64,000 nucleotides of DNA, from assembly GCA_030695945.1 (NCBI GenBank), contig JAUYOG010000024.1, forward strand, positions 1 through 64,000, read 5' to 3'. The position numbers were made by a program, and so were the translations under genes. Under the pieces are notes generated by a model. The model ran no database searches. It was not told the origin of the DNA and saw only the letters and a list, made by a program, of their open reading frames with translations. Position 1 is the stretch's first letter; every line of letters starts with the position of its first letter. Origin of the DNA: Ramlibacter sp. Lineage in GTDB: Bacteria > Pseudomonadota > Gammaproteobacteria > Burkholderiales > Burkholderiaceae_C. This document shows, piece after piece, positions 1 to 64,000 of this stretch.

Positions 1-305
1 GAGCCGTAGGTCAGTGAGCGCTGGCTCTTGTCGAGCTCGTCCAGAACAATCACCGGGTTCGCATGTTGTCCGAGCACCACCCTCTCGAACAGCATGCCCT
101 GCTGGCTGTTGCCCCATTTTCGGTCGGAGCCCATGAGAAAAGCAGAAGTGAGATCGGAGTCCATTTGCTGGATGTGAATCGTGGTGGCAAGGGCTTCGGC
201 CAGGGCCTGCGCAAAATGGGTTTTTCCCACGCCTGGCTCCCCCACCAGCAGCATGGGCTGCAAGCGCACAGGCTGACTGAAGACGCAAATTAGGTCAAGC
301 TGCAT
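1..305 (-). pseudogene. AAA-family ATPase (Lon-like), 5'-truncated fragment
   Basis: The minus strand is open from an ATG at 305 to the left edge. It carries a Walker A motif (GEPGVGKTHF), a segment of the form MGSDRKWGNSQQGMLFE, and a Walker B motif (VIVLDELDK), in the order found in AAA ATPases related to Lon-type proteases. Such proteins normally have about 100 or more residues before the P-loop. Here the homology starts only about 10 residues before it, and a TAA lies directly upstream of the ATG. The N-terminal part therefore looks lost by rearrangement next to the insertion-sequence debris. The rest of the gene lies outside the window, so how far it is intact on that side is unknown. 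Confidence 0.7.
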
Positions 306-670
306 TTACTCGTCTGCGGAATTTCGTCGTGAGAAGTTCGGTGCCATACCGTCAGAGGATCACATCCGCCGCCAATGGCAGAGATCACATAGAACCCTAC
401 ATTGATGGCTAACTGCGTCGCAACTTGAGCGGTCGTTGATATTGACGATGCGGACTACCGGATATGGCCACAGAAAAGGACACCTGCCTACTCGCAAGCG
501 GGTGAGCAACCATCGATCGATATCGAGTCCTCGAAACATGCTGAACAAATACGGGCGCTCAAATAGTAATGATCTCCGAACCTGTTCGGGAGACCAGCTT
601 GAGCAAATTCGATTCACGGCATGCGTGCCCGGGTTACCAGTTGAACAACGGCTTTTACACTGCGCACACC
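306..670. other. Stretch without a recognisable gene
   Basis: About 365 bases between the truncated AAA gene and the PIN fragment. Short open frames exist on both strands, but none resembles a known family, and base use looks less GC-rich and less codon-like than the main genes. It probably holds the former upstream region, and perhaps the lost antitoxin partner, of the PIN gene, degraded beyond recognition. Confidence 0.4.
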
Positions 671-775
671 ATGTTCAACGTCCTCATCGACACCTCCGTT
701 TGGCTTGACCTCGCGGAGAACATCAGGCAGACGCCGTTGCTCGATCCACTCATTGCGATGCTGTCCGGCGGATAG
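671..775 (+). pseudogene. PIN-domain (VapC-like) protein, truncated
   Basis: The frame begins MFNVLIDTSVWLDLAEN and continues to LLDPLIAML. The hydrophobic strand followed by IDTSVWLDL is the start of a PIN-domain ribonuclease, and the first Asp is one of the acidic metal-binding residues. Only about 30 residues remain of a fold that normally needs about 130-190. The frame then meets the 3' end of the IS4-type transposase at about 770-775 and stops. No antitoxin gene is visible upstream. The fragment cannot be a working toxin because the other catalytic acids are missing. Confidence 0.6.
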
Positions 776-2074
776 GGTTTGGGTCGTCGCTTTCGCATTC
801 GCGGCTCCATGCGTCCGGATCGGTTGCCCACCCTGCATTGGGCGATCAATGTAAACAGCCGCCCGCCATCCTTCGCGGCCGACAGACCGTGCGAGACCCA
901 CTCCGTCCACAGTTGTACGCTGTGCTTGAAGCTCAGCTCACGCGGGTCCATGCCAGCATTGCACGCGGCCTGCGCCATGAGCAGCCGGATCACGTTGTAG
1001 GCCAGTAGATGCCACAGTTGTTTCTCGTTCATCTGCGGCGTCTGGCAACTCAGCACGTCCATGCCCGTGGTGGTCTTGAGGTTGCGCAGGTCGAGCTCGA
1101 CGTTCCAATGACGCGCGTACAGCTCCGAGAGATCGTCCTTGCTGACCTTGCGATGATCAAGCAGCGTGGTGACCAGCACCTGGTGCGCGACTTTGACTTC
1201 GCGCACGATTAGTTCATCGGGAAAGCCCGCGTACTGCTCGAGCGTCATCCACTCTGGGGATGCAGCGGGTTTGGGCCAATGCACGATGTGATCGCGCGTG
1301 CCCAGCGACTGACCACGACGAAAGTCGGTGATGCGCGAGCCGTTTTGCTCGAACAACACACCCACGCCTGCGGCCATCAGGGTGGCGATCAGGAAATAGT
1401 TGCAGTACAGGGCATCGGCGATGCATCACATCACCTGGGCAGAAGCCTTCCAGCAGACGGCGCACAAGCCCGAGTTCGCCGCTGCCCTTGCCGCTGTACG
1501 GCCCTACCGCCATATCAAGCGCCGCGCCGGTGGCCAGGCAAATCACCATGACCAGTCGGGCCAGCGGAAAGCCTACTCCAGGCGCCTGGGTGCGGGGCTG
1601 GGGATAGCGCTCCTGGTTTTCTGGGGTATCGGGCATCGATATCCCGGTGCCATCCACCAGCTTGACCGAGCGCCCACGCCACAGCCATTGCGCCAGCGCC
1701 TTCTCGCTGAGCAAACGACCTGTTTCACGTGTCAGCGTACTGACCATCTCCAGCGGCAGGCGCTGGCGCGCTCGGCAGTACCCGCCGGTACGAACGCTGC
1801 ATGGCCTCAAACCATCGGCCGCGCGTTGCGCAGCCCAGCCGTTGACCGCCTTCTGACACGAGCCATCGGCCTCCAGCACCTGGCGCATGAACATCGACAG
1901 CGCAACCGTTGGCGGATACAGCCGCTCGCGGTGCTCGGGCAGCAACGCCTCGGTCGTCTCCAGCAACTCAGGACTCGTCAGCACGTTGAAGAACTCCACC
2001 GCCTGGGTCGCCCGCGACCGGCGTCCGATACGGGTTCGACGTTGATGCAAAACGATTCGGGCGTTACGATCCAT
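776..2074 (-). pseudogene. IS4-family (DDE) transposase, frameshifted and 3'-truncated
   Basis: Two minus-strand frames together give one transposase. The first, from ATG 2074, reads through LVDGTGISMPDTPENQ (first catalytic Asp region) to GDVM near 1425. The second continues with ADALYCNYFLIATLMAAGVG and ARHWNVELDLRNLKTTTGM (the E region) to KRRPKPYPP near 776. A shift of one base near 1415-1425 breaks the frame. IS4-type transposases usually run a further 15-20 residues after this RRPKPY motif; here the sequence changes directly into the PIN-gene fragment. The gene is thus doubly broken and should not give active enzyme. Confidence 0.8.
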
Positions 2075-2204
2075 GGTGGCTGGCCTTCGGAAAGATGGTT
2101 TGGGTGCGTAGTAACAACCATCCTATCAATCCATGGGTCAGCCACCTCCTTTTGCCTTCAAATTCAAGTGCTTACGCCCGTGACTTCAACGTCATGCGGC
2201 TTAT

Positions 2205-2224
2205 GTAAGTGCCATTCCACTTAC
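2205..2224. repeat. Inverted repeat GTAAGTG-N6-CACTTAC
   Basis: Seven-base arms GTAAGTG (2205-2211) and CACTTAC (2218-2224) flank CCATTC. It lies upstream of the IS4 transposase at the border with IS3-type sequence, so it may be an insertion-sequence end or a fused pair of ends. Its role is not established. Confidence 0.45.
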
Positions 2225-2269
2225 TAGAGTTCACAACTGACCTTGCCTCTGAATTGAGCAGTTCTTAGC

Positions 2270-2291
2270 CCACGGTTTATCCACGGTTTAT
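2270..2291. repeat. Tandem 11-bp duplication
   Basis: CCACGGTTTAT occurs twice head to tail (2270-2280 and 2281-2291) at the 3' end of the IS3-type fragment. It may be a slippage product; no function is evident. Confidence 0.6.
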
Positions 2292-2489
2292 GCAGCCCTT
2301 TTTTTGCTGTGCCGCATACCAGCGTTGTTCGTATTGCATCGGACTGAGGTAACCCAGAGTCGAATGCAGGCGCCTGTGATTGTAGAAGGCCATCCAATCC
2401 AGCACGGCATCCATGGCCTCCCGTCGGATGGCGAATTTCTTGCCGTACAAGCGAGATCTCTCGACAGTTAAACAAAGTGCCTCGAGCAC
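2277..2489 (-). pseudogene. IS3-family transposase (OrfB), C-terminal fragment
   Basis: The frame contains GKKFAIRREAMDAVLDW and then FYNHRRLHSTLGYLSP, the conserved C-terminal end of the rve integrase core in IS3-type OrfB proteins, followed by QYEQRW. Only about 60 residues of a protein of about 280 remain, and the first two catalytic Asp regions are absent. The 5' side runs into unrelated sequence near 2470. It is a decayed remnant. Confidence 0.75.
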
Positions 2490-2540
2490 ACCATATGGAC
2501 GTGTCTTGCGTCGGCTGGTAACTGCTGGATTTTGGGGTGC

Positions 2541-2830
2541 TTATTCGAACCGCGCCGCGGCCTCCAGCGCCTCAACGATGACTTGCTTGAGCGCCAGCAA
2601 TGCCGGAGCCAGCTCCCGACCAGGGTCTCGAAAAGCTCGGCGCAAGACTGGCTCACATTGAGGGCGTAGTGCGCCCCCTCAAACACCAGTGGCATTGCCA
2701 CAGCCACGACCTCGGCTTGTCAAGATGCGGCGCAATAGCCATTTCCCGCAACGTCCTTCATGGCGATCTCAATTTCTGCCAGGAGAGCTTTCGCCGGCCG
2801 CGCGGTTTCGGCAAGCCGCACGAAGCGGCG
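2541..2830 (-). pseudogene. IclR-family regulator, C-terminal remnant with stop and frameshift
   Basis: Conceptual reading on the minus strand gives ALLAEIEIAMKDVAG, NGYCAAS, a TGA at 2720-2722 where Trp is expected, then VVAVAMPLVFEGAHYALNVS, a one-base shift near 2621-2628, and RELAPALLALKQVIVEAL before a TAA at 2541-2543. The segments align in order with the C-terminus of the intact IclR protein encoded at 34078-34914 (ISMAMTSVADRGFCAASWQPEVVAVATPLVFQGS and onward). Only the effector-domain tail survives, without a helix-turn-helix. It lies just downstream of dadA and may be the trace of a lost local regulator. Confidence 0.7.
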
Positions 2831-2847
2831 GTGTTGCGGCGCCGGCT

Positions 2848-4146
2848 TCAGGTACTCAATCCGGGTTCGGTCCATGGGTTCGTCCAGAAGTTGGGTTTAG
2901 GCTGCGGGTAGCGCTGCACGGAAAGGTCGTCGGCGCGAATCTCGGGCGCGCGGCCGCTCATCAGGTCGGCCAGCACGCGCGCGGACCCGCAGGCCATGGT
3001 CCAGCCCAGTGTGCCGTGGCCGGTGTTCAGGTACAGGTTGGGTACCGGCGTGCGGCCGACCAGCGGCGTGCCGTCGGGCGTCATGGGGCGCAAGCCGGTC
3101 CAGAAAGTGCCCTTGCCGGGATAGCCGGCGCCGGCGAACAGATCGTTCAGGCACAGCTCCAGCGTTTGGCGCCGGCGCGGGTTGAGCCGCACATCGAAGC
3201 CGCGCAGTTCCGCCATGCCGCCCACCCGGACGCGGCGATCGAACCGGGTGATGGCGATCTTGTAGGTTTCGTCCAGCACGGTCGAGACCGGTGCGCGCGC
3301 GGCATCGGCGATAGGCACGGTGATGGAATAGCCCTTGACGGGGTACACCGGGATGTCGAGCATGCCCGAGAGCATGGGCGTGGAATACGCGCCGAGCGCC
3401 ATCACGTAGGCGTCGGCCTTGAGCAGGCGGCGGCCCTGCAGCACGCCGGCCACGCGGCCGCCGCAGACCTGCACACCCTCGATCGCCTCGCCGAACGCGA
3501 AGCGCACGCCCATGGACTGGGCCATGTGGCCCAGCCGCGTTGTGAACAGGTGGCAGTCGCCCGTTTCGTCGCCAGGCAGGCGTAGCCCTCCCACCAGCGG
3601 GCTGGTCGCGATGGCCGGCTCTGCGCGTGCCAGCTCCTCGGGCCGCAGCAGCTCGTAGGGCACGCCTGCCGCGCGCAGCACGGCCACGTCCTTGCCTACG
3701 GCGTCAAGCTGCGCCAGGGTGCGGAACACCTGCAGCGTGCCGCCCTCGCGACCCTCGTAGCGCAGCCCGGTGTCGGCGCGCAGCTGCGCCAGGCAGTCTC
3801 GGCTGTACTCGGCCAGGCGCACCATGCGCTCCTTGTTCACCGCGTAACGCTGCGGACTGCAGTTGCGCAGCATATTCCACATCCAACGCAGCTGGTCCAT
3901 CGAGCCATCCAGGCCAATCGCCAGCGGCGCGTGCTTCTGGAACATCCAGCGCAGCGCCTTCAGCGGCACGCCGGGCGCGGCCCAAGGGGACGCGTAGCCG
4001 GGCGACACCTGGCCGGCGTTGGCGAAGCTGGTCTCCTGCGCCGGGCCGGCCTGGCGGTCGACCACGGTCACCTCGTGGCCCGCGCGCGCCAGCTCGTAAG
4101 CGGTGGTGATGCCGATCACGCCGGCGCCGAGGACCAGCACCTTCAC
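2848..4146 (-). CDS. dadA: D-amino acid dehydrogenase, small subunit
   Basis: This 432-residue flavoprotein oxidises D-amino acids to 2-oxo acids and ammonia, passing electrons to the membrane quinone pool. It starts with the FAD-binding motif [19 protein letters not shown], has the family stretch [22 protein letters not shown], and ends with [24 protein letters not shown]. The length fits the DadA family. Its ATG overlaps the stop of the upstream dehydrogenase by four bases, so the two are translationally coupled. It is the last gene of the transporter operon running from 12852. The usual dadX racemase is absent nearby, so the substrate may be a D-amino acid released from an imported compound. 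Related flavoproteins of other specificity cannot be fully excluded. Confidence 0.85.
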
Positions 4147-5594
4147 GACAGGTTCCCTTGGCAGAGGTACTTGGTGTGCAGGTATTCGTCCAGGCCCCAG
4201 TGCGAGCCTTCGCGGCCGTAACCCGACTCCTTGACGCCGCCGAAGGGCGCGGCCTGCGCGGCGATCGCGCCTTCGTTGATCCCGACCATGCCGGTCTCCA
4301 GCGCGCTGGCTACGCGCCAGATGCGCTTGACGTCGTTCGAAAAGAAGTAGCCCGCCAGACCGTACGGCGTGTCGTTGGACTCACGGATGACTTCTTCTTC
4401 GCTGGCGAAGCGGAAGACCGGCACCACGGGGCCGAAAGTCTCCTCGCAAGACAAGGCCATCTCCTTCGTCGCACCGGTCAGCACCGTAGGGGCGTAATAG
4501 TTGGGTCCGCTGGCGATCTCGCTGCGCACGCGGTACCCACCGACGACCGCCTTGGCGCCCTTGGCCACCGCGTCGTTGACATGGCGCTCGATCTTGTCCA
4601 CCGCGCGGGCATTGATCATGGGGCCTATCTCGGCCTGCGGCCACGTCGCGGGGCCGACGCGCAGCGCGCCCACGCGGGCCGCCAACTTGTCGACGAAGCG
4701 CTCGTGCACCGCCTGGTGCACGAAGACGCGGTTGGGGCTGACGCAGGTCTGCCCGCCATTACGGAACTTGGCCACCATCAGGCCCTCGACCGCTGCATCC
4801 AGGTCTGCGTCCTCGAACACGATGAAGGGCGCGTTGCCACCCAGCTCCAAAGAGAGTTTCTTCAGCGTGGCGGCTGACTCGCGCGCCAGCAGCTTGCCCA
4901 CCGGCGTGCTGCCTGTGAAGCTGATCTTGCGCACGCGCCCATCGGCCAGCCACTCGCCGACGACTTCCGGCGTGCGCTCGCGCGAGGCGGCGACGATGTT
5001 GAGCACCCCGGGCGGCACACCCGCTTCCTCGGCCAGTTTCACCAAGGCCAGCGAGGTGAGCGGTGTGTCCTCGGCGGGCTTGGCCACCACGGTGCAGCCG
5101 GCGGCCAGGGCGGGCGCGATCTTGCGCGCGATCATCGCGGCCGGGAAGTTCCAGGGCGTGACGACGGCCACGACGCCGACCGCCTCCCTGACCACGATGT
5201 ACCGCTTGGATGAGACCGGCGCGGCAATCACCTCGCCGTGGGCGCGCACGCCTTCCTCAGAAAACCATTCCACATAGCCCGCGCTGTAGGCGATCTCGCC
5301 GCGCGCCTCGGCCAGCGGCTTGCCTTGCTCGCGCGAGATCAGCTGCGCCAACGGCTCCACATCGCGTTCGATCAGCGCCTGCCATTTCTTGAGAATGAGG
5401 CAGCGCTCGCGTGGCGGGCGCGCCTTCCATGCGGCGAGCGCCTGCGCCGCCGCATCGGCGGCCAGGCGCGCGTCGGCGGCACCGCCGTCCGGCACCTTCG
5501 CGATCAGGCTGTCGTCGGCCGGGTTGCGCACCTCGAATTCGCGGCCGTCCTGGGCTTGTTGCCAGCGGCCCGCAATGCAGTTCAGTGTTTCCAT
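4143..5594 (-). CDS. gabD: NAD(P)-dependent succinate-semialdehyde-type dehydrogenase
   Basis: This 483-residue aldehyde dehydrogenase shows the cofactor region [19 protein letters not shown] and [13 protein letters not shown], the catalytic glutamate in LELGGNAPF and the catalytic cysteine in [10 protein letters not shown]. The ending [22 protein letters not shown] is typical of GabD. It would oxidise succinate semialdehyde or a similar omega-semialdehyde to the acid. It lies 21 bases after the amidohydrolase gene and overlaps dadA by four bases. The context suggests that the carbon skeleton of an imported amino compound ends as a dicarboxylate. GabD and glutarate-semialdehyde dehydrogenases cannot be told apart by eye. 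Confidence 0.8.
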
Positions 5595-5615
5595 GTCAGT
5601 TCAATTTAGTTCAGT

Positions 5616-6512
5616 TCAGATAAAACGGTTCTCGATTGCGCCTGTGGCCGTCGATCTCGATGCGCACGCGGCGCGCTCGCGCGCCCTCTGCGTCACCGCC
5701 TGCAGCACGGCACGCGCCACGCCCCGGATCGCCTCGAAGCCCTCGTTCTTCTTGAACGAGGCCACGTCCATGAAGCGCTTCTTGTTGATCTCGATCATGA
5801 TGCTCTCGCGCGTGCCGTCCGGCTTGCCGTAGCGGCGGTTCAGTTCACCCCCGGTGTAGGGCGTGTTGACCGAGCAGGTGTAGCCCTGCGCCCGGATGAC
5901 CTCGGCGACGAATTCGATGAACTCCGGCGTGCTCGAGGCGCCGCGCAGGTTGCCGAGGCAGAAGTCCATGCGCTCCTGGCCGGCGTCCGCGTGGGTCGGC
6001 GCACCGACGGCGGACATGCAGTGACAGCTCAGGTTGTAGTAAAAGCCGTGCGCACTGAGCATGCGGTCCATCGCCGACGCCAGCTCGCGGTGGTAAGGAC
6101 GGTAGTACTGGTCCAGCCGGTGTTCCACCTCGGCCACCGTCAGCTTGCGTTCCTGCAAGGGCTCGCCGTAGCGCGACACTGTCTTCAGCAGCCCCAGCCC
6201 GCTCTTGGAGACGAACTGCAACGGCACCGGCCATTCGCCGTCGATCAGGTCGGGGTCGATGTCCAGCTCGTGCCGGTTGGCGTCGATGTAGGTGTTCGGG
6301 AACAGCGCCTGGACCAGCGTCGCGCCGTGGTTGGGGGCGTCCTTCCAGATCTCCTCCACGTACATCGACACGTTGTCGTGCAGCGCGGAGAACGGGACGG
6401 GCGAGCGGAAGTCCATGGGATAGAGTCGCCCGCTGCGCGAGACGTCCACGATCACCGGGACTGGAGGTGCCGTGGGATCGAAACGGTAGAAGACGTCGGG
6501 TTCGAGGTACAT
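5616..6512 (-). CDS. N-formylglutamate amidohydrolase family protein
   Basis: The 298-residue product fits the FGase family (HutG-like hydrolases that split N-formyl or N-acyl amino acids). Visible features include VPVIVDVSRSGRLYP, FPNTYIDANRHELDID, a conserved HCMSAVGAPTHADAG, and IMIEINKKRFMD near the C-terminus. The start chosen is ATG 6512, which has GGAAG about nine bases upstream and begins at the conserved MYLEPDVFYR. An ATG at 6542 in the same frame would overlap the ATPase gene by 13 bases. In histidine degradation HutG acts on formylglutamate, but no other hut gene is present. A deacylase acting on a compound imported by the adjacent ABC transporter is more likely. Confidence 0.75.
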   Translation of the reverse strand: MYLEPDVFYRFDPTAPPVPVIVDVSRSGRLYPMDFRSPVPFSALHDNVSMYVEEIWKDAPNHGATLVQALFPNTYIDANRHELDIDPDLIDGEWPVPLQFVSKSGLGLLKTVSRYGEPLQERKLTVAEVEHRLDQYYRPYHRELASAMDRMLSAHGFYYNLSCHCMSAVGAPTHADAGQERMDFCLGNLRGASSTPEFIEFVAEVIRAQGYTCSVNTPYTGGELNRRYGKPDGTRESIMIEINKKRFMDVASFKKNEGFEAIRGVARAVLQAVTQRARERAACASRSTATGAIENRFI

Positions 6513-6529
6513 GGATGAGGTCTTCCGGA

Positions 6530-8371
6530 TCAGGCCGTGCATTCCCGCGGCTGCGCCTTGGCCTTCTGCAGCTGCAGAAGTTCGTCGGCGCTGCGGTGGC
6601 AGAAGACCTCCACGCCGCCTTCGAGTTCATGCCGCGGCGGTGTCTTGCTGTCGCACACGCCGGCCACACGCAAGGGGCAACGGTCCAGGAAGCTGCAAAT
6701 GCCCGCGCGGTCGGTGGGAGTCTGCACCAGCGGCAGGGCCGCGCGCTGAGCCGCCCCGACCTCGTCCAGCCAGCCCGGGCGCAACTCCGGAACGGAACTG
6801 GCCAGCAGGTGGAAATACGGATGGCGCGGCGCATGCGCGAAAGCCGACCGCGTGAGCGACTCCACCTTCTGGCCGGCGTACAGCACCACGATCTCGTCGC
6901 ACACGGCGCGCACGGTGTTCATGTCGTGGCTGATGAACATGTACGACACCCCGAGCTCCTTGCGCAGCTGCGCCAGCAGGTCCAGGATCGCGGCGGCCAC
7001 CACCGTGTCCAGCGCGGAGGTGACTTCGTCGCACAGGATCAGGTCGGGGTCGGCGGCCAGCGCGCGCGCCAGGTTGACGCGCTGCTTCTGCCCGCCGGAC
7101 AGCCCGGCCGGCACCCGCCGCGCGCAGGATTGGGGCAGCTGCACGAGGTCCAGCAGCTGCGCGATGCGCTTGTCCAGAGCGTCGCCCTTCAGCCCGCGGT
7201 ACAGCTGCAGCGGCCGCGCGAGGATCTCGGCGATGGTGTGCGAAGGATTGAGCGCCGTGTCCGCCATCTGGAACACGATCTGGATGCGGCGCAGTTCCTC
7301 ACGCGAACGCTGCGATACCAGGCGTGGCAGCGGTTTTCCGTCGAACATGATCTGCCCGCCGGCGGGCCCGATCAGCCCGGCGACGACACGGGCCAACGTG
7401 GTCTTGCCGGAGCCGGACTCGCCGATGACGCCGATCGCCTGGCCGCGGTAGATACGCAGGCTCACGTCGTCCAGCACCGGCGCGGCGGGCCGGCCATGCT
7501 TGTCCAGAGGCCCATAGCCGGCGACCAGGTTTCGCAATTGAAGCAGCGGCGTGGCGCCCTCGGCCACCGTCTCGCCGCTGCGCGCCTTGGGGTTCGCGGC
7601 GGCGATCAGGCTGCGCGTGTAGTCGTCTTTCGGCGTGTTGATGATCTGCGGCGTGGTGCCGATCTCGCGCTCGGCGCCGTCGCGCAGCACCAGGATGCGG
7701 CCGGCCATCTGGGCGACCACCGCCAGGTCGTGCGTGACGTAGACCGCCGTGGTCTGGCGCTCGCGCACCACGCGCCGGAAGGCGTGCAGCACCTCGATCT
7801 GGGTGGTGACGTCCAGCGCCGTGGTGGGTTCGTCGAAGATCACCAGGTCCGGGTCGCTCATCAGCGCCATCGCCGCCATCAGCCGCTGCAGCTGCCCGCC
7901 CGAAACCTGGTGCGGGTAGCGCTGGCCGATGGTTTCCGGATGCGGCAGCGCCAGCTCGCGGAACAGCACCACGGCTTTTTTCTCGGCCTCCGCGCGCGAC
8001 ATCAGCGAGTGGATGTGCGCGGTCTCGACCACCTGGTCCATGATGGTGCGCGACGGGTTGAACGAGGCGGCGGCACTCTGCGCGATGTAGGAGATGCGGC
8101 GGCCGCGCAGTCGGCGCCGTTCGGATTCGGACAGGCCCAGCACGTCGGTGTCGCCGATGCGCACGCTGCCGCCGGCTATGCGGCAGCCGCGCCGCGCGTA
8201 GCCCATGAGCGCCAGGCCTATGGTGGTCTTGCCGGAGCCGGACTCACCGATCAGCGCCAGCACCTCGCCGGGCTCGATGCGGAAAGAAACGCCTTTGACG
8301 ATCTCTGTTTCGCCGCCGCCGGCGGCCTGCGCCACGATGCGCAGTTCGTTCACGAGGACAGTGGCACCCAT
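6530..8371 (-). CDS. Dipeptide/oligopeptide-type ABC transporter, fused double ATP-binding protein
   Basis: This 613-residue protein joins the two ATPases that are separate DppD and DppF in many bacteria. Each half has a Walker A motif GESGSGKTT, a signature ([24 protein letters not shown]) and a Walker B ([24 protein letters not shown]). The end carries the oligopeptide-type C-terminal domain with spaced cysteines ([17 protein letters not shown], then FCHRS), which binds an iron-sulfur cluster in some relatives. It energises import through the two permeases encoded directly upstream. Its ATG shares a base with their stop (TGATG). It is the only complete ATPase in the window that lies beside binding-protein genes of this family. 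Confidence 0.9.
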
Positions 8372-9240
8372 CAGTGTGTCTCCCGGTCTGCGTCGGTGTG
8401 GCCCGGCAGGTTGTCGATAACGAGGTTGACCGCGATAGTCAGCGCGGCGATCGCCAGCGCCGGGGCGAGCACCGAGACGCCGCCTACCGGCAATGCGCCG
8501 AGGTTCTCGCGCACCAGGGAGCCCCAGTCGGCCATCGGCGGCTGCACGCCCAGGCCCAGGAAGCTCAGGCTCGCCAGGAGGCGCAGGGCGTAGACGAAGC
8601 GCAGGCCCATGTCGGCCAGCAGCGGGCCGGTGATGTTGGGCAGGATCTCGCGGCGCATGATGTAGCCCCGGCGTTCGCCGCGGGCGCGCGCCACGAGCAC
8701 GTAGTCCATGGCGTTGATGTTCACCGCCAGCGAACGGATGATGCGGTAGCAGCCCGGCGTGTAGACGATGGCTGCGACGGCGATCAGCAGCGGCACCGAG
8801 GAGCCGAAGCCGGCGATCACCACCAGCGCGAACATCTTGCTCGGGATGGATATCAGGGTGTCCAGAAACCGACTCAAGGCTGAATCCACCCAGCCGCCCG
8901 TGACCGCGGCCAGCAGGCCCAGCAACGCGCCCAGGCCACAGGCAAGCAGCGTGGCCACCAACGCGACGCCTATGGTGTAGGGCGTGCCCGCGACGATTCG
9001 CGTCAGCATGTCCCGGCCCAGGTAGTCGGTGCCCAGCCAGTGCTGCGCGCTCATGGCCTGGAACACGCCCGCGTCGGACATCTCGCCCAGGGCGTGTTCC
9101 GACAGGAAAGGCGCGAACAGGGCGACGGCAATCCAGAAGGCCAGCACGGCCAGGCCCAGCTTGCCGGCGCGCGACCAGCCGGCCAGCAGGCCGCGCTTGC
9201 GCGTGGCGGCGGCGGGAGGAAGGAGTGTAGCGGTAGTCAT
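8371..9240 (-). CDS. ABC transporter permease (DppC/OppC type)
   Basis: A 289-residue inner-membrane protein with about six hydrophobic segments. The N-terminal part has AQHWLGTDYLGRDMLTRIVAG, typical of DppC-type permeases. The cytoplasmic coupling loop that contacts the ATPase appears as ARGERRGYIMRREILPNITG. It forms a heterodimer with the DppB-like permease encoded 58 bases upstream. The substrate class cannot be read from the permease itself; peptides, opines, nickel chelates and sugars are all carried by this family. Confidence 0.88.
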   Translation of the reverse strand: MTTATLLPPAAATRKRGLLAGWSRAGKLGLAVLAFWIAVALFAPFLSEHALGEMSDAGVFQAMSAQHWLGTDYLGRDMLTRIVAGTPYTIGVALVATLLACGLGALLGLLAAVTGGWVDSALSRFLDTLISIPSKMFALVVIAGFGSSVPLLIAVAAIVYTPGCYRIIRSLAVNINAMDYVLVARARGERRGYIMRREILPNITGPLLADMGLRFVYALRLLASLSFLGLGVQPPMADWGSLVRENLGALPVGGVSVLAPALAIAALTIAVNLVIDNLPGHTDADRETH

Positions 9241-9298
9241 TTGGAAACCTCCGTGCTGCGCACTGCGGTGCGAGCGCTTTCGGATGGACGGGCGGCGC

Positions 9299-10255
9299 TC
9301 ATTGGTGCCTCAGCCGCGGGTTGGCGACGATGCCGCAGACGTCGGCCAGCATCACCAGGATCAGGTAGGCCGCGCAGAAGATCATGGCGCAGGCCTGCAC
9401 CAGCGGCATATCGCGCTGGGCCACGCCGTCCACCATGAGTTTGGCGATGCCCGGGTAATTGAAGATCACCTCGATGATGATCACGCCGCCCAGCAGGTAG
9501 GACAGGCTCAGCGCCACCGCGTTGGCGATGGGGCCGATGGCGTTGGGCAGCGCATGGAACAGCACGGCGCGGGCGGCGGACGCGCCCTTCAGGCGCACCA
9601 TCTCGATGTAGGCCGCGGCCAGCTGGTCGATCACGGCGGCGCGCGTCATGCGCATCATCTGCGCCATGATCACGCTGCCCAGGCTGAGCACCGGCAGCGC
9701 GAAGGAGCGCAGCATCTCGCCGGGCGAGGAAACGTCCACCTCGTACGAGAGCGCCGGCAGCCATTTCAGCTGGACGGCGAACACCAGCACCGCCAACGTG
9801 GCCACCAGGAATTCCGGGACCGAGACCACGGCAACGCTGGTCATGCTGGTAAAGCGGTCGAACGCCGAGCCGCGCCACAGGGCGCACAGGATGCCCAGGC
9901 CCAGGGCCAGCGGCACGGCGAAGGCGGTCGTGACCGCGGCGAGCAGCAGCGAGTTGGGCAGGCGGCTGGCGATCGCCTCGTCCACCGGCATGCCGGTGAC
10001 CACGGACTTGCCCGGGTCTCCCGTGACGATGCCGCCCAGCCAGTCGAAGTAGCGCAGCACCGCGCTGCGGTCCAGCCCCATCTCGTGGCGCAGGGCCTTC
10101 ACAGCTTCGGGCGTGGCGTCCTGTCCCAGCTGCTCCTCGGCCGCGTCGCCGGGCAGCACAGCGGTGATGGCGAACACCAGCACCGACACCGCCAGCAGCG
10201 AGCCCAGCCCGGCCACGATGCGGCCCGCCACCATTTTCGCAATGGTCAGATTCAT
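9299..10255 (-). CDS. ABC transporter permease (DppB/OppB type)
   Basis: A 318-residue membrane protein beginning with a transmembrane helix (residues about 12-32), then the periplasmic loop typical of DppB proteins (VLPGDAAEEQLGQDATPEAVKAL; MGLDRSAVLRYFDWL) and five further helices. The coupling loop is around VRLKGASAARAVLFHALPNA. It pairs with the downstream DppC-like permease. The gene follows its binding-protein gene after a 175-base spacer containing two stem-loops. Confidence 0.88.
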   Translation of the reverse strand: MNLTIAKMVAGRIVAGLGSLLAVSVLVFAITAVLPGDAAEEQLGQDATPEAVKALRHEMGLDRSAVLRYFDWLGGIVTGDPGKSVVTGMPVDEAIASRLPNSLLLAAVTTAFAVPLALGLGILCALWRGSAFDRFTSMTSVAVVSVPEFLVATLAVLVFAVQLKWLPALSYEVDVSSPGEMLRSFALPVLSLGSVIMAQMMRMTRAAVIDQLAAAYIEMVRLKGASAARAVLFHALPNAIGPIANAVALSLSYLLGGVIIIEVIFNYPGIAKLMVDGVAQRDMPLVQACAMIFCAAYLILVMLADVCGIVANPRLRHQ

Positions 10256-10344
10256 GGCATTTGCTCCGTTTCGAGGGCCACCGCGGAACCGGCTTTGCCG
10301 GGCCGCTGGTGGCGCCCCCTTGAGGGGGCTGAGAGGCCGCGGCT

Positions 10345-10368
10345 CCAGACCTGCCTGCGCAGGTCTGG
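10345..10368. repeat. Perfect stem-loop, 10-bp arms
   Basis: CCAGACCTGC (10345-10354), a CTGC loop and GCAGGTCTGG (10359-10368) form a strong hairpin in the spacer between the binding-protein and permease genes. There is no U-tract, so an mRNA-stabilising or attenuating element is more likely than a full terminator. The surrounding GC-rich spacer resembles intergenic repeat material found in Burkholderiales. Confidence 0.65.
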
Positions 10369-10382
10369 ACGGCCTCGAAGAG

Positions 10383-10401
10383 TCACTGCCTCTGGCAGTG
10401 A
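10383..10401. repeat. Second stem-loop, 8-bp arms
   Basis: TCACTGCC (10383-10390), a TCT loop and GGCAGTGA (10394-10401). With the neighbouring hairpin it lies just after the stop of the binding-protein gene. This is a common place for structures that keep binding-protein mRNA more abundant than permease mRNA. Confidence 0.6.
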
Positions 10402-10430
10402 CACCTCGCCGAAGGCGCTTCGGGGGTGGT

Positions 10431-12050
10431 TCATGATTCCAGCCAGACGTGTTCGGCGAAGCTGGAGCCCATCATCCCGCCGAGCGGGATGGGACTGAGG
10501 CCCTTGAGCTTCTTGTTGTGGCCGTCCAGGCTGGAGAGGAACATCGGAATGCCGATGCCGCCTTCGTTGTGGATCATGACCTGCATGTCGGCGTACATCT
10601 GGGTGCGCTTGGCCTGGTCGGTTTCGCCGCGCGCGGCCACCAGCAGCTGGTCGAACTTCTCGTTCTTCCAGCCGGACTCGTTGGTGGGGGAGTCGGACTT
10701 GAAGAACAGGGTCAGGGCCAGGTCGGCGTTGGGGCGCGTGTTGATGTTGCCGAAGCTGACCGGGTGCCTCATCCAGTGCTGCGACCAGTAGCCGTCGGCC
10801 GGCATGTTGCGCACCTCCAGGTTCAGGCCGGCCTGCCGCGCCGCATGCTGCAGCACCAGGGCCATCTCCACCGAGCTGGTGGCGGCCGTCGAGGCCACCA
10901 CGGGAATCGTGGCGCTCCCCAGGTTGGCTTTCTGCAAATGCCACTTCGCCTTCTCGGGATCGTAGGGGCGCTGCTTCAGGCCCTTGAAGAAGAAGCGGTT
11001 CGCCGGATTGATGGGCTGATCGTTCGCCACGACGCCACGGCCCAGCTGGATGGACTTGAGCATCTGCTCGCGGTTGAACAGCAGCTTCATGGCCTGCACG
11101 AAATCCGGGTTGCTGCCGGGGCCGCCATCGCGCCGCATGATGAGGTCGGTGTACGAGACGCCCTTGGTCTCGAAGATCGCGTGCTTGCTGCTGCCATTCA
11201 CGCGGTCGACCGAGCGCGGGTTGACCCGGGCGATCAGATCCAGTTCGCCAGCCAGCAGCGCGTTGATGCGCGCCGTCTCGTCGCTGATGCCCACGTGCTC
11301 GATCTCGTCCAGGTAAGGCCGGTTGGGCTTCCAGTAGTTGTCGTTGCGCACGGCGATCACGCGCACGCCCGGCTTGAACTCCTTGAGCTTGTAGGGGCCG
11401 GTGCCGATGCCGGCGTTGAAGTCGGTCGTGCCGTCCTTGACGATGTGGAAGTGGTAGGTGCCCAGGATCACGGGCAGGTCGGCATTGGGTGACGTCAGCC
11501 GGAACGTCACCTCGTTGGGGCCCGTGGCGGTCACCTCCTCGATCTGGTCGGCCAGGACTTTCGCCTTGGATCCGGTCGCCGGGTTCTTGTGGCGCATCAT
11601 GGAGAACACCACGTCGGCCGGCGTGAGCGGCTTGCCGTCGTGGAAGGTGACGCCCTTGCGCAGCTTGAACACCCAGGTCTTGGCGTCCTTGGTGCTGAAC
11701 TCCTCGGCCAGTTGGGGCTGCGGTGTCAGGCTCCCGTCCAGGTAGGTCAACCCGTTGTAGAACATGAAGCCGCGGGAATAGTCGGTGCCGTTGCCCTGCT
11801 TGGCCGGATCCAGGGTGTCGCTCACCCCGGAGGTGGCTTCGGCGACCTTGATGCGGCCGCCGCGACGCGGCGTCTGTGCCTGCGCTGTGGTCGCGACGCC
11901 CGCGATGCTGCCGGCCAGAACCGCCTGCATGCCGCCGGCCGTCAACATGGCCAATACATCGCGCCGGCTCGCGCCGCGCTGCAACGCACCCAGGATGCGT
12001 GTGCTCTCTTCAGGGCCGATCAGGCCGTTCAGCTGCTTGTTATTTGCCAT
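10431..12050 (-). CDS. ABC transporter substrate-binding protein (DppA/OppA family), Tat-type signal; paralogue 1
   Basis: The 539-residue periplasmic protein has a twin-arginine signal (SRRDVLAML, Arg29-Arg30), a hydrophobic core and a cleavage region TAQAQTPRRGG. The mature part shows the SBP_bac_5 family pattern: SDTLDPAKQGNGTDY, TWVFKLRKGVTFHDGKPLTPADV, GTGPYKLKEFKPG and LLFNREQMLKS. A 20-residue segment (IGPEESTRILGALQRG) precedes the twin arginines and is shared with two paralogues. It is the first subunit of the complete transporter (permeases and ATPase follow). Three close paralogues at 40827, 46403 and 49974 lack transporter genes of their own. The ligand is unknown; a peptide- or opine-like amino compound fits the neighbours. 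Confidence 0.88.
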   Translation of the reverse strand: MANNKQLNGLIGPEESTRILGALQRGASRRDVLAMLTAGGMQAVLAGSIAGVATTAQAQTPRRGGRIKVAEATSGVSDTLDPAKQGNGTDYSRGFMFYNGLTYLDGSLTPQPQLAEEFSTKDAKTWVFKLRKGVTFHDGKPLTPADVVFSMMRHKNPATGSKAKVLADQIEEVTATGPNEVTFRLTSPNADLPVILGTYHFHIVKDGTTDFNAGIGTGPYKLKEFKPGVRVIAVRNDNYWKPNRPYLDEIEHVGISDETARINALLAGELDLIARVNPRSVDRVNGSSKHAIFETKGVSYTDLIMRRDGGPGSNPDFVQAMKLLFNREQMLKSIQLGRGVVANDQPINPANRFFFKGLKQRPYDPEKAKWHLQKANLGSATIPVVASTAATSSVEMALVLQHAARQAGLNLEVRNMPADGYWSQHWMRHPVSFGNINTRPNADLALTLFFKSDSPTNESGWKNEKFDQLLVAARGETDQAKRTQMYADMQVMIHNEGGIGIPMFLSSLDGHNKKLKGLSPIPLGGMMGSSFAEHVWLES

Positions 12051-12132
12051 GGTTGACTCCTAGTAGTGGGATAAAGTCATTGGAGCACCGGGCGACCGGG
12101 GATATGTCTCGATCACGCGGGGGCGCTCGGTT

Positions 12133-12146
12133 AAAACTGCGGTTTT
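12133..12146. promoter_or_regulatory. Candidate operator AAAACTGCGGTTTT upstream of binding protein 1
   Basis: AAAAC and GTTTT arms enclose TGCG, about 83 bases before the binding-protein start. Read on the minus strand it holds AACCGCAG, also found before three other genes of this system (near 12941, 48123 and 52915). A binding site is inferred, not shown. Confidence 0.45.
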
Positions 12147-12183
12147 GCGGACGGCCGGCGGCATGGTGTGCGGCGGGCCGCGC

Positions 12184-12852
12184 TCACAGGCCTACCAGGG
12201 CGGGCAGCCCGTTGATGTCGCGGATCTCGGCGAAGCTCCATGCATCGTCGGGCCTGGGCTCATGGCCGCGGTTGACGAACACCTTGTTCACGATACCCAG
12301 GTTCTGGGCAGGGAAAACGTCGTAACGCGGGTTGGCCGACACGTGCAGGACGTCCTCGGGCGCACAGCCGAGCTGGTCCAGCATGTACTCGAACGCCTGC
12401 AGGCGCGGCTTGTACGCGCCGGCATCCTGCGCGGTGTAGATCTTGTGGAACGGCGCCTGCAGCTTGGCCACGTTGTGATGGATCTGCTCGTTCATGGCGT
12501 TGGACAGGATCACCAGCGGGATCTTCTTGGCGATGCGGGTGAGCGCGTGCGGCACATCCGCGTGCGGGCCCCAGGTCGGCACGGCGTCGTAGACCCGCTT
12601 CGCGTCTTCGTCGCGGTAGGTGAGGCCGTGGCGCTTGCAGGTGCGCTGCAGGGCCGACTGGATGATCTGCTGGTAGGGCTTCCAATCGCCCATCACCTCG
12701 TCGAAGCGGTAGTCGGCGAAGTCCTTGGCGAACAGGCGCATCTTCTCCGGCGGCAGCTGGCCTTCGTAGATGTCATAGGCCATCTGGTGCATGGGGAAAT
12801 AGGTCAGCGTACCGTAGCAGTCGAAGGTGATGTACTTGGGGCGGAAGGTCAT
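12184..12852 (-). CDS. HAD-superfamily hydrolase, haloacid-dehalogenase type II-like; paralogue 1
   Basis: The 222-residue cytoplasmic protein has the four HAD motifs: FDCYGTL with the nucleophile Asp9, VILSNAM, the lysine region AYKPRLQAFEYML, and LHVSANPRYDVFPAQNLG. The start at ATG 12852 is preceded by AAGGAG, and the paralogue at 42474 starts identically (MTFRPKYITFDCYGTL). The fold covers L-2-haloacid dehalogenases and phosphatases; the real substrate is unknown. It is the first gene of the transporter operon. The same HAD-then-binding-protein order recurs at 43142-40827, so the pair was probably duplicated as a unit. Confidence 0.82.
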   Translation of the reverse strand: MTFRPKYITFDCYGTLTYFPMHQMAYDIYEGQLPPEKMRLFAKDFADYRFDEVMGDWKPYQQIIQSALQRTCKRHGLTYRDEDAKRVYDAVPTWGPHADVPHALTRIAKKIPLVILSNAMNEQIHHNVAKLQAPFHKIYTAQDAGAYKPRLQAFEYMLDQLGCAPEDVLHVSANPRYDVFPAQNLGIVNKVFVNRGHEPRPDDAWSFAEIRDINGLPALVGL

Positions 12853-12931
12853 GGAAGCGTCTCCTTGGAAGGGTGGTGTAAAGCTCAGGCGGGGCCGCCG
12901 GCGCCATGCAATGAATGCTATTGAAGCGCCG

Positions 12932-12946
12932 CCGCAGATGCTGCGG
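12932..12946. promoter_or_regulatory. Palindrome CCGCAG-ATG-CTGCGG in divergent promoter region
   Basis: Perfect six-base arms with a three-base centre, 80 bases before the HAD gene (minus) and 107 before the dehydratase gene (plus). The same palindrome, followed by GGTT(G/A)TGCGCC and preceded by ATGAATGCTAT at a similar distance, occurs at 48114-48128 upstream of another binding protein. It is a good operator candidate. Confidence 0.55.
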
Positions 12947-13052
12947 TTGTGCGCCGCTTGCGCACCGTTCATGCCGAATGCCCGCGCCTAAACGGCAGAT
13001 CAATTCCGGGGCAAGGGGGTACCATGACTTCGATTCATTCAGAGGGGATTTG

Positions 13053-14810
13053 ATGGGCAATGACGACTCAACGCGCGGCCGGCCGCTGCGCAGCGCACGC
13101 TGGTTCCGCAAGGACGATCTCCCCGGCTTTGTGCACCGTTCCACGCTGGCCGCGGCCGGGTGGAGCCGCGAAGACCTCATGACGCGCCCTGTCGTAGGCA
13201 TCCTCAACACCTGGTCCGATATCAACCCGTGCAATTCCAACCTGCGCGCGCTCGCGCAGGAAGTCAGGACGGGAATCCTCGAGGCCGGAGGCATCCCGTT
13301 CGAGGCGCCGCTGATGTCGCTCAGCGAAAACATCATCAAGCCGACCTCGTTTCCGTTCCGCAACCTGCTGGCGATGGAGGCGGAGGAATGCATACGCGCC
13401 CACCCCTTCGATGCGGTGGTGCTGCTCGGGGGCTGCGACAAGACGCAACCGGCGCTCATGATGGGCGCGGCCAGCGCCGGCGTCCCCTTCATCTTCCTGG
13501 CCAGCGGCCCGGCGACGCCGCGCTCCATGACCGGCGGCGACCTGGGCAACGCCACGGGCGTGTGGCGCCTGGTGGACAGCCTGCGGGCCGGCAAGGTGTC
13601 CCAGTGCGAGTTCGCCGCGTTTGAGCGCAGCATCATGGGGACACCGGGGCATTGCGCCGAAATGGGCACCGCGTCCACCATGGCGGCCATCGGCGAAGCC
13701 CTGGGCGTGGCGCTGCCCGGCAGCAGCATGGTTCCGGCGGTGGACGGCCGCCGCAACCAGATCGCGCGTGAAGTGGGCCGCCGCAGCGCCCGCATGGCGG
13801 GCGAAGGAGGCCCTCGCCCCCACGAGATCCTCGACGCGAGGGCCTTCGACAACGCCATCACCCTGCTGTGCGCGGTCGGTGGTTCAACCAACACCATCAT
13901 CCACCTGCTGGCGCTGGCCGGCCGCGTGGGCGTGCCGCTGACGCTGGACCGCTTCGACGAGATCGCGCGCCGCGTGCCGCTGATTTCGAACGTGCAGCCC
14001 GCCGGCGAGCACCTGACCGAGCGGCTCATGATGGCGGGCGGCGTGCCGGCCCTGCTCAAGACGCTCGCGCCGCTTCTGCACCTGGACGCGCGCACGGTCG
14101 ACGGGCGCACCCTCGGGGAGGTCATAGCAACCGCCGAGGTCACCGATCCCGACGTGATCCGCCCGCTGGACAAGCCCGTGAAGCCCGGCGAGCCGCTGGT
14201 CGTGGTCAAGGGCAACCTCGCGCCCGACGGCGCCGTGATGAAGACCTGCGCAGCCGACCCCAAGCTGCTGCGCCACCGCGGCCGCGCGGTGGTGTTCGAG
14301 GACGTGCAGACGATTGCCGACCGCATCGACGACCCGGCCCTGGGCATCGACGAGAACAGCGTGCTGATCCTGCGCAACGCCGGCCCCGTGGGCGCTGCGA
14401 TGCCGGAATGGGGCATGTTGCCGATCCCGCGCAAACTGATGGAGCGCGGTGTGCGCGACATGTTGCGCATCTCGGACGCGCGCATGAGCGGCACCGGCTA
14501 CGGGGCCGCGGTGCTGCACGTCTCACCCGAAGCCGCCGTCGGCGGGCCGCTCGCGCTGGTGCGCGACGGCGACATCATCGAGCTTGACGTTGCCGCGCGT
14601 CGCTTGGAGCTGTGCGTCGCACCGGAAGAGCTGGAGCGCCGGCGCAAGGAGTGGCAAGCGCCGCCGGGCACGCACCAGCGCGGCTACCGCAAACTCTACG
14701 ACCAGCACATCGAACAGGCACACCTGGGCTGCGATTTCGACTTCCTCCGGGGAGCGGACGAAGACACCCTGCCCGAAGGACTCTTCGACGGCTGGGTCGG
14801 AGGCTGGTAG
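13053..14810 (+). CDS. IlvD/Edd-family dehydratase (sugar-acid or dihydroxy-acid dehydratase)
   Basis: The 585-residue enzyme removes water from a 2,3-dihydroxy acid to give a 2-oxo acid, using an iron-sulfur cluster. Cluster-ligand cysteines lie in DINPCNSN (Cys60), LGGCDKTQ (Cys128) and TPGHCAEMGTAS (Cys201). The C-terminal part has RISDARMSGTGYGAAVLHVSPE, with the conserved SDARMSG. The start ATG 13053 has AGAGGGG upstream. The length matches arabonate/xylonate-type dehydratases rather than pure IlvD. It is followed five bases later by a hydroxyacid reductase gene and then an aldehyde dehydrogenase, an arrangement typical of sugar-acid degradation. This suggests that the imported compound carries a sugar-derived chain. 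Confidence 0.85.
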   Translation: MGNDDSTRGRPLRSARWFRKDDLPGFVHRSTLAAAGWSREDLMTRPVVGILNTWSDINPCNSNLRALAQEVRTGILEAGGIPFEAPLMSLSENIIKPTSFPFRNLLAMEAEECIRAHPFDAVVLLGGCDKTQPALMMGAASAGVPFIFLASGPATPRSMTGGDLGNATGVWRLVDSLRAGKVSQCEFAAFERSIMGTPGHCAEMGTASTMAAIGEALGVALPGSSMVPAVDGRRNQIAREVGRRSARMAGEGGPRPHEILDARAFDNAITLLCAVGGSTNTIIHLLALAGRVGVPLTLDRFDEIARRVPLISNVQPAGEHLTERLMMAGGVPALLKTLAPLLHLDARTVDGRTLGEVIATAEVTDPDVIRPLDKPVKPGEPLVVVKGNLAPDGAVMKTCAADPKLLRHRGRAVVFEDVQTIADRIDDPALGIDENSVLILRNAGPVGAAMPEWGMLPIPRKLMERGVRDMLRISDARMSGTGYGAAVLHVSPEAAVGGPLALVRDGDIIELDVAARRLELCVAPEELERRRKEWQAPPGTHQRGYRKLYDQHIEQAHLGCDFDFLRGADEDTLPEGLFDGWVGGW

Positions 14811-14815
14811 ATCCC

Positions 14816-15742
14816 ATGAGCATCCTCTATCGATCCGACGCAGCGCGTGCCGCAGGCTGGGCGAGCTACTTCGCCAGGCACGCGCCGGACCTGGACTTTC
14901 GCATCTGGCCCCATGCGGGCGACCTCAAGGAAGTTGAGTACCTGATCGCATGGCAAGCGCCGCCGGAGTTTCTTACCGAGCTGCCGAACCTGAAGGTGTT
15001 GTTCTCCTCGGGCGCCGGCATCGACCACGTCGACCTGTCCGCCGTGCCGGCGCACATCCCGCTCGTGAGGATGGTAGAGCCCGGCATCATCAACGGCATG
15101 GTCGAGTACGTGAGCCTGGCCGTGCTGGCGCTGCATCGCGACTTTTTCGACTATGTGGCGCAGAAGGCGGCAGGCGTGTGGAACCCGCTCGAGGTGCCGC
15201 CCGCCTCGGCACGAACCATCGGCGTGATGGGCATGGGCAGCCTGGGATGCGCTGTACTGGAGCGGCTGGCGGCGTTCGGCTTCCGGTTGCGCGGCTGGAA
15301 CCGGTCGCCACGCGCCATGGACGGCGTGGAAATTTTCGCCGGCGCCGACCAGTTGCAGCCCTTCCTCGAGGGCTGCGATGTGCTGGTTTGCCTGCTGCCG
15401 CTGACCCCGGCAACCCACGGCATCCTGGACCGCGAGGTCTTCTCGGTGCTGCCGAAAGGGGCGGCGTTGATCAATGTCGGGCGCGGGCCGCATCTCGTGG
15501 ATGCGGATCTGCTGGCTGCGCTGGACTCAGGCCATCTCTCCCACGCGGTCCTCGATGTGACCGACCCCGAGCCCCTGCCGTCCGGGCATCCCTTCTGGGC
15601 GCATCCACGCGTGTTCGTGACACCGCACGTGGCAAGCATGACCCAGCCCGAGACGGCCGCGCCTATCCTGCTCGAGAACATCCGTCGGCATCAGCGCGGA
15701 GAAGCGCTGCAGGGCCGGATCGACCCTGCGCGCGGCTATTGA
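14816..15742 (+). CDS. ghrA: Glyoxylate/hydroxypyruvate reductase A-like 2-hydroxyacid dehydrogenase
   Basis: The 308-residue protein interconverts 2-oxo acids and D-2-hydroxy acids with NAD(P)H. The Rossmann motif is GVMGMGSLGCAVLERLAAFG, followed by GWNRSPR, which suggests NADPH preference. The substrate arginine lies in NVGRGPHLVDADLL, the acid in VTDPEPLPSGHPFW and the catalytic histidine in VTPHVASMTQPETA. The short N-terminal domain fits the GhrA subgroup. It starts five bases after the dehydratase stop, so co-transcription is very likely. It probably reduces a 2-oxo acid arising from the pathway. Confidence 0.82.
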   Translation: MSILYRSDAARAAGWASYFARHAPDLDFRIWPHAGDLKEVEYLIAWQAPPEFLTELPNLKVLFSSGAGIDHVDLSAVPAHIPLVRMVEPGIINGMVEYVSLAVLALHRDFFDYVAQKAAGVWNPLEVPPASARTIGVMGMGSLGCAVLERLAAFGFRLRGWNRSPRAMDGVEIFAGADQLQPFLEGCDVLVCLLPLTPATHGILDREVFSVLPKGAALINVGRGPHLVDADLLAALDSGHLSHAVLDVTDPEPLPSGHPFWAHPRVFVTPHVASMTQPETAAPILLENIRRHQRGEALQGRIDPARGY

Positions 15743-15872
15743 ATGACCTCCCATTAAGGACCTCTTGATGTTTGCCTTCTTACGCTTTACCAACCCGGCA
15801 GCATTGCGGCCGATACCCGCTGCCCAGAAAGTCAGCTCAGCACCCTCTACACCGCAACAAAGGATAGTCCCC

Positions 15873-17345
15873 ATGAACATCTCTCTCATTGAGCAGCTCA
15901 CAAGCGCCGGCCGCCTGGATCGCATCTTCATCGACGGTGAGTGGGTCCTGCCCGCCGGGCAAGGCCGGGCCTCCATCATCGACCCATCGACGGAGCAACC
16001 CGTCGCGCAGATCGCGTTGGGAAGTGCTCAAGACGTTGCCGCGGCGGTGGAGGCCGCCCGGCGCGCCTTCGCAACCTGGTCCGTGAGTTCCCCTCAAAGC
16101 AGGGCCGCGCTTCTGGACCGTGTGCACAGCCTGATCCTCGAGCGGGCCGAGTTGTTTGCCCAGGCGATTTCGCTCGAGATGGGCGCTGCCATCGGGTTTG
16201 CGCGCAGCACCCAGGTGCCGGTCGCGGCGGAGCACATCCGCGTGGCCCGCGACATCGTGGGCAGCTATCCGTTCCTCACCCATCGGGGCGACACCGCCAT
16301 CGCGCGCGAGGCCATCGGCGTGTGCGGCCTGATCACGCCCTGGAACTGGCCGCTCTACCAGATCACCGCCAAGGTCGGCCCCGCCCTGGCGGCCGGATGC
16401 ACTGTCGTGCTGAAGCCCAGCGAGCTGTCGCCCCTGAGCGCCCTGCTCTTCGCAGAGGTGATGCACGACGCCGGCGTTCCTGCGGGTGTGTTCAACCTCG
16501 TGAACGGCGAAGGCCCCGAGGTCGGCGCCGCCTTGGCGTCGCACCCCGACGTGGACATGATCTCGATCACCGGCTCTACACGGGCCGGCGTGCTGGTGGC
16601 CCAGGCGGCCGCGGCTACGGTCAAGCGCGTGGCCCAGGAACTCGGCGGCAAGTCGCCCAATGTCATCCTGCCGGATGCGGATCTCGCACGTGCCGTGCCG
16701 GGGGGAGTGGCCGCCGCCTTCCGCAACGTCGGCCAGTCCTGCAGCGCCCCGACCCGCATGATCGTGCCCCGCGAACGCCTCGCGGAGGTCGAGCGTATCG
16801 CGTGCGAAGCGGCATCCGCCCTCGTCGTGGGCGACCCGCGCTCGCCGCAGACCACGCACGGTCCCGTGGCGAACCGTGCCCAGTTCAACCGCGTGCAGGA
16901 AATGATAGGCGCGGGTATCGCCGAAGGCGCGCGCCTCGTCTGCGGCGGCCCCGGCCGGCCGCAAGGCCTGGAGCGCGGTTTCTACGTGCGCCCCACCATC
17001 TTCTCCGGTGTGGACCCGCAGATGCGCATCGCACAGGAGGAGATCTTCGGGCCGGTGCTTTCGATCATCGCCTACGACAGCGTGGACGAGGCCGTGGAGA
17101 TCGCCAACGACACGGTCTATGGCCTGGGCGCGCACGTCCAGGGCCAGGACCTCGCCGCGGCGCGCGCCGTCGCGGCGCGAATCCGTTCCGGGCAGGTCCA
17201 CATCAACTACCCGGCCTGGAACCCCCATGCCCCCTTCGGCGGCTACAAGCGCTCGGGCAACGGACGCGAATACGGGCTGGAAGGCCTGCAGGAGTACCTG
17301 GAGACCAAGGCCATCCTCGGGTTCGGGCAGGAGCAGCCAGCATGA
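15873..17345 (+). CDS. Aldehyde dehydrogenase family protein
   Basis: A 490-residue NAD(P)-dependent dehydrogenase. The proton-relay region TPWNWPLYQITAKVGPALA, KPSELSPLSALLFAE, catalytic Glu in QELGGKSPNV and catalytic Cys in NVGQSCSAPTR are all present. The end reads PFGGYKRSGNGREYGLEGLQEY. ATG 15873 (MNISLIEQ) is chosen because AAGGATAG lies upstream; the same frame is open back to 15765 but gives an unlikely leader. It overlaps the next gene by four bases (ATGA). It resembles the betaine-aldehyde/3-succinoylsemialdehyde group; the exact aldehyde is unknown. Confidence 0.82.
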   Translation: MNISLIEQLTSAGRLDRIFIDGEWVLPAGQGRASIIDPSTEQPVAQIALGSAQDVAAAVEAARRAFATWSVSSPQSRAALLDRVHSLILERAELFAQAISLEMGAAIGFARSTQVPVAAEHIRVARDIVGSYPFLTHRGDTAIAREAIGVCGLITPWNWPLYQITAKVGPALAAGCTVVLKPSELSPLSALLFAEVMHDAGVPAGVFNLVNGEGPEVGAALASHPDVDMISITGSTRAGVLVAQAAAATVKRVAQELGGKSPNVILPDADLARAVPGGVAAAFRNVGQSCSAPTRMIVPRERLAEVERIACEAASALVVGDPRSPQTTHGPVANRAQFNRVQEMIGAGIAEGARLVCGGPGRPQGLERGFYVRPTIFSGVDPQMRIAQEEIFGPVLSIIAYDSVDEAVEIANDTVYGLGAHVQGQDLAAARAVAARIRSGQVHINYPAWNPHAPFGGYKRSGNGREYGLEGLQEYLETKAILGFGQEQPA

Positions 17346-18724
17346 GCACGGCCCTGATACAAAGAGTGCAGACGCGAAATAACGAGCGAGATCCATCCAT
17401 GTCCCAGCCGCTGCGCCTCATCGAGACTTCGCCCAACCCGCCGGCCAGCGCCGACGTCGTCGTGATCGGCGGCGGCATCATCGGTGTCTTCACCGCCTAC
17501 TACCTGGCCCAGCGCGGGATGTCGGTCGCCGTGATCGAAAAGGGCCGCATCGGCGCCGAGCAATCGAGCCGCAACTGGGGCTGGTGCCGCCAGCAGAACC
17601 GCGATGCCCGCGAATTGCCCATGGCGACGAAGAGCCTGGAGTTGTGGGAGCAGTTCGGCGCCGATTCCGGTGAAGACACGGGCTTCAACCGCCACGGGCT
17701 GCTCTACCTGAGCGATGACGAAGCCCAGATTTCCACTTGGGCCAAATGGCGCGAGTTCGCGATCACCACCGGCGTGACCACGCACATGCTGAGCAGCCGC
17801 GAGGCCTCGGAGCGCGGCCGGGCCACCGGCCGCGCGTGGAAGGGCGGCGTCTTCTCGCCCAGCGATGGCACGGCCGACCCTGCCAAGGCGGCGCCCGCGG
17901 TGGCCGCCGCGCTCATGAAACTCGGCGGCACCGTTCACCAGAACTGCGCCGCGCGCGGCATCGAGCTCGAGGGCGGGCGGGTCAGTGGCGTCGTGACCGA
18001 GGCCGGAACCATCAAGACCCGCACCGCGGTTCTCGCGGGCGGTGCGTGGGCGTCTTCGTTCTGCAACCAGCTCGGCGTGCGGTTCCCGGTCGCCACGGTA
18101 CGCCAATCCATCGTGCGTCTGTCGCCGGTGGAACAGCCCCTGCCTCATGCCCTGGCCGGCCCGAACGTTGCCGTCACCCGGCGCCCCGACGGCCACTACG
18201 TGCTGGCCATCAGCGGCCGTGGGCGGCTTGATCCCACGCCGCAGCTGCTGCGCTTTGCGCCGCATTTCATCCCGATGTTCGCCAAGCGCTGGCGCAACGT
18301 GTTCCCCGGCGGCCTGGAAGGCATGCGCTGGGGCCACGAAACCCGCGCGCGGTGGAAGCTGGACGAAGTCACACCGATGGAACGGGCGCGCATCCTCAAC
18401 CCGAAGCCCGACCCCGCGGGCGTCCGCGAAATCCACCGGCGTGCCCTCGACTTGTTGCCGCCGCTGCGCGAAGCCCGCATCGCGAACACCTGGGCGGGCT
18501 ACATCGACAGCACGCCCGATGGCGTGCCGGGCATCGGCGAAATACCGGATGTGCCCGGTTTCATCCTGGCCGCGGGCTTCTCGGGCCATGGCTTCGGCAT
18601 CGGTCCCGGCGCAGGCCACCTCATCGCCGACCTGGTGTCGGGCGCCAAGCCGATCTTCGATCCGGCGTCTTTCGACCCCGGGCGCTTCAGCCAATCGGCG
18701 TGGGGCAAGGTGGCGGATTTCTAG
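17342..18724 (+). CDS. FAD-dependent amine/amino-acid oxidoreductase (DAO family)
   Basis: The protein has the dinucleotide-binding motif VVVIGGGIIGVFTAYYLAQRG and the stretch SSRNWGWCRQQNRD, common among sarcosine-oxidase- and D-amino-acid-oxidase-like enzymes that oxidise C-N bonds. The C-terminal FAD contact is AAGFSGHGFGIGPGAGHLIADLVSG. ATG 17342 follows AGGAG and overlaps the aldehyde dehydrogenase stop by four bases (460 residues). ATG 17399 would give 441 residues and fits family length equally well, so the start is uncertain. It lies 17 bases before the three-subunit dehydrogenase genes and probably acts on the same or a related substrate. Confidence 0.8.
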   Translation: MSTALIQRVQTRNNERDPSMSQPLRLIETSPNPPASADVVVIGGGIIGVFTAYYLAQRGMSVAVIEKGRIGAEQSSRNWGWCRQQNRDARELPMATKSLELWEQFGADSGEDTGFNRHGLLYLSDDEAQISTWAKWREFAITTGVTTHMLSSREASERGRATGRAWKGGVFSPSDGTADPAKAAPAVAAALMKLGGTVHQNCAARGIELEGGRVSGVVTEAGTIKTRTAVLAGGAWASSFCNQLGVRFPVATVRQSIVRLSPVEQPLPHALAGPNVAVTRRPDGHYVLAISGRGRLDPTPQLLRFAPHFIPMFAKRWRNVFPGGLEGMRWGHETRARWKLDEVTPMERARILNPKPDPAGVREIHRRALDLLPPLREARIANTWAGYIDSTPDGVPGIGEIPDVPGFILAAGFSGHGFGIGPGAGHLIADLVSGAKPIFDPASFDPGRFSQSAWGKVADF

Positions 18725-18741
18725 CCGCGCCGCGCAACCCC

Positions 18742-19884
18742 ATGTCTTCCCGCGATGTGATCGTGATTGGTGGCGGTCTGGTCGGGACCGCGGTGGCCTA
18801 TGGCCTGGCGCAAGCAGGCAAGAACATCACGGTCCTGGATGAAGGCGACGATGCGTTTCCCGCATCACGCGGGAACTTCGGCCTGATCTGGGTCCACGGC
18901 AAGGGCCGCGGCATTCCCCACTATGCCCGCTGGACCCGGGAATCCGCGCGGCAGTGGCCCGCGCTGGCCGCCCATCTTCAGGCCGAAACCGGCATCGATG
19001 TCCAGGCCAGGCAGACCGGCGCCTTCTTCCTGTGCTTTTCCAATGCCGAACTCGAGGCGCGCCGAGAGCGGCTTGCCGCCGTGCGCGATGAAGTAGGCGG
19101 CGACTACCCGTACGAGATCCTGGACCGCGCGGCCCTGCTGCGGCGATTGCCCCATATCGGACCGACGGTGATCGGCGCCAGCTACTCGCCGATGGACGGT
19201 CACGTCAATCCACTCAAGCTGCTGCGCGCCCTGCACACCGCGTGCACCCAGCGAGGCGTGACGCTCAAGACGGGCCACGGGGTGCAGCGCATCACGCACG
19301 CAGACGGTGTGTTCACGGCGCACAGCGGCGGCCAGCAGTTTCGCGCGCCCAAGCTGGTGCTGGCGGCGGGGCTGGGCAATGCAGGCCTGGCCGCGCAAGT
19401 GGGCCTGCATGCGCCGGTGCGGCCGAATCGCGGGCAATTGATCGTCACCGAGCGCACCGAAAGGATCCTCGACCATCCCACGGGCCATATCCGGCAGACC
19501 GACGAGGGCGGCATCCAGATTGGGGAATCCATGGAAGATGCGGGATTTGACGACAGCACGACGAACAGCACCTTGGCCGAGCTCGCGCGCCGCGCCGTCG
19601 CGAGTTTTCCCGTGATCGGCCAGCTCAACGTGGTCCGGGTATGGGGCGCGTTGCGGGTGATGACGCCCGACGGTTATCCGATCTACCAGGAATCGAAATC
19701 CTGCCCGGGCGCCTACGTCGTCACGTGCCACAGCGGCGTCACCCTCGCCGCGGCCCATGCCTTTCGGATCGCCCCGTGGATCAACGGCGCAGCCGCGCCC
19801 GACGAGCTGGACGCCTTCCGGGGCGAGCGCTTTCCCGCCACCGCCCCTGCGACACAGGCCTTGGATCACCACCATGCTCACTGA
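18742..19884 (+). CDS. FAD subunit (beta) of a heteromeric amine dehydrogenase
   Basis: The 380-residue flavoprotein begins VIVIGGGLVGTAVAYGLAQAG and ends with VTCHSGVTLAAAHAF, as in catalytic beta subunits such as LhpB (D-hydroxyproline dehydrogenase), OoxB (octopine oxidase) and HcnC. Together with the two following genes (2Fe-2S gamma subunit and FAD/2Fe-2S alpha subunit) it forms the usual three-part membrane-linked amine dehydrogenase that feeds electrons to the respiratory chain. It overlaps the gamma gene by 11 bases. Opine oxidase, D-hydroxyproline dehydrogenase and cyanide synthase share this plan. No hydroxyproline epimerase or hcn context is visible, so the substrate remains open. 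Confidence 0.82.
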   Translation: MSSRDVIVIGGGLVGTAVAYGLAQAGKNITVLDEGDDAFPASRGNFGLIWVHGKGRGIPHYARWTRESARQWPALAAHLQAETGIDVQARQTGAFFLCFSNAELEARRERLAAVRDEVGGDYPYEILDRAALLRRLPHIGPTVIGASYSPMDGHVNPLKLLRALHTACTQRGVTLKTGHGVQRITHADGVFTAHSGGQQFRAPKLVLAAGLGNAGLAAQVGLHAPVRPNRGQLIVTERTERILDHPTGHIRQTDEGGIQIGESMEDAGFDDSTTNSTLAELARRAVASFPVIGQLNVVRVWGALRVMTPDGYPIYQESKSCPGAYVVTCHSGVTLAAAHAFRIAPWINGAAAPDELDAFRGERFPATAPATQALDHHHAH

Positions 19885-20182
19885 ACCGCTCTTTCGCCCG
19901 ATCTCGGCCGGCACCGATGGCTTCATCAGCGTCGAGTTCAACGGTCGTCCCCTGACGGTGCCGGGCCAAGGCTCGGTGGCTGCCGCCTTGCTGGCCGCCG
20001 GTGTGTCGCGCTTCCGGTCCACGCCTGTGTCCGGTGCGCCGCGTGCCCCCTACTGCATGATGGGGGTTTGCTTCGAATGCCTGCTGGAAATCGACGGCGT
20101 GGCGAACGCCCAAGCCTGCCTTGTCACGGTGCAGCCGGGCATGAAGATCCGTTCGCAGGAAGGCGCGCGCCATGCAGCTTGA
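19874..20182 (+). CDS. (2Fe-2S)-binding small subunit (gamma) of amine dehydrogenase
   Basis: A 102-residue protein with the ferredoxin-like arrangement Cys61-MMGV-Cys66-FE-Cys69 and Cys82, which binds one [2Fe-2S] cluster. Its size and motif fit HcnA/LhpF-type gamma subunits and the N-terminus of sarcosine oxidase alpha. The gene overlaps both neighbours (11 bases on each side), so all three subunits are likely made in a fixed ratio. It is short and easily missed by gene finders. Confidence 0.85.
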   Translation: MLTEPLFRPISAGTDGFISVEFNGRPLTVPGQGSVAAALLAAGVSRFRSTPVSGAPRAPYCMMGVCFECLLEIDGVANAQACLVTVQPGMKIRSQEGARHAA

Positions 20183-21563
20183 CGCGCAAGACGTCGACGC
20201 GGCAGACGTCGCGGTGATCGGCGCGGGCCCGGCGGGTCTGGCAGCGGCGGCCGCCGCGGCCGAACAGGGGCTGTCGGTCGCACTGCTCGACGAGCAGGCG
20301 CATCCCGGCGGCCAGATCTACCGCGACGTCACGCGCGCCGGGGCGGATCGGCTGCAGGTGCTCGGCAACGACTATGCCGCCGGCCGGGCACTGGTCGAGC
20401 GCTTCGCGCAATCGGCGGCGCGGCACGTGGGTGGTGCAGCCGTCTGGAACGTCACCCGCGATCGCGTCATTCACTACTTGAAGGATGGGCGATCCCGGTC
20501 CATCGCGGCCAGCCAGATCATCCTGTGCACCGGCGCGATGGAGCGGCCGTTTCCCATTCCGGGCTGGACGCTGCCCGGCGTGATGACAGCCGGCGCGGCG
20601 CAGATCCTTCTCAAGAGCGCCGGAATCGCGCCGTCGCAGCCGGCCGTGCTGGCGGGCTGCGGACCCTTGCTGTACCTGCTGGCCTGGCAGTACTTGCGGG
20701 CCGGTGTGCGCATAGCCGCCATCGTCGACACCACGCAGCGCGGCGACTACCTGCGGGCCCTGCGCCACATCGCAGGCGCCCTGGCGGGATGGCGCGATGT
20801 GAAGAAAGGCCTGGGCCTGATCCGCAGCATTCGCAGCGCCGGCATCCCCTTCTACCGGGGTGCCACCGAGCTCGCGGTGGAAGGCGGCGAACGCGCCACG
20901 GCCCTCTGCTTTCGTGTTGGGGCCGCGTCGCACCGTATCCCGACCGACCTCGTGCTGCTGCATCAAGGCGTGGTGCCTAACAACCAGATCACGGCGTCGC
21001 TGCGCCTGCCGCACCATTGGGACGAGCCGCAGCTGTGCTGGTTGCCGCAGGCCGATGCCTGGGGCCGCCTCGCGCTGGATGGCTTCCTGATCGCCGGCGA
21101 CGGGCGGGGCATCGCCGGCGGCGCCGCAGCGGCCTTGCAGGGACAGCTCGCCGGACTGGCCGCGGCGCACGACGCTGGGCGCTTGTCCGAACTCAAACGC
21201 GACCGCCAGGCGAAGCCGCTGCGCTCGGCGCTGCGTCGGCAGCTGCACATCCGGCCTTTCCTCGATACGCTTTACCGCCCCAAGATCGAGCACCGCGTGC
21301 CGGCCGACGACGTGATCGCCTGCCGCTGCGAGGAAGTCTCGGCCGGCGAGCTGCGCCGGATGGTCGCGCTCGGCTGCACGGGGCCGAGCCAGACCAAAGC
21401 CTTCTCGCGCTGCGGCATGGGCCCCTGCCAGGGCCGCCTTTGCGGCCTCACGGTCACCGAGGTCATCGCGCAGGCGCGTGGCGTCTCACCGGCCGAGGTC
21501 GGCCACTACCGGATCCGCCCTCCCCTCAAGCCGATCCAGCTGCAAGAGCTGGCCGCGCTTTGA
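20172..21563 (+). CDS. FAD/[2Fe-2S] subunit (alpha) of amine dehydrogenase, BFD-like domain
   Basis: The 463-residue protein has an N-terminal pyridine-nucleotide-disulphide-type fold (VAVIGAGPAGLAAAAAAAEQG; second nucleotide site around VLAGCGPLLYLLAWQYL). A C-terminal BFD-like iron-sulfur domain follows: CRCEEVS (Cys384, Cys386) and CGMGPCQGRLC (Cys414, Cys419, Cys424). This is the plan of LhpE/OoxA/HcnB. It passes electrons from the beta-subunit flavin, via iron-sulfur centres, to the quinone pool. The stop is followed by a 36-base gap and the broken racemase gene. Confidence 0.83.
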   Translation: MQLDAQDVDAADVAVIGAGPAGLAAAAAAAEQGLSVALLDEQAHPGGQIYRDVTRAGADRLQVLGNDYAAGRALVERFAQSAARHVGGAAVWNVTRDRVIHYLKDGRSRSIAASQIILCTGAMERPFPIPGWTLPGVMTAGAAQILLKSAGIAPSQPAVLAGCGPLLYLLAWQYLRAGVRIAAIVDTTQRGDYLRALRHIAGALAGWRDVKKGLGLIRSIRSAGIPFYRGATELAVEGGERATALCFRVGAASHRIPTDLVLLHQGVVPNNQITASLRLPHHWDEPQLCWLPQADAWGRLALDGFLIAGDGRGIAGGAAAALQGQLAGLAAAHDAGRLSELKRDRQAKPLRSALRRQLHIRPFLDTLYRPKIEHRVPADDVIACRCEEVSAGELRRMVALGCTGPSQTKAFSRCGMGPCQGRLCGLTVTEVIAQARGVSPAEVGHYRIRPPLKPIQLQELAAL

Positions 21564-21599
21564 TTCCGTTTTCTTTCAACACAGACCCGAAGGGCTTCC

Positions 21600-22261
21600 A
21601 TGATCCGGCGCATTGCCTTCATCCATACGGTCGCGATGCTGGTCGAGCGTTTCCGTCCGCGCTTCCAGTCGGAACTGCCCCAGGCCGACTGCTTTCACAT
21701 GCTGGACGAAAGTGTCCTGCAGGATCTGATCCGGCAAGGTCCTTCCAGCGGCATCACGCGCCGCATCGTCACACTCTCACAAGTGGCGGCCGATGCGGGT
21801 GCCGAGCTGATCGTTTTCACGTGCTCGTCGACCTCGCCGGCCATCGATACCGCGCGCCAGACGGTGAGTGTGCCGATCCTCAAGATCGACGATCCCCTCT
21901 ACGCGCGCGTGGCAAGCGCGCCGGGCGCGTCGGGCTGATCTGCACGACCTCGTCGACGGTCGCACCGAGCCGGGCACTGCTGGCTGCGCACGCGCAGAGC
22001 GCCGGCCGGGATATCCCGGCGGAGAGCGTCCTGTGCGGGGCGGCATTCGAAGCCCTGGCCAGTGGACAGCGTGACCTGCACGATCGCCTCGTGTGCGAGG
22101 CTGCGGCAGAGTTGGCGCCACGCGTCGATCGCATCGTCCTGGCGCAAGCCTCGCTGGCGCACCTGGGCGAACCGCTCGCCGACCAACTGGGGTTGCCGGT
22201 GTTCGCGAGCCCGGAACTGTTGGTGCAGGAGGTGGTCGCCCGGGTCCGGGATTCGGCCTGA
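21600..22261 (+). pseudogene. Aspartate/glutamate racemase family protein, frameshifted
   Basis: The first part reads MIRRIAFIHTVAMLVERF through LIVFTCSSTSPAIDTARQ to VPILKIDDPLYARV. The second part, in another frame, reads AGRVGLICTTSSTVAPSR, LCGAAFEALASGQRDLHD and LVLAQASLAHL-type sequence (seen as RIVLAQASLAHLGEPLA). Together they make a normal racemase of about 220 residues with both catalytic cysteine regions (FTCSSTS and the later alanine/cysteine site). The frame changes by one base between about 21905 and 21930 in a GC-rich stretch. This may be a true mutation or a base-calling error. If functional it would interconvert amino-acid enantiomers for the adjacent dehydrogenase. Confidence 0.75.
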
Positions 22262-22355
22262 TGCTCTAGCGAGCGTGCCGCGAACGCGGCGCCGGCAAAA
22301 CCAGGGCCATGCAAAGTTCTGGCAAGCGGGCTGATTGAAACGGATTCCACTTGCA

Positions 22356-22371
22356 CCGCATGTGAATGCGG
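22356..22371. promoter_or_regulatory. Inverted repeat CCGCAT-GTGA-ATGCGG before HAD/kinase/aminotransferase genes
   Basis: Six-base perfect arms, 59 bases before the HAD start at 22430, in the only sizeable gap (168 bases) in this part of the plus strand. It is a plausible operator for the four-gene unit that ends with an Lrp-type regulator. Confidence 0.45.
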
Positions 22372-22429
22372 CATTTCCCGAGCCGGGGGATTCATAGACT
22401 TATATCCACCTCAACAAGTGGATCCCCCC

Positions 22430-23095
22430 ATGGCATTCAAACCCAAATTCATCAGCTTTGACTGTTACGGCACGCTCATCAACTTCGAGATGGGTCCGGC
22501 CGCAAACCGCCTGTTCAAGGACCGCGTTCCGGCCGACCGCATGCCTGCTTTCCTCGACAGCTTTCGAGCCTATCGACTCGACGAAGTCTTGGGCGAGTGG
22601 AAGCCCTTCTTCGATGTCGTGGAGAACTCGATCCAGCGGGCATGCAAGGCGCACGGCATCGACTACAGGCCGTCGGACGCCATCGCGCTGTACGACGCCA
22701 TCCCGACGTGGCAACCACATCCGAACGTGGTCGAGGTGCTCGAGGCGATTGCCCCGCATATCCCGCTGGTGATCTTGTCGAACTCGATGGTCGACCTGAT
22801 TCCGGCGAGCGTCGCGCATCTCAAGGCGAAATTCCACGCGGTCTATACCGCCGAGGAGGCGCGCGCGTACAAGCCGCGGATGCAGACGTTCGAATACATG
22901 TTCGATCAACTCGGGTGCGCGCCCCAACAAATGATGCACGTCTCGTCGAGCTTTCGGTACGACCTGATGACGGCTTCCGACCTGGGCTTCATGGCCAAGG
23001 CGTTCATCGATCGCGGCCACGAACCGACCTCCGGCAACTACGGTGTCAGCAGGTTGACCGACGTTCGCCAACTTCCTGGTCTGCTCGGCTTGTGA
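22430..23095 (+). CDS. HAD-superfamily hydrolase, haloacid-dehalogenase type II-like; paralogue 2
   Basis: A 221-residue relative of the protein at 12184. It has FDCYGTLINFEMG with the nucleophile Asp, LVILSNSMVDL, AYKPRMQTFEYMFDQLGCAP and MHVSSSFRYDLMTASDLG. ATG 22430 (MAFKPKFISFDCYGTL) is taken by alignment with the paralogues; a GTG lies at 22418. The stop overlaps the start of the kinase gene by one base (TGATG). Next to a kinase and a phospholyase-like enzyme, a role in handling a phosphorylated or halogenated intermediate is possible but not shown. Confidence 0.8.
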   Translation: MAFKPKFISFDCYGTLINFEMGPAANRLFKDRVPADRMPAFLDSFRAYRLDEVLGEWKPFFDVVENSIQRACKAHGIDYRPSDAIALYDAIPTWQPHPNVVEVLEAIAPHIPLVILSNSMVDLIPASVAHLKAKFHAVYTAEEARAYKPRMQTFEYMFDQLGCAPQQMMHVSSSFRYDLMTASDLGFMAKAFIDRGHEPTSGNYGVSRLTDVRQLPGLLGL

Positions 23096-24144
23096 TGGAT
23101 GCAACAGCCGCGCTCAGCACCAGCGTGCCCAACCTCTCGCCCGAATCGGTGAGAGCGTTGGCTCGTCGGCTCTACGGCATCGACGGCAGCGTCCTGGCGC
23201 TCGCCGGCGAGCGTGACCAGAACTGCCGCGTGGAAACAGCTGACGGCAGCCGATACGTCTTCAAGATCAGCAACCCATCCGAGCCGGCGTCGGTCGTCGA
23301 TTTTCAAATCGCAGCGCTCGACCACATCGCCCAGGCATCGCCGGAACTGCCGGTGCCGCGCGTTGTGCGGACACTGGAAGGACGCACACACGACACGATC
23401 GCGCTGGGGGGCGGCGTGCACACACGCGTGCGGATGCTGACCTATCTGGACGGCATCCAGATCCGTGAAACCGCACGTACCGCTGCACAGCGGCGGGCCA
23501 TGGGCACCGGGCTCGCCGAATTGAACCGCGCACTGCACGGCTTCGCACATCCGGGCGCGGCACACGACTTGCTGTGGAACGTTTCCGCCGCGCACCGGCT
23601 GGCAGCCAAGCTCGATGCGATCGTCGACGACGGGCGCCGCGCGCTGGCCGGCAAGTTCATGGCGCGCTTCATAGCCGACGTGCTGCCCCGCCTCGCGTCG
23701 CTGCGGTCGCAGGTGATCCACAACGACTACCACCTCTACAACGTGCTGGTCGCACCCGACGACCATGCGCGCATCGTGGGGATCATCGACTTCGGCGACA
23801 TGCTGCACGCCCCGCTGGTCGGTGAAGTCGCGACGGCCGCCGCCTTCCACATGGCCGGCAGCGCCGATCCTTTCGAGGGGCCAGCCCAGTTCGTGGCCGC
23901 CTATCACGCGACCCTGCCGCTCACCGACGTCGAACAGGAGATCGTTGCCGATCTCATGGCGACACGCCATCTCATCACGGCGCTGATCTCGGAGTGGCGC
24001 GCCGCGCGCTACCCCGAGAACCGGGCCTACATCATGCGTCACAACCCCGCAGCCTGGGAAGCCTTGTCCCAGATGGCGGACCTCTCCCGCAATACCGCAC
24101 GCGACCGGCTGCTGGCCGGCGTACAAACCGGAGCCTATCAATGA
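23095..24144 (+). CDS. Aminoglycoside-phosphotransferase-fold kinase (hydroxylysine-kinase-like)
   Basis: The 349-residue protein has the APH/choline-kinase fold. It has a nucleotide-binding lysine in YVFKISN (Lys57), the catalytic loop HNDYHLYNVL (Asp211, Asn216) and the metal site IIDFGDM (Asp232). The next gene encodes a class-III aminotransferase of the phospholyase type. In animals and some bacteria this pair makes up hydroxylysine kinase plus phosphohydroxylysine lyase, or an ethanolamine-phosphate route. A kinase for a small hydroxylated amine is therefore the best guess. It is coupled to the following gene by an ATGA overlap. Antibiotic resistance is unlikely in this metabolic setting. 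Confidence 0.72.
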   Translation: MDATAALSTSVPNLSPESVRALARRLYGIDGSVLALAGERDQNCRVETADGSRYVFKISNPSEPASVVDFQIAALDHIAQASPELPVPRVVRTLEGRTHDTIALGGGVHTRVRMLTYLDGIQIRETARTAAQRRAMGTGLAELNRALHGFAHPGAAHDLLWNVSAAHRLAAKLDAIVDDGRRALAGKFMARFIADVLPRLASLRSQVIHNDYHLYNVLVAPDDHARIVGIIDFGDMLHAPLVGEVATAAAFHMAGSADPFEGPAQFVAAYHATLPLTDVEQEIVADLMATRHLITALISEWRAARYPENRAYIMRHNPAAWEALSQMADLSRNTARDRLLAGVQTGAYQ

Positions 24145-25493
24145 AAACCACAACCGACCTCAACATGGTCAATGCCTATATCCCCGGCCGCGCCGATGTG
24201 GGCCCCGCCACCGCGGCGATGATCGCGCGACGCGACGCCTTGCTCGGACCGGCCTACCGCCTGATGTATGAACGGCCGCTTCACATCGTGCGGGGCGAAG
24301 GCGCCTGGCTCATCGACCCGGAAGGCCGCCGCTACCTGGACGCCTACAACAACGTCACCTCGCTCGGGCATTGCCATCCGGCGGTGACCGAGGCGATCTG
24401 CCGGCAGGTGCAGACGCTGGCGACCAATACGCGCTATCTCCACGACACGATCCTCGAACTGGCCGAACGCCTGCTGGCGAGCGTGCCAGGGACCGAGCTT
24501 GCCCACCTGATGCTGACCTGCACGGGCAGCGAGGCCAATGACCTCGCCTATCGCATCGCAAAGGTCCGCACCGGTGGCACCGGGGTGATCGTGACCGACA
24601 CCGCGTACCACGGCATCACCGACGCGGTGTCGAAGTTCTCACCGTCGCTGGGTGTGACCGTCGATCTTGGCGCGCATGTGCGCCTGGTTCCGGCTCCGCG
24701 CCTCTATCACGCCGAGGGTTCCGGCCTTTCCGAGCGCTTCACCCGCGACGTCCAGGCGGCGATCGCCGATCTTCAGCGGCATGGCATCAAGCCGGCCGCG
24801 CTGATTGTCGATTCGCTGTTCACCAGTGACGGCATCCTCCCTGGACCAGCGGGCTTCCTGAAGGGCGCGGTCGACGCGATCAAGCGGGCCGGCGGCCTGT
24901 TCATCGCCGACGAGGTCCAGCCCGGCTTCGGCCGCACCGGTGAGCATCTTTGGGGTTACCAGCGGCATGATGTGATGCCCGACATCGTCACCATGGGCAA
25001 ACCGATGGGTAACGGCCAACCGATCGCGGGATTGTTGGCGACCGCTGACGCTCTGGCGGAATTCGGGAAGCACTCGCGCTACTTCAACACCTTTGCGGGC
25101 AATACCGTCTCCTGCGCGGCGGCGCTGGCGGTGTTGGACACCATCGAGCGGGACCGGCTGGTGCAGCATGCCGCCAAGGTGGGGAAGATCCTGCACGACG
25201 GCATCGCCGACCTTGCCGGCCGGCACGAGGCTATCGGCGATGTGCGCGGCGCAGGCCTTTTTGTCGGGGTCGAACTCGTCACCGACCGGGCATCGCGAAC
25301 GCCGGATCGCAGCCTGACGAGCCAGGTGGTCAACCGGATGCGCGACAAGGGCGTGTTGATCAGCGCCTGTGCGATGGGACACAATGTGCTCAAGATCCGA
25401 CCGCCGCTGGTGCTGTCAGCGGATCAGGCAGGCATGGTCATCCAGGCGCTCGACGAGTCCCTCAGCGAAGCGCGGACGGCCGGCGCGCACTAG
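24141..25493 (+). CDS. Class-III PLP aminotransferase, phospholyase-like (AGXT2L type)
   Basis: The 450-residue enzyme carries Asp257 (ADEVQPGFGRTG) and the PLP lysine Lys287 in TMGKPMGNGQPIAG. The sequence around the lysine, and ATNTRYLHDTILELAERL near residues 94-111, match ethanolamine-phosphate and phosphohydroxylysine phospholyases more closely than ordinary omega-aminotransferases. Such enzymes remove phosphate and ammonia to leave an aldehyde. The upstream kinase would supply the phosphorylated substrate. A true transaminase (4-aminobutyrate type) remains possible. Confidence 0.78.
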   Translation: MKTTTDLNMVNAYIPGRADVGPATAAMIARRDALLGPAYRLMYERPLHIVRGEGAWLIDPEGRRYLDAYNNVTSLGHCHPAVTEAICRQVQTLATNTRYLHDTILELAERLLASVPGTELAHLMLTCTGSEANDLAYRIAKVRTGGTGVIVTDTAYHGITDAVSKFSPSLGVTVDLGAHVRLVPAPRLYHAEGSGLSERFTRDVQAAIADLQRHGIKPAALIVDSLFTSDGILPGPAGFLKGAVDAIKRAGGLFIADEVQPGFGRTGEHLWGYQRHDVMPDIVTMGKPMGNGQPIAGLLATADALAEFGKHSRYFNTFAGNTVSCAAALAVLDTIERDRLVQHAAKVGKILHDGIADLAGRHEAIGDVRGAGLFVGVELVTDRASRTPDRSLTSQVVNRMRDKGVLISACAMGHNVLKIRPPLVLSADQAGMVIQALDESLSEARTAGAH

Positions 25494-25525
25494 CGCCGAT
25501 CGATATCCGGCGCTAACATCCGACC

Positions 25526-26026
25526 ATGTGCCCGGCAGTGTCCCTCGACCGCTTCGACCTCAAGATTCTCGCGCACCTCGAGCGCGAGGGCCGCTGTTCG
25601 AATGTCGAGTTGGCCGATGCCGTCGGCCTGAGCCAGAGCCCGTGCCTCGTACGCACGAAACGGCTGCAGGAACTCGGCGTGATTCGCGGCTATGGCGCTG
25701 ACATCGCACTGGAGAAGCTGGGTAACCACGTGACCGTTTTTTCCGAGGTGACGATCAGCAGCCATCGGCCTCCCGACTTCCGCAAGTTCGAAGAGGCCGT
25801 TGATGGGCACCGCGAAATCGTGGAGTGGTTCAACGTCAGTGGCGGCTACGACTATTTGTTGAAAATCGTGGCGCCGAGTGTTGCCCATTTTCAGGAGCTG
25901 ATGGAGCGCCTGCTGCAAGACGATGTCGGCATCGAGAAGTTCACGAGCCGGATCGTTTTGCGCCAGTCATCGGGCAAGCGCAGGTATCCACTCAATCTCA
26001 TCGCGGCGCAGCGGGATCGGGCCTGA
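25526..26026 (+). CDS. Lrp/AsnC-family transcriptional regulator
   Basis: A 166-residue protein with an N-terminal winged helix-turn-helix (LDRFDLKILAHLEREGR, then VGLSQSPCLVRTKRLQELGVI) and a RAM effector domain (VSGGYDYLLKIVAPSVAHF). It lies 32 bases after the aminotransferase gene. It probably controls the kinase/aminotransferase unit in response to an amino acid, with the inverted repeat at 22356 as one possible target. It converges with the Bug gene that ends at 26036. Confidence 0.87.
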   Translation: MCPAVSLDRFDLKILAHLEREGRCSNVELADAVGLSQSPCLVRTKRLQELGVIRGYGADIALEKLGNHVTVFSEVTISSHRPPDFRKFEEAVDGHREIVEWFNVSGGYDYLLKIVAPSVAHFQELMERLLQDDVGIEKFTSRIVLRQSSGKRRYPLNLIAAQRDRA

Positions 26027-26035
26027 TGTCCATGC

Positions 26036-27022
26036 TCAGGGGTCGATGCGGATATTGGCCGCCTTGACCACCTCACCCACGCGCCGGATTTCCTCCCTGA
26101 TGATGCGACCAAACTGCTCAGGGGTATTCGGTGCGGCTTCGAACGATAGATCCGCGAAGCGGGCCTTCACGTGCGGACTCTGCACGGCCTTGGCCACGGC
26201 GGCGTTGAGCCTTTCCACGACATCCCGGGGAAGGTTGGCGGGACCCCACAGGCCGTACCAGGACAGCAGCTCGAACTCCGGCATGCCGCTTTCTGCCACC
26301 GTAGGGACATCCGGCATGCTCGCCAACCGCTTCCGGCTGGTGACGGCTATGGGCCTGAGCCTGCCGCCCTTGATGAATGGCGTGACGCCGGGCAGCGGCG
26401 AGACCGCGGCTGTCACATGCCCGCCCATGACATCCGTCAGCTGCGGCACGGCTCCCTTGTACAGGACGATCTCCATGTCCAGCTTCAGCTCGCGATTGAT
26501 CATCTCTTCCGTCAAATGGCTGGTGGTTCCCAAGCCGGAAGTTGCCCAGGTCAGCTTTTTCGGATTTGCCCGAGCGTGCGCGGAGAGCCCGCGCAAGGTC
26601 TTGAATGAAGCGGACGGATTCACCACGACGGCCAGCGGCACATAACCCACCTGCGCGATCGCGGTGAAATCTTTCTCGGCGTCGTAAGTCTTGCGATTCA
26701 CGACGAGGGGCATGTACACCTGGCTCGAAGCATTGAACAGCAACGTGTAGCCATCGGCCGGTGCACGCGCTACCTCTTGAGAGCCGATCATGCCCGAGGC
26801 CCCTGGCTTGTTGTCGACCACGATGGACTGCCCGAGTTGCTTTTGCAGTTCTTCCGCGACAAGCCGGCCAACCGTGTCGATCGAGCCGCCGGGGGTGTAA
26901 GGCACCACCATGCGGATGGGCTTGTCGGCCGGGAAGGCGGCGAGCGCCACGCCTGCGGAAAGGGCAAAGAAAGCGATGCACATGCCCCAACGAGCGATGG
27001 ACCGGCGGGATGCGAGTTTCAT
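26036..27022 (-). CDS. Bug-type (tripartite tricarboxylate) substrate-binding protein
   Basis: The 328-residue periplasmic protein has a signal peptide (MKLASRRSIARWGMCIAFF, ending AGVALAAFP) and the Bug hallmarks FPADKPIRMVVPYTPGGSIDTVGR, VVDNKPGASGMIGS and YTLLFNASS. It binds a carboxylate ligand. No TctA/TctB membrane genes are near, which is normal for the large Bug families of Burkholderiales. ATG 27022 overlaps the stop of the truncated thiolase frame (ATGA) and has AGGAAA upstream. It is the last gene of the CoA-type catabolic operon. Confidence 0.87.
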   Translation of the reverse strand: MKLASRRSIARWGMCIAFFALSAGVALAAFPADKPIRMVVPYTPGGSIDTVGRLVAEELQKQLGQSIVVDNKPGASGMIGSQEVARAPADGYTLLFNASSQVYMPLVVNRKTYDAEKDFTAIAQVGYVPLAVVVNPSASFKTLRGLSAHARANPKKLTWATSGLGTTSHLTEEMINRELKLDMEIVLYKGAVPQLTDVMGGHVTAAVSPLPGVTPFIKGGRLRPIAVTSRKRLASMPDVPTVAESGMPEFELLSWYGLWGPANLPRDVVERLNAAVAKAVQSPHVKARFADLSFEAAPNTPEQFGRIIREEIRRVGEVVKAANIRIDP

Positions 27023-27483
27023 TTGATATTTCCTGCGTCGATGGGATAAATCGTGTCCTGCACGGAATTGGCCCGCGAGAAGGCGCCTTCCGCTTTCGGC
27101 ATCACGAACGGTGCGCGACTCATGCTCTCCACGCCTCCGGCGATCATCAGGTCGGCCTCGCCGGACTTGATCGCGCGCGCCGCCGTGCCCAGCGCATCCA
27201 GGCCGGAGCCGCAGAGCCGGTTGACAGTGGAGCCAGGTACCTCGAGCGGCAGCCCGGCCAGCAACGCGCTCATGCGCGCCACGTTTCGATTGTCTTCGCC
27301 CGCCTGATTGGCGCAGCCGTAGATCACGTCCGCCACCGCTTGCCAGTCCATGCGCGCATGGCGGGCCATCAGCGCGGCGATCGGGATGGCTCCGAGGTCG
27401 TCGGCGCGTACGGACGAGAGCGCGCCGCCATAGCGCCCGAAGGGCGTGCGGATCGCGTCGCAGATGAATGCATGTCGGTTCAT
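27019..27483 (-). pseudogene. Thiolase (acetyl-CoA acetyltransferase), N-terminal fragment
   Basis: The frame starts MNRHAFICDAIRTPFGRYGG and has the active-site cysteine in STVNRLCGSGLDA (Cys91) and IAGGVESMSRAPFV, as in beta-ketoadipyl-CoA-type thiolases. It ends after 154 residues instead of about 390. The last residues (YPIDAGNIK) are not thiolase-like; they come from the leader of the following Bug gene. The C-terminal His and Cys catalytic residues are missing, so it cannot be active alone. The start overlaps the PrpD-family stop by four bases. A deletion ending just before the Bug ribosome site explains the structure. Confidence 0.8.
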
Positions 27484-28805
27484 GGCAGGGTCTCGCTGGT
27501 GTCCAGGGTCCAAAGGCGGGCAGCGAGCGCCCGTGCGGCATCGGCGCCGATCACCGGCGCGGCGAACTCGACGAGCTTTCCCTCCAGGTCCGCATCGGTC
27601 AGGGGAAGCTCCGGATCGCCCTTTCGATTCGGTTGCAGGTGCGCAAGCCGCCGTCCATCCCGCAACACGATCTCGACCCGCGCGGAGCGCCGTCCCGGGA
27701 AGCTCGCATCGAGTTGCGGATCGACAGTCACCTGAATGCGCTCCATCAGTGCACGCGTTGCAGGAGCGTGCAGGCGGTCCGGTGCATAGGCGGCCATTCG
27801 GACACTGCCGTGCACTAATGCGGTCGCGACGACAAAGGGGATGCTGAATTGGGCTTCGTTGACGGTCGCGGGGCGCATATAGCAGGCAATGTCCAGCGCG
27901 GGCTTGTAGGTGCCGATGTGGATGCTGTCGATTTCGTCGGCGCGAAAGCAGTGGAGGCGCTGCAGTTCGAGCGCGCCGTCGATGGAGGGGAAGCTGTGGC
28001 CGCAGCCCACATGGTTCTTGAAGGTGGTGCGTGTGATGTGGAAGTCACGCCCCAACGTGGCGCCTACCTGGGACCAATCAGCACCGGTGCTCATGGCCAC
28101 GCCAAGACCCGCTTCGCCGTCGAGGACATCGAGCGAGCCGGTGATGCCGCGGGCAGCGAGCTGCGCTGCCAGCAGGCCACCCTCGGCCGCACGTCCGGGG
28201 TGGAGCGGCTTGGACATCGAGTCCATCCGGAAAGCCTGTTGCAAACCGGCCGCGAAGGTCGCGGCAGTCGCCAGCGCGTGCGCGAACTGAGTCTCGGACA
28301 AACGGAGCAGATAGCCCGCCGCTGCCACGGCGCCGAAAGTGCCCACCGTCCCCGTGTTGTGCCAATACTTGTAGTGCCCACGCCCGAGCGCGACGCCAAT
28401 ACGCGTCGAGATCTCGTAGCCGAGGACAACCGCCCGCAAGAACTCTTGCCCAGTAGACCCCGTCGAGTGCGCCGCAGCGAGCGCCGCGGAGATGGTTGCC
28501 GCCCCCGGGTGGTACATCGCCTCGCGAAAGCTGTCGTCGACTTCCGCCGCGTGGGCGGCGGCACCGTTGATCAGGGCCGCAGCGCGTGCCGTTGCCGCTC
28601 GGCCCAGGATCAGCCGGGCTGAGCCACGGTCGAGGTCCTCGGCCAGCACTTCTTCCAGCAGCCGGACAGGTTCCCTGGACAGGCCCGGGTAAACCGAGGC
28701 ATACCAGTCCACCACCGCCCGCTTGGCGTGGTGCAACACTTCGGCCGGCAGCGCCTGGCCCGAAAATTCCGCGGCGTACCGCGCGAAAACTTGCGTGGCG
28801 AACAT
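27480..28805 (-). CDS. MmgE/PrpD family protein
   Basis: A 441-residue member of the family that includes 2-methylcitrate dehydratase and cis-aconitate decarboxylase-like enzymes. Visible features are HAAEVDDSFREAMYHPGAATISAALA, KPLHPGRAAEGGLLAAQLA and the lysine/histidine site TTFKNHVGCGHSFPSIDG. ATG 28805 (MFATQVFARY) is chosen because GAGGAGG lies upstream and the preceding stop is two bases away. No prpB/prpC genes are near, so the substrate is probably not methylcitrate but some carboxylate handled by this CoA cluster. Confidence 0.83.
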   Translation of the reverse strand: MFATQVFARYAAEFSGQALPAEVLHHAKRAVVDWYASVYPGLSREPVRLLEEVLAEDLDRGSARLILGRAATARAAALINGAAAHAAEVDDSFREAMYHPGAATISAALAAAHSTGSTGQEFLRAVVLGYEISTRIGVALGRGHYKYWHNTGTVGTFGAVAAAGYLLRLSETQFAHALATAATFAAGLQQAFRMDSMSKPLHPGRAAEGGLLAAQLAARGITGSLDVLDGEAGLGVAMSTGADWSQVGATLGRDFHITRTTFKNHVGCGHSFPSIDGALELQRLHCFRADEIDSIHIGTYKPALDIACYMRPATVNEAQFSIPFVVATALVHGSVRMAAYAPDRLHAPATRALMERIQVTVDPQLDASFPGRRSARVEIVLRDGRRLAHLQPNRKGDPELPLTDADLEGKLVEFAAPVIGADAARALAARLWTLDTSETLP

Positions 28806-28806
28806 A

Positions 28807-30057
28807 TCAGGCAGCCTCCTCGAGCACATAACGTGGATCACCCTGAACGAAACCGGGGCTGCTCACTTGCGCCAGCCATGACAGGTCGGCTTCCAACGCC
28901 TGGGCTCCCCGACCGCGCGCCCAAGTCACGGGACCGCCCTGCCCTCGCGGGAAGCCATATCCGTTGAGCAGCACAACGTCGACGTCGCTTGCTCGCTGCG
29001 CAACGCCTTCCGCCAGCACCAGCGCGGCTTCATTCACCATGGCCAGCAGCGCGCGCCGCTGGATTTCCTCGGTGTCCAAGGTGCGTCGCACGATGCCTTT
29101 GTCAGCGCTTGCAGAAGTGATGAGCTCGCGCACAAGGGGATCAACCTGCCCTCGCGCCTTCCCGGCGCCTTCTTCGTACAGGTAATAGCCAGCCCCGGTC
29201 TTGCGCCCCAGTCGGCCCGCCTCGCAAAGCAGGTCCGGAATGCGAACGTAGCGCGCCTTCGTATCGCGGGTGGCCGCCTGGCTCTGGCGCATGCGCCAGG
29301 CGATGTCCAGGCCGGAAAGGTCCGCGACCGCGAAGGGACCCATGGCAAAGCCGAACGCTTCGAGCGCGGCATCCACCTGTTCGGGCATGGCACCTTCTTC
29401 CAGCATGAATTCGCACTGGCGGCGGTAAGCCGAGAAAATCCGGTTGCCCACGAACCCGAATGCATTGCCCGTGACGACCGGGAGTTTCCCGAGCCGCTTC
29501 GCAACTTCCAATGCGGTCACCAGAACTTCAGGCGCCGTTGCCGCGCCGCGCACAACCTCCACCAGCCGCATCACGTTCGCGGGGCTGAAGAAGTGCAGAC
29601 CCACCACATCGCCCGGCCTCGAGGTTGCGGCGGCGATCGCATCGACGTCGAGATAGGAGGTGTTGGTCGCGAGAATGGCGCCCGGCTTGGCAATTTTGTC
29701 CAGGCGGGCAAAGACTTCGCGTTTGACGGCCATGTCTTCAAACACAGCCTCGATGACCAGATCCGTTTGGGCGAGTGCGTTCCAATCGGTCGTCGCGTGC
29801 ACCCGGGCTTCGCACTCGGCGGCGGTGTCGGCGCTCACCTTGCCTGCGGCAACCCGGCGGGCATAGTGCTCGCGAATCCGGGTCGCGCCGCGTTGCAAGG
29901 CGGCAGCGTCCTGTTCGAGCAGCGTGACTTCCAGTTCGGCGTCGAGGCCACAGATGGCGATGCCTGTGCCCATGGTTCCCACGCCTATGACGGCCACGGT
30001 GCGCACTTGTCGAGGTGCAACGTCGCCGTTCTGCTGCAGATGTACGTGTAGAGTCAT
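28807..30057 (-). CDS. 3-hydroxyacyl-CoA dehydrogenase
   Basis: The 416-residue protein oxidises 3-hydroxyacyl-CoA to 3-oxoacyl-CoA with NAD. It has the Rossmann motif VAVIGVGTMGTGIAICGLDA, the active region LHFFSPANVMRLVEVVRG with the catalytic His, and NAFGFVGNRIFSAYRRQ. A second C-terminal domain (LLNGYGFPRGQGGPVTWA) follows, as in the C-terminal half of FadB-type proteins without the hydratase part. It overlaps the ligase gene by four bases. The separate hydratase is encoded at 32140. Confidence 0.88.
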   Translation of the reverse strand: MTLHVHLQQNGDVAPRQVRTVAVIGVGTMGTGIAICGLDAELEVTLLEQDAAALQRGATRIREHYARRVAAGKVSADTAAECEARVHATTDWNALAQTDLVIEAVFEDMAVKREVFARLDKIAKPGAILATNTSYLDVDAIAAATSRPGDVVGLHFFSPANVMRLVEVVRGAATAPEVLVTALEVAKRLGKLPVVTGNAFGFVGNRIFSAYRRQCEFMLEEGAMPEQVDAALEAFGFAMGPFAVADLSGLDIAWRMRQSQAATRDTKARYVRIPDLLCEAGRLGRKTGAGYYLYEEGAGKARGQVDPLVRELITSASADKGIVRRTLDTEEIQRRALLAMVNEAALVLAEGVAQRASDVDVVLLNGYGFPRGQGGPVTWARGRGAQALEADLSWLAQVSSPGFVQGDPRYVLEEAA

Positions 30058-32135
30058 GACAGGACGACGACGCCATCGGCCGCACGCACGCCCCGGCCTT
30101 GCGGCAACACGAAGACGGGGTTGATCTCCGCTTCCACCAGCCGTTCGCCCAGTTGCGCCGCCATCCGCGAGAACGCAACGATGATGTCCACCAGCGCTTC
30201 GATGTCGGCCTTGGGGCGACCCCGGAAGCCATCGAGCAGCGGCCAGGTCTTGAGCTCCTGCGCCATGCCGAGCGCCTCCTCCCGGCTCAAACCACCCTCC
30301 ACCGGCAGCAGCCGCATGGTGGTGTCCTTGAACAGCTCGGCGGTGATGCCGCCCATTCCAAGCAGCACCGCGGTGCCCAGCGGATCGCGGTGCATGCCCA
30401 GGATCAGTTCCGTACCGCCGGTCACCATCTCCTGCACGAGGAAGCGATTCGGCCGCACCTGGGCCTTTGATTCGACCTCATTGGCCATGTCGACCAGCCG
30501 CGAACCGATCTGCTCCGGCGTGACGTTGACAGCCACGCCACCCACGTCGCTCTTGTGCGTGATCTCGCCCGACAGGATCTTCAGCACGACGCGGCCACCG
30601 AGCTCCTGGGCGGCCCGTTCGGCTTCAGACGCGGTTGCGACCACGATCTCGCGCGCGCAAGGCACGCCGAAGCGCGCGAAGAGCTGCTTGGCCTGCGCTT
30701 CGTCCAATGATCCGGAGGGAAGCTCGCCGACGGCCACCGACGCCGCCGCGGCTTGCGGCTCGGGCGCCTTCCATTTCGCGGCCTGGAGCATGCCGCCCAG
30801 CGCGGCAGTGCAGCTCTCGGCAGCGGCGAAGGCGGGAACGCCACGCCGCGTCAGGAGAGCCGCGACGTCCGGCGCGTGGGGGCTGACGTAGGCATTGACC
30901 GGCTTGTCGGACAGCGGCAGGCAGTCCTCGATGGCGCCTGCCATGAGCTCTGGCATTGCCAGGCTCGAGGAGCCGACGATGATGGTGAGCGCGTCGTAGC
31001 TGGGGCTGGCTAGCAGGATTTTGATGGCGCTGCGCAGCAGGTCCGGCTGCAGGCCTGCCAGTGTCACGTCAATCGGATTGCGGTCCAGTGCGGCGTGGTC
31101 GCCGGTCTGCAGCGCCCGCAACGCGGCGGCGGTCTGCGCATCCGGGGCGGGCGTGTCGAAACCGGAAACGCCAAGGCTGTCAGACACCAGCGTGCCGGCG
31201 CCGCCCGTGGAGGTCAGGATGGCGACGCGATTGCCGCGCAGCTTGCGGCCGGAAGCGAGTGCCACCGGAATATCCAGAAGATCGTCGAAGGTCTGTGCGC
31301 GGATCACGCCGCATTGGCGAAACAGGGCGTCGTACATGCGATCGGCGCCCGCAAGCGCACCGGTATGAGACACAGCAGCCTTGGCGCCCGCCTCGGAACG
31401 CCCGATCTTGAAGGCGACGATCGGCTTGCCCGCGCGGGCGGCCTTGAGCGCGGCAGCACGGAACTTCCCGGGGTTGCGTACGGTTTCGACGTACAGCGCG
31501 ATCACCTTGGTGGCTTCGTCGTCGACGAGGGCGTCGATGAAGTCAGCCAGTTCCAGATCCACCTCGTTGCTGGTGGAAATGAGCTTGGACAGGCCAATGC
31601 CTCGGGCCGCTGCACGGGACAGCAAGGATCCGAGGATGCCGCCGCTTTGCGACACGACGCCGATCGACCCCTTCGGGAAGTGCTCCATCTCCAGCGCACC
31701 GGTGGCGGAAAGGACGATGTTGTCGGTCAAGTTGACCAGGCCGATGGTGTTGGGCCCCAGGATGCGCATGGCGCCGGCGGCTTCCATCAACTGCTGCTGG
31801 CGGCGTGCTCCCTGTTCACCTGTTTCGGTGTATCCGCTGGCGAGCACGATGGCGGCCGCAGTGCCCCGGGCGGCCAACTCGCGCACGGCCAGATGCGCAC
31901 GTTCGGCGCCGAGCAGGACGATGGCGACGTCGGGAGTTTCCGGGAGCGAGCTCACATCGGGGTAGCACTGGAGGCCCGCGATTTCCTGGACCTTCGGATT
32001 CACGGGGTAGATCTTCCCGCCGAAGGAATGCTTCATGAGGTAGGCGACCGGACGGCCGGCGGTCTTGGTCGGATCGGCCGATGCGCCAATCACGGCGACG
32101 CTGCGAGGCTGGAGGAGTCGGTTGATCGAGTTCAT
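30054..32135 (-). CDS. Acetate--CoA ligase family protein (NDP-forming acyl-CoA synthetase)
   Basis: The 693-residue protein combines a CoA-binding domain (RSVAVIGASADPTKTAGRP), succinyl-CoA-ligase-like domains with the phospho-histidine region AAVSHTGALAGADR, and a C-terminal ATP-grasp domain (VVLKILSGEITHKSDVGGV; LVEAEINPVFVL). It would activate a carboxylic acid to its CoA thioester at the head of the degradation route. It lies four bases after the enoyl-CoA hydratase gene. Confidence 0.87.
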   Translation of the reverse strand: MNSINRLLQPRSVAVIGASADPTKTAGRPVAYLMKHSFGGKIYPVNPKVQEIAGLQCYPDVSSLPETPDVAIVLLGAERAHLAVRELAARGTAAAIVLASGYTETGEQGARRQQQLMEAAGAMRILGPNTIGLVNLTDNIVLSATGALEMEHFPKGSIGVVSQSGGILGSLLSRAAARGIGLSKLISTSNEVDLELADFIDALVDDEATKVIALYVETVRNPGKFRAAALKAARAGKPIVAFKIGRSEAGAKAAVSHTGALAGADRMYDALFRQCGVIRAQTFDDLLDIPVALASGRKLRGNRVAILTSTGGAGTLVSDSLGVSGFDTPAPDAQTAAALRALQTGDHAALDRNPIDVTLAGLQPDLLRSAIKILLASPSYDALTIIVGSSSLAMPELMAGAIEDCLPLSDKPVNAYVSPHAPDVAALLTRRGVPAFAAAESCTAALGGMLQAAKWKAPEPQAAAASVAVGELPSGSLDEAQAKQLFARFGVPCAREIVVATASEAERAAQELGGRVVLKILSGEITHKSDVGGVAVNVTPEQIGSRLVDMANEVESKAQVRPNRFLVQEMVTGGTELILGMHRDPLGTAVLLGMGGITAELFKDTTMRLLPVEGGLSREEALGMAQELKTWPLLDGFRGRPKADIEALVDIIVAFSRMAAQLGERLVEAEINPVFVLPQGRGVRAADGVVVLS

Positions 32136-32139
32136 GGCC

Positions 32140-32934
32140 TTACTCCTTGCTGGCCGCCGACTTGGCGAGAAACGACATTACGGATTCGCGGTGCTCGGTG
32201 CTCGTGTAGCAGATGCCCTGAGCCTGGCTGCCCTGGGCGAACACCTGCTGCGCCGACATTTCGAAGCTCTGATTGAGGATGGTCTTGCCAAGCGCGAGCG
32301 CCGTCGCGGACCCCTTGCTGAGTTCAGCCGCCCACGTTTGCGCCTCGGCCAGCAGGCGATCGGCGCTGGTCTTGCGATCGACGATGCCAAGCGCCACTGC
32401 TTCGTCCGCGTCCACCTTGCGCCCCGTGAAGATCAGGTCCTTGGCCTTCGGCAGACCGACACGACGCGGCAGGAAGTACATCCCGCCGCCGTCGGGAATG
32501 ATTCCGCGGTGGATGTAGGACCAGGTGAAGCTTGCCCACTCACTCGCAATGATGAAGTCGCAGGCCAACGCAGTGTCCGCACCCAGTCCGGAGGCGGCGC
32601 CGTTGACTGCGGCGATCACGGGCTTGGGCATGGTGTGCAGCAAGGCCTGCGTGTGGTGCACGCGCTGCTGGCGGTGCCAGCCATTGAAGGCGATCTCGCC
32701 GGCAGGTGCATTCATCCGCCGCTCCATTCCAGAGATGTCGCCGCCGGCGCAAAAGCCCTTGCCGGCACCGGTGAGGACCAGGGCGCGGATCGCCTTGTCG
32801 GCCGTGACGCGCTCCAAGGCGTGAATGAATTCGGTGCGCATGTCGTCGCTCATGGCGTTGCGCTTGTCGGGGCGGTTGAGGGTGAGCGTCGCAATGCCGC
32901 CCTGGACTTGCAAGTCAATCAGCGAGTAGTTCAT
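32140..32934 (-). CDS. Enoyl-CoA hydratase/isomerase
   Basis: The 264-residue crotonase-fold enzyme has the CoA/oxyanion segments LTGAGKGFCAGGDISGM and VNGAASGLGADTALACDFII, and a catalytic-region WSYIHRGIIPDGGGMYFLPRRVG with an acidic residue in place. It hydrates 2-enoyl-CoA for the dehydrogenase encoded downstream. ATG 32934 (MNYSLIDLQ) is preferred to an upstream TTG. It follows the Bug gene by 23 bases. Confidence 0.87.
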   Translation of the reverse strand: MNYSLIDLQVQGGIATLTLNRPDKRNAMSDDMRTEFIHALERVTADKAIRALVLTGAGKGFCAGGDISGMERRMNAPAGEIAFNGWHRQQRVHHTQALLHTMPKPVIAAVNGAASGLGADTALACDFIIASEWASFTWSYIHRGIIPDGGGMYFLPRRVGLPKAKDLIFTGRKVDADEAVALGIVDRKTSADRLLAEAQTWAAELSKGSATALALGKTILNQSFEMSAQQVFAQGSQAQGICYTSTEHRESVMSFLAKSAASKE

Positions 32935-32957
32935 GGTGTTGCCCAATGCTTTTCGGT

Positions 32958-33935
32958 TCAGTCGATCTTGATGTTGTTTTCCTTGACGATCCTGCTCCAG
33001 CGTGCCCCTTCTGCCCGGACGTAGTCGTCCAATTCCTTCGGGGCGCCGGCGCTGACGGTCAAGCCTTCCGGCTCGATCTTCTTGCGGAATTCCGGGTTGT
33101 CCGTCGCCTTCTTTGCTGCGGCATGGAGCTTGGCGATGGTGTCAGCGGGAGTGCCCGCGGGGACAAACAGGCCATACCAGCTTTCGACCGCGTAACCGGG
33201 CACCGTCTCCGCGATCGCCGGAAGGTCTTTCATGGCCGGCGAGCGTTTCGGCGTGGTCACCCCCAGCGCGCGCATCTTGCCGCCCGCGATCTGTGGCGCG
33301 GCTGCCGCCGCGGTGGCGAACATGACATCCACTTGGCCGCCCAGCAGGTCGGTCATGGCCGGCCCCGCACCGCGGTAGGGGATGTGCGTCATCTTCGTCT
33401 TCGCGAGGTTGCTGAACATCTCGCCCGCCAAATGCGCCGAGGTGCCATTACCTTGCGAGGCGTAAGTCAACTTGCCGGGTTGAGCGCGCGCAGCAGCAAG
33501 CACGTCCGCAACCGATTTGTAAGGGCTCTCCGATCGGACCACCAGAACATTGGGCCCGCGGGCCAACAGAATGACGGGGTCGAAGGCCTTGTCCGTGTCG
33601 AAAGGCAGCTTGGCCATCAGGCTGGGATTGACGGCGTGCGCAAAACTTGCCACCACCACTGTGTAGCCGTCGGCGGGACTCTTCGCCACGAGATCGGTAC
33701 CGATGATGGTTCCCGCACCCGGCTTGTTGTCCACGATCACCGACTGGCCCAGTGCCTGCGCCATGCCAGCGCCAAGGGCGCGGGCGATCGCGTCGGTGCC
33801 GCCTCCGGGCGCGAAGGGAACGACCAGTTTCACCGGCCTGTCCGGAAACGCGGCGACTGCCGCACTCGCTACGAACATGGTGACGGCAATTGCGGCGCCG
33901 GCCCGCACGAGAAGGGAACGGAATCTGATGGTCAT
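32958..33935 (-). CDS. Bug-type substrate-binding protein
   Basis: The 325-residue periplasmic protein has a signal peptide ([18 protein letters not shown], ending AAVAAFP), then [42 protein letters not shown] and SHAVNPSL-like sequence ([13 protein letters not shown]). It is the first gene of the CoA cluster, divergent from the IclR regulator, with two TTCCA-N5-TGGAA sites in between. It is closely similar to the Bug protein encoded at 34995, so one probably arose from the other. It likely binds the acid degraded here. Confidence 0.87.
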
Positions 33936-34006
33936 GGGACTTGTCTCCTGAGTGTCGGAAGGGATGACTCGAGCTTAAGCAACGAGCCCGCTTTTTGCAT
34001 CCACCA

Positions 34007-34025
34007 AATTCCAAAGAGTGGAATT
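34007..34025. promoter_or_regulatory. IclR operator candidate, AATTCCA-N5-TGGAATT
   Basis: A 19-base palindrome with perfect seven-base arms, 72 bases before the Bug/hydratase operon. It is one of three TTCCA-N5-TGGAA copies, all around the iclR gene. Confidence 0.7.
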
Positions 34026-34052
34026 GCGCGCAGCCCGCGACGTCGTTTTGCG

Positions 34053-34067
34053 TTCCAATAGATGGAA
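34053..34067. promoter_or_regulatory. IclR operator candidate, TTCCA-ATAGA-TGGAA
   Basis: Ends 10 bases before the regulator start at 34078, a position suited to autorepression. It has the same arms and spacing as the copies at 34007 and 34917. Confidence 0.7.
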
Positions 34068-34077
34068 TCACTTTCTG

Positions 34078-34914
34078 ATGGAGACTGCGATGACGACCAC
34101 ACCTGATCCGGATCGCCGCCTTGCCCGAATGAAGGCGCTGCGTGATGACAAGCCGGGGATCTCCCCTGTCAACCGCTCGCTGGAGCGAGGCATCGAACTG
34201 CTGAGATCATTCCGGCCGGGCTCGGAACTGCTTGGGAATGCAGAGCTTGCCGAGCGCACGGGCTTGTCGCGTTCCACGGTCAGCCGCTTGACGCAGACCC
34301 TTGTGGGCGGCGGGTTGCTCCAGATCGATCCCCGGAGCCGGGCATTCCGGCTCGCACCGGCCGTGCTGAGCTTTGCCCATGCCATGCGCACGGGCTCCTT
34401 CGTGCTCTCTATCGCGGCGCCTCTGATGCGGCAGGCGGCCGAAGAGAACAAGATCAACGTCGGCCTGGCCGCGCCGGACCGCGACGAGATGGTCTACCTG
34501 GAGTCGATCCGGTACAACCGACGGCCATCGCTGCGCTCGGTGGTGTCGGGCCAGCGGGTGCCGATGGAACTCACGTCGCTGGGGCGAGCCCACCTCGCGA
34601 ACGCCACCGAAGCGAAACGAAAGGCCCTGCTCGCTCACTTCCGCCAGACAAGGGGAGCACAGTGGCGCGCTCTGGAGGCCGAGATTTCCATGGCGATGAC
34701 GAGCGTGGCGGACCGTGGTTTTTGCGCGGCCTCGTGGCAGCCGGAAGTCGTTGCCGTTGCAACCCCGCTTGTATTTCAGGGATCGCAATACGCGCTGAAC
34801 GTCAGCCTGTCCAGCGCGGAACCTTTCGATGAAGTGGTTGCGGAACTCGCGCCCAAACTGCTCGCTTTGAAGAAGAGCATCCTGCATGCTCTCGAAGTTG
34901 CTACCGGGGATTGA
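34078..34914 (+). CDS. IclR-family transcriptional regulator
   Basis: A 278-residue regulator with a winged helix-turn-helix (LERGIELLRSFRP; NAELAERTGLSRSTVSRLTQTL) and an IclR effector domain (VSGQRVPMELTSLGRAHLA; GFCAASWQPEVVAVATPLVF). ATG 34078 or 34090 may be the start. It lies between two Bug genes. The palindromes on both sides indicate that it controls the minus-strand CoA operon, itself and the Bug/CoA-transferase pair. A decayed relative of its C-terminus lies at 2541-2830. Confidence 0.87.
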   Translation: METAMTTTPDPDRRLARMKALRDDKPGISPVNRSLERGIELLRSFRPGSELLGNAELAERTGLSRSTVSRLTQTLVGGGLLQIDPRSRAFRLAPAVLSFAHAMRTGSFVLSIAAPLMRQAAEENKINVGLAAPDRDEMVYLESIRYNRRPSLRSVVSGQRVPMELTSLGRAHLANATEAKRKALLAHFRQTRGAQWRALEAEISMAMTSVADRGFCAASWQPEVVAVATPLVFQGSQYALNVSLSSAEPFDEVVAELAPKLLALKKSILHALEVATGD

Positions 34915-34916
34915 AG

Positions 34917-34931
34917 TTCCACTGCATGGAA
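34917..34931. promoter_or_regulatory. IclR operator candidate, TTCCA-CTGCA-TGGAA
   Basis: Starts two bases after the regulator's stop and ends 63 bases before the next Bug gene. It is the third copy of the palindrome. Confidence 0.7.
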
Positions 34932-34994
34932 TCGGGAGGGTGCGGCAAGCCGCGTCTCTCCTTAGAGTCTCCATCCACTACACCGGAGACAGTG

Positions 34995-35975
34995 ATGCCC
35001 ATTTCAATCCCCCGAAACCTGGCGAACGCGATAGCAGGTATTGCCGCTACTTTGCTGATCGGCGTTCCTACAGCTCACGCCGCATTCCCCGACAAGCCCA
35101 TCAAGATCGTCGTGCCCTTCTCGCCGGGTGGTGGCGCCGACCTGATCGCCCGCACGCTGTCCGCAGACCTGGCAAAAGAACTGGGGCAGCCCGTCATCGT
35201 CGACAACAAGCCCGGCGCGGGCACCGTCATCGGGTCGGACCTTGTCGCCAAGAGCCCGCCTGATGGCTACACATTGCTCTTGTCATCGATAGCGCATTCG
35301 GTGAATCCGAGCCTCGCTGAAAAGCTGCCCTACGCCACGGAGAAGGACTTCGCGCCCGTCGCCATGGTGGTCCGCTCACCCAATGTGCTGGTAGTCCGTG
35401 CGGACAGCCCCTACAAATCGGTGAAGGACATCATCGACGCAGCAAAGGCAAAACCTGGCAAGCTGACCTACGCGTCGCCCGGAAACGGAACCTCATCGCA
35501 TCTGGCGGGCGCCTTGTTTGAAGACCTTGGCAAGGTCCGTCTTCAACACATCGCCTACAAGGGTTCGGCCCCCGCCCTCACCGACTTGCTGGGCGGACAA
35601 ACCGACATTCTGTTCGGCACCTCGGGATCCGTAGGCAGCTTCATCGACAGCGGAAAACTGAGGGCATTGGCCGTCACATCTGCTGCCCGCTCCAGTGCAT
35701 ATCCAAGCGTGCCCACCATGGTCGAAGCGGGCGTTCCCGGCTATGTCTCCGAGGGCTGGTACGGTCTGCACGCGCCGTCAGGCACACCAGCTCCAATCAT
35801 CGAGAAGTTGAATGCTGCCGTGCGGAAGGCGACCGCTACGGACTTCTTCAAATCCAAGCTGGTTCACGAAGGCATGGTTGTCCAGACGGGGGCGCCAATC
35901 GACTATGAGAACTACGTGCGCGCCGAAATCGCACGATGGTCCAAACTGGTGAAGACAAATGTCATCAGCAAGTAG
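34995..35975 (+). CDS. Bug-type substrate-binding protein
   Basis: The 326-residue periplasmic protein has a signal peptide ending VPTAHAAFP and the motifs [42 protein letters not shown] and ASPGNGTSSHLAGALF. It is closest to the Bug protein at 32958. The start ATG 34995 has GGAGACAGTG upstream. It ends within the possible leader of the CoA-transferase gene; the two are surely co-transcribed. Confidence 0.87.
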   Translation: MPISIPRNLANAIAGIAATLLIGVPTAHAAFPDKPIKIVVPFSPGGGADLIARTLSADLAKELGQPVIVDNKPGAGTVIGSDLVAKSPPDGYTLLLSSIAHSVNPSLAEKLPYATEKDFAPVAMVVRSPNVLVVRADSPYKSVKDIIDAAKAKPGKLTYASPGNGTSSHLAGALFEDLGKVRLQHIAYKGSAPALTDLLGGQTDILFGTSGSVGSFIDSGKLRALAVTSAARSSAYPSVPTMVEAGVPGYVSEGWYGLHAPSGTPAPIIEKLNAAVRKATATDFFKSKLVHEGMVVQTGAPIDYENYVRAEIARWSKLVKTNVISK

Positions 35976-35985
35976 CGCAGGGGCC

Positions 35986-37173
35986 ATGCCCAAAGTCCTG
36001 GAAGGTGTGCGTGTTCTCGACTTGACTCACGTCCTGGCGGGACCGTTCGCAAGTTACCAACTCGCGGTTCTGGGCGCTGAAGTCATCAAGATCGAAGCAC
36101 CCGATGAGCCAGACCAGGCGAGATTCCAAGGCTCGGACCACGAACTCAACGACGAGGGAATGGGGACCGCCTTTCTCTCGCAAAGTTCCAACAAGCAATC
36201 GATCACCTTGAATCTGAAGACGGACGCTGGCCGCCAGATTCTCCGGCAGCTGGTGAAGACGGCCGACATCCTGATCGAGAACTACCGGCCCGGCGCGCTC
36301 GACGCGCTCGGGCTCGGCTATCCAGATCTCTCGGCTCTCAAGCCGGAACTGATCTACTGCTCGATCTCCGCTTTCGGCAGCACGGGTCCGAAGCGTGAAC
36401 TCACGGCGTACGACGGCGTGATCCAGGCCTACTCAGGAATGATGGCAATGACCGGCGAGGCCGGCTCCTCCCCTGTCAAGTGCGGCGCTCCGGTCGTCGA
36501 CTACGCGACTGGTACGACCGCCGCCGCAGCCATCCTTGCTGCGCTGCTTCATCGCAAGAACCACGGTCGCGGTCAATTCGTCGAGGTGGCGATGTCTGAT
36601 GTCGCCATGATTCTCTGCAGCTCGCACCTGACCGGCTACTTGTGGAATGGCTCTCACCCTGAGCAAAAGGGCAACCGCTATCCTTTTGCCACCATTGGGT
36701 GTTATCAGGCAGCGGACGCACCGTTGATGATCTCGGCGTCGAATCTGCGTCAACAGAGGCGACTATGGGAGGTCTTGGGACGGCCCGACCTCATCAAGGA
36801 AAACAACCGTGACCGCATTCGCGGCCACGCGGCGGAGGCCAAAGCGCTCAAGGAAATCATCGCCACCGAGTCGGTGGAACACTGGGAGCGCGTACTGCAA
36901 GGCGCGCGCGTGCCGGCATCGCGGGTTCAACGAATGGAGGCGATGTTGGCGGATGAGCACGTCAACTCCCGGGGTGTTCTCCATCGATTCGGTGAGGATG
37001 CTGGAGCGCTCAAGGGATTGACTGTTCCTGTCGCTGGGTTTCGGCTATCGGCATGCGATGTTGGAGTCAACGCGATTCCTCAAGCTGCCGGCGCGCAGAA
37101 CAAGCAAGTTCTCAACCATCTTGGCTACTCAGACAGCGAGATCGAGCGCTTCAGAGCGAGCGGCGTTGTGTAG
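35986..37173 (+). CDS. CaiB/BaiF-type (class III) CoA transferase
   Basis: A 395-residue enzyme that moves CoA between carboxylic acids. It starts with LEGVRVLDLTHVLAGPFASYQLAVLGAEVIKIE. The catalytic Asp of the family is expected near residues 165-170, where GAPVVDYATGTTAA is found; the central region has NYRPGALDALGLGY. ATG 35986 (MPKVLEG) gives the family length; ATG 35959 in the same frame overlaps the Bug gene. It may offer an ATP-free alternative to the ligase encoded at 30054. Confidence 0.86.
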   Translation: MPKVLEGVRVLDLTHVLAGPFASYQLAVLGAEVIKIEAPDEPDQARFQGSDHELNDEGMGTAFLSQSSNKQSITLNLKTDAGRQILRQLVKTADILIENYRPGALDALGLGYPDLSALKPELIYCSISAFGSTGPKRELTAYDGVIQAYSGMMAMTGEAGSSPVKCGAPVVDYATGTTAAAAILAALLHRKNHGRGQFVEVAMSDVAMILCSSHLTGYLWNGSHPEQKGNRYPFATIGCYQAADAPLMISASNLRQQRRLWEVLGRPDLIKENNRDRIRGHAAEAKALKEIIATESVEHWERVLQGARVPASRVQRMEAMLADEHVNSRGVLHRFGEDAGALKGLTVPVAGFRLSACDVGVNAIPQAAGAQNKQVLNHLGYSDSEIERFRASGVV

Positions 37174-37182
37174 GCTTGCGTC

Positions 37183-37206
37183 TCAGGCCAGCTTGTCCTT
37201 GAGCCG
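37183..37206 (-). pseudogene. 24-bp scrap of a flavoprotein 3' end
   Basis: On the minus strand this reads RLKDKLA-stop, almost identical to the end (RLKDKLS-stop) of the flavoprotein gene ending at 48239; 18 bases are identical. It directly abuts a scrap of a binding-protein gene. Confidence 0.6.
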
Positions 37207-37453
37207 ATTGCTTGCCGGCGAACTGGATATGGTCGGTCAGGTCCAACCCGCGCTCGGTCGACCGCGTGAATGCCAGCAGCAAGCACGCGATCTCCGGCAC
37301 CAATGGCGTCTCGTACACGGACCTGGTTATGCGGTGCGACAGCGTCCCCGGCGCCAATCTCGATTTCGTGCTGGCCATGAAGCACCTGTTCAACCGCGAG
37401 CAGATGGCTATCGGTCGCAGCGCTGAATGAAGCACCCGATCGGCTTCGGCAAC
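37204..37453 (+). pseudogene. ABC substrate-binding protein remnant (paralogue of 10431)
   Basis: Pieces in order on the plus strand: LLAGELDMVGQV; then, in another frame, NPRSVDRVNASSKHAI, GVSYTDLVMRCDSVPGANLD and FVLAMKHLFNREQM; then MKHPIGFGN. Compared with intact paralogues (for example LLAGELDLIARVNPRSVDRVNGSSKHAIFE), about 100 codons are missing between NREQM and MKHP, and two frame changes are present. It is a dead gene in the opposite orientation to its neighbours. Confidence 0.8.
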
Positions 37454-37498
37454 CTTGAAGAACAGGGTCAACGCCAGGTCGAAGCTGGGGCGCGTGTT
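37454..37498 (-). pseudogene. Inverted 45-bp piece of the same binding-protein gene
   Basis: The minus strand reads NTRPSFDLALTLFFK. In intact paralogues this sequence directly follows MKHPVGFGN, the residues at which the plus-strand remnant ends. The segment therefore looks turned around in place (micro-inversion). Confidence 0.7.
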
Positions 37499-37502
37499 TC
37501 GG

Positions 37503-38807
37503 TCATCGCCCGAGCGCATCGAGCATCTGGTACCAGCCCGCGACCATCCGCACACCGGGTGCGCGCAGCGAACGGAAGGGCACCGACTTTTGCCGGGACG
37601 CGTCGAACAAGGCGAGCTGCGGCGACTCGCCGGCCATCAAGCGACCGGCATATCGGCCCAGCAGCGTCGCCATTGCGATGCCCACGCCGTTGTAGCCAAA
37701 CGAGACGCAAGTGCGGTCGTCGATGCGGCCGACATGCGGCAGCTGGTTCAGCGTCATGCCCACCAGGCCTGACCACTGGAAATCGATCGCCAGGCCTTCG
37801 AGTTCGGGGAACAGGGTCGTCATTGCGCGCTTGAGGGCATCGAACGACGAGGCCGTGTCTTCACGGCCGAAAGCCCCGCGCCCGCCGAAGACGAAGCGGC
37901 CATCGACTTTGCGGAACCACTTCATCATGCGCCGCGTTTCCGAGTAGCCGCGACGCGCCGTGAGCAACTTCGCCTGCAGGTGCGCCGGCATGCGCTCGGT
38001 CGCGATGATGGCGCTGCGGAAAGGGATGATGCTGCGGCTCACCTGCCCGGTCGCCGCCGTGGAATCCGAATAGGCGTCGGTGGCGATCAGCACCTGGCGC
38101 GCCCGCACCCTGGCGCCCGGCGTCACGACCACCACGCCTGCCGGTTCCCGCAGGATGCGGGTGACGGGACTGTTCTCGAAGATCGGCACCTTGCGCGCCG
38201 CCAGGCCCGCTGCCATGCCGCGCGCGTAGTTAAGCGGATGGATGGTGCCGGCCAGGCGGTTGAGGACGCCGCCGACGAATGCCCGCGAGCCGAGTTCTTG
38301 CGCAAGCTCCGCGCGCGACAGGACGCGGCAGGAGTCGTCTTTCAGCTCGCTGCGCAGCCAATCCGCTTCGGCAATGAGAGCACCGAGGGCGCGCTCGGTA
38401 TGCGCGCAGCGCAGGTTGCCGGTGCGCTCGAACTGCGCATGTGGAATGCCCAGGTCCGCGATGATCTCTTCCACGAAGTCCAGCGACTCATGCGCGATGC
38501 CGTGCAGGTGCCGCGCTGCCTCCAGGCCGTACGTCTTGGCCATCGCGGGAAAGGGCACGCGGTATTTTCCGCTGACGACGCCGCCATTGCGGCCGCTCGC
38601 GCCCCAGCCTACGGTTCTGGCTTCGAGCACCACAGGCTCAATGCCTCGCTGCCGCAGGGCATTCGCCGCCGACAGCCCTGAGTAGCCGCCGCCGACGATG
38701 ACGACCTCGGTGCTCAGATCCGTCTCTAGCATCGGCAGCGCGGGCCCCGGCTCGGCTGTGCTTCTCCACAGCGAGCGAGCGTCGGCGAATTCCTTCGGAC
38801 CACTCAT
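37503..38807 (-). CDS. FAD-dependent oxidoreductase (DAO family, gamma-glutamylputrescine-oxidase-like)
   Basis: The 434-residue flavoprotein has an N-terminal extension (SLWRSTAEPGPALPMLETDL), FAD motif VVIVGGGYSGLSAANALRQRG, the stretch WGASGRNGGVVSGKYR and a C-terminal contact SFGYNGVGIAMATLLGRYAG. PuuB-type amine oxidases share this plan. ATG 38807 overlaps the HAD stop by four bases. It is the last gene of a five-gene unit beginning at 43142. It probably oxidises an imported amine or amino acid; the substrate is unknown. Confidence 0.82.
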   Translation of the reverse strand: MSGPKEFADARSLWRSTAEPGPALPMLETDLSTEVVIVGGGYSGLSAANALRQRGIEPVVLEARTVGWGASGRNGGVVSGKYRVPFPAMAKTYGLEAARHLHGIAHESLDFVEEIIADLGIPHAQFERTGNLRCAHTERALGALIAEADWLRSELKDDSCRVLSRAELAQELGSRAFVGGVLNRLAGTIHPLNYARGMAAGLAARKVPIFENSPVTRILREPAGVVVVTPGARVRARQVLIATDAYSDSTAATGQVSRSIIPFRSAIIATERMPAHLQAKLLTARRGYSETRRMMKWFRKVDGRFVFGGRGAFGREDTASSFDALKRAMTTLFPELEGLAIDFQWSGLVGMTLNQLPHVGRIDDRTCVSFGYNGVGIAMATLLGRYAGRLMAGESPQLALFDASRQKSVPFRSLRAPGVRMVAGWYQMLDALGR

Positions 38808-39508
38808 GCTTGATCGGCCTCGACCGCGTCGGCCAGTTCCTTGAGGCTCGCGAAGTGGAAATCCGGCTTCGTCACCTTCGCCGGTACCGGTGTGCCGCCG
38901 AAGCCCTTGAGGCCCTTGCGGCGCTCGATCCAGCAGACCGTGTAGCCGAGCTCGCGTGCGATCCCGATGTCGTGGTATTGGCTTTGCGCCACGTGCAGGA
39001 TCTCGTGGAACTTGTAGCCTAGCGCGGCCTGGCGGCCCTGGTTGTAGGCGAAGAAACGGGGGTCCGGCTTGTCGGTGCCGGTGTCGTCGTGGGTCACCGT
39101 ATCGTCGAACGGGTCGCCCAGCGTGTGCGCGTAACAGGAAAGCGCCACGCGGTCCGCATTGGTCATGGCCACGAGCCGGAAGTGCTTGCGCAGGCGGCGC
39201 AGCGCCTCCGCCGAATCGGGGAATGCCGGCCAGTGCAGCACGTCCATCTGGAAAGCCCGGGCCGACATCTCGTCGGCGGGCAGGCCCAGCTGCTTTGCCA
39301 CGTGCAGGTACACGTCGCCCATGACCTGGCTGGAGCGGCCGGGGTGCAGCTCGCGCCCGCGCTTGTACGACTCGAAGATGTCGTCGTCGGTGAGGCCCTC
39401 GGCCGCGGAGCCGCCCAGGCGGCGGACGGAATCGAGAACGCCTTTCTCGAAATCGATCAGCGTCCCGACGACGTCGAAAGTCAGGGTCTTGTATTGCTGG
39501 AGTTGCAT
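38804..39508 (-). CDS. HAD-superfamily hydrolase, dehalogenase-like; paralogue 3
   Basis: The 234-residue protein has FDVVGTLIDFEKGVLDSVRRLG (Asp nucleophile), LVAMTNADRVALSCYAHTLG, a lysine region DKPDPRFFAYNQGRQAALG and LHVAQSQYHDIGIARELG. It belongs to a different branch from the proteins at 12184, 22430 and 42474, and is close to the one at 53535. It lies between two flavoprotein genes, overlapping one by four bases and the other by 28. Such tight linkage implies a shared pathway, perhaps repair or removal of a by-product. Confidence 0.8.
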   Translation of the reverse strand: MQLQQYKTLTFDVVGTLIDFEKGVLDSVRRLGGSAAEGLTDDDIFESYKRGRELHPGRSSQVMGDVYLHVAKQLGLPADEMSARAFQMDVLHWPAFPDSAEALRRLRKHFRLVAMTNADRVALSCYAHTLGDPFDDTVTHDDTGTDKPDPRFFAYNQGRQAALGYKFHEILHVAQSQYHDIGIARELGYTVCWIERRKGLKGFGGTPVPAKVTKPDFHFASLKELADAVEADQA

Positions 39509-40842
39509 GGTTTGTTTCCTTTTGGTGAGTGTGTTGATCGATGGGCGCGCGCATCATGGATGCGCGGATTGAAAGAGCGCAGCTTGCGAGGCGCGAAGGG
39601 GTTTTGGTCGAGCATGGGATCGCGACCCAGGATCGCGTCTGCGATCAGCGTAGCTGTCACCGCACCTAGCGTCATACCCAGATGTCCATGCCCACAGGCG
39701 ACGTAGGCATGTGAAACGAGCGGGGAGGCGCCGATCACCGGGAGCGAGTTCGGCATCGACGGGCGAAACCCCATCCAGCGGGTCCATTCCGTCGCCCGCA
39801 AGTCGGGAAAGGCGATCCTCGCCCTGTCCACCATCCTGTCTGCACGACGCCAATCCGGCTCCCTCTGGAGCCCCGCGATTTCCACGGTTCCCGCCAGCCT
39901 GAGCCTACCCTGCATCATGGAAGCGAAAAAAGCGCCGTCCGAGACCAGGACGGGCCGGCCCAGCGTGATGTTGGGGTTCGCTATCTCGACGTGATAGCCC
40001 CGTTCGGTATCGAGGGCGACATCGCATCCCACATCCGCGGCCAGACCCTTCGAGTGCGCGCCTGCAGCGATGATGACCGCGGCGCCATCGAGTCGCAGCT
40101 CGCGCCCGTCACTGCAATGCAGGGAGACCGGCCGGCCGCCGGCGACGACTATGCTGCGGACTTCGGCCTCATGGAAGATCGCGCCCAGCGTGGATGCCCG
40201 CTCCGCGAGGCGCCGGCAGAGCAGCTGGGGGCTGTCCAGGGACGCATAGTCCGGGAAATAAATGCCCCTGTGGACCGGGCCCGAGGCGGGCTCCAGGTCC
40301 CGCACCTCTTTCTCGCCCAGGATTTCTATGTTGGCGCCGCGCCTCCTTCGCAGCTGGATGGCGGCTTGGGCGCCTTGAAACGAGGCTGGTGTGTGGTACA
40401 GCATGAGTGCGCCGGTGCGCCGGATGTCGTCATCCAGCCCCAGATCGGCAAACAGCCGCTCGTACTCCTCCAGAGCGAACCTCGTCATTGAGTGGAGCGC
40501 CGTCGAGATCTGCTCCACACGGTGCGGCCGGCAAGCGGACAGGAACCGGACCAGCCAAGGGAGCGCCTGCAGGAAGTAGGCAGGCTTCACCACGATCGGC
40601 CCTTGCTGGCGGAGCAGGAAGCCCGGAGCACCCGACAGCATCGACGGCATGCCTGTGGGGACGGCGGCTTCGACGGCGATGACGCCGGCATTTCCGTAGG
40701 ACGCACCGCTGCCCGGGGGGCGCGGATCGACGAAGTCGACCTGCAGGCCTTCGCGCAACAGGCGCAGCCCGACATTGAGACCGACGATGCCGGTGCCGAT
40801 CACCACGACGCGGGTGACAGGGGCGTTCACGTGTCGAGCCAT
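39481..40842 (-). CDS. D-amino-acid dehydrogenase-like FAD oxidoreductase
   Basis: A 453-residue DadA-like flavoprotein: VVVIGTGIVGLNVGLRLLREG at the N-terminus, PPGSGASYGNAGVIAVEAAVPTG after it, and CGHGHLGMTLGAVTATLIADAI near the end. The C-terminal 25 residues are rich in Arg, His and Ser and overlap the HAD gene. The start overlaps the binding-protein stop by 16 bases. It would oxidise a D-amino acid or N-substituted amino acid brought in with the help of that binding protein. Confidence 0.82.
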   Translation of the reverse strand: MARHVNAPVTRVVVIGTGIVGLNVGLRLLREGLQVDFVDPRPPGSGASYGNAGVIAVEAAVPTGMPSMLSGAPGFLLRQQGPIVVKPAYFLQALPWLVRFLSACRPHRVEQISTALHSMTRFALEEYERLFADLGLDDDIRRTGALMLYHTPASFQGAQAAIQLRRRRGANIEILGEKEVRDLEPASGPVHRGIYFPDYASLDSPQLLCRRLAERASTLGAIFHEAEVRSIVVAGGRPVSLHCSDGRELRLDGAAVIIAAGAHSKGLAADVGCDVALDTERGYHVEIANPNITLGRPVLVSDGAFFASMMQGRLRLAGTVEIAGLQREPDWRRADRMVDRARIAFPDLRATEWTRWMGFRPSMPNSLPVIGASPLVSHAYVACGHGHLGMTLGAVTATLIADAILGRDPMLDQNPFAPRKLRSFNPRIHDARAHRSTHSPKGNKPCNSSNTRP

Positions 40843-42446
40843 ACGTGTTCGGCGAAGCTGAAACCCATCAAGCCGCCCAACGGTATCGGAGAGAGCCCGC
40901 GCAGCTTCCTGTTGTGGCCGTCGAGGCTCGACGTGAAGTACGGGATCGCTATGCCGGAGTCCTCATGGACCATGGTTTGCAGGTCGGCGTACATCTGAGC
41001 GCGCCTGGCTTCATCGGTCTCCGCGCGCGCGGCAAGCAGGAGCTGGTCGAACTTGTCGCTCTTCCAGCCGGACTCGTTCTGGGGAGCGTCGGACTTGAAG
41101 AACAGCGACAGCATCACGTCCACGGAGGGGCGCGGCTGGATCATGCCGAATCCCACGGGGTGCTTCATCCAGTGCTGGGCCCAATAGCCATCCGCCGGCA
41201 TGCGGCGCACGTCGAAGTTGACACCGTACTTGCGCGCCTCGTGTTGCAGGATGGTCGCGATCTCGATGGATCCGTTCGCGACCGGGGACACGACCATCGG
41301 GATGGCCGCGGAGCCGACGTTGGCTCGCTGGAGATGCCACTTCGCCTTCTCGGGATCGTAGGGGCGCTGCTTCAGCCCCTTGAAGTAGAAGCGCATGCTG
41401 GGGTGGATCGGTTGGTCGTTGCCCAGCACGCCGTGGCCGAGCACGATCGACTTGATCATCTGTTCCCGGTTGAACAGGTGCTTCATGCCCAGCACGAAAT
41501 CAGCGTTGTTTCCCGGCGCGCTGTCGCGGCGCATGACCAGGTCCGTGTAGGGGCCCGCCTTGGTTTCGAAGACGGCGTGCTGGCCGCTTCCGGAGACGCG
41601 GCTCACCGAGCGCGGATCGACCGAGAGCACGAGGTCGAGCTCCCCGGCCAGCAGGCCATTGACACGCGCGCTCTCTTCGCCGACGCCCACGTGTTCGATC
41701 TCGTCAAGGTAGGGCCGGTTGGGCTTCCAGTAGCTGTCATTGCGCACACCGACCGCGCGCACACCGGGCTTGAATTCCTTGACCTTGTAGGGACCGGTCC
41801 CAATGCCGGCGTGGAAGTCGGTGGTGCCGTCCTTGACGATGTGGAAGTGGTAGGTGCCCAGGATCACCGGCAGATCCGCATTGGGTGCGGCGAGGCGGAT
41901 GGTCACTTCGTTCGGGCCCGTCGCGGTGACCTCATCGATCTGGTCAGCCAGCGGCTTGGCGCGCGAACCGATCGCGGGGTTCTTGTGGCGCATCAGCGAG
42001 AAGATCACATCCTGCGGCGTCAGCGGCTTCCCGTCGTGGAAAGTCACGCCGCGGCGCAGCTTGAAGACCCAGGTCCTGGCGTCCTTGGTCGTGAACTCCT
42101 CGGCCAGCTGCGGCTGCGGGGTGAGGCTGCCGTCCAGGTAGGTCAGCCCGTTGTAGAACATGAAGCCGCGGACGTAGTCGGTGCCGTTGGACTGCTTGGC
42201 GGGATCGAGCGTGTCGCTCATCGCCGCCGTTGACCCCGCCACCTTGATGCGGCCGCCCTTGCGCGGCGTCTGCGCATGCGCCGTGGCGGCGACGCTCGCG
42301 ATGCTGCCGGCCAGGGCTGCCTGCATGCCGGCGGCAGTCAACATGGCCAGCACGTCGCGACGGTTCGCGCCGCGCTTCAATGCACCGAGGATTCGCGTGC
42401 TCTCTTCGGGGCCTATCAGGCCGCCCAGCTGCTTGTTCTCTTCCAT
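40827..42446 (-). CDS. ABC substrate-binding protein, Tat-type signal; paralogue 2 (orphan)
   Basis: A 539-residue periplasmic protein with the same N-terminal plan as the protein at 10431 (IGPEESTRILGALKRGANRRDVL; Arg29-Arg30), followed by HAQTPRKGGRIKV and the SBP_bac_5 pattern. Much of the sequence matches paralogue 1, so gene duplication is clear. No permease or ATPase genes follow; a flavoprotein gene comes directly after. It could dock onto the DppBC-like permeases at 8371-10255 (inference). Confidence 0.87.
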   Translation of the reverse strand: MEENKQLGGLIGPEESTRILGALKRGANRRDVLAMLTAAGMQAALAGSIASVAATAHAQTPRKGGRIKVAGSTAAMSDTLDPAKQSNGTDYVRGFMFYNGLTYLDGSLTPQPQLAEEFTTKDARTWVFKLRRGVTFHDGKPLTPQDVIFSLMRHKNPAIGSRAKPLADQIDEVTATGPNEVTIRLAAPNADLPVILGTYHFHIVKDGTTDFHAGIGTGPYKVKEFKPGVRAVGVRNDSYWKPNRPYLDEIEHVGVGEESARVNGLLAGELDLVLSVDPRSVSRVSGSGQHAVFETKAGPYTDLVMRRDSAPGNNADFVLGMKHLFNREQMIKSIVLGHGVLGNDQPIHPSMRFYFKGLKQRPYDPEKAKWHLQRANVGSAAIPMVVSPVANGSIEIATILQHEARKYGVNFDVRRMPADGYWAQHWMKHPVGFGMIQPRPSVDVMLSLFFKSDAPQNESGWKSDKFDQLLLAARAETDEARRAQMYADLQTMVHEDSGIAIPYFTSSLDGHNRKLRGLSPIPLGGLMGFSFAEHVWLDT

Positions 42447-42473
42447 GGTGTGTCTCCTGGTGAATGTCGCGGG

Positions 42474-43142
42474 TCAGAGTCCGACAAGGGCCGGAAGCCC
42501 GTTGATGTCGCGGATCTCGGCAAAGCTGAATGCGTCGCTGGGCCTCGGTTCATGCCCGCGGTTGACGAACACCTTGTTGACGATGCCGAGGTCCTGCGCC
42601 GAGAAGATGTCGTAGCGCGGGTTGGCCGACACGTGCAGGATTTCGTGTGGTGCGCAGCCGAGCTGGTCCAGCATGTATTCGAACGCAGCCAGGCGCGGCT
42701 TGTAGGCGCCGGCATCCTGCGCCGTGCATACCTTGTGGAAGGGCGCCTTGAGCTTTTCCACGTTCGAGTCGATCTGCTCGTTCATCGCGTTGGACAGGAT
42801 CACCAGCGGGATCTTCTTTGCGATGCGCGTGAGCGCGTGCGGCACGTCGGCGTGCGGCCCCCAGGAGGGCACCGCGTCGTAGATTCTCTTCGCATGCTCA
42901 TCGCGGAAGACCAGCTTGTGCTTCCTGCAGGCGCGTTGCAGCGACGAATGCAGGATGTCCAGGTAGGGTTTCCAGTCGCCCATCGCTTCGTCCAAGCGGT
43001 AGTCGTTGAAGTTCTTGAGGAACACGTTCATCTGCGCCGGTGGAAGCTGGCCCTCGTAGATGTCGTACGCCGCCTGGGTCATGGGGTAGTACGTGAGGGT
43101 CCCGTAGCAGTCGAAGGTGATGTACTTGGGGCGGAAGGTCAT
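42474..43142 (-). CDS. HAD-superfamily hydrolase, haloacid-dehalogenase type II-like; paralogue 4
   Basis: A 222-residue near-twin of the protein at 12184: MTFRPKYITFDCYGTLTYYP, LVILSNAMNEQID, AYKPRLAAFEYMLDQLGCAP and the same last residues (INGLPALVGL). It is the first gene of the unit running to 37503 and is divergent from the LysR gene. The binding-protein gene follows after 27 bases, as part of the duplicated HAD/binding-protein pair. Confidence 0.83.
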   Translation of the reverse strand: MTFRPKYITFDCYGTLTYYPMTQAAYDIYEGQLPPAQMNVFLKNFNDYRLDEAMGDWKPYLDILHSSLQRACRKHKLVFRDEHAKRIYDAVPSWGPHADVPHALTRIAKKIPLVILSNAMNEQIDSNVEKLKAPFHKVCTAQDAGAYKPRLAAFEYMLDQLGCAPHEILHVSANPRYDIFSAQDLGIVNKVFVNRGHEPRPSDAFSFAEIRDINGLPALVGL

Positions 43143-43356
43143 GTCGGTGTCTCCTGGACAAGTGGTGAAGTGATTCGGAAATGCGATTGAGCGGTTATCG
43201 AGCGGGGACCGACATCCAAAGTTATGGAGTCCAGCGTGGTCGCCCCGCCGTAGCGCTTGCTCGCCGCCCGGATGGAAAGCCCGGATGCTGCCGCGAATGT
43301 CATTCTGTGCGTACCCCTTTCGATGCCGTCAGGATAGGCAACATTGCGCGTGCAGG

Positions 43357-43370
43357 CAATTGCGCAATTG
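43357..43370. promoter_or_regulatory. Perfect palindrome CAATTGCGCAATTG (LysR-site candidate)
   Basis: A 14-base perfect palindrome, 24 bases before the lysR start and 215 before the divergent HAD gene. The ATTGCGCAAT core fits the T-N11-A type of LysR box. Autoregulation and control of the HAD/binding-protein unit are inferred from position. Confidence 0.6.
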
Positions 43371-43394
43371 TCAGGACGGGCATAACATCAAGTC

Positions 43395-44384
43395 ATGCAC
43401 AGCCTACGCAGAAAGCTCCCCAGCGCGAACGCGCTCTTTGCCTTCGAAGCCGCCGCCCGCTGCGGCAACTTCAGCAAGGCGGCCCTCGAGCTGTACGTGA
43501 CGCAGCCGGCGGTGAGCCGGATGCTTTCCCGCATGGAGGAGCACCTGGGCATCAGGCTCTTCGAGCGGGCGCATGGGAAGGTCAGCCTCACCGAAAGCGG
43601 AGAGATTCTCTACAAGCGGATCGCGGAGGGCTTTCGGGGGATCGAGGCGGGACTCGACGAGATCGAGGCGCGCAGGACCGGCACGGAGACCGTCACGCTG
43701 TCTGTCTCCACCGCTTTCACGACGCACTGGCTGATGCCGCGCATGCACAAGCTGCGCAAGGCCTTTCCGTCGGTCGACCTGCGCTTTCAGCTCACCTCCG
43801 GGCCACTGAGAGGGCCGGTGACGGATGTGGACCTCGGGCTGCGCTTTCCCCATCGCGACGAGGCCCACGAACATGGCGTCCTGCTGATGCCGGAGATCCT
43901 GCTGCCGGTCTGCAGTCCGGGCTACGCCGAGCAGGCGCGCTCGCAAGCGCAGGATGGCGACACATTGATGAACCTGAGCGACGGTGATCGCGATTGGCAT
44001 CGCCTCTTCGCCAGCTTCCAGCGGAACGGCCGTCGCGTGGCGCGGATGGTCGACTTCTCCGATTACGCGATCGTCATCCAGGCGGCACTGCTCGGCCAGG
44101 GCATCGCGCTCGGCTGGCTCAACTCCACCGCCTACTGGTTGTCGACCGGAGCGCTGGTTCCGGGCGAGCAGGAGGCTGTCGTCACGGAGCGTGTCTGCCG
44201 CTTGCTGCATCCCACCAATCGGCCGCCGCGCTCCGCCGTGGTGGAAGTTCGCGAATGGATCGTGGAGGAGATGAGGACGGACGTGATCGCGATCGACCGG
44301 ATTTACCCCGCGCTGCAGCTTGCGAAGCTTGCGGGCTGCGCGTCGGAAGAATCAAACCCGCCTTCTGGACAGCTCACTCGGTGA
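43395..44384 (+). CDS. LysR-family transcriptional regulator (GcvA-like)
   Basis: The 329-residue protein has an N-terminal helix-turn-helix (ALFAFEAAARCGNFSKAALELYVTQPAVSRML) followed by LGIRLFERAHGKVSLTESG and a periplasmic-binding-like effector domain (LSVSTAFTTHWLMPRMHKL). The pattern with TxxWLMPRL is typical of GcvA-type regulators. It is divergent from the unit starting at 43142, and its 3' end overlaps the end of the dehydratase gene by 11 bases in convergent orientation. Confidence 0.87.
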   Translation: MHSLRRKLPSANALFAFEAAARCGNFSKAALELYVTQPAVSRMLSRMEEHLGIRLFERAHGKVSLTESGEILYKRIAEGFRGIEAGLDEIEARRTGTETVTLSVSTAFTTHWLMPRMHKLRKAFPSVDLRFQLTSGPLRGPVTDVDLGLRFPHRDEAHEHGVLLMPEILLPVCSPGYAEQARSQAQDGDTLMNLSDGDRDWHRLFASFQRNGRRVARMVDFSDYAIVIQAALLGQGIALGWLNSTAYWLSTGALVPGEQEAVVTERVCRLLHPTNRPPRSAVVEVREWIVEEMRTDVIAIDRIYPALQLAKLAGCASEESNPPSGQLTR

Positions 44385-45345
44385 GTTTGTAGATATCGGC
44401 AAGGTCGCACAGGTCCCAGTTCCCGCCGGTCAATACTGCGCAGACCTTCTCATCTGGTTTGACCTTGATGGCTCCGGCCAACAAGGCTCCTATACCAATC
44501 GACGCGGCGGGCTCAGCGATCAGCTTTGCATCTTTGGCAAGCGTACGCATGCCCGCGATGATGTGTTCGTCTTCAACGAGAACGATCTCGTCGACATACT
44601 TTTCAATAATGGGCCATGGGTTCTGGCCTGGCACGCTGATTCTTAAACCATCCGCAATGGTGTTTTTCAAGGGAAGCGATGTACGTTCCTTGTTGATCCT
44701 GCTGTGGAAGTACTTCGGCGTCAGGGCGGGTTCCGCGCCGATGACACGCACGCCCGGGTTCGTTTCCTTGATGGCGGTAGCGATTCCCGAAATCAGGCCT
44801 CCGCCGCCCATGGGAACAATGACCGTGTCCACATCTTGCAGATCCTCCAGTATTTCGCACCCGATCGTTCCCTGGCCAGCCATGACCAGAGGGTCCTCGA
44901 AGCCGTGAACCGCCGCGTACCTGTTCTCTTCGGCGATCTCGCACACCCTTTTCCATCGGGCGGCCGTGTCGCCGTCGAAAAGAATGACTTCCGCTCCCAG
45001 GGCTTTGGTGTTCTCGATCTTGATCTTGGGTGTAGTCACCGGAACGACAATGATCGCCTTCACGCCCAGCATCCTGGCGGCATAGGCGATCCCCTGGGCA
45101 TGATTGCCCGAAGAGGTTGCAATAAGGCCGTTGGCGATCTCTTCTCTCGGGAGAGACAGTGCCTTGTTCAGAGCGCCACGAATCTTGAAGGCGCCTGTGA
45201 TCTGCAGGGTTTCAGGCTTGAGATAAAGCTGACAACCGACGGCCTTCTCGATCTTTTCTGCGCGCAACAACGGGGTATGTTTGATGTGCGGTTTCAGCCG
45301 TTGCTGGGCGTCTCGAATGTCCTGGATGGTGGGGTAGTTGCGCAT
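44374..45345 (-). CDS. Threonine/serine dehydratase-family PLP enzyme (hydroxyaspartate-dehydratase-like)
   Basis: A 323-residue fold-type II PLP enzyme with the lysine in ITGAFKIRGALN (Lys54), phosphate loop SSGNHAQG and glycine-rich PMGGGGLISG. It lacks the ACT regulatory domain of biosynthetic IlvA, so it is of the catabolic type. With the adjacent cyclodeaminase-family gene it resembles the pairs in ectoine use (EutB/EutC) and in the beta-hydroxyaspartate cycle (BhcB/BhcD). The other cycle genes are absent. GC content is visibly lower than in the neighbours, suggesting recent transfer. Confidence 0.8.
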   Translation of the reverse strand: MRNYPTIQDIRDAQQRLKPHIKHTPLLRAEKIEKAVGCQLYLKPETLQITGAFKIRGALNKALSLPREEIANGLIATSSGNHAQGIAYAARMLGVKAIIVVPVTTPKIKIENTKALGAEVILFDGDTAARWKRVCEIAEENRYAAVHGFEDPLVMAGQGTIGCEILEDLQDVDTVIVPMGGGGLISGIATAIKETNPGVRVIGAEPALTPKYFHSRINKERTSLPLKNTIADGLRISVPGQNPWPIIEKYVDEIVLVEDEHIIAGMRTLAKDAKLIAEPAASIGIGALLAGAIKVKPDEKVCAVLTGGNWDLCDLADIYKLTE

Positions 45346-45370
45346 GGTGCTGGATTCCAAAGCTTCGCCC

Positions 45371-46363
45371 CTAGTCGATGAACTCGAAGAACGTTCCGAC
45401 CTGCCCGTCCAGCGCGTTCCGGTAGATCTTCGCCGCCGTCGTGTTGTCCTGGATGGCCATGCCGGTGGAGTCGAAGATGGTGATCTCGTCGTCGCTCTCG
45501 CGCCCGGGCTTCTTGCCAAGCAGGATCTCGCCGATCTCGGCGTGGATGTCCTTCGGCGTCATGATGCCTCTGGCGATGGGGTGCTGGGTCTCGCCCTTTT
45601 CGACGCACTGCGCGATCGAATCGACCACGACCTTCGCGTCCCGGAAGATCTCCGGCTCGAACTCCTGCTTGCCCGGCGCGTCGCTGCCGATCGCCACGAT
45701 GTGGGTGCCGGGCTTCACCCAACCGGCCTCTACCAGCGCCCCTTTGCCGCGGGTGGTGGTGATCAGGATGTCGGCCTGCGCTACGGCTTCCTCCTTGGAG
45801 TTCGCCATTATGACCGGGATGTCGAACTCGCTTTCGATGTCCGCCTTGTACCTGGCCTGCGTCTCGGGATGGTGGTCCCATGCCTGGATCTCTTCGATCT
45901 TCATCACCTCCCTGATGGCGCGTATCTGCATCCTGGCCTGGTTGCCGGTGCCGATCGAGGTGATCTTCCTCGCGTTCTTTCGCGCGAGTGCCTTGACTGA
46001 AACGGCGCCGCACGCGCCGGTCCGAAGGCCCGTGAGCAGGCTTCCGTCCATCACGCACATCAAGGCGCCGCTCCTGCCGTCGAAGAGCAGCACGGTCCCC
46101 ATCCCGTTGGGAACCCCGTATTGTTCCGGGTTGCCGGTGAACCCACCCGAGGACGCCTTCATGGAGATCACTTCGTTGCCCTGGTTGTAGCCCAGCTTGA
46201 AATCAATCTCACCGCGGTGGGAAGGCAGATCGATCCCGATATAGGGAGGTTGTATCACCTGGCCGCTGTTGAAGGCCTTGTAGGCCTCTTCCACCGTACC
46301 GATGACTTCCTTCATGCAGATCAATCTGCGGACTTCCTCTTTCTTGAGCAAAAGTGTTTTCAT
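45371..46363 (-). CDS. Ornithine cyclodeaminase/mu-crystallin family protein
   Basis: The 330-residue NAD(P)-binding protein has [35 protein letters not shown], the Rossmann segment [19 protein letters not shown] and [17 protein letters not shown]. The family includes ornithine cyclodeaminase, imine reductases and alanine dehydrogenase. Beside a hydroxy-amino-acid dehydratase, reduction of an imino acid (or the reverse) is likely. It lies 25 bases before the dehydratase gene and 39 after the binding-protein gene. Lysine- and isoleucine-rich stretches set it apart from its neighbours. Confidence 0.82.
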
Positions 46364-46402
46364 CGCATTACCTTTGTGTTTTTGAATTGAGCGCGCTGAG
46401 GG

Positions 46403-48052
46403 TCATGCTTCCATCCAGACGTGTTCGGCGAAGTTGGAGCCCATCATGCCGCCGATGGGAATCGGCGAGAGGCCCTTGAGCTTGGTCGTGTGCCCGTCCA
46501 GGCTGGAGATGAACATCGGGATTCCGATGCCACTTTCGTCGTGAATCATCGTTTGCATGTCGGCGTACAGCTGCGTGCGCTTCGCCACGTCGGTTTCGCC
46601 GCGCGAAGCCACCAGCAGCTCGTCGAACTTCGGGCTCTTCCAGGCCGACTCGTTCCAGGGCGCATCGGACTTGAAGAACAGCGTCAAAGGCAGGTCGGCG
46701 CTGGGGCGCGAGTTGACGTTGCCGAAGCCCACCGGGTGCTTCATCCAGTGCTGCGACCAGTAGCCGTCGGCGGGCATCTTGCGCACGTCCAGGTTCATTC
46801 CGGCCTGCCGGGCCGCGTGCTGCAGGACCAGCGCGATTTCCACCGAGTTGGTGGCCGCAGGCGACACCACGACGGGGATGGCGGCGCTGCCCAGGTTGGC
46901 TTTCTGCGCATGCCACTTGGCTTTTTCGGGATCGTAGGGGCGCTGCTTGAGGCCTTTGGCGTAGAAGCGGTTGGTCGGGGCGATCGGCTGGTCGTTGGCC
47001 ACCACGCCATGGCCCAGCACGATGGACTTGATCATCTGCTCACGGTTGAACAGGTGCTTCATGGCCAGCACGAAGTCCGGGTTGTTTCCCGGGCTGCTGT
47101 CGCGCCGCATGACCAGGTTGGTGTACGAGGTCGCCTTGGTTTCGAAGATCGCGTGCTTGCCGGTGGCCCGGACGCGGTCGACCGATCGGGAATTGACGGC
47201 GATGATGAAGTCCAGCTCGCCGGCCAGCAGCGCGTTGATGCGCGCGTTCTCGTCGCTGATGCCCACGTACTCGATCTCGTCCAGGTAGGGCCGGTTGGGC
47301 TTCCAGTAGTTGTCGTTGCGCACGGCGATCGAGCGCACGCCGGGCTTGAACTCCTTGACCTTGTAGGGGCCCGTGCCGATGCCGGCATTGAAGTCGGAGG
47401 TGCCTTCCTTGACGATGTGGAAATGGTAGGTGCCCAGGATCACAGGCAGGTCGGCGTTGGGTGACGTCAGCCGGAAGGTCACTTCGTCGGGCCCTGTGGC
47501 GGTCACTTCCTCGATCTGATCGGCCAGCACCTTGGCCTTCGATCCCGTCGCCGGGTTCTTGTGGCGCATGATGGAGAACACGACGTCGGCGGGTGTCAGC
47601 GGCTTGCCGTCGTGGAACGTGACACCCTTGCGCAGCTTGAAGACCCAGGTCTTCGCGTCCTTGGTTGTGAACTCCTCCGCCAGCGACGGCTGGGCAATGA
47701 GGTTGCCGTCCAGCACCGTGAGGCCGTTGTAGAACATGAAGCCGCGGATGTAGTCCGTGTGGTTGGACTGCTTGGCCGGATCGAGCGTGTCGCTCACCGC
47801 CGCCGCGGATCCCGCAACCCGCAGGCGCCCGCCCTTGCGCGGGGTCTGCGCATGCGCGCTGGTGGCGATCCCGGCGATGCTGCCGGCCAGTGCCGCCCGC
47901 ATGCCGCCCGCCATCATCATCGAAAGCACATCGCGCCGGCTCGCGCCGCGCTGCAGTGCACCGAGGATTCGCGTGCTCTCTTCGGGGCCGATCAGGCCGT
48001 TCAGGCCGTTCAGGCCGTTCAGCTTATCGTCGTGTGTCGTGCGAAAACTCAT
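46403..48052 (-). CDS. ABC substrate-binding protein, Tat-type signal; paralogue 3 (orphan)
   Basis: A 549-residue periplasmic protein with the shared leader IGPEESTRILGALQRGASRRDVL (Arg39-Arg40) and HAQTPRKGGRLRV. Just before the shared leader it has three tandem Asn-Gly-Leu repeats. ATG 48052 has AGGAGAT upstream; the frame is open to 48094 but without a better start. The mature part matches paralogues 1 and 2 along its length. No transporter genes follow; the cyclodeaminase/dehydratase pair does. Confidence 0.87.
   Translation of the reverse strand: MSFRTTHDDKLNGLNGLNGLIGPEESTRILGALQRGASRRDVLSMMMAGGMRAALAGSIAGIATSAHAQTPRKGGRLRVAGSAAAVSDTLDPAKQSNHTDYIRGFMFYNGLTVLDGNLIAQPSLAEEFTTKDAKTWVFKLRKGVTFHDGKPLTPADVVFSIMRHKNPATGSKAKVLADQIEEVTATGPDEVTFRLTSPNADLPVILGTYHFHIVKEGTSDFNAGIGTGPYKVKEFKPGVRSIAVRNDNYWKPNRPYLDEIEYVGISDENARINALLAGELDFIIAVNSRSVDRVRATGKHAIFETKATSYTNLVMRRDSSPGNNPDFVLAMKHLFNREQMIKSIVLGHGVVANDQPIAPTNRFYAKGLKQRPYDPEKAKWHAQKANLGSAAIPVVVSPAATNSVEIALVLQHAARQAGMNLDVRKMPADGYWSQHWMKHPVGFGNVNSRPSADLPLTLFFKSDAPWNESAWKSPKFDELLVASRGETDVAKRTQLYADMQTMIHDESGIGIPMFISSLDGHTTKLKGLSPIPIGGMMGSNFAEHVWMEA
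47993..48019. repeat. Three tandem 9-bp units CAGGCCGTT
   Basis: In-frame repeats at 47993, 48002 and 48011 encode Asn-Gly-Leu three times in the leader of the binding protein. Changes in copy number would alter the leader by three residues without breaking the frame. Confidence 0.75.
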
Positions 48053-48113
48053 GGGAGCATCTCCTGAATGTAAAAAGGCTCGTCGCGATGCCATGAATGC
48101 TATGCCGCGGCCG

Positions 48114-48128
48114 CCGCAGATGCTGCGG
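48114..48128. promoter_or_regulatory. Palindrome CCGCAG-ATG-CTGCGG upstream of binding protein 3
   Basis: Identical to 12932-12946, with matching flanks (ATGAATGCTAT about 20 bases away; GGTTATGCGCC on the other side). It lies 62 bases before the start at 48052. Confidence 0.55.
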
Positions 48129-48238
48129 TTATGCGCCGGGCGGGCACAGCAAAAACCGAAAGTGGCGCGGCATGCGGCGTGTTTGTGCTGTTCGCGTGCC
48201 GCGCCAAATTCGTCCTAGCGCCCCGGCTCGGGTAGGCG

Positions 48239-49516
48239 TCAGGACAGCTTGTCCTTGAGCCGGTAATAGGCGCCGACCAGCGGCAGGAACCAGGGTGGGC
48301 CGAAGTGGCCTGGAATGGCGGGCCATGCGAAGTCTTTCCAGGGATTCAGGTCGGTGCGTCCGTCCATGACCTCCGCCATGATGCTGCCCATCAGGGTCGA
48401 CATCTGGGTGCCGTGGCCGCTGTAGCCCATCGAGTAGTAGATGCCGTTGCGTTCCCCGGCGCGTGGCAGCCGGTCACGCGTCATGTCGAGCATCCCGCCC
48501 CAGCAATAGTCGATGCGCGCGGCGCGCAGCTCGGGAAAGACATCGTGCAGTGCAGCCTGCAGGATCGCGCCGCTCTTCTCGTCCGAGGCCGGGTTGGAGA
48601 CGGCGAAGCGGGCGCGTCCGCCGAAGAGCAGCCGGTTGTCGGGCGTCGTTCGGAAGTAGTTGACCAGGTTTTTCGTATCGACCGCCATCCTGCGGCGCGG
48701 CAGGAGCCGATCGAGCGTCGATGTCGGCAGGGGCTCGGTGACGATCAGGAATGCGCCGACCGGCACGATCCGGCGCCGGATCCAACCCAGCGGCCCCGTC
48801 TGCGAGATTCCGCTCGCCAGCAGAACCTGCTTGGCATGAAGCCGGCCCTTCGGGGTTTCGATATGGTGGCCTCCTCCGGGGGCGGGCCGCAGGCCCGTCA
48901 TCGGCGTGTGCTCGTGGATTTCGACGCCGCGCCGTGCCGCCGCTTCCGCCAGGCCGCGCACGAAGCGCCCCACATGCATGCCGGCGCCCTTGCGGTAGAC
49001 CAGGCCGCCGTAGTAGCGGTCCGAACCGACCTCGCCCGCCAGATCCGCGCGGCTGACCATTTCCGTGTCGGGATCAACAGTGGCGGCCAGCAATTCCTGG
49101 CTGCGCATCAGCTTGTCGTAGTGCTCGGGCTTGGCCGCCAGCTTGATCTTGCCGACCCGCGCGAAGTTGCAGGCTATGTTCTCTTCGGCCACCAGGCGTT
49201 CGACCATGTCGACACCGGCGTCGAAAGCCCGGTAGAGCCGGTTGGCGACGTCCTTGCCGAGTTTGGCCGACATCATGCCGTAGTCCTGGGCGAAGCCGTT
49301 GTTGCACATACCGCCGTTACGGCCGGACGCCGCGTTCCCGACCGTCTCTGCTTCCAGGAGCACGACGCGAGCGCCCTTCTTCGCGAGAGCCAGTGCGGCC
49401 GAAGAACCGGTCAGGCCGCCACCGATCACTGCAACGTCGCAGCTGCCTTGCACCGGCCCTGGGGCGGCGCTCCGGAATGGCTCGGATGTGTCCAACCAAT
49501 AGGATGTGAGCTTCAT
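48239..49516 (-). CDS. FAD-binding oxidoreductase (DAO family), trio copy A
   Basis: A 425-residue flavoprotein: N-terminal SYWLDTSEPF, FAD motif VAVIGGGLTGSSAALALAKKG, AASGRNGGMCNNG, then YSMGYSGHGTQMSTLMGS and the unusual end GHFGPPWFLPLVGAYYRLKDKL. The same ending recurs in the protein at 51564. ATG 49516 (MKLTSYW) is chosen by alignment with that copy. It belongs to a tandemly repeated trio (cupin, flavoprotein, binding protein). The substrate is probably an amine or amino acid linked to the binding protein's ligand. Confidence 0.82.
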   Translation of the reverse strand: MKLTSYWLDTSEPFRSAAPGPVQGSCDVAVIGGGLTGSSAALALAKKGARVVLLEAETVGNAASGRNGGMCNNGFAQDYGMMSAKLGKDVANRLYRAFDAGVDMVERLVAEENIACNFARVGKIKLAAKPEHYDKLMRSQELLAATVDPDTEMVSRADLAGEVGSDRYYGGLVYRKGAGMHVGRFVRGLAEAAARRGVEIHEHTPMTGLRPAPGGGHHIETPKGRLHAKQVLLASGISQTGPLGWIRRRIVPVGAFLIVTEPLPTSTLDRLLPRRRMAVDTKNLVNYFRTTPDNRLLFGGRARFAVSNPASDEKSGAILQAALHDVFPELRAARIDYCWGGMLDMTRDRLPRAGERNGIYYSMGYSGHGTQMSTLMGSIMAEVMDGRTDLNPWKDFAWPAIPGHFGPPWFLPLVGAYYRLKDKLS

Positions 49517-49556
49517 GGCGGTTCGCTGTCTCGGTTCGATGTCTCGGCGCGTTGAC

Positions 49557-49913
49557 TCAGGCCGTGACCCAGACCTTGCGCACGGTTTCAAGCGTGCGCC
49601 AGGTGCCGGTGTAGCCGGGCTTCATGATGAAGCAATCGCCGGCCCGGTAGGTCACGGGGGGCTGTCCGTCCTCGGTGATCTCCGCCACCCCTGACAGGAT
49701 CAGGCAGAACTCCCACGTGTCGCCCTTGATGGAGCGATTGACCCCCGGGGTGGATTCAAACACGCCGGCGCGCACCTTGCCGTCCTTGGCGCTGTCGACC
49801 TCCCAGCTGCGGCAGACGATGTCCCCTTCCAGCACGCGATCGGCCGGCGGCCGGTATTCGCGCGGCTCGCCAAGCTGGTCGAGCTTGAAGGTGACGAGAA
49901 GATTGTTTGGCAT
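49557..49913 (-). CDS. Small cupin-domain protein, trio copy A
   Basis: A 118-residue single-domain cupin of the DUF861 type: VFESTPGVNRSIKGDTWEFCLILSGVAE, then RAGDCFIMKPGYTGTWRTLE and VRKVWV. Family members include ureidoglycine aminohydrolase-like and sugar-binding proteins. A metal site is not obvious, since few histidines are present. It precedes the flavoprotein gene by 40 bases. The tight linkage in both trio copies suggests an accessory or sensing role for the oxidase reaction. Confidence 0.78.
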   Translation of the reverse strand: MPNNLLVTFKLDQLGEPREYRPPADRVLEGDIVCRSWEVDSAKDGKVRAGVFESTPGVNRSIKGDTWEFCLILSGVAEITEDGQPPVTYRAGDCFIMKPGYTGTWRTLETVRKVWVTA

Positions 49914-49973
49914 GGAAATTGGAGTCCTTGGAACAAAAAGAAACGTGGCGAGCTCAGCTGCGGCAGATGGTGT

Positions 49974-51530
49974 TCATGCGTCGAGCCAGACGTTCTCGGC
50001 GAAGTTGTAGCCCATCAGACCGCCCAGCGGAATCGGCGACAGGCCCTTGAGCTTCTTGCTGTGCCCGTCGATGCTGGACATGAAGAATGGGATGCCGATG
50101 CCGCCTTCCTCATGGATCATGACCTGCATGTCGGCGTACATCTGGGCGCGCTTGGCCGTGTCGGTCTGCGCCCGCGCGGCCAGCAGCAGCTGGTCGAACT
50201 TCGGGTTCTTCCAGCCGGCCTCGTTCCACGGCGCGTCGGACTTGAAGAACTGGGTGAGCAGCACGTCGGCCGAGGGGCGCGGGTTGATGTTGCCGAAGCC
50301 CACTGGATGCTTCATCCAGTGCTGCGACCAATAGCCGTCGGCCGGCATGCGGCGCACGTCGAGGTTCAGCCCGATCTGGCGCGCCGCGTGCTGCATGACC
50401 AGCGCCATCTCCGCCGAATTCGTGGCCGCGGGAGACACCACCACCGGGATGCCGGCGCTGCCGAGGTTGGCCTTCTGCACGTGCCACTTGGCCTTTTCGG
50501 GATCATACGCGCGCTGCTTGAGCCCCTTGAAGTAGAAGCGGTTGCTGGGGTGGATGGGATGGTCGTTGGCCACCTCGCCGTAGCCCAGCAGGATGGACTT
50601 GACCATCTGCTCGCGGTTGAACAGGTGCTTCATGGCCAGCACGAAGTCCGGGTTGCTACCTGGCCCGCTGTCGCGGCGCATGATGAGGTCGGTGTACAAG
50701 CCCGCCCGGGTCTCGAAGATCGCGTGCTTGGCCGACCCCTTGATGCGGTCGACCGAACGCGGGTTGATGGCCGTGGTCAGGTCGATCTCGCCGGTCAAGA
50801 GCGCGTTGACGCGCGCCGCCTCGTCGCCGATGCCCACGTACTCGATCTCGTCCAGGTAGGGGCGGTTCGGCTTCCAATAGTTCTCATTGCGGACGGCGAC
50901 CGTGCGCACGCCGGGTTTGAAGTCCTTGAGCTTGTAGGGGCCGGTTCCGACGCCGGCCATGTGCGCGTTCACGTCGGTAACGCCGTCGCGCACGATGTGG
51001 AAGTGCGAGGTGCCAAGAATGGCCGGCAGGTCCGCGTTGGGCGCCACGAGGCGGATGCTCACTTCATGCGGGCCGGTGGCCTTCACTTCCTCAAACTGCT
51101 CGGCCAGCACCTTGGCCTTGGAGCCGGTCGAAGGGTCCTTGTGGCGCATGAGGGAGAACACGACGTCGGCGGAGGTGAAGGCCTTGCCGTCGTGGAACGT
51201 CACGCCCTTGCGCAGCTTGAACACCCAGTTCCTGCCATCCTTGCTTGCGAACTCCTCGGCCAGTGCGGGCTGGGGCGTGAGGCTGCCATCCAGCGAGGTC
51301 AGCCCGTTGTAGAACATGAAGCTGCGGATGTAGTCGGAGTGGTTGGAACCCTTGGCCGGGTCCAGCGTGTCGCTGAGCGCCGCGGTCGCGCCGGCCACCT
51401 TGATGCGCCCGCCCCTGCGCGGGGTCTGCGCCTGCGGCTGGGCCGCGGTTGCCAGCGGGGCGACGCCGCCAGCGATCAGCATGGCCAGCACGTCGCGGCG
51501 GCTGGCATTGAGTTCACGAAAATTGTTCAT
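49974..51530 (-). CDS. ABC substrate-binding protein, Tat-type signal; paralogue 4 (orphan)
   Basis: A 518-residue periplasmic protein starting MNNFRELNASRRDVLAMLI (Arg11-Arg12), so it lacks the 20-residue leader of the other three but keeps the same twin-arginine core. The mature part begins QTPRRGGRIKVAGATAALSDTLDPAKGSN and follows the family throughout. It ends the second cupin/flavoprotein/binding-protein trio. No permease genes are attached. Confidence 0.87.
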   Translation of the reverse strand: MNNFRELNASRRDVLAMLIAGGVAPLATAAQPQAQTPRRGGRIKVAGATAALSDTLDPAKGSNHSDYIRSFMFYNGLTSLDGSLTPQPALAEEFASKDGRNWVFKLRKGVTFHDGKAFTSADVVFSLMRHKDPSTGSKAKVLAEQFEEVKATGPHEVSIRLVAPNADLPAILGTSHFHIVRDGVTDVNAHMAGVGTGPYKLKDFKPGVRTVAVRNENYWKPNRPYLDEIEYVGIGDEAARVNALLTGEIDLTTAINPRSVDRIKGSAKHAIFETRAGLYTDLIMRRDSGPGSNPDFVLAMKHLFNREQMVKSILLGYGEVANDHPIHPSNRFYFKGLKQRAYDPEKAKWHVQKANLGSAGIPVVVSPAATNSAEMALVMQHAARQIGLNLDVRRMPADGYWSQHWMKHPVGFGNINPRPSADVLLTQFFKSDAPWNEAGWKNPKFDQLLLAARAQTDTAKRAQMYADMQVMIHEEGGIGIPFFMSSIDGHSKKLKGLSPIPLGGLMGYNFAENVWLDA

Positions 51531-51563
51531 TGTTGTCTCTTTGTTGTGGTTGCAGGAAAAAGC

Positions 51564-52850
51564 TCAGGCGAACTTGTTCTTGATCTGGTAGTACAGGCCC
51601 ACGGCGGGCAGGAACCACGGCGGGCCGAAGTGGCCGGGGATGGCAGGCCAGGGGTTGTTGCGCCAGGGGTTGGCCGCCACGTCGCCGGCCATCACCCGGG
51701 CCATGCATTCGCCCATGTGCACCGACATCTGCGTGCCATGGCCGCTGTAGCCCATGGAATAGAACAGGCCGTCCGTCTCGCCCGCGTGCGGCAGCCGGTC
51801 CTGCGTCATGTCGACGATGCCGCCCCAGCAGTAGTCGACACGCACGTCGCGCAGTTGCGGGAACATCGCCACCAATTGCTCGCGCAGCACCTGGCCGCTC
51901 TTTGCGTCCGAGCGCGGGCTGGACAGGGCGAAGCGCGCGCGCCCGCCGAACACCAGCCGGTTGTCGGGCGTGACGCGGAAGTAGTTGTGCAGCGTGTCGG
52001 TGGTGGTGTAGGTGCGGCGCTGCGGCAGCAGGGCCTGCAAGGCGCTTGCATCGAGCGGTTCGGTCACGATGATGAAGCTGCCGATCGGCACGATGCGGCG
52101 CCGCCAGAAGGAGAAGCTGGAGAAAGCGCCGTGGCGCGTCGCACCGGTGGCCAGCAGCACCTGGTCCGCATCGATGGTGCCGCGCTGGGTGTGCACGCGA
52201 TACGCATGGCCGTGCAGACGCTGCAGCCGCTCCACCGGCGTGTGGTCATAGATCTGCGCGCCGCGCCGCGCTGCGGCCTCCGCCAACCCGCGGCCGAATT
52301 GGCCCATGTGCATCTGGGCACTCTTCTTGAACAGCAGGCCACCCGCGAAACGGTCGCAGCCGATCTCCTCGTGCACGCGCTGCGGCGGCACCAGCTCGAC
52401 CTGCGGGTCGGCCTCACGGCGCAGGCGGTCAAAACTCCGCGCCAGCTGGTCGTAGTGTGCAGGCCTCGAGGCGAGCTTGAGCTTGCCGCGGCGGTGGAAG
52501 TCGCAGGCGATCGCCTCCTCGTGCACGATGCGCTCGACGGTGTCCACCGCGTCGTCGTAGGCGCGATACCAGGCGGCCGCGCGTTCGGTGCCCACGCGGG
52601 CCGCGACGGTGGCGTAGTCCACCGCCAGCCCGTTGTTCACATGGCCGCCGTTGCGCCCCGAGGCCTCGGCCGCCACCCCCGCCGCCTCCAGCACCACCAC
52701 CTTGGCGCCGCGCATGGCCAGCTTGCGGGCGGCCGACAGGCCGGTGAAGCCGCCGCCGACCACCACCACGTCGGCCTTGGCGGGCAACGCATCGGTGTGG
52801 CCTTCAAACGGGGCCGTGGTATCCGTCCAGAACGATTCGAGCTTCATCAT
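51564..52850 (-). CDS. FAD-binding oxidoreductase (DAO family), trio copy B
   Basis: A 428-residue flavoprotein related along its whole length to the one at 48239: VVVVGGGFTGLSAARKLAMRG, EASGRNGGHVNNGLAVDY, YCWGGIVDMTQDRLPHAGE, YSMGYSGHGTQMSVHMGE and the end GHFGPPWFLPAVGLYYQIKNKF. It starts at ATG 52850 or 52847. A copy of the AACCGCAG motif lies 65 bases upstream. The binding-protein gene follows 33 bases after its stop. Confidence 0.82.
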   Translation of the reverse strand: MMKLESFWTDTTAPFEGHTDALPAKADVVVVGGGFTGLSAARKLAMRGAKVVVLEAAGVAAEASGRNGGHVNNGLAVDYATVAARVGTERAAAWYRAYDDAVDTVERIVHEEAIACDFHRRGKLKLASRPAHYDQLARSFDRLRREADPQVELVPPQRVHEEIGCDRFAGGLLFKKSAQMHMGQFGRGLAEAAARRGAQIYDHTPVERLQRLHGHAYRVHTQRGTIDADQVLLATGATRHGAFSSFSFWRRRIVPIGSFIIVTEPLDASALQALLPQRRTYTTTDTLHNYFRVTPDNRLVFGGRARFALSSPRSDAKSGQVLREQLVAMFPQLRDVRVDYCWGGIVDMTQDRLPHAGETDGLFYSMGYSGHGTQMSVHMGECMARVMAGDVAANPWRNNPWPAIPGHFGPPWFLPAVGLYYQIKNKFA

Positions 52851-52914
52851 GCGGCCATTGAAGCATGGGGGTCCGAGGGGTTTGTCCCGATCGCGGTGGC
52901 GCGCGAAACAAAAG

Positions 52915-52922
52915 CTGCGGTT
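52915..52922 (-). promoter_or_regulatory. AACCGCAG motif before trio copy B flavoprotein
   Basis: Minus-strand AACCGCAG within AAAACCGCAGCTTTT, at a similar distance from a start (65 bases) as its three relatives. Proposed as part of a common operator. Confidence 0.4.
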
Positions 52923-52968
52923 TTGAAAAGCGCCGGCGGCATGTTCTGCGGCATGGTTGCCCTGACCC

Positions 52969-53328
52969 TCAGGCGGCGCCGTACACGAGCCAGATCTTGC
53001 GCGTGGTCTCGATGCAGCGCCACTTGCCCACGTAGTCCGGCTTCATCACGAAGCTGTCTCCCGCCCGCACGCGGATGGGCTCCTTGCCGTCCTCTATCAG
53101 CTCCGACACGCCGGAGAGGATGTAGCAGAACTCCCAGACGCCGCCCTTGATGGAGCGGATCGTGCCGGGCGTGATTTCCCACACGCCGGTGCGCACCTTG
53201 CCGTCGGGTGATTGCTCCACGTCCCAGTTCATGAAGCGCGGATCGCCCGCGATCAGGCGCTCGGGCAAGGGGGCGCCCTCACGGCCGGCGCCGAGATTGT
53301 CGAACTTGAAGAAAGTCAGGTTGCTCAT
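52969..53328 (-). CDS. Small cupin-domain protein, trio copy B
   Basis: A 119-residue cupin related to the protein at 49557: VWEITPGTIRSIKGGVWEFCYILSGVSE, RAGDSFVMKPDYVGKWRCIET and RKIWLVYG. ATG 53328 fits the family start (MSNLTFFKFDNLG). It is the first gene of the minus-strand series that runs through both trios, and is divergent from the HAD gene at 53535. Confidence 0.78.
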   Translation of the reverse strand: MSNLTFFKFDNLGAGREGAPLPERLIAGDPRFMNWDVEQSPDGKVRTGVWEITPGTIRSIKGGVWEFCYILSGVSELIEDGKEPIRVRAGDSFVMKPDYVGKWRCIETTRKIWLVYGAA

Positions 53329-53391
53329 GAATCGGTATCCTTTCGGTGTTGAACTGGGGCGCGAAGGTACTCCCGACGTGCTGCTGCCGAT

Positions 53392-53410
53392 TGGACGAAT
53401 TTGTCGTCCA
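53392..53410. promoter_or_regulatory. Palindrome TGGACGA-N5-TCGTCCA in divergent promoter region
   Basis: Seven-base perfect arms, 64 bases before the cupin gene and 125 before the HAD gene. The half CAAATTCGTCC (minus strand) also occurs at 48205-48215, upstream of binding protein 3. It is a likely operator. Confidence 0.55.
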
Positions 53411-53534
53411 GCACGAACTGCTGCGCGGCGGGCCACAACGCCATGGAATGCGGCGGCGACGGTGTGCAGCGGCGTCATTGGCCGACGCCCTGACCTCATC
53501 TGAATACGTCTTCCCGGCTCAATGGAGTGCTGCC

Positions 53535-54290
53535 ATGTCCCTCCTGAGATTCAAGGCGCTCACCTTCGAAGTCGTCGGCACGCTGATCGATTTCGAACGC
53601 GGAATGCTCGACTACCTGCGCCAGGCCGCCCCGGCGGCGCGTGTGAGCGACTGCGAGTTCCTCGAGGCTTGTCGCGAAGCGCGCGCATCGCCGCTGGCCC
53701 TGTTCTTCCCGGACGATCTCGAGCGGGTCTGGCACCATCTCGCGCCCGAGTTCGAACTGCCGTTGCAGGCTGCTGCGGGATTCCGGGCATCCGTCACGCA
53801 GTGGCCCGCCTTTGCCGATTCGGTGGCCGCGCTCGCGCGCCTGAAGAAGCATTACCGGCTGGTGGCGGCCACCAATGCGCAGCGCTGGGCCAAGGCCCAG
53901 TTCGAGTGCACGTTGCAAAGGCCGTTCGACTGGACGCTGACCTGCGACGAGCCCCGGCGCGAGAAGCCAGACCCGCGCCACTTCGTCTGGTTCAAGGAGA
54001 TGCTGGCGCGCCACGGCATTCGCCAGACCGAGACGCTGCACGTGGGCCAGAGCCAGTTCCACGACATCCGCATCGCCCAGGCGCTGGGTTGGCGCACCTG
54101 CTGCATCGAGCGGCGCGCCGCCTCGCCGGGCTGTCGCGCCACCCGGCTGGAGATCTAGCCCGTCAGCCCCGACTGGCACTTCACCACGCTGGGCGAACTG
54201 GCCGACACGATGGAAGCCGAGGCCGCGCAGCAGCGGCAGCGCACGGCCTTGCGGCTGTTTGGCGGGAGCGTGGCCATGGAGCCGGCATGA
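53535..54290 (+). pseudogene. HAD-superfamily hydrolase, dehalogenase-like; paralogue 5, with internal TAG
   Basis: The frame reads LTFEVVGTLIDFERGMLDYL (Asp nucleophile), LVAATNAQRWAKAQFECTL, EKPDPRHFVWFKEML and LHVGQSQFHDIRIAQALG, then meets TAG at 54156-54158 after 207 residues. The same frame continues beyond it with PVSPDWHFTTLGELADTMEAEAA, matching the C-terminus of the paralogue at 38804 (KPDFHFASLKELADAVEADQA), and ends at 54290. So only a nonsense change separates it from a full gene of about 251 codons. All four HAD motifs precede the stop, and a shortened active enzyme is possible. Confidence 0.78.
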
Positions 54291-54417
54291 GGAAAGAACG
54301 GGCACCCTGGCCGCGCAGCATGAAATGCGCAAAGGCACGGCAATAACGCCATGGAGTTCGGCAGCGGTGCAGCACAACGATGCAATCGCCGGGGCGCCCC
54401 GGCTTAATCTAGGGGCC

Positions 54418-55452
54418 ATGGCTTCAAACTCACAGATCCCCACGGTCCCGCCGCGCACATACACCATCGCCGTCATTCCCGGCGACGGCATCGGCAAGGA
54501 AGTCATGCCCGAGGGCCTGCGGGTGCTTGAAGCGGCGGCCAAGCGCTTCGGCATCGACCTGGCATTCCGGCACATCGACTGGGCCAGCTGCGACTACTAC
54601 GCGGCCCCCGGTTCGATGATGCCGGACGACTGGAAAGCGCAGCTGGCGGACTGCGACGCGATCTACTTCGGCGCCGTCGGCTGGCCCGGGAAGGTCCCGG
54701 ACCATGTCTCGCTGTGGGGATCGCTGCTGAAGTTCCGCCGCGAGTTCGACCAGTACGTCAACCTGCGGCCGGTGCGGCTGTTCGAAGGCGTGCCCTGCCC
54801 GCTGGCGGGCCGCAAGCCCGGCGACATCGATTTCTTCGTGGTGCGCGAGAACACCGAAGGCGAGTACACCAACCTGGGCGGGCGGATCTTCGAAGGCACA
54901 GACCGTGAATTCGTGATCCAGGAATCCGTGTTCACGCGCCTCGGGACCGAACGGGTAATGCGCTACGCCTTCGATCTGGCCCAAAGCAGGAAGCGCAAGC
55001 ACGTCACGGTAGCAACCAAGAGCAACGGCGTGGCGATCAGCATGCCCTGGTGGGATGAGCGCGCGGACGAAATTGCCGCCGAGTACCCCGAGGTCAAGCA
55101 TGACAAGCAGCACATCGACATCCTGTGCGCCCGCTTTGTGCTGCAGCCCCAGCGCTTCGACGTCGTGGTGGCCTCCAACCTGTTCGGCGACATCCTGTCG
55201 GACCTGGGACCGGCCTGCACCGGAACCATCGGCCTGGCCCCGTCGGCCAACCTCAATCCCGAGCGGAACTTCCCTTCGCTGTTCGAGCCTGTGCACGGTT
55301 CGGCGCCGGACATTTATGGCCAGGGCATCGCCAACCCGATCGCCATGATCTGGTCGGGCGCGCTGATGCTGGACTTCCTGGGCCACCGCGCCGCGCACGA
55401 CGCCATCGTGGGGGCCATCGAGCAGGTGTTGCGCGAAGGACCGCGCACGCGC
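54418..55452 (+). pseudogene. ttuC: Tartrate/isopropylmalate-type dehydrogenase, C-terminus lost
   Basis: The first 345 codons are typical of tartrate dehydrogenase/decarboxylase: IAVIPGDGIGKEVMPEGLRVL, GAVGWPGKVPDHVSLWGSLL, VRENTEGEYTNLGGRIFEG, ATKSNGVAISMPWW, DLGPACTGTIGLAPSANLNPE and HGSAPDIYGQGIANPIAMIWSGALMLDFLG. After REGPRTR (55452) the normal last 15-20 residues (a GGKA-T-x-VG-type ending) are replaced by unrelated sequence, and the frame runs on to 56133 without function. Catalytic residues are intact, so residual activity is possible, but the fused tail makes stability doubtful. The break marks the edge of a decay zone. Confidence 0.75.
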
Positions 55453-55480
55453 TGGCATGATCCCGCGGGCGGTAAGGGCC

Positions 55481-55495
55481 ATAGCGCGGCGCTAT
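55481..55495. promoter_or_regulatory. Palindrome ATAGCGC-G-GCGCTAT before His-rich protein gene
   Basis: Seven-base perfect arms around a single base, ending 15 bases before the ATG at 55511. Position and symmetry suit a repressor of the Fur/Zur kind, but the sequence is not a classical Zur or Fur box. Confidence 0.45.
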
Positions 55496-55510
55496 CATCC
55501 CGCGCCTGCC

Positions 55511-55858
55511 ATGCTGCGCCGCATCCTGTTTTACCTCCTCGCACTCGCGCTGCTGCACGCGAGTCCGGGATTCCATTGGCACGACCACTCGCACGAGGCC
55601 GGGCATGCCATCGCATCCGCTGCCGCCCATGGCGAGGACGCGCATTCCGACGACCCGGACGAGCCCGGCGAGGAGAGCCGCTGCACCGAGTGCCTGTTGC
55701 AGGCGTTGCAGGCTGCGCCCGCGGGCGATGGGCCGGCCGCGCCGGGCGTGGAGCTGGGGTCGGGCGTCGCGCTTGCCTGCGGCCCGTCGCAGGAGCGGCC
55801 CCAGAGCCCGCCTGGCGGCCGCACTCGGGTCCGTGGCCCGCCTGCCACCACCGCCTGA
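55511..55858 (+). CDS. Small secreted His-rich protein (possible metal-uptake accessory)
   Basis: A 115-residue protein with a signal-like N-terminus (MLRRILFYLLALALLHASPG), a histidine-rich stretch FHWHDHSHEAGHA (residues 21-33), an acidic DDPDEPGEE and a CTEC pair (Cys58, Cys61). It is not a family recognised with confidence. Proteins of this shape often precede TonB receptors for metals, and a receptor remnant follows here. Binding of zinc or nickel outside the cytoplasm is a reasonable guess. It lies in a zone of broken genes, so it may be without a working partner. Confidence 0.55.
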   Translation: MLRRILFYLLALALLHASPGFHWHDHSHEAGHAIASAAAHGEDAHSDDPDEPGEESRCTECLLQALQAAPAGDGPAAPGVELGSGVALACGPSQERPQSPPGGRTRVRGPPATTA

Positions 55859-55942
55859 ACCGCCGTCGTTCCGGACCTGCCGCTGACCGCCGGGTCCGCC
55901 GTGTTTTCTCGCCCGCAATACGCCACAGGCGTCGGGGGGCCT

Positions 55943-56183
55943 GTGTCATCCATCAAATGCAAGAAATTTCTCCGAGCTCCCGCACGCGCGGGCTGGCCGC
56001 TTTTGGCCCCGTGCGCGCTTTTCAACCGCGCTGCCCTGGCCCAGGGCAGTCCAGCACCCCAGTTGCGCACCGTCGAGGTGCTCGGCCGCAGCGACAGCGG
56101 CAGCTACCGCACCCTACAGCAGCCTGTGGGTGACGCCCGGCGCGCCGCGCACGGTGACCCTGGGCCTGGAGGCGAAGCTGTGA
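55943..56183 (+). pseudogene. TonB-dependent receptor, N- and C-termini joined by a large deletion
   Basis: From GTG 55943 the reading gives a signal-like start and LRTVEVLGRSDSGSYRT, the typical beginning of a metal or siderophore receptor. At about 56112-56115 the sequence jumps, in another frame, to YSSLWVTPGAPRTVTLGLEAKL-stop, the typical last strand of such a receptor. Some 600 or more residues (the plug and barrel) are missing. The stop overlaps the GTG of the next remnant, as in an intact operon. Confidence 0.72.
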
Positions 56184-56363
56184 CGGCCGGCAGTCCTGCG
56201 ACGATCCGCCGCCGCCGCACGCTGCTGCGCACTGGCCTCGCCTGCGCCGTCGGCGCCCCCCCGCGCTGGGCGCCCAAGCGCCCCTGCCGCGCGACGTGCT
56301 GCAGCTCGCCAGCCCCTGGGAAATCAGCGGCCTGCAGCCGGCCGCCAGCGGCCACATTTGGGC
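56180..56363 (+). pseudogene. Nickel/peptide-type ABC substrate-binding protein, N-terminal remnant
   Basis: GTG 56180 begins TAGSPATIRRRRTLLRTGLACAVG, a signal with several arginines. After a run of seven C (56256-56262) the frame changes to PALGAQAPLPRDVLQLASPWEI and SGLQPAASGHIWA, the start of a NikA/CntA-like binding protein. It ends abruptly at about 56363, where the copper cluster begins. About 60 of roughly 500 residues remain. Confidence 0.62.
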
Positions 56364-56373
56364 TGGCTTCAGT

Positions 56374-56730
56374 TCACTTCGCGGTCTGGATTTCCGTGAC
56401 GGTCAGCTTGCCGTTCTCGTTGGCAGCGCGGAACTGCACCTTGTCCCCTGCCTTGACGTTATCCAGCATGGCCGGGTCCTTGACCTGGAACACCATGGTC
56501 ATACCAGGCATGTCCAGGTTCTTGATCTCGCCATGCTTGATGGTGATTTTCTTGGTGTCCATGTCCACTTTGCGAATTTCGCCGTCGGCCATATCGGCTG
56601 AGGCCGCCGTGGAGATCTCTTTCTTGGCATCGCCCATGGGCATTGGCGCGCCTGCGCGCGAGGCCGCATAAGCAGATGTAGCGCCGGCCAGCATGGCCGT
56701 GAGAAGCAACAGGGTTTTGAGGTTTTTCAT
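56374..56730 (-). CDS. cusF: Periplasmic copper-binding protein (CusF-like)
   Basis: A 118-residue protein with a signal peptide (LLLLTAMLAGATSAYA) and the CusF fold: GEIRKVDMDTKKITIKHGEIKNLDMPGMTMVF. Ligands visible are His66, Met77 and Met79. The tryptophan that covers copper in E. coli CusF is replaced by Met74. CusF normally hands Cu(I) to a CusCBA pump; no CusA or CusB gene is in the window. It is the last gene of the copper series, 11 bases after the DUF411 gene. Confidence 0.82.
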   Translation of the reverse strand: MKNLKTLLLLTAMLAGATSAYAASRAGAPMPMGDAKKEISTAASADMADGEIRKVDMDTKKITIKHGEIKNLDMPGMTMVFQVKDPAMLDNVKAGDKVQFRAANENGKLTVTEIQTAK

Positions 56731-56741
56731 GGTGTTTTCCT

Positions 56742-57257
56742 TCAGGATTTGACAGGAGATTTCGAGGGATAGGACTGATAGACGCGGGAGTTGCCGTCTT
56801 TTAAAACAAGCAGCACGTCGTAGGCGTCCCGCGTGCTGCCCATTTCCATGCCCGGTGAGCCCACCGGCATACCGGGCACGGCAAGTCCATGTGCGTTGGG
56901 CTTTTCGCGCAGTAGCCGGCGCAACTCCTGCGCCGGAACATGACCTTCAATCACGTAGTTGCCCAGGCTGGCCGTGTGGCAGGAGCCAAATTTGCCTGGC
57001 AAACCGAGCTTCTGACGGATAGGTGCCGTGTCTTTGACGTCGTGGGTCACAACCTCAAAACCGTTTTTACGCAAATGCGCCACCCATTCACGGCAGCAGC
57101 CACAGTCTGGATTTTTCCAGACTGTGACCTGGGTTTTGTCGCTACGCGCCAGCACGCGCAAGGGGTGACTGAGGACTGCGGCCCCGACTATTGCAAGCGG
57201 TAGCCGCAGCGCCGACCGGCGGAAAATAGCGTCAATGCTGGTGATCGGCATGACCAT
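56742..57257 (-). CDS. DUF411 domain protein, copper/metal-associated
   Basis: A 171-residue protein with a signal or anchor segment (RLPLAIVGAAVLS) and the DUF411 pattern VTVWKNPDCGCCREWVAHL (Cys52, Cys54, Cys55), GSCHTASLGNYVIEGHVPA and a Met-rich PGMPVGSPGMEMG. Such proteins are common in copper and heavy-metal islands and are thought to bind metal in the periplasm. It lies between plastocyanin-like and CusF genes. Confidence 0.82.
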   Translation of the reverse strand: MVMPITSIDAIFRRSALRLPLAIVGAAVLSHPLRVLARSDKTQVTVWKNPDCGCCREWVAHLRKNGFEVVTHDVKDTAPIRQKLGLPGKFGSCHTASLGNYVIEGHVPAQELRRLLREKPNAHGLAVPGMPVGSPGMEMGSTRDAYDVLLVLKDGNSRVYQSYPSKSPVKS

Positions 57258-57276
57258 CTTCCTTCTTCATTGCAGC

Positions 57277-57747
57277 TTATTTTGCCGCCACAATCACCAG
57301 GCCCTTCATGCCGGCGTCATAGTGGCCAGGCTGCAGGCAAGCGAAGTCGACCTTGCCCGGGTTGGTGAACTGCCAGATGATCTCGCCGCTTTTGCCGGGT
57401 GCAACTGTGACCATATTGTCCTCAGCATGCTCCATTTCCGGGGTTTTCTTCATGACTTCATAGTGATCCTTCAGGTCTTTGAGGGTGCCCAGCACCATCT
57501 CGTGTTTGACCTTGCCGGAATTCTTGGCGACAAAGCGAATCGTTTCGCCTTGCTTGACCACAATGTTGGAAGAGTGAAAGCGCATGTCATCCGTCATGTC
57601 CACGGTGACCGTACGCGTGACTTTGGATGCGACGCCGGGCTTGCCGATGGCGCCGGTGCCATGCCCGCCACCGTGGCTGCCTGATGCCATGGCCGTCATG
57701 GCCAGCAAAATACCGGGGATTGCGATCAAGATGTTGCGTGATGTCAT
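57277..57747 (-). CDS. Plastocyanin/azurin-like copper protein
   Basis: A 156-residue secreted cupredoxin. After a signal peptide and a GSHGGGHGTG segment come the type-1 copper ligands His82, Cys137, His142 and Met147 (KHEMVLG; DFACLQPGHYDAGM). A Met/His-rich insert (KKTPEMEHAEDNM) fits copper-resistance members. It follows the multicopper oxidase gene by 35 bases and may exchange copper or electrons with it. Confidence 0.85.
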   Translation of the reverse strand: MTSRNILIAIPGILLAMTAMASGSHGGGHGTGAIGKPGVASKVTRTVTVDMTDDMRFHSSNIVVKQGETIRFVAKNSGKVKHEMVLGTLKDLKDHYEVMKKTPEMEHAEDNMVTVAPGKSGEIIWQFTNPGKVDFACLQPGHYDAGMKGLVIVAAK

Positions 57748-57782
57748 GAAATACCTTTCAAGGGTGGTGGTTAAAAACTGAC

Positions 57783-59198
57783 TCAATGCTTCATATTGCC
57801 CATGACGGGCTTGCGGACTTGAACTTCGACTTCTTTCAGGGGCATGTTCTGCGCTTTCATGGACTGCCCGCCTTCTGATGCAAAGCGCGCGGGATTGGGC
57901 AGCGAGCCTGTCCATTCGTAGGCCACTTCGCCTGCGGGGTGCTTGTACCAGCCGGGGTCTTTGTAGTCGCCGGGCTTCTGGTCGGCGCGGACCTTCACGA
58001 CGGTGAACATGCCGCCCATCTCGACCGAGCCGAACGGGCCTTGCCCGGTCATCATCGGCGCCGTGTTGTCGGGAATGGGCATCTCCATTTCCGTCATGTC
58101 TGCCATGCCGCGCTCGCCCATCACCATGTAGTCGGGGATCAGCTTGGTGATGTCCCGGACGACCTTGCGGTGGTCCACGCCGATCATGGTGGGCACGTCG
58201 TGGCCCATGGCGTTCATGGTGTGGTGGCTCTTGTGGCAGTGAAAGGCCCAGTCGCCTTCCTCGTCGGCCACGAACTCCAGCTGCCGCATCTGGCCTACCG
58301 CGACATCGGTCGTGACCTCGTACCAGCGGGTGTTGCGCGGCGTGGGCCCGCCGTCGGTGCCCGTCACCAGGAATTCATGTCCGTGCAAGTGGATCGGGTG
58401 GTTCGTCATCGTCAGGTTGCCGATGCGGATGCGCACCTTGTCGTTCTTGCGAACGTTCATCGAGTCGATGCCCGGAAAGATCCGGCTGTTGAACGTCCAG
58501 AGGTTGAAATCCAGCATCGTCATGATCTTGGGCGTGTAGGCGCCCGGATCGATGTCGTACGCGTTCAGCAGGAACACGAAATCGCGATCGACCTCGTCGA
58601 TGAGGGGGTGCTTGCCCTTCGGGTGCGTGATCCAGAAGCCCATCATCCCCATCGCCATCTGCGTCATCTCGTCGGCGTGCGGGTGGTACATGAACGTCCC
58701 CGGCCGGCGCGCCACGAACTCATACACGAAGGTCTTTCCGGGCTGAATGGCGGGCTGGTTGAGTCCGGCGACCCCGTCCATTCCGTTGGGCAGGCGCTGG
58801 CCGTGCCAGTGGATGCTGGTGTGCTCGGGCAGCCTGTTCGTCACGAAGATGCGCACGCGGTCGCCTTCCACCACTTCGATCGTGGGTCCGGGAGACTGGC
58901 CGTTGTAGCCCCACAGGTGGGCCTTGAACCCCGGAGCCATTTCGCGCACGACCGGTTCGGCCACGAGGTGGAACTCCTTCACGCCGTTGTTCATGCGCCA
59001 GGGCAGGGTCCACCCGTTGAGGGTGACCACCGGCTTGTAAGGGCGTCCCGTGTTGGGGACGAGGGGCGCCATCGTGTCAGGCTTGGTCTGCAGGACCGGC
59101 TCGGGGAGCGCGGCCATGGCCACCTTGCTTACGGCGCTGGCTGCAACGGCGCCGGTGATCGCGCCGGCCCCTGCAAGAAAGTTGCGTCTGCTTGTCAT
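57783..59198 (-). CDS. Multicopper oxidase (copper-resistance type), Tat-exported
   Basis: The 471-residue enzyme has a twin-arginine signal (SRRNFLAGAGAITGA, Arg4-Arg5) and all copper sites: HWHG (His130, His132), HPHAD, HPIHLHGHEF and HCHKSHHTMNAM. A Met-rich C-terminal segment (MADMTEMEMPIPDNTAPMM) suits oxidation of Cu(I) to the less harmful Cu(II). It is shorter than PcoA/CopA (about 600 residues) and resembles the MCOs of Cupriavidus-type copper islands. It is preceded by the TolC-like gene and followed by the cupredoxin gene. Confidence 0.85.
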   Translation of the reverse strand: MTSRRNFLAGAGAITGAVAASAVSKVAMAALPEPVLQTKPDTMAPLVPNTGRPYKPVVTLNGWTLPWRMNNGVKEFHLVAEPVVREMAPGFKAHLWGYNGQSPGPTIEVVEGDRVRIFVTNRLPEHTSIHWHGQRLPNGMDGVAGLNQPAIQPGKTFVYEFVARRPGTFMYHPHADEMTQMAMGMMGFWITHPKGKHPLIDEVDRDFVFLLNAYDIDPGAYTPKIMTMLDFNLWTFNSRIFPGIDSMNVRKNDKVRIRIGNLTMTNHPIHLHGHEFLVTGTDGGPTPRNTRWYEVTTDVAVGQMRQLEFVADEEGDWAFHCHKSHHTMNAMGHDVPTMIGVDHRKVVRDITKLIPDYMVMGERGMADMTEMEMPIPDNTAPMMTGQGPFGSVEMGGMFTVVKVRADQKPGDYKDPGWYKHPAGEVAYEWTGSLPNPARFASEGGQSMKAQNMPLKEVEVQVRKPVMGNMKH

Positions 59199-59228
59199 GG
59201 TAGGAATTGCGTCTGTTGGGGCTGGCCG

Positions 59229-60650
59229 TCAGTGACCCGCTTCTGCGGCGGCGCTGGGACCTGCCGAGAGCGGCATGACACCCAGACCCAGGGGTTTGCC
59301 GATGACCGTGGAGGAGAGGCCGGCGTCTGCCAGCCAGAACTGTTGCTGCGCGTCGATGGCCGCCATGACCGTGGCGACCTGGTCACGCATGTCCGCGAGG
59401 AGCTCGAACACGCCGATCAACATGCCGTTGTAGCGCAGCACGTTCTCCTCGGAGATGGTCTGCCGCAGCGGCACCACTTCTTCGCGATAGTGCCTGGCCA
59501 CGTCATACGCGGTGCGGTAGGCGGAATAGCTTTCCCTCAGCTGCGAGGAAGCGCCCCGCAGCACCGCGTCGTACCGATTGGCCGCCAGCAAGGACTGCGC
59601 GTTCATGCTGGCGCGCTGTGCTCCGCCCCAGTCGAACAGCGGCAGGCGAACTTCGAGCTCGAATCCCCGGGCCGTATGGCGATCTCCGCTGGCGTTGTCG
59701 AACACGGTGTTGCGCCGCGCCCCTGCTTCCACGTCGACCAGCGTGTTCAACAGCGACAGGCCCTGGGACTTGCCCGCGACGTCGAGCTGCTGCCGTGCGA
59801 GCTGCACGTCGAGCCGCTGCTGCAGCGCGGTGCTGCTGACCTCGGCCGCCGCCTTGGGCTGCTGTGGCAGATCCGGCAGGCGCGCAGGCAGCTTCAGTTC
59901 GGGCGCCTGTTCCGGCGTGAGCCCCAGCTGCCGCACCAGTTCCTCGCGCGTAGCCGTCACGGCATGGGTGGCTGATGCCCGCTGAGCGGCAGCATCGGCA
60001 TAGAAGGCCTGCTGGCGGGCGCGCTGCAACTTGGTGAAGTTGCCCACCTGTTGCATTCGTTTTGCGAGCTCCGCGCTGGCTTCGGCGCTGCGGTACACCT
60101 GCTCGGCATACCCGAGCGTCTGTTGGGCGGCCACCGCGCGCACCCATGCCTGCCGGATCTGACTCACCTGGTCCACTACGTTGATGGCCAGCTGCGTACG
60201 CGCCTGCGCCACTTCGCTGCGCGAGATGATCTGGCGCTGCGGCAGCGTGATCAGATCCATCAAGCCGAAGGAAAGCAGTCGGCCGATTTCCAGCTCACTG
60301 CCGGCACGAATCCGTTCGAAGGCGAAGATGGGGTTGGCAATGCGGCCGTACTGGGCCGCGGTCGCGATGTCGGACCAGCTCTGGGCGATGAGCGCCTGCA
60401 GTGCAGGGCTGTTCGCCAGCGCCAGTTGGACGGCATCGTCGATGGAAAGCGGCTTGGCCAGGAGTTCGGCCGATAGCCTCTCGCGCTCCTGGCGCTGCTG
60501 CTCGGTGCGGCTCAGCTCGAGCTTGCCGCCGGTGAAGCCTGGCACCGCCTCGTTGGTGCCTAGCACCGCCTCGTCGATGCTGACGGAGGCGCAGCCCGCC
60601 AACAGAACCACGGACCCGGCGAGGGCGACCATTCGCAAATGTCTTTGCAT
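59229..60650 (-). CDS. TolC-like outer-membrane efflux lipoprotein
   Basis: A 473-residue protein with a lipoprotein signal (VVLLAGC, Cys20) and two repeats of the outer-membrane-factor type: PLSIDDAVQLALANSPALQALIAQ and later LQQRLDVQLARQQLDVAGKSQG, with long coiled-coil helices. It would form the outer-membrane channel of a tripartite pump. No inner-membrane pump or adaptor gene is in the window. In related clusters such proteins accompany the MCO and cupredoxin, so it may serve copper export with a distant pump. Confidence 0.82.
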   Translation of the reverse strand: MQRHLRMVALAGSVVLLAGCASVSIDEAVLGTNEAVPGFTGGKLELSRTEQQRQERERLSAELLAKPLSIDDAVQLALANSPALQALIAQSWSDIATAAQYGRIANPIFAFERIRAGSELEIGRLLSFGLMDLITLPQRQIISRSEVAQARTQLAINVVDQVSQIRQAWVRAVAAQQTLGYAEQVYRSAEASAELAKRMQQVGNFTKLQRARQQAFYADAAAQRASATHAVTATREELVRQLGLTPEQAPELKLPARLPDLPQQPKAAAEVSSTALQQRLDVQLARQQLDVAGKSQGLSLLNTLVDVEAGARRNTVFDNASGDRHTARGFELEVRLPLFDWGGAQRASMNAQSLLAANRYDAVLRGASSQLRESYSAYRTAYDVARHYREEVVPLRQTISEENVLRYNGMLIGVFELLADMRDQVATVMAAIDAQQQFWLADAGLSSTVIGKPLGLGVMPLSAGPSAAAEAGH

Positions 60651-60660
60651 CTGCGGCCCC

Positions 60661-60954
60661 TTACTGTTGGCCGTGACCGGCATGCTGCCTGGGCGGGGCA
60701 GCCGGGGGACGAGCCTCCTTCGCGTACTCGCGCCAGCCGCCGATGCGCCCGACATTGTCGTTGGCGGCCTTCCAGGAGCCCGCCTGTTCCTGCGTGAAAC
60801 GCTGATAGGCCTCGAAGGGCGACCGGTAGCCAAGATCCGCGGTACCACTGTCCGCTTGCGGATCGGCAGCTGCCGGAGCGGCCGTCTGCGCGCCAGCGGC
60901 CGCCGCAATGGCGGTAAGGGCGACGGCGAACGCCGCGCGTGCTGTCTGAAACAT
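60661..60954 (-). CDS. Small periplasmic protein of the copper cluster, function unknown
   Basis: A 97-residue protein with a signal peptide (AAFAVALTAIAAAAGAQTAA) followed by YRSPFEAYQRFTQEQAGSWKAANDNVGRIGGWREYAKEA and a Pro/His tail. AGGA precedes the ATG by six bases. It lies directly before the TolC-like gene. No enzyme motif or strong metal site is seen apart from the HAGHGQQ end; the function is not known. Confidence 0.7.
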   Translation of the reverse strand: MFQTARAAFAVALTAIAAAAGAQTAAPAAADPQADSGTADLGYRSPFEAYQRFTQEQAGSWKAANDNVGRIGGWREYAKEARPPAAPPRQHAGHGQQ

Positions 60955-60991
60955 TCCATCCTCGCGAAAAGAAAAGAAAAACTCTCGGATG

Positions 60992-61010
60992 CCCTGGCGC
61001 GAGGCCAGGG
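60992..61010. terminator. Hairpin CCCTGGC-N5-GCCAGGG, weak terminator candidate
   Basis: Seven-base arms. On the minus strand a T-rich stretch (TTTTTCTTTTCTTTTC) begins about 10 bases after it. It lies between the Cys-rich protein gene and the rest of the copper series and might partly stop transcription there. Confidence 0.35.
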
Positions 61011-61064
61011 TCTAGATCGAGACGAGCTCGAGACGCGGCTGATGCGGCCGCGTGGGAGGCGCGA

Positions 61065-61478
61065 TCAGGCGCGAGGGGGTTTGTCCGGAAGCTGGGACAG
61101 AGCGGCGTAAATCCGCAGGACGGCTTCAGGCGGCTCAGGCTGCGGAATCGGGGCCACGGCCGGCCAGCGCGGAACTTCGGCCATGGCAAGGCTGTGACAG
61201 CAGGATGCGCAGACACCGCATTTGTGGCCAGCGTCGGGAAGGCTCTTGGCGTCGCCGGTCTTGTCGAGCGCTTGCATCAGTGGCGGCGAAGCGTCCCATT
61301 GGGCACGCTGGGAATGATCCTGTTGCGGCGTGCCCCCGGGTCGATCTCCGCCATCGTGCGCCGAGGCCACGAGCGCATGGGGGCTCCCCTTGCAGAAAGC
61401 CATGGATGCCGCCGCGAACCCTTGCAGAGGGATCGCAGCCATGATCAACCAGGCAAGCATCAGGCGCAGAAGCAGCAT
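61065..61478 (-). CDS. Small membrane/secreted Cys-rich protein, function unknown
   Basis: A 137-residue protein whose N-terminus is hydrophobic (MLLLRLMLAWLIMAAIPLQGFAAA). Later it has HKCGVCASCCHSLAMAE, a CxxCxxCC metal-binding-like motif. Upstream in-frame ATGs at 61541 and 61586 give longer forms, but the signal segment would then be internal, so 61478 is preferred. It is probably the first gene of the copper series. A metal-binding role is inferred from the cysteines and neighbours. Confidence 0.55.
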   Translation of the reverse strand: MLLLRLMLAWLIMAAIPLQGFAAASMAFCKGSPHALVASAHDGGDRPGGTPQQDHSQRAQWDASPPLMQALDKTGDAKSLPDAGHKCGVCASCCHSLAMAEVPRWPAVAPIPQPEPPEAVLRIYAALSQLPDKPPRA

Positions 61479-61835
61479 GAAACCAGGGTTCTGGTGCCCC
61501 GCCAGCGACACGCGCCCAGCCCAGCCGGTACCGGGATGCATCGGCACCCGGTACTGCTCCAGCGGCGGTGTTGCTTGCAGGTTCATGACAAGGCCATGGT
61601 AAGCGTCGGATACCGAAGCTCGAATGGAACTACCCACCTGTGAACGCACAAGATGGCGTTGTGCGTCCGTCGATCGGCACGATTTGCTGCGAGGGTGCAG
61701 TTGCGTGACGGCGAGTTCGTCCAGCAGCAAGCCGCCAGGGCGAAGCGCATCGCGTTCGGTGCGGATGCGTTCCTCCTGGACATGCTTACATGGCTCGTCG
61801 CAAGAGCGCGGCTGGACGTCATCCCCGTTCGCCTG
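61479..61835. other. Stretch without a recognisable gene
   Basis: It lies between the Cys-rich protein gene and the ABC ATPase gene. A minus-strand frame reading RTERDALRPGGLLLDELAV looks gene-like but has no start, no recognised family and no intact context. It may be a remnant of a gene once downstream of the ATPase, and the copper promoter may lie here. Confidence 0.4.
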
Positions 61836-63245
61836 TCAGTGCCGGGCCAGCATGATCTGGCGATGGCTGCTGGCGCGCGCGAGCCACGGATCGTGGCTGA
61901 CCAGGAGCACCGCGCACTCGTGCTGCTGCGTGGCGCGACAGATCAGCCGCATCGTGTCCTGCTGCGTGATCAGGTCCAGGCGCGAGGTTGGCTCGTCGGC
62001 GAAGATGAAGGCGGGTTCGAGCAGCAGCAGCCGCATCAGGGAAATGCGCTGGAGTTCTCCGCCCGAAACCTCGCTCGGCAAGCGATCGAGCAGTTCGGGA
62101 CGCAGGCTCAGTTCCTGCATCAGGGGACCGATGCGCGACCCGTCGAGGCGGTGAAGTCGGACGAGATCGTCCAGAGCGTTGCGCAAGCGGCGCTGCGGCG
62201 GGAACGCGGCGAGCGGGTCCTGGTACAGCTTGCCGAATTTCCAGCGGGGCACGGGCGAACGAACCACCTCGCCACGGTCGGCGGACTTCACTCCCAGCAG
62301 GATGTTCCCCAGCGTGGTCTTGCCGCATCCGCTGTGGCCGGACACCGAGACGACTTCGCCCGGGGCGATGGAGATATCCACATCGTCGAACAGCCGCCGG
62401 GCGGCGTAGCGCTTGGACAGTCCTCGTCCCTGGATCACGGCTGCACCGTTCGGCTTCAGCGGCTGCACCAGCGGCGCCCATTTGGCGGGCATCGCGGCGA
62501 CCAGCGCCCGTGTGTACTCATGCTGCGGGTTCGAAAGCACCTGCTCCGCATCGCCCATCTCCACCACATTGCCGCGCTGGACCACCATGAGGGTGCCGCC
62601 CAGCTGGCGCGCGAGATCCAGGTCGTGCGTGATGGTCAGGAGCGCCTGGCCCCGGCCCTGCGAGGCCGCCAGCAGCTGGGCCACCTGCTCGCGGGAATCG
62701 TCGTCCAGACCCTTGGTCGGCTCGTCGGCGAGCAGCAGGCGCGCGCCACCCAGGCCGGCGGCGACCACACCGACGCGTTGCGCCATGCCGCCGGAGATCT
62801 GATGCAGATACTGGTGCGCCGCATGATCGACGCCCAGCTGCTTCAGTCCTGCGAGCGCCGCGGCCCGGGCCTTCGGCCAGGTCGCTCGGGCGACATAGTG
62901 CGCGCTCTCGGCGACTTGCGGCAGGATGCGCATTAGCGGGTTCAGCGTGCTCCAGGGCTCCTGCGGCAGCATCACCACCGTGTTGCCCCAGAGGGGCTGC
63001 GTGCGGCTGCGCTGGCCGTCGGTACGGTGGCCGGCGATCTCCACGCAGCCCGAAGTCTGCAAGGCGTCCGGCAGGATGCCGATGATGGCCTGTGCAAAGA
63101 TGGACTTGCCCGAACCGGATTCACCGATCAGGGTGAGGCGCTGCTCGGCGTGCAGTTCCAGGTCGACGCCCTCGAACAGCAATGCGCCCGTCGCTTTTAG
63201 CCGGACCCGCAGGTCCTTCACGCGAAGAAGAACTTCCTTGCTCAT
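61836..63245 (-). CDS. Nickel/peptide-type ABC transporter, fused double ATP-binding protein
   Basis: A 469-residue fusion of two short ATPase domains. Half one: Walker [14 protein letters not shown], signature ISGGMAQRVGV, Walker B LLLADEPTKGLDD. Half two: Walker A VSGHSGCGKTTLG, signature VSGGELQRISLMRLL, Walker B AFIFADEPTSRLD. Both are shorter than in the 6530 protein, and the Cys-rich peptide-type end is absent, as in NikDE- or CntDF-like transporters for metal chelates. Its ATG overlaps the permease stop by four bases. It may energise uptake of a metal-opine or nickel complex. Confidence 0.82.
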   Translation of the reverse strand: MSKEVLLRVKDLRVRLKATGALLFEGVDLELHAEQRLTLIGESGSGKSIFAQAIIGILPDALQTSGCVEIAGHRTDGQRSRTQPLWGNTVVMLPQEPWSTLNPLMRILPQVAESAHYVARATWPKARAAALAGLKQLGVDHAAHQYLHQISGGMAQRVGVVAAGLGGARLLLADEPTKGLDDDSREQVAQLLAASQGRGQALLTITHDLDLARQLGGTLMVVQRGNVVEMGDAEQVLSNPQHEYTRALVAAMPAKWAPLVQPLKPNGAAVIQGRGLSKRYAARRLFDDVDISIAPGEVVSVSGHSGCGKTTLGNILLGVKSADRGEVVRSPVPRWKFGKLYQDPLAAFPPQRRLRNALDDLVRLHRLDGSRIGPLMQELSLRPELLDRLPSEVSGGELQRISLMRLLLLEPAFIFADEPTSRLDLITQQDTMRLICRATQQHECAVLLVSHDPWLARASSHRQIMLARH

Positions 63246-64000
63246 GATTCGAACCTCCTCGCGATCGCGACGGACAGGGATTGCAACACCAGCACCGTGA
63301 CAGCGAGCAGCAGCACGGGAGCCGCGAGAAGCCAGGGAGCTTCTCCGTAGTAAGGCAAGGCCTCGGTCATCATCTGGCCCAGTTCGGCGGATGGCGGGCG
63401 GATGCCGACGTTGATGAAGCCCAGTGCAGCCAGCGCCAGCACCGCGTTGGCGACGGCATAGCTCCACAGCTTGAGCAAGCTGCCAGACAGCGGCGGCCAG
63501 ATGTGCCAGCGCAGGACATACAGGCTGTCGAAGCCCAGCATGCGCGTGGCCTGGACCTGATCGCTCATGAGCAGCCCACGCGCGGTGGGCCGGATGAAGC
63601 GGAAGAACTCGACCCACGCGGTCAGCACCAGGCCGCTGTACAGGGCCCACTTCTGTCCGGGTGCGAGGGCGCCGATCAGCAGCACCCACAGCAGTCCCGG
63701 AATGGCGGCGATCGCGTCGGCCAGCAAGTTGCAGGCACGGTCGACCCAGCCTCCCCACCAGGCGGCCAGCAGGCCCAGGGCCGCGCCGACGCACACCGCC
63801 AGCGAGGCCGAGCCCACAGCCAGGCCGAGCGAGACACGCACGGCCTCGCCGAGCCTGGCCAGCACGTCGCGACCGAGATGGTCGGTGCCCAGCCAGTGAC
63901 CGGCTCCCGGAGCGGCCAGGATGCCCGTCAGATCCTGGTTGTGCGGGTTCTGGGCCAGCCAGATGCTGGCCACCGCCCAAGCGGCGAGCGCCAGCAGGAT
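63242..64000 (-). CDS. ABC transporter permease (DppC/NikC type), 5' end outside window
   Basis: The frame is open to the right edge. It shows GHWLGTDHLGRDVLARLGEAV, hydrophobic segments, and the coupling region TRMLGFDSLYVLRWHIWPPLSGSL typical of DppC/NikC permeases. It pairs with an unseen DppB/NikB-type permease beyond the edge. An internal ATG at 63973 is not the true start, since coding sequence continues before it (ILLALAAWAVASIW). Confidence 0.82.
   Translation of the reverse strand: MLLALAAWAVASIWLAQNPHNQDLTGILAAPGAGHWLGTDHLGRDVLARLGEAVRVSLGLAVGSASLAVCVGAALGLLAAWWGGWVDRACNLLADAIAAIPGLLWVLLIGALAPGQKWALYSGLVLTAWVEFFRFIRPTARGLLMSDQVQATRMLGFDSLYVLRWHIWPPLSGSLLKLWSYAVANAVLALAALGFINVGIRPPSAELGQMMTEALPYYGEAPWLLAAPVLLLAVTVLVLQSLSVAIARRFES

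Follow-up and report, generated by a model that had tools for sequence, protein, structure and literature searches.

In Pseudomonas aeruginosa, a single DppBCDF channel is served by the paralogous binding proteins DppA1 to DppA5, with dppA1-A4 located near the channel genes and dppA5 elsewhere (PMC4206461, PMC12728205). The paralogues are approximately 50-83% identical, take di- and tripeptides and were found by experiment to have distinct ligand profiles; the gene neighbors named in these accounts are a regulator, a dipeptidase and a porin, with no oxidase among them (PMC4206461, PMC12728205). A large excess of binding proteins has also been described for the Bug/TctC family in Bordetella and Rhodoplanes (PMC5994714, PMC11452294).

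Here we analyze a stretch of 64,000 nucleotides from a Ramlibacter genome (assembly GCA_030695945.1, contig JAUYOG010000024.1, positions 1 to 64,000; referred to as the window), for which one ABC channel shared by several binding proteins (SBPs), each with its own oxidase, had been predicted from the sequence, with opine-like or D-amino compounds as putative ligands. In literature searches on AapF/HEHEAA, orphan SBPs and opine sharing we recognized nothing corresponding to the conserved Burkholderiales operon described below.

One transporter gene set and four related binding proteins

As originally predicted, the first part of the window carries one adjacent set of transporter genes on the minus strand, consisting of a fused two-domain ABC ATPase of the DppD+DppF type (6530..8371; two Pfam ABC_tran matches and oligo_HPY), the DppC/NikC-type permease PermC (8371..9240; PF00528) and the DppB/NikB-type permease PermB (9299..10255; PF00528 and PF19300). 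The operonic binding protein SBP1, which features a Tat-like leader (10431..12050), and three orphan binding proteins, SBP2 (40827..42446), SBP3 (46403..48094; 83% identical to SBP1) and SBP4 (49974..51530), are likewise encoded on the minus strand and match PF00496. All four score 221-250 bits against the Pfam SBP_bac_5 profile (cut-off 32.4) and form one close family of 72-83% pairwise identity, confirming the four related genes of the prediction. The dead fifth copy proposed alongside them is real but small: tblastn recovers only plus-strand fragments of approximately 94 codons (37178..37459), with a main piece corresponding to SBP residues ~255-330 (67-77% identical) and a separate 20-residue piece near SBP residue 400 (70% identical).

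The N-termini of all four proteins contain a twin arginine, within the motif S-RR-D-V-L in SBP1, SBP3 and SBP4 and N-RR-D-V-L in SBP2. The RR pair is present in 93 of 94 rows of the SBP-family alignment and strict [ST]RR in 85; one of the nine remaining rows is N-terminally incomplete, and the rest, SBP2 included, have another residue before RR. Judged by these leaders, the four SBPs are probably exported by the Tat pathway. An AlphaFold model of SBP1 (pLDDT 82.5, pTM 0.78) was used for a Foldseek search, in which the best ten matches are, by title, binding proteins of the SBP_bac_5 kind (TMq 0.68-0.77) and ligand classes were not separated. In an alignment of 15 rows, 227 of 480 mature positions are invariant, and 8 positions separate the orthologue groups cleanly, which is suggestive only as a sign of differing ligands. 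Between SBP1 and SBP3, third-position identity reaches 0.89-0.93 around alignment codons 240-300; the pattern is not clearly mosaic, as regards gene conversion between the two.

The genome encodes 14 SBP_bac_5 genes in all, and the only ones without a permease match within about 5 kb are SBP2-4 and one gene at a contig edge (C20:1513). PermB is single-copy at E<=1e-80, and no second close copy of PermC was found in this genome, the next best match being 35% identical. We searched the genome for close permeases dedicated to the individual orphans, named in the original prediction as the finding that would speak against it, and found none. Since this assembly is only 79% complete, the argument from the lack of a second permease rests mainly on other genomes. 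A second, unrelated Dpp/Nik-type transporter with its own SBP, overlooked by the prediction, starts at about 61.8 kb and continues past the end of the window.

Flavoproteins and other catabolic genes

Adjacent to the transporter genes, the minus strand encodes DAO_A, a member of the D-amino acid dehydrogenase (DadA) family (2848..4146; NF001933, 683 bits, cut-off 383), an aldehyde dehydrogenase of the succinate-semialdehyde type (4143..5594; PF00171; 614 bits with the SSADH model, just below its cut-off of 646), a member of the N-formylglutamate amidohydrolase family (5616..6542; PF05013) and, beyond SBP1, the type II haloacid dehalogenase-like hydrolase HAD_a (12184..12972; TIGR01428, 170 bits; closest solved structures 8hp5 and 3smv). 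On the plus strand follow DAO_B (17345..18724; PF01266 match 17453-18634) and DAO_C (18721..19884; PF01266), both with uncertain starts, and a sarcosine-oxidase-alpha-like flavoprotein (20172..21563; Pyr_redox_2 and SO_alpha_A3).

The orphans are surrounded by further minus-strand genes. Close to SBP2 lie DAO_D (37503..38732, start uncertain; PF01266), HAD_c (38804..39508; PF00702), DAO_E (39481..40842; PF01266), whose frame overlaps the end of SBP2 although the profile matches are 21 bp apart, and HAD_d (42474..43142; PF00702; 82% identical to HAD_a). A threonine-dehydratase-like PLP enzyme (44374..45519; PF00291) and a member of the ornithine cyclodeaminase/alanine dehydrogenase family (45371..46363; PF02423) lie between HAD_d and SBP3, which is adjoined by DAO_F (48239..49591; PF01266) and followed by cupin 1 (49557..49913; PF05899). 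SBP4 is adjoined by DAO_G (51564..52850; PF01266), which groups with the conserved-operon oxidases in the tree, and then comes cupin 2 (52969..53499; PF05899). HAD and cupin genes thus do adjoin the orphans, as had been anticipated. On the plus strand, a tartrate/D-malate dehydrogenase-like core-operon gene (54418..55560, ends approximate as the frame runs on) is 77% identical to its Ralstonia counterpart at locus L074. More homologues of core-operon genes are located just outside the window. Scanning the window for Rfam families and tRNA genes gave no matches.

At E<=1e-25, seven of the 14 PF01266 matches of the genome fall within 2.8-52.8 kb, where about 0.2 would be expected at random (binomial 2.6e-10 for a region chosen after the fact). 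By BLASTP, DAO_A and DAO_E are 26% and DAO_F and DAO_G 55% identical, and no match links DAO_A/E with DAO_F/G at E<=1e-3. With regard to a possible opine uptake and catabolism system, OCD-family and Sox-like flavoproteins are present; no model named opine oxidase is among the matches listed.

Co-occurrence of binding proteins and channel in related genomes

In relatives, the genes are part of a conserved catabolic operon encoding an HAD protein, a flavin oxidase, an SBP, PermB, PermC, the ATPase, aldehyde and tartrate-type dehydrogenases and an aminotransferase. The SBP family occurs in 31 of 399 family genomes (E<=1e-170), usually as one copy within this operon, and PermB at an identity of at least 71% is found in exactly those 31 genomes and in none of the others. 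For single copies this result is in part to be expected, as the SBP and permease genes belong to one operon. In a sample of 18 genomes (the Ramlibacter genome itself and 17 picked on the basis of the loci), SBPs outnumber close PermB copies in 14, and PermB is absent from none. Ten clear orphans were identified in nine genomes, all nine of which encode a PermB of 62-94% identity; the genomes in these counts are not independent of one another. In Polaromonas P2-4, the permease, ATPase and aldehyde dehydrogenase genes show frame changes, and PermB is frame-shifted. In Caenimonas soli, a single contig carries four SBP genes and one PermB gene in a stretch of about 55 kb, giving the same 4:1 ratio of SBPs to channel as in our genome. 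The occurrence of extra SBPs only where the channel is also present, among the relatives examined, suggests that the channel is shared.

The system is absent from all five congeners sampled, which, in combination with the incompleteness of the assembly, makes mis-binning or recent acquisition possible. In composition, the segments at 2-22 kb and 42-62 kb fit the genome with values of 0.84 and 0.83, compared to 0.85 within the genome; the 2-22 kb segment fits genome G412 equally (0.86), and the 22-42 kb segment fits its own genome less (0.75).

Exchange of binding proteins and their pairing with oxidases

In the SBP phylogeny, SBP1 belongs to a clade containing the full sets of Caenimonas, Ramlibacter and G412, the SBP4 clade comprises Caenimonas and G412 orphans located beside DAO_G, and an orthologue of SBP2 lies beside DAO_E in Caenimonas soli. 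This distribution indicates that the paralogues are old. At three loci (L126, L134, L135) the operon SBP falls into the clade of the window and orphan proteins (support 100/100), while the transporter proteins cluster in the standard clade, their grouping with those of the window being rejected (AU 4.7e-49), and the oxidases are also of the standard type in the tree. For the SBP side the AU test gives only p=0.038, for a group named after the tree was seen. An orphan-clade SBP next to a standard permease and oxidase in three genomes points to exchange of the binding protein alone. With these swaps, the perfect co-occurrence in the samples and no second close permease found in the genome, the evolutionary evidence lends good support to the predicted sharing of one channel by several SBPs.

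Three of the four window SBPs adjoin predicted amine-oxidizing enzymes. In relatives, too, orphan SBPs are usually located near a flavin oxidase. Across six genomes, a DAO gene is found at a distance of no more than 2.5 kb for 14 of 18 family SBPs, for an expectation of about 2-4% each, as opposed to none of the ten other SBP_bac_5 genes of our genome. The pairs SBP4/DAO_G and SBP2/DAO_E are kept across genera, in agreement with the prediction of a separate oxidase for each binding protein, which is only partly supported: DAO_F accompanies SBPs of two lineages, and the closest DAO genes to SBP1 are 5-6 kb off, with none within 5 kb. The DAO_F proteins of the Variovorax and Azohydromonas orphan cassettes are 89-93% identical to that of the window, a single clade of DAO_F-linked SBPs is rejected (AU p=0.006), which does not support strict co-branching for this oxidase, and in Caenimonas DAO_F occurs without an adjoining SBP. 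Of the three SBPs of C. necator A5-1, two are more than 4.6 kb away from any DAO gene.

Interpretation

We consider it probable (about 0.72) that one ABC channel is fed by four SBPs, of which the extra ones come with DAO-family oxidases and bind related but different ligands. This region would represent an expanded, scattered form of the conserved Burkholderiales uptake-and-catabolism operon, in which the channel formed by PermB, PermC and the fused ATPase takes SBP1 as well as SBP2-4, the extras beside extra catabolic genes. The small nitrogen compounds captured by the individual SBPs would be related yet distinct; each SBP would dock on the common channel and hand its ligand over to the cytoplasm, where a flavoprotein would oxidize a C-N bond; aldehyde dehydrogenases, aminotransferase, HAD hydrolase and tartrate/D-malate dehydrogenase could then pass the carbon to central metabolism. 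We infer the use of the channel by the orphans, the difference between their ligands and the matching of oxidase to ligand.

The high identity of the SBPs, their many invariant positions and the loose pairing with oxidases would also fit redundant paralogues that bind the ligand of SBP1 and add dosage or differential expression, the adjoining oxidases being unrelated catabolic genes. We regard this as unlikely, though worth keeping in mind, as the paralogues are old and strongly associated with oxidases, and the oxidases are far more divergent than the SBPs. That the orphans use another permease appears very unlikely to us: other Dpp-type sets exist in the genome (nine clear DppC/NikC-type matches apart from PermC), one of them the Nik/Cnt-like set at 61.8-65.1 kb on the same contig, but the SBP of this set shares only 26% identity with SBP1, and searches of 14 other genomes, all of which contain the 6530-10255 channel type, gave no homologue of its PermB at E<=1e-90. 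For want of such homologues, the 61.8-65.1 kb set is not supported as the partner of the orphans. Even less credence is given to the orphans being sensors, chemotaxis ligand receptors or decaying copies no longer active in transport; one copy is indeed already a remnant, yet none of the four SBPs is truncated, all have twin-arginine leaders, members of their lineages are found in several genera, and no chemoreceptor or sensor kinase was detected among 50 window proteins scanned.

A more specific proposal, which we hold to be improbable, is that the conserved operon imports plant azetidine-containing or related N-alkylated amino acids and degrades them to pyruvate, with SBP/oxidase cassettes as recombining plug-ins. 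The substrates would be azetidine-2-carboxylate, nicotianamine or mugineic-acid-type chelators of plant origin. The flavin oxidase would cut the N-alkyl link and the HAD hydrolase open the four-membered ring, and the aminotransferase, SSADH-type and tartrate/D-malate dehydrogenases would lead from a four-carbon hydroxy-amino acid via malate semialdehyde and malate to pyruvate; extra cassettes would add further members of the compound class to the same channel. A hydrolase route for L-azetidine-2-carboxylate involving AzhA, NgnA and a GABA transaminase is known (PMC8016842). The core operon likewise encodes a GNAT protein, a class III aminotransferase, an SSADH-type dehydrogenase and an HAD hydrolase, the last nearest in sequence to that hydrolase subfamily. 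Similarity of the core HAD to L-azetidine-2-carboxylate hydrolase is weak (77-80 bits), and the best solved matches of the core HADs, 8hp5 and 3smv (E ~1e-18 to 1e-21), are too distant to fix a substrate; the canonical L-2-haloacid dehalogenase 1jud matches more weakly (E 3e-9 with HAD_a and 5e-5 with the Ralstonia HAD). Solved relatives of the core-operon GNAT are only weak, and none is named azetidine acetyltransferase.

Under the shared-channel reading, bacteria may widen their diet cheaply by keeping one channel and adding interchangeable SBPs along with the enzyme for the initial catabolic step. If so, SBPs and oxidases could be read as cassettes, the ligands of orphan SBPs traced via the substrates of the adjoining oxidase, and a route opened to the substrates of poorly annotated DAO-family oxidases. 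The exchange of SBPs between operons would provide natural material on the demands of ABC channels towards their binding proteins.

Comparison with known systems

In the Bug/TctC expansions it is the TctAB membrane components that are in short supply; those expansions concern a tripartite transporter class and are of another scale, whereas the window encodes an ABC system. The Agrobacterium opine importers AgaA and AccA share the binding-protein fold at approximately 18-21% identity, with AgaA solved with agropinic acid (according to PDB titles). Among solved structures, AapF of Pseudomonas sp. PDC86 (7kz8/7kz9), which binds HEHEAA, is closest to SBP1 in sequence and ranks second in the fold search; at about 24% identity, HEHEAA is not transferable as a ligand. 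P. aeruginosa Dpp likewise combines several paralogous SBPs with one Dpp-type permease set. Unlike there, the window SBPs lie among amine-oxidizing genes and lack R383 and D436, two residues that E. coli DppA uses to bind the peptide ends and that are mutated in 8z1z: in a low-identity phmmer alignment, of sequence rather than structure, R383 falls on a gap in SBP1 and D436 on T438 (P or S in SBP2-4). The principle of several SBPs on one channel is already known from DppA1-A5, while its oxidase-linked, swappable form appears to be new.

Four closely related binding proteins and one channel

Profile searches of the window, positions 1-64000 of a 77 kb contig (G000:C59), found four SBP_bac_5 genes, a single adjoining transporter set (permeases PermB and PermC and a fused two-domain ATPase, 6530-10255) and many flavoproteins, as originally noted. 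The binding proteins, all on the minus strand, are the operonic SBP1 (10431-12050) and the orphans SBP2 (40827-42446), SBP3 (46403-48094) and SBP4 (49974-51530); their pairwise identity of 72-83% makes them one close family, more than fellow members of a large superfamily. The proposed dead fifth copy was recovered as a short plus-strand remnant (37178-37459), and the Tat-type leaders appear plausible, a twin-arginine motif being present in all four N-termini (preceded in SBP2 by N instead of S/T).

The assembly (3.75 Mb, 79% complete) holds 14 SBP_bac_5 genes and ten clear plus two weak DppC/NikC-type permease matches. By coordinates, nine of the ten SBP_bac_5 genes outside the family, among them C59:65343 and a tandem pair on contig C1, lie within about 5 kb of a permease match, and the tenth (C20:1513) sits at a contig edge; that one aside, the genes lacking such a match are SBP2-4. 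A search for other permease sets fitting the orphans agreed with the prediction, the window PermB being the sole copy at E<=1e-80 in this 79% complete assembly. The C1 pair (L004 and L013, 171431-174392), with one same-strand DppC-type match downstream (C1:175840), is possibly another, unrelated multi-SBP set. A second Dpp/Nik-type transporter with a NikA/CntA-like binding protein begins in the window (61836-64000) and ends beyond it (L142, 4700-9712); a search with its PermB at E<=1e-90 found no homologue in any of 14 other genomes having the SBP family.

Co-occurrence in relatives and probable exchange of the binding protein

Among 399 family genomes, 31 carry the SBP family (E<=1e-170), and exactly those 31 also have PermB at >=71% identity; seven others have PermB matches at 43-47% only. 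Copy number is one in 28 genomes, two in G263 and G412, and four in the window's genome, the last from a separate count, since the survey scored at most three candidates per genome and so shows three there. In an orphan-biased sample of 18 genomes (the window's own and 17 taken from loci for having orphans or as comparisons), PermB is always present (partial match in G206 and G216), and the SBP:PermB ratio is 4:1 in the window's genome and Caenimonas soli, 3:1 in three genomes, 2:1 in eight, 1:1 in four and 3:2 in Cupriavidus necator A5-1. The system was found in none of five sampled congeners. The neighbourhoods of 80 SBP copies (79 named loci; the best 80 of 163 matches) were compared. A window-type permease or ATPase lies within 8 kb of 63, seven are too close to the end of a contig for a call, and ten are clear orphans, occupying nine genomes, all with a close PermB.

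Where flanks sufficed (49 full loci; >=45% identity to genes of the Ralstonia reference locus L074, within 9 kb), the SBP belongs to a core catabolic operon with an oxidase (46), GNAT (44), HAD (43), SSADH-type ALDH (42), class III aminotransferase (39), GhrA-like gene (38), AsnC regulator (35) and tartrate-dehydrogenase-like gene (34), the last scoring 611 bits to a solved tartrate dehydrogenase/decarboxylase. Homologues of all these lie on the window's contig, scattered over about 4 to 74 kb and partly outside the window. Window 53535-54227 has HAD-like homology with one in-frame stop, and the reading frame of the adjoining tartrate-dehydrogenase-like gene continues beyond its expected end. 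In Polaromonas sp. P2-4 (L055, 11703-16850), the regions homologous to PermB, PermC, ATPase and ALDH shift reading frame several times, by sequencing error or decay, while SBP and oxidase are each single-frame.

The best evidence that family SBPs may be interchangeable on the channel comes from three full operons (L126, L134, L135) whose SBPs fall in the window/orphan clade (100/100 support, 39-row tree). Forcing them with standard SBPs gave AU p=0.038, the group having been named after the tree was seen. The oxidases and transporter proteins of these operons fall in the standard clade (AU p=4.7e-49 for forcing the transporter into the window group); on this reading, the SBP alone would have been replaced.

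Association with flavin oxidases

A PF01266 oxidase gene lies within 2.5 kb of 14 of 18 family SBPs in six genomes (1.7-3.8% expected per SBP) and, in the window's genome, of three of four family SBPs versus none of ten other SBP_bac_5 genes (Fisher p=0.011). The prediction that each binding protein has its own oxidase is partly supported. The DAO match closest to SBP1 is at a distance of 5.4 kb (6.0 kb for its Caenimonas counterpart).

Co-branching was likewise partial. In a quick 94-row tree, SBP1 clusters with SBPs from the operons of Caenimonas, Ramlibacter and G412. SBP4 joins Caenimonas and G412 orphans that both adjoin DAO_G at about 90%, and SBP2 joins a Caenimonas orphan adjoining DAO_E; SBP3 forms a branch of its own, close to a Variovorax/Azohydromonas orphan clade adjoining DAO_F at 89-93%. 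Constraining DAO_F-linked SBPs to one clade was rejected (AU p=0.006), which implies partner exchange or alteration of SBP3 by exchange with SBP1. The permease label requires 13 changes on this tree, of which starred branches force 11; shuffles require 24. Counted among its 28 'noPerm' rows are some at contig edges and others whose permease lies a few kb off. SBP2 and its Caenimonas orthologue share 97% identity (third positions 0.86), compared with 88-90% (0.76-0.77) for SBP1 and SBP4 and 87-88% for the SBP2 neighbours HAD_d (42474-43142) and DAO_E, reflecting either stronger constraint or later exchange.

Arrangement and composition of the region

In a groundwater MAG (L111), one SBP, a DAO_G-type oxidase, the channel, FGase (N-formylglutamate amidohydrolase family) and ALDH form one cluster. 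G412 has a first block of AsnC, class III aminotransferase (AT3), GhrA, GNAT, HAD, cupin, DAO_G and SBP4, followed by other catabolic genes and then SBP1, PermB, PermC, ATPase, ALDH and DAO_A; in Caenimonas soli and the window, four SBPs spread over tens of kilobases. From gene order, we infer that new catabolic genes, accompanied by additional SBPs, would have ended up between an old SBP and its channel.

Tetranucleotide profiles of 2-22 kb and 42-62 kb fit the Ramlibacter genome, 2-22 kb fitting G412 equally, and the fit of 22-42 kb is lower (0.75 vs 0.85). The latter stretch (22000-42000), possibly a later insert, holds three TctC receptors (26036, 32958, 34911), CoA-ligase/CoA-transferase genes and the SBP remnant. 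At 23137-25493, a phosphotransferase (APH) and a class III aminotransferase are similar to the two end portions of fused PRK06148/PRK06149 and adjoin a HAD and an AsnC regulator; Variovorax, Azohydromonas and Caenimonas have largely the same group of genes. A DDE transposase match (655-1377) marks the left edge of the region.

Ligand clues and known systems

The SBP1 structure model (pLDDT 82.5) adopts the family 5 SBP fold, its best matches including dipeptide-, HEHEAA-, agropinic-acid- and glutathione-binding proteins. R383 and D436 of E. coli DppA lack counterparts in the aligned window SBPs, which would make a DppA-like dipeptide mode unlikely; R439 and P440 are invariant across SBP1-4. 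DAO_A exceeds the D-amino acid dehydrogenase model cut-off, and DAO_F/G score far below cut-off against the L-pipecolate oxidase and aminophosphonate-oxidoreductase models that they resemble. All functional steps proposed for the window system are ones that we infer.

In sequence, the core HADs resemble the 8hp5/3smv group, among whose members is L-azetidine-2-carboxylate hydrolase, more than they do canonical haloacid dehalogenases. A HAD hydrolase, an acetyltransferase and a GABA transaminase handle azetidine-2-carboxylate in Aspergillus (PMC8016842), and the HAD, GNAT and class III aminotransferase of the operon echo this set; the parallel may serve as a lead, not a result. Searches of open-licence PMC, not all so aimed, returned no paper on the core operon or oxidase-linked orphan SBPs. 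For several SBPs serving one channel, P. aeruginosa provides an established precedent (PMC4206461, PMC12728205).
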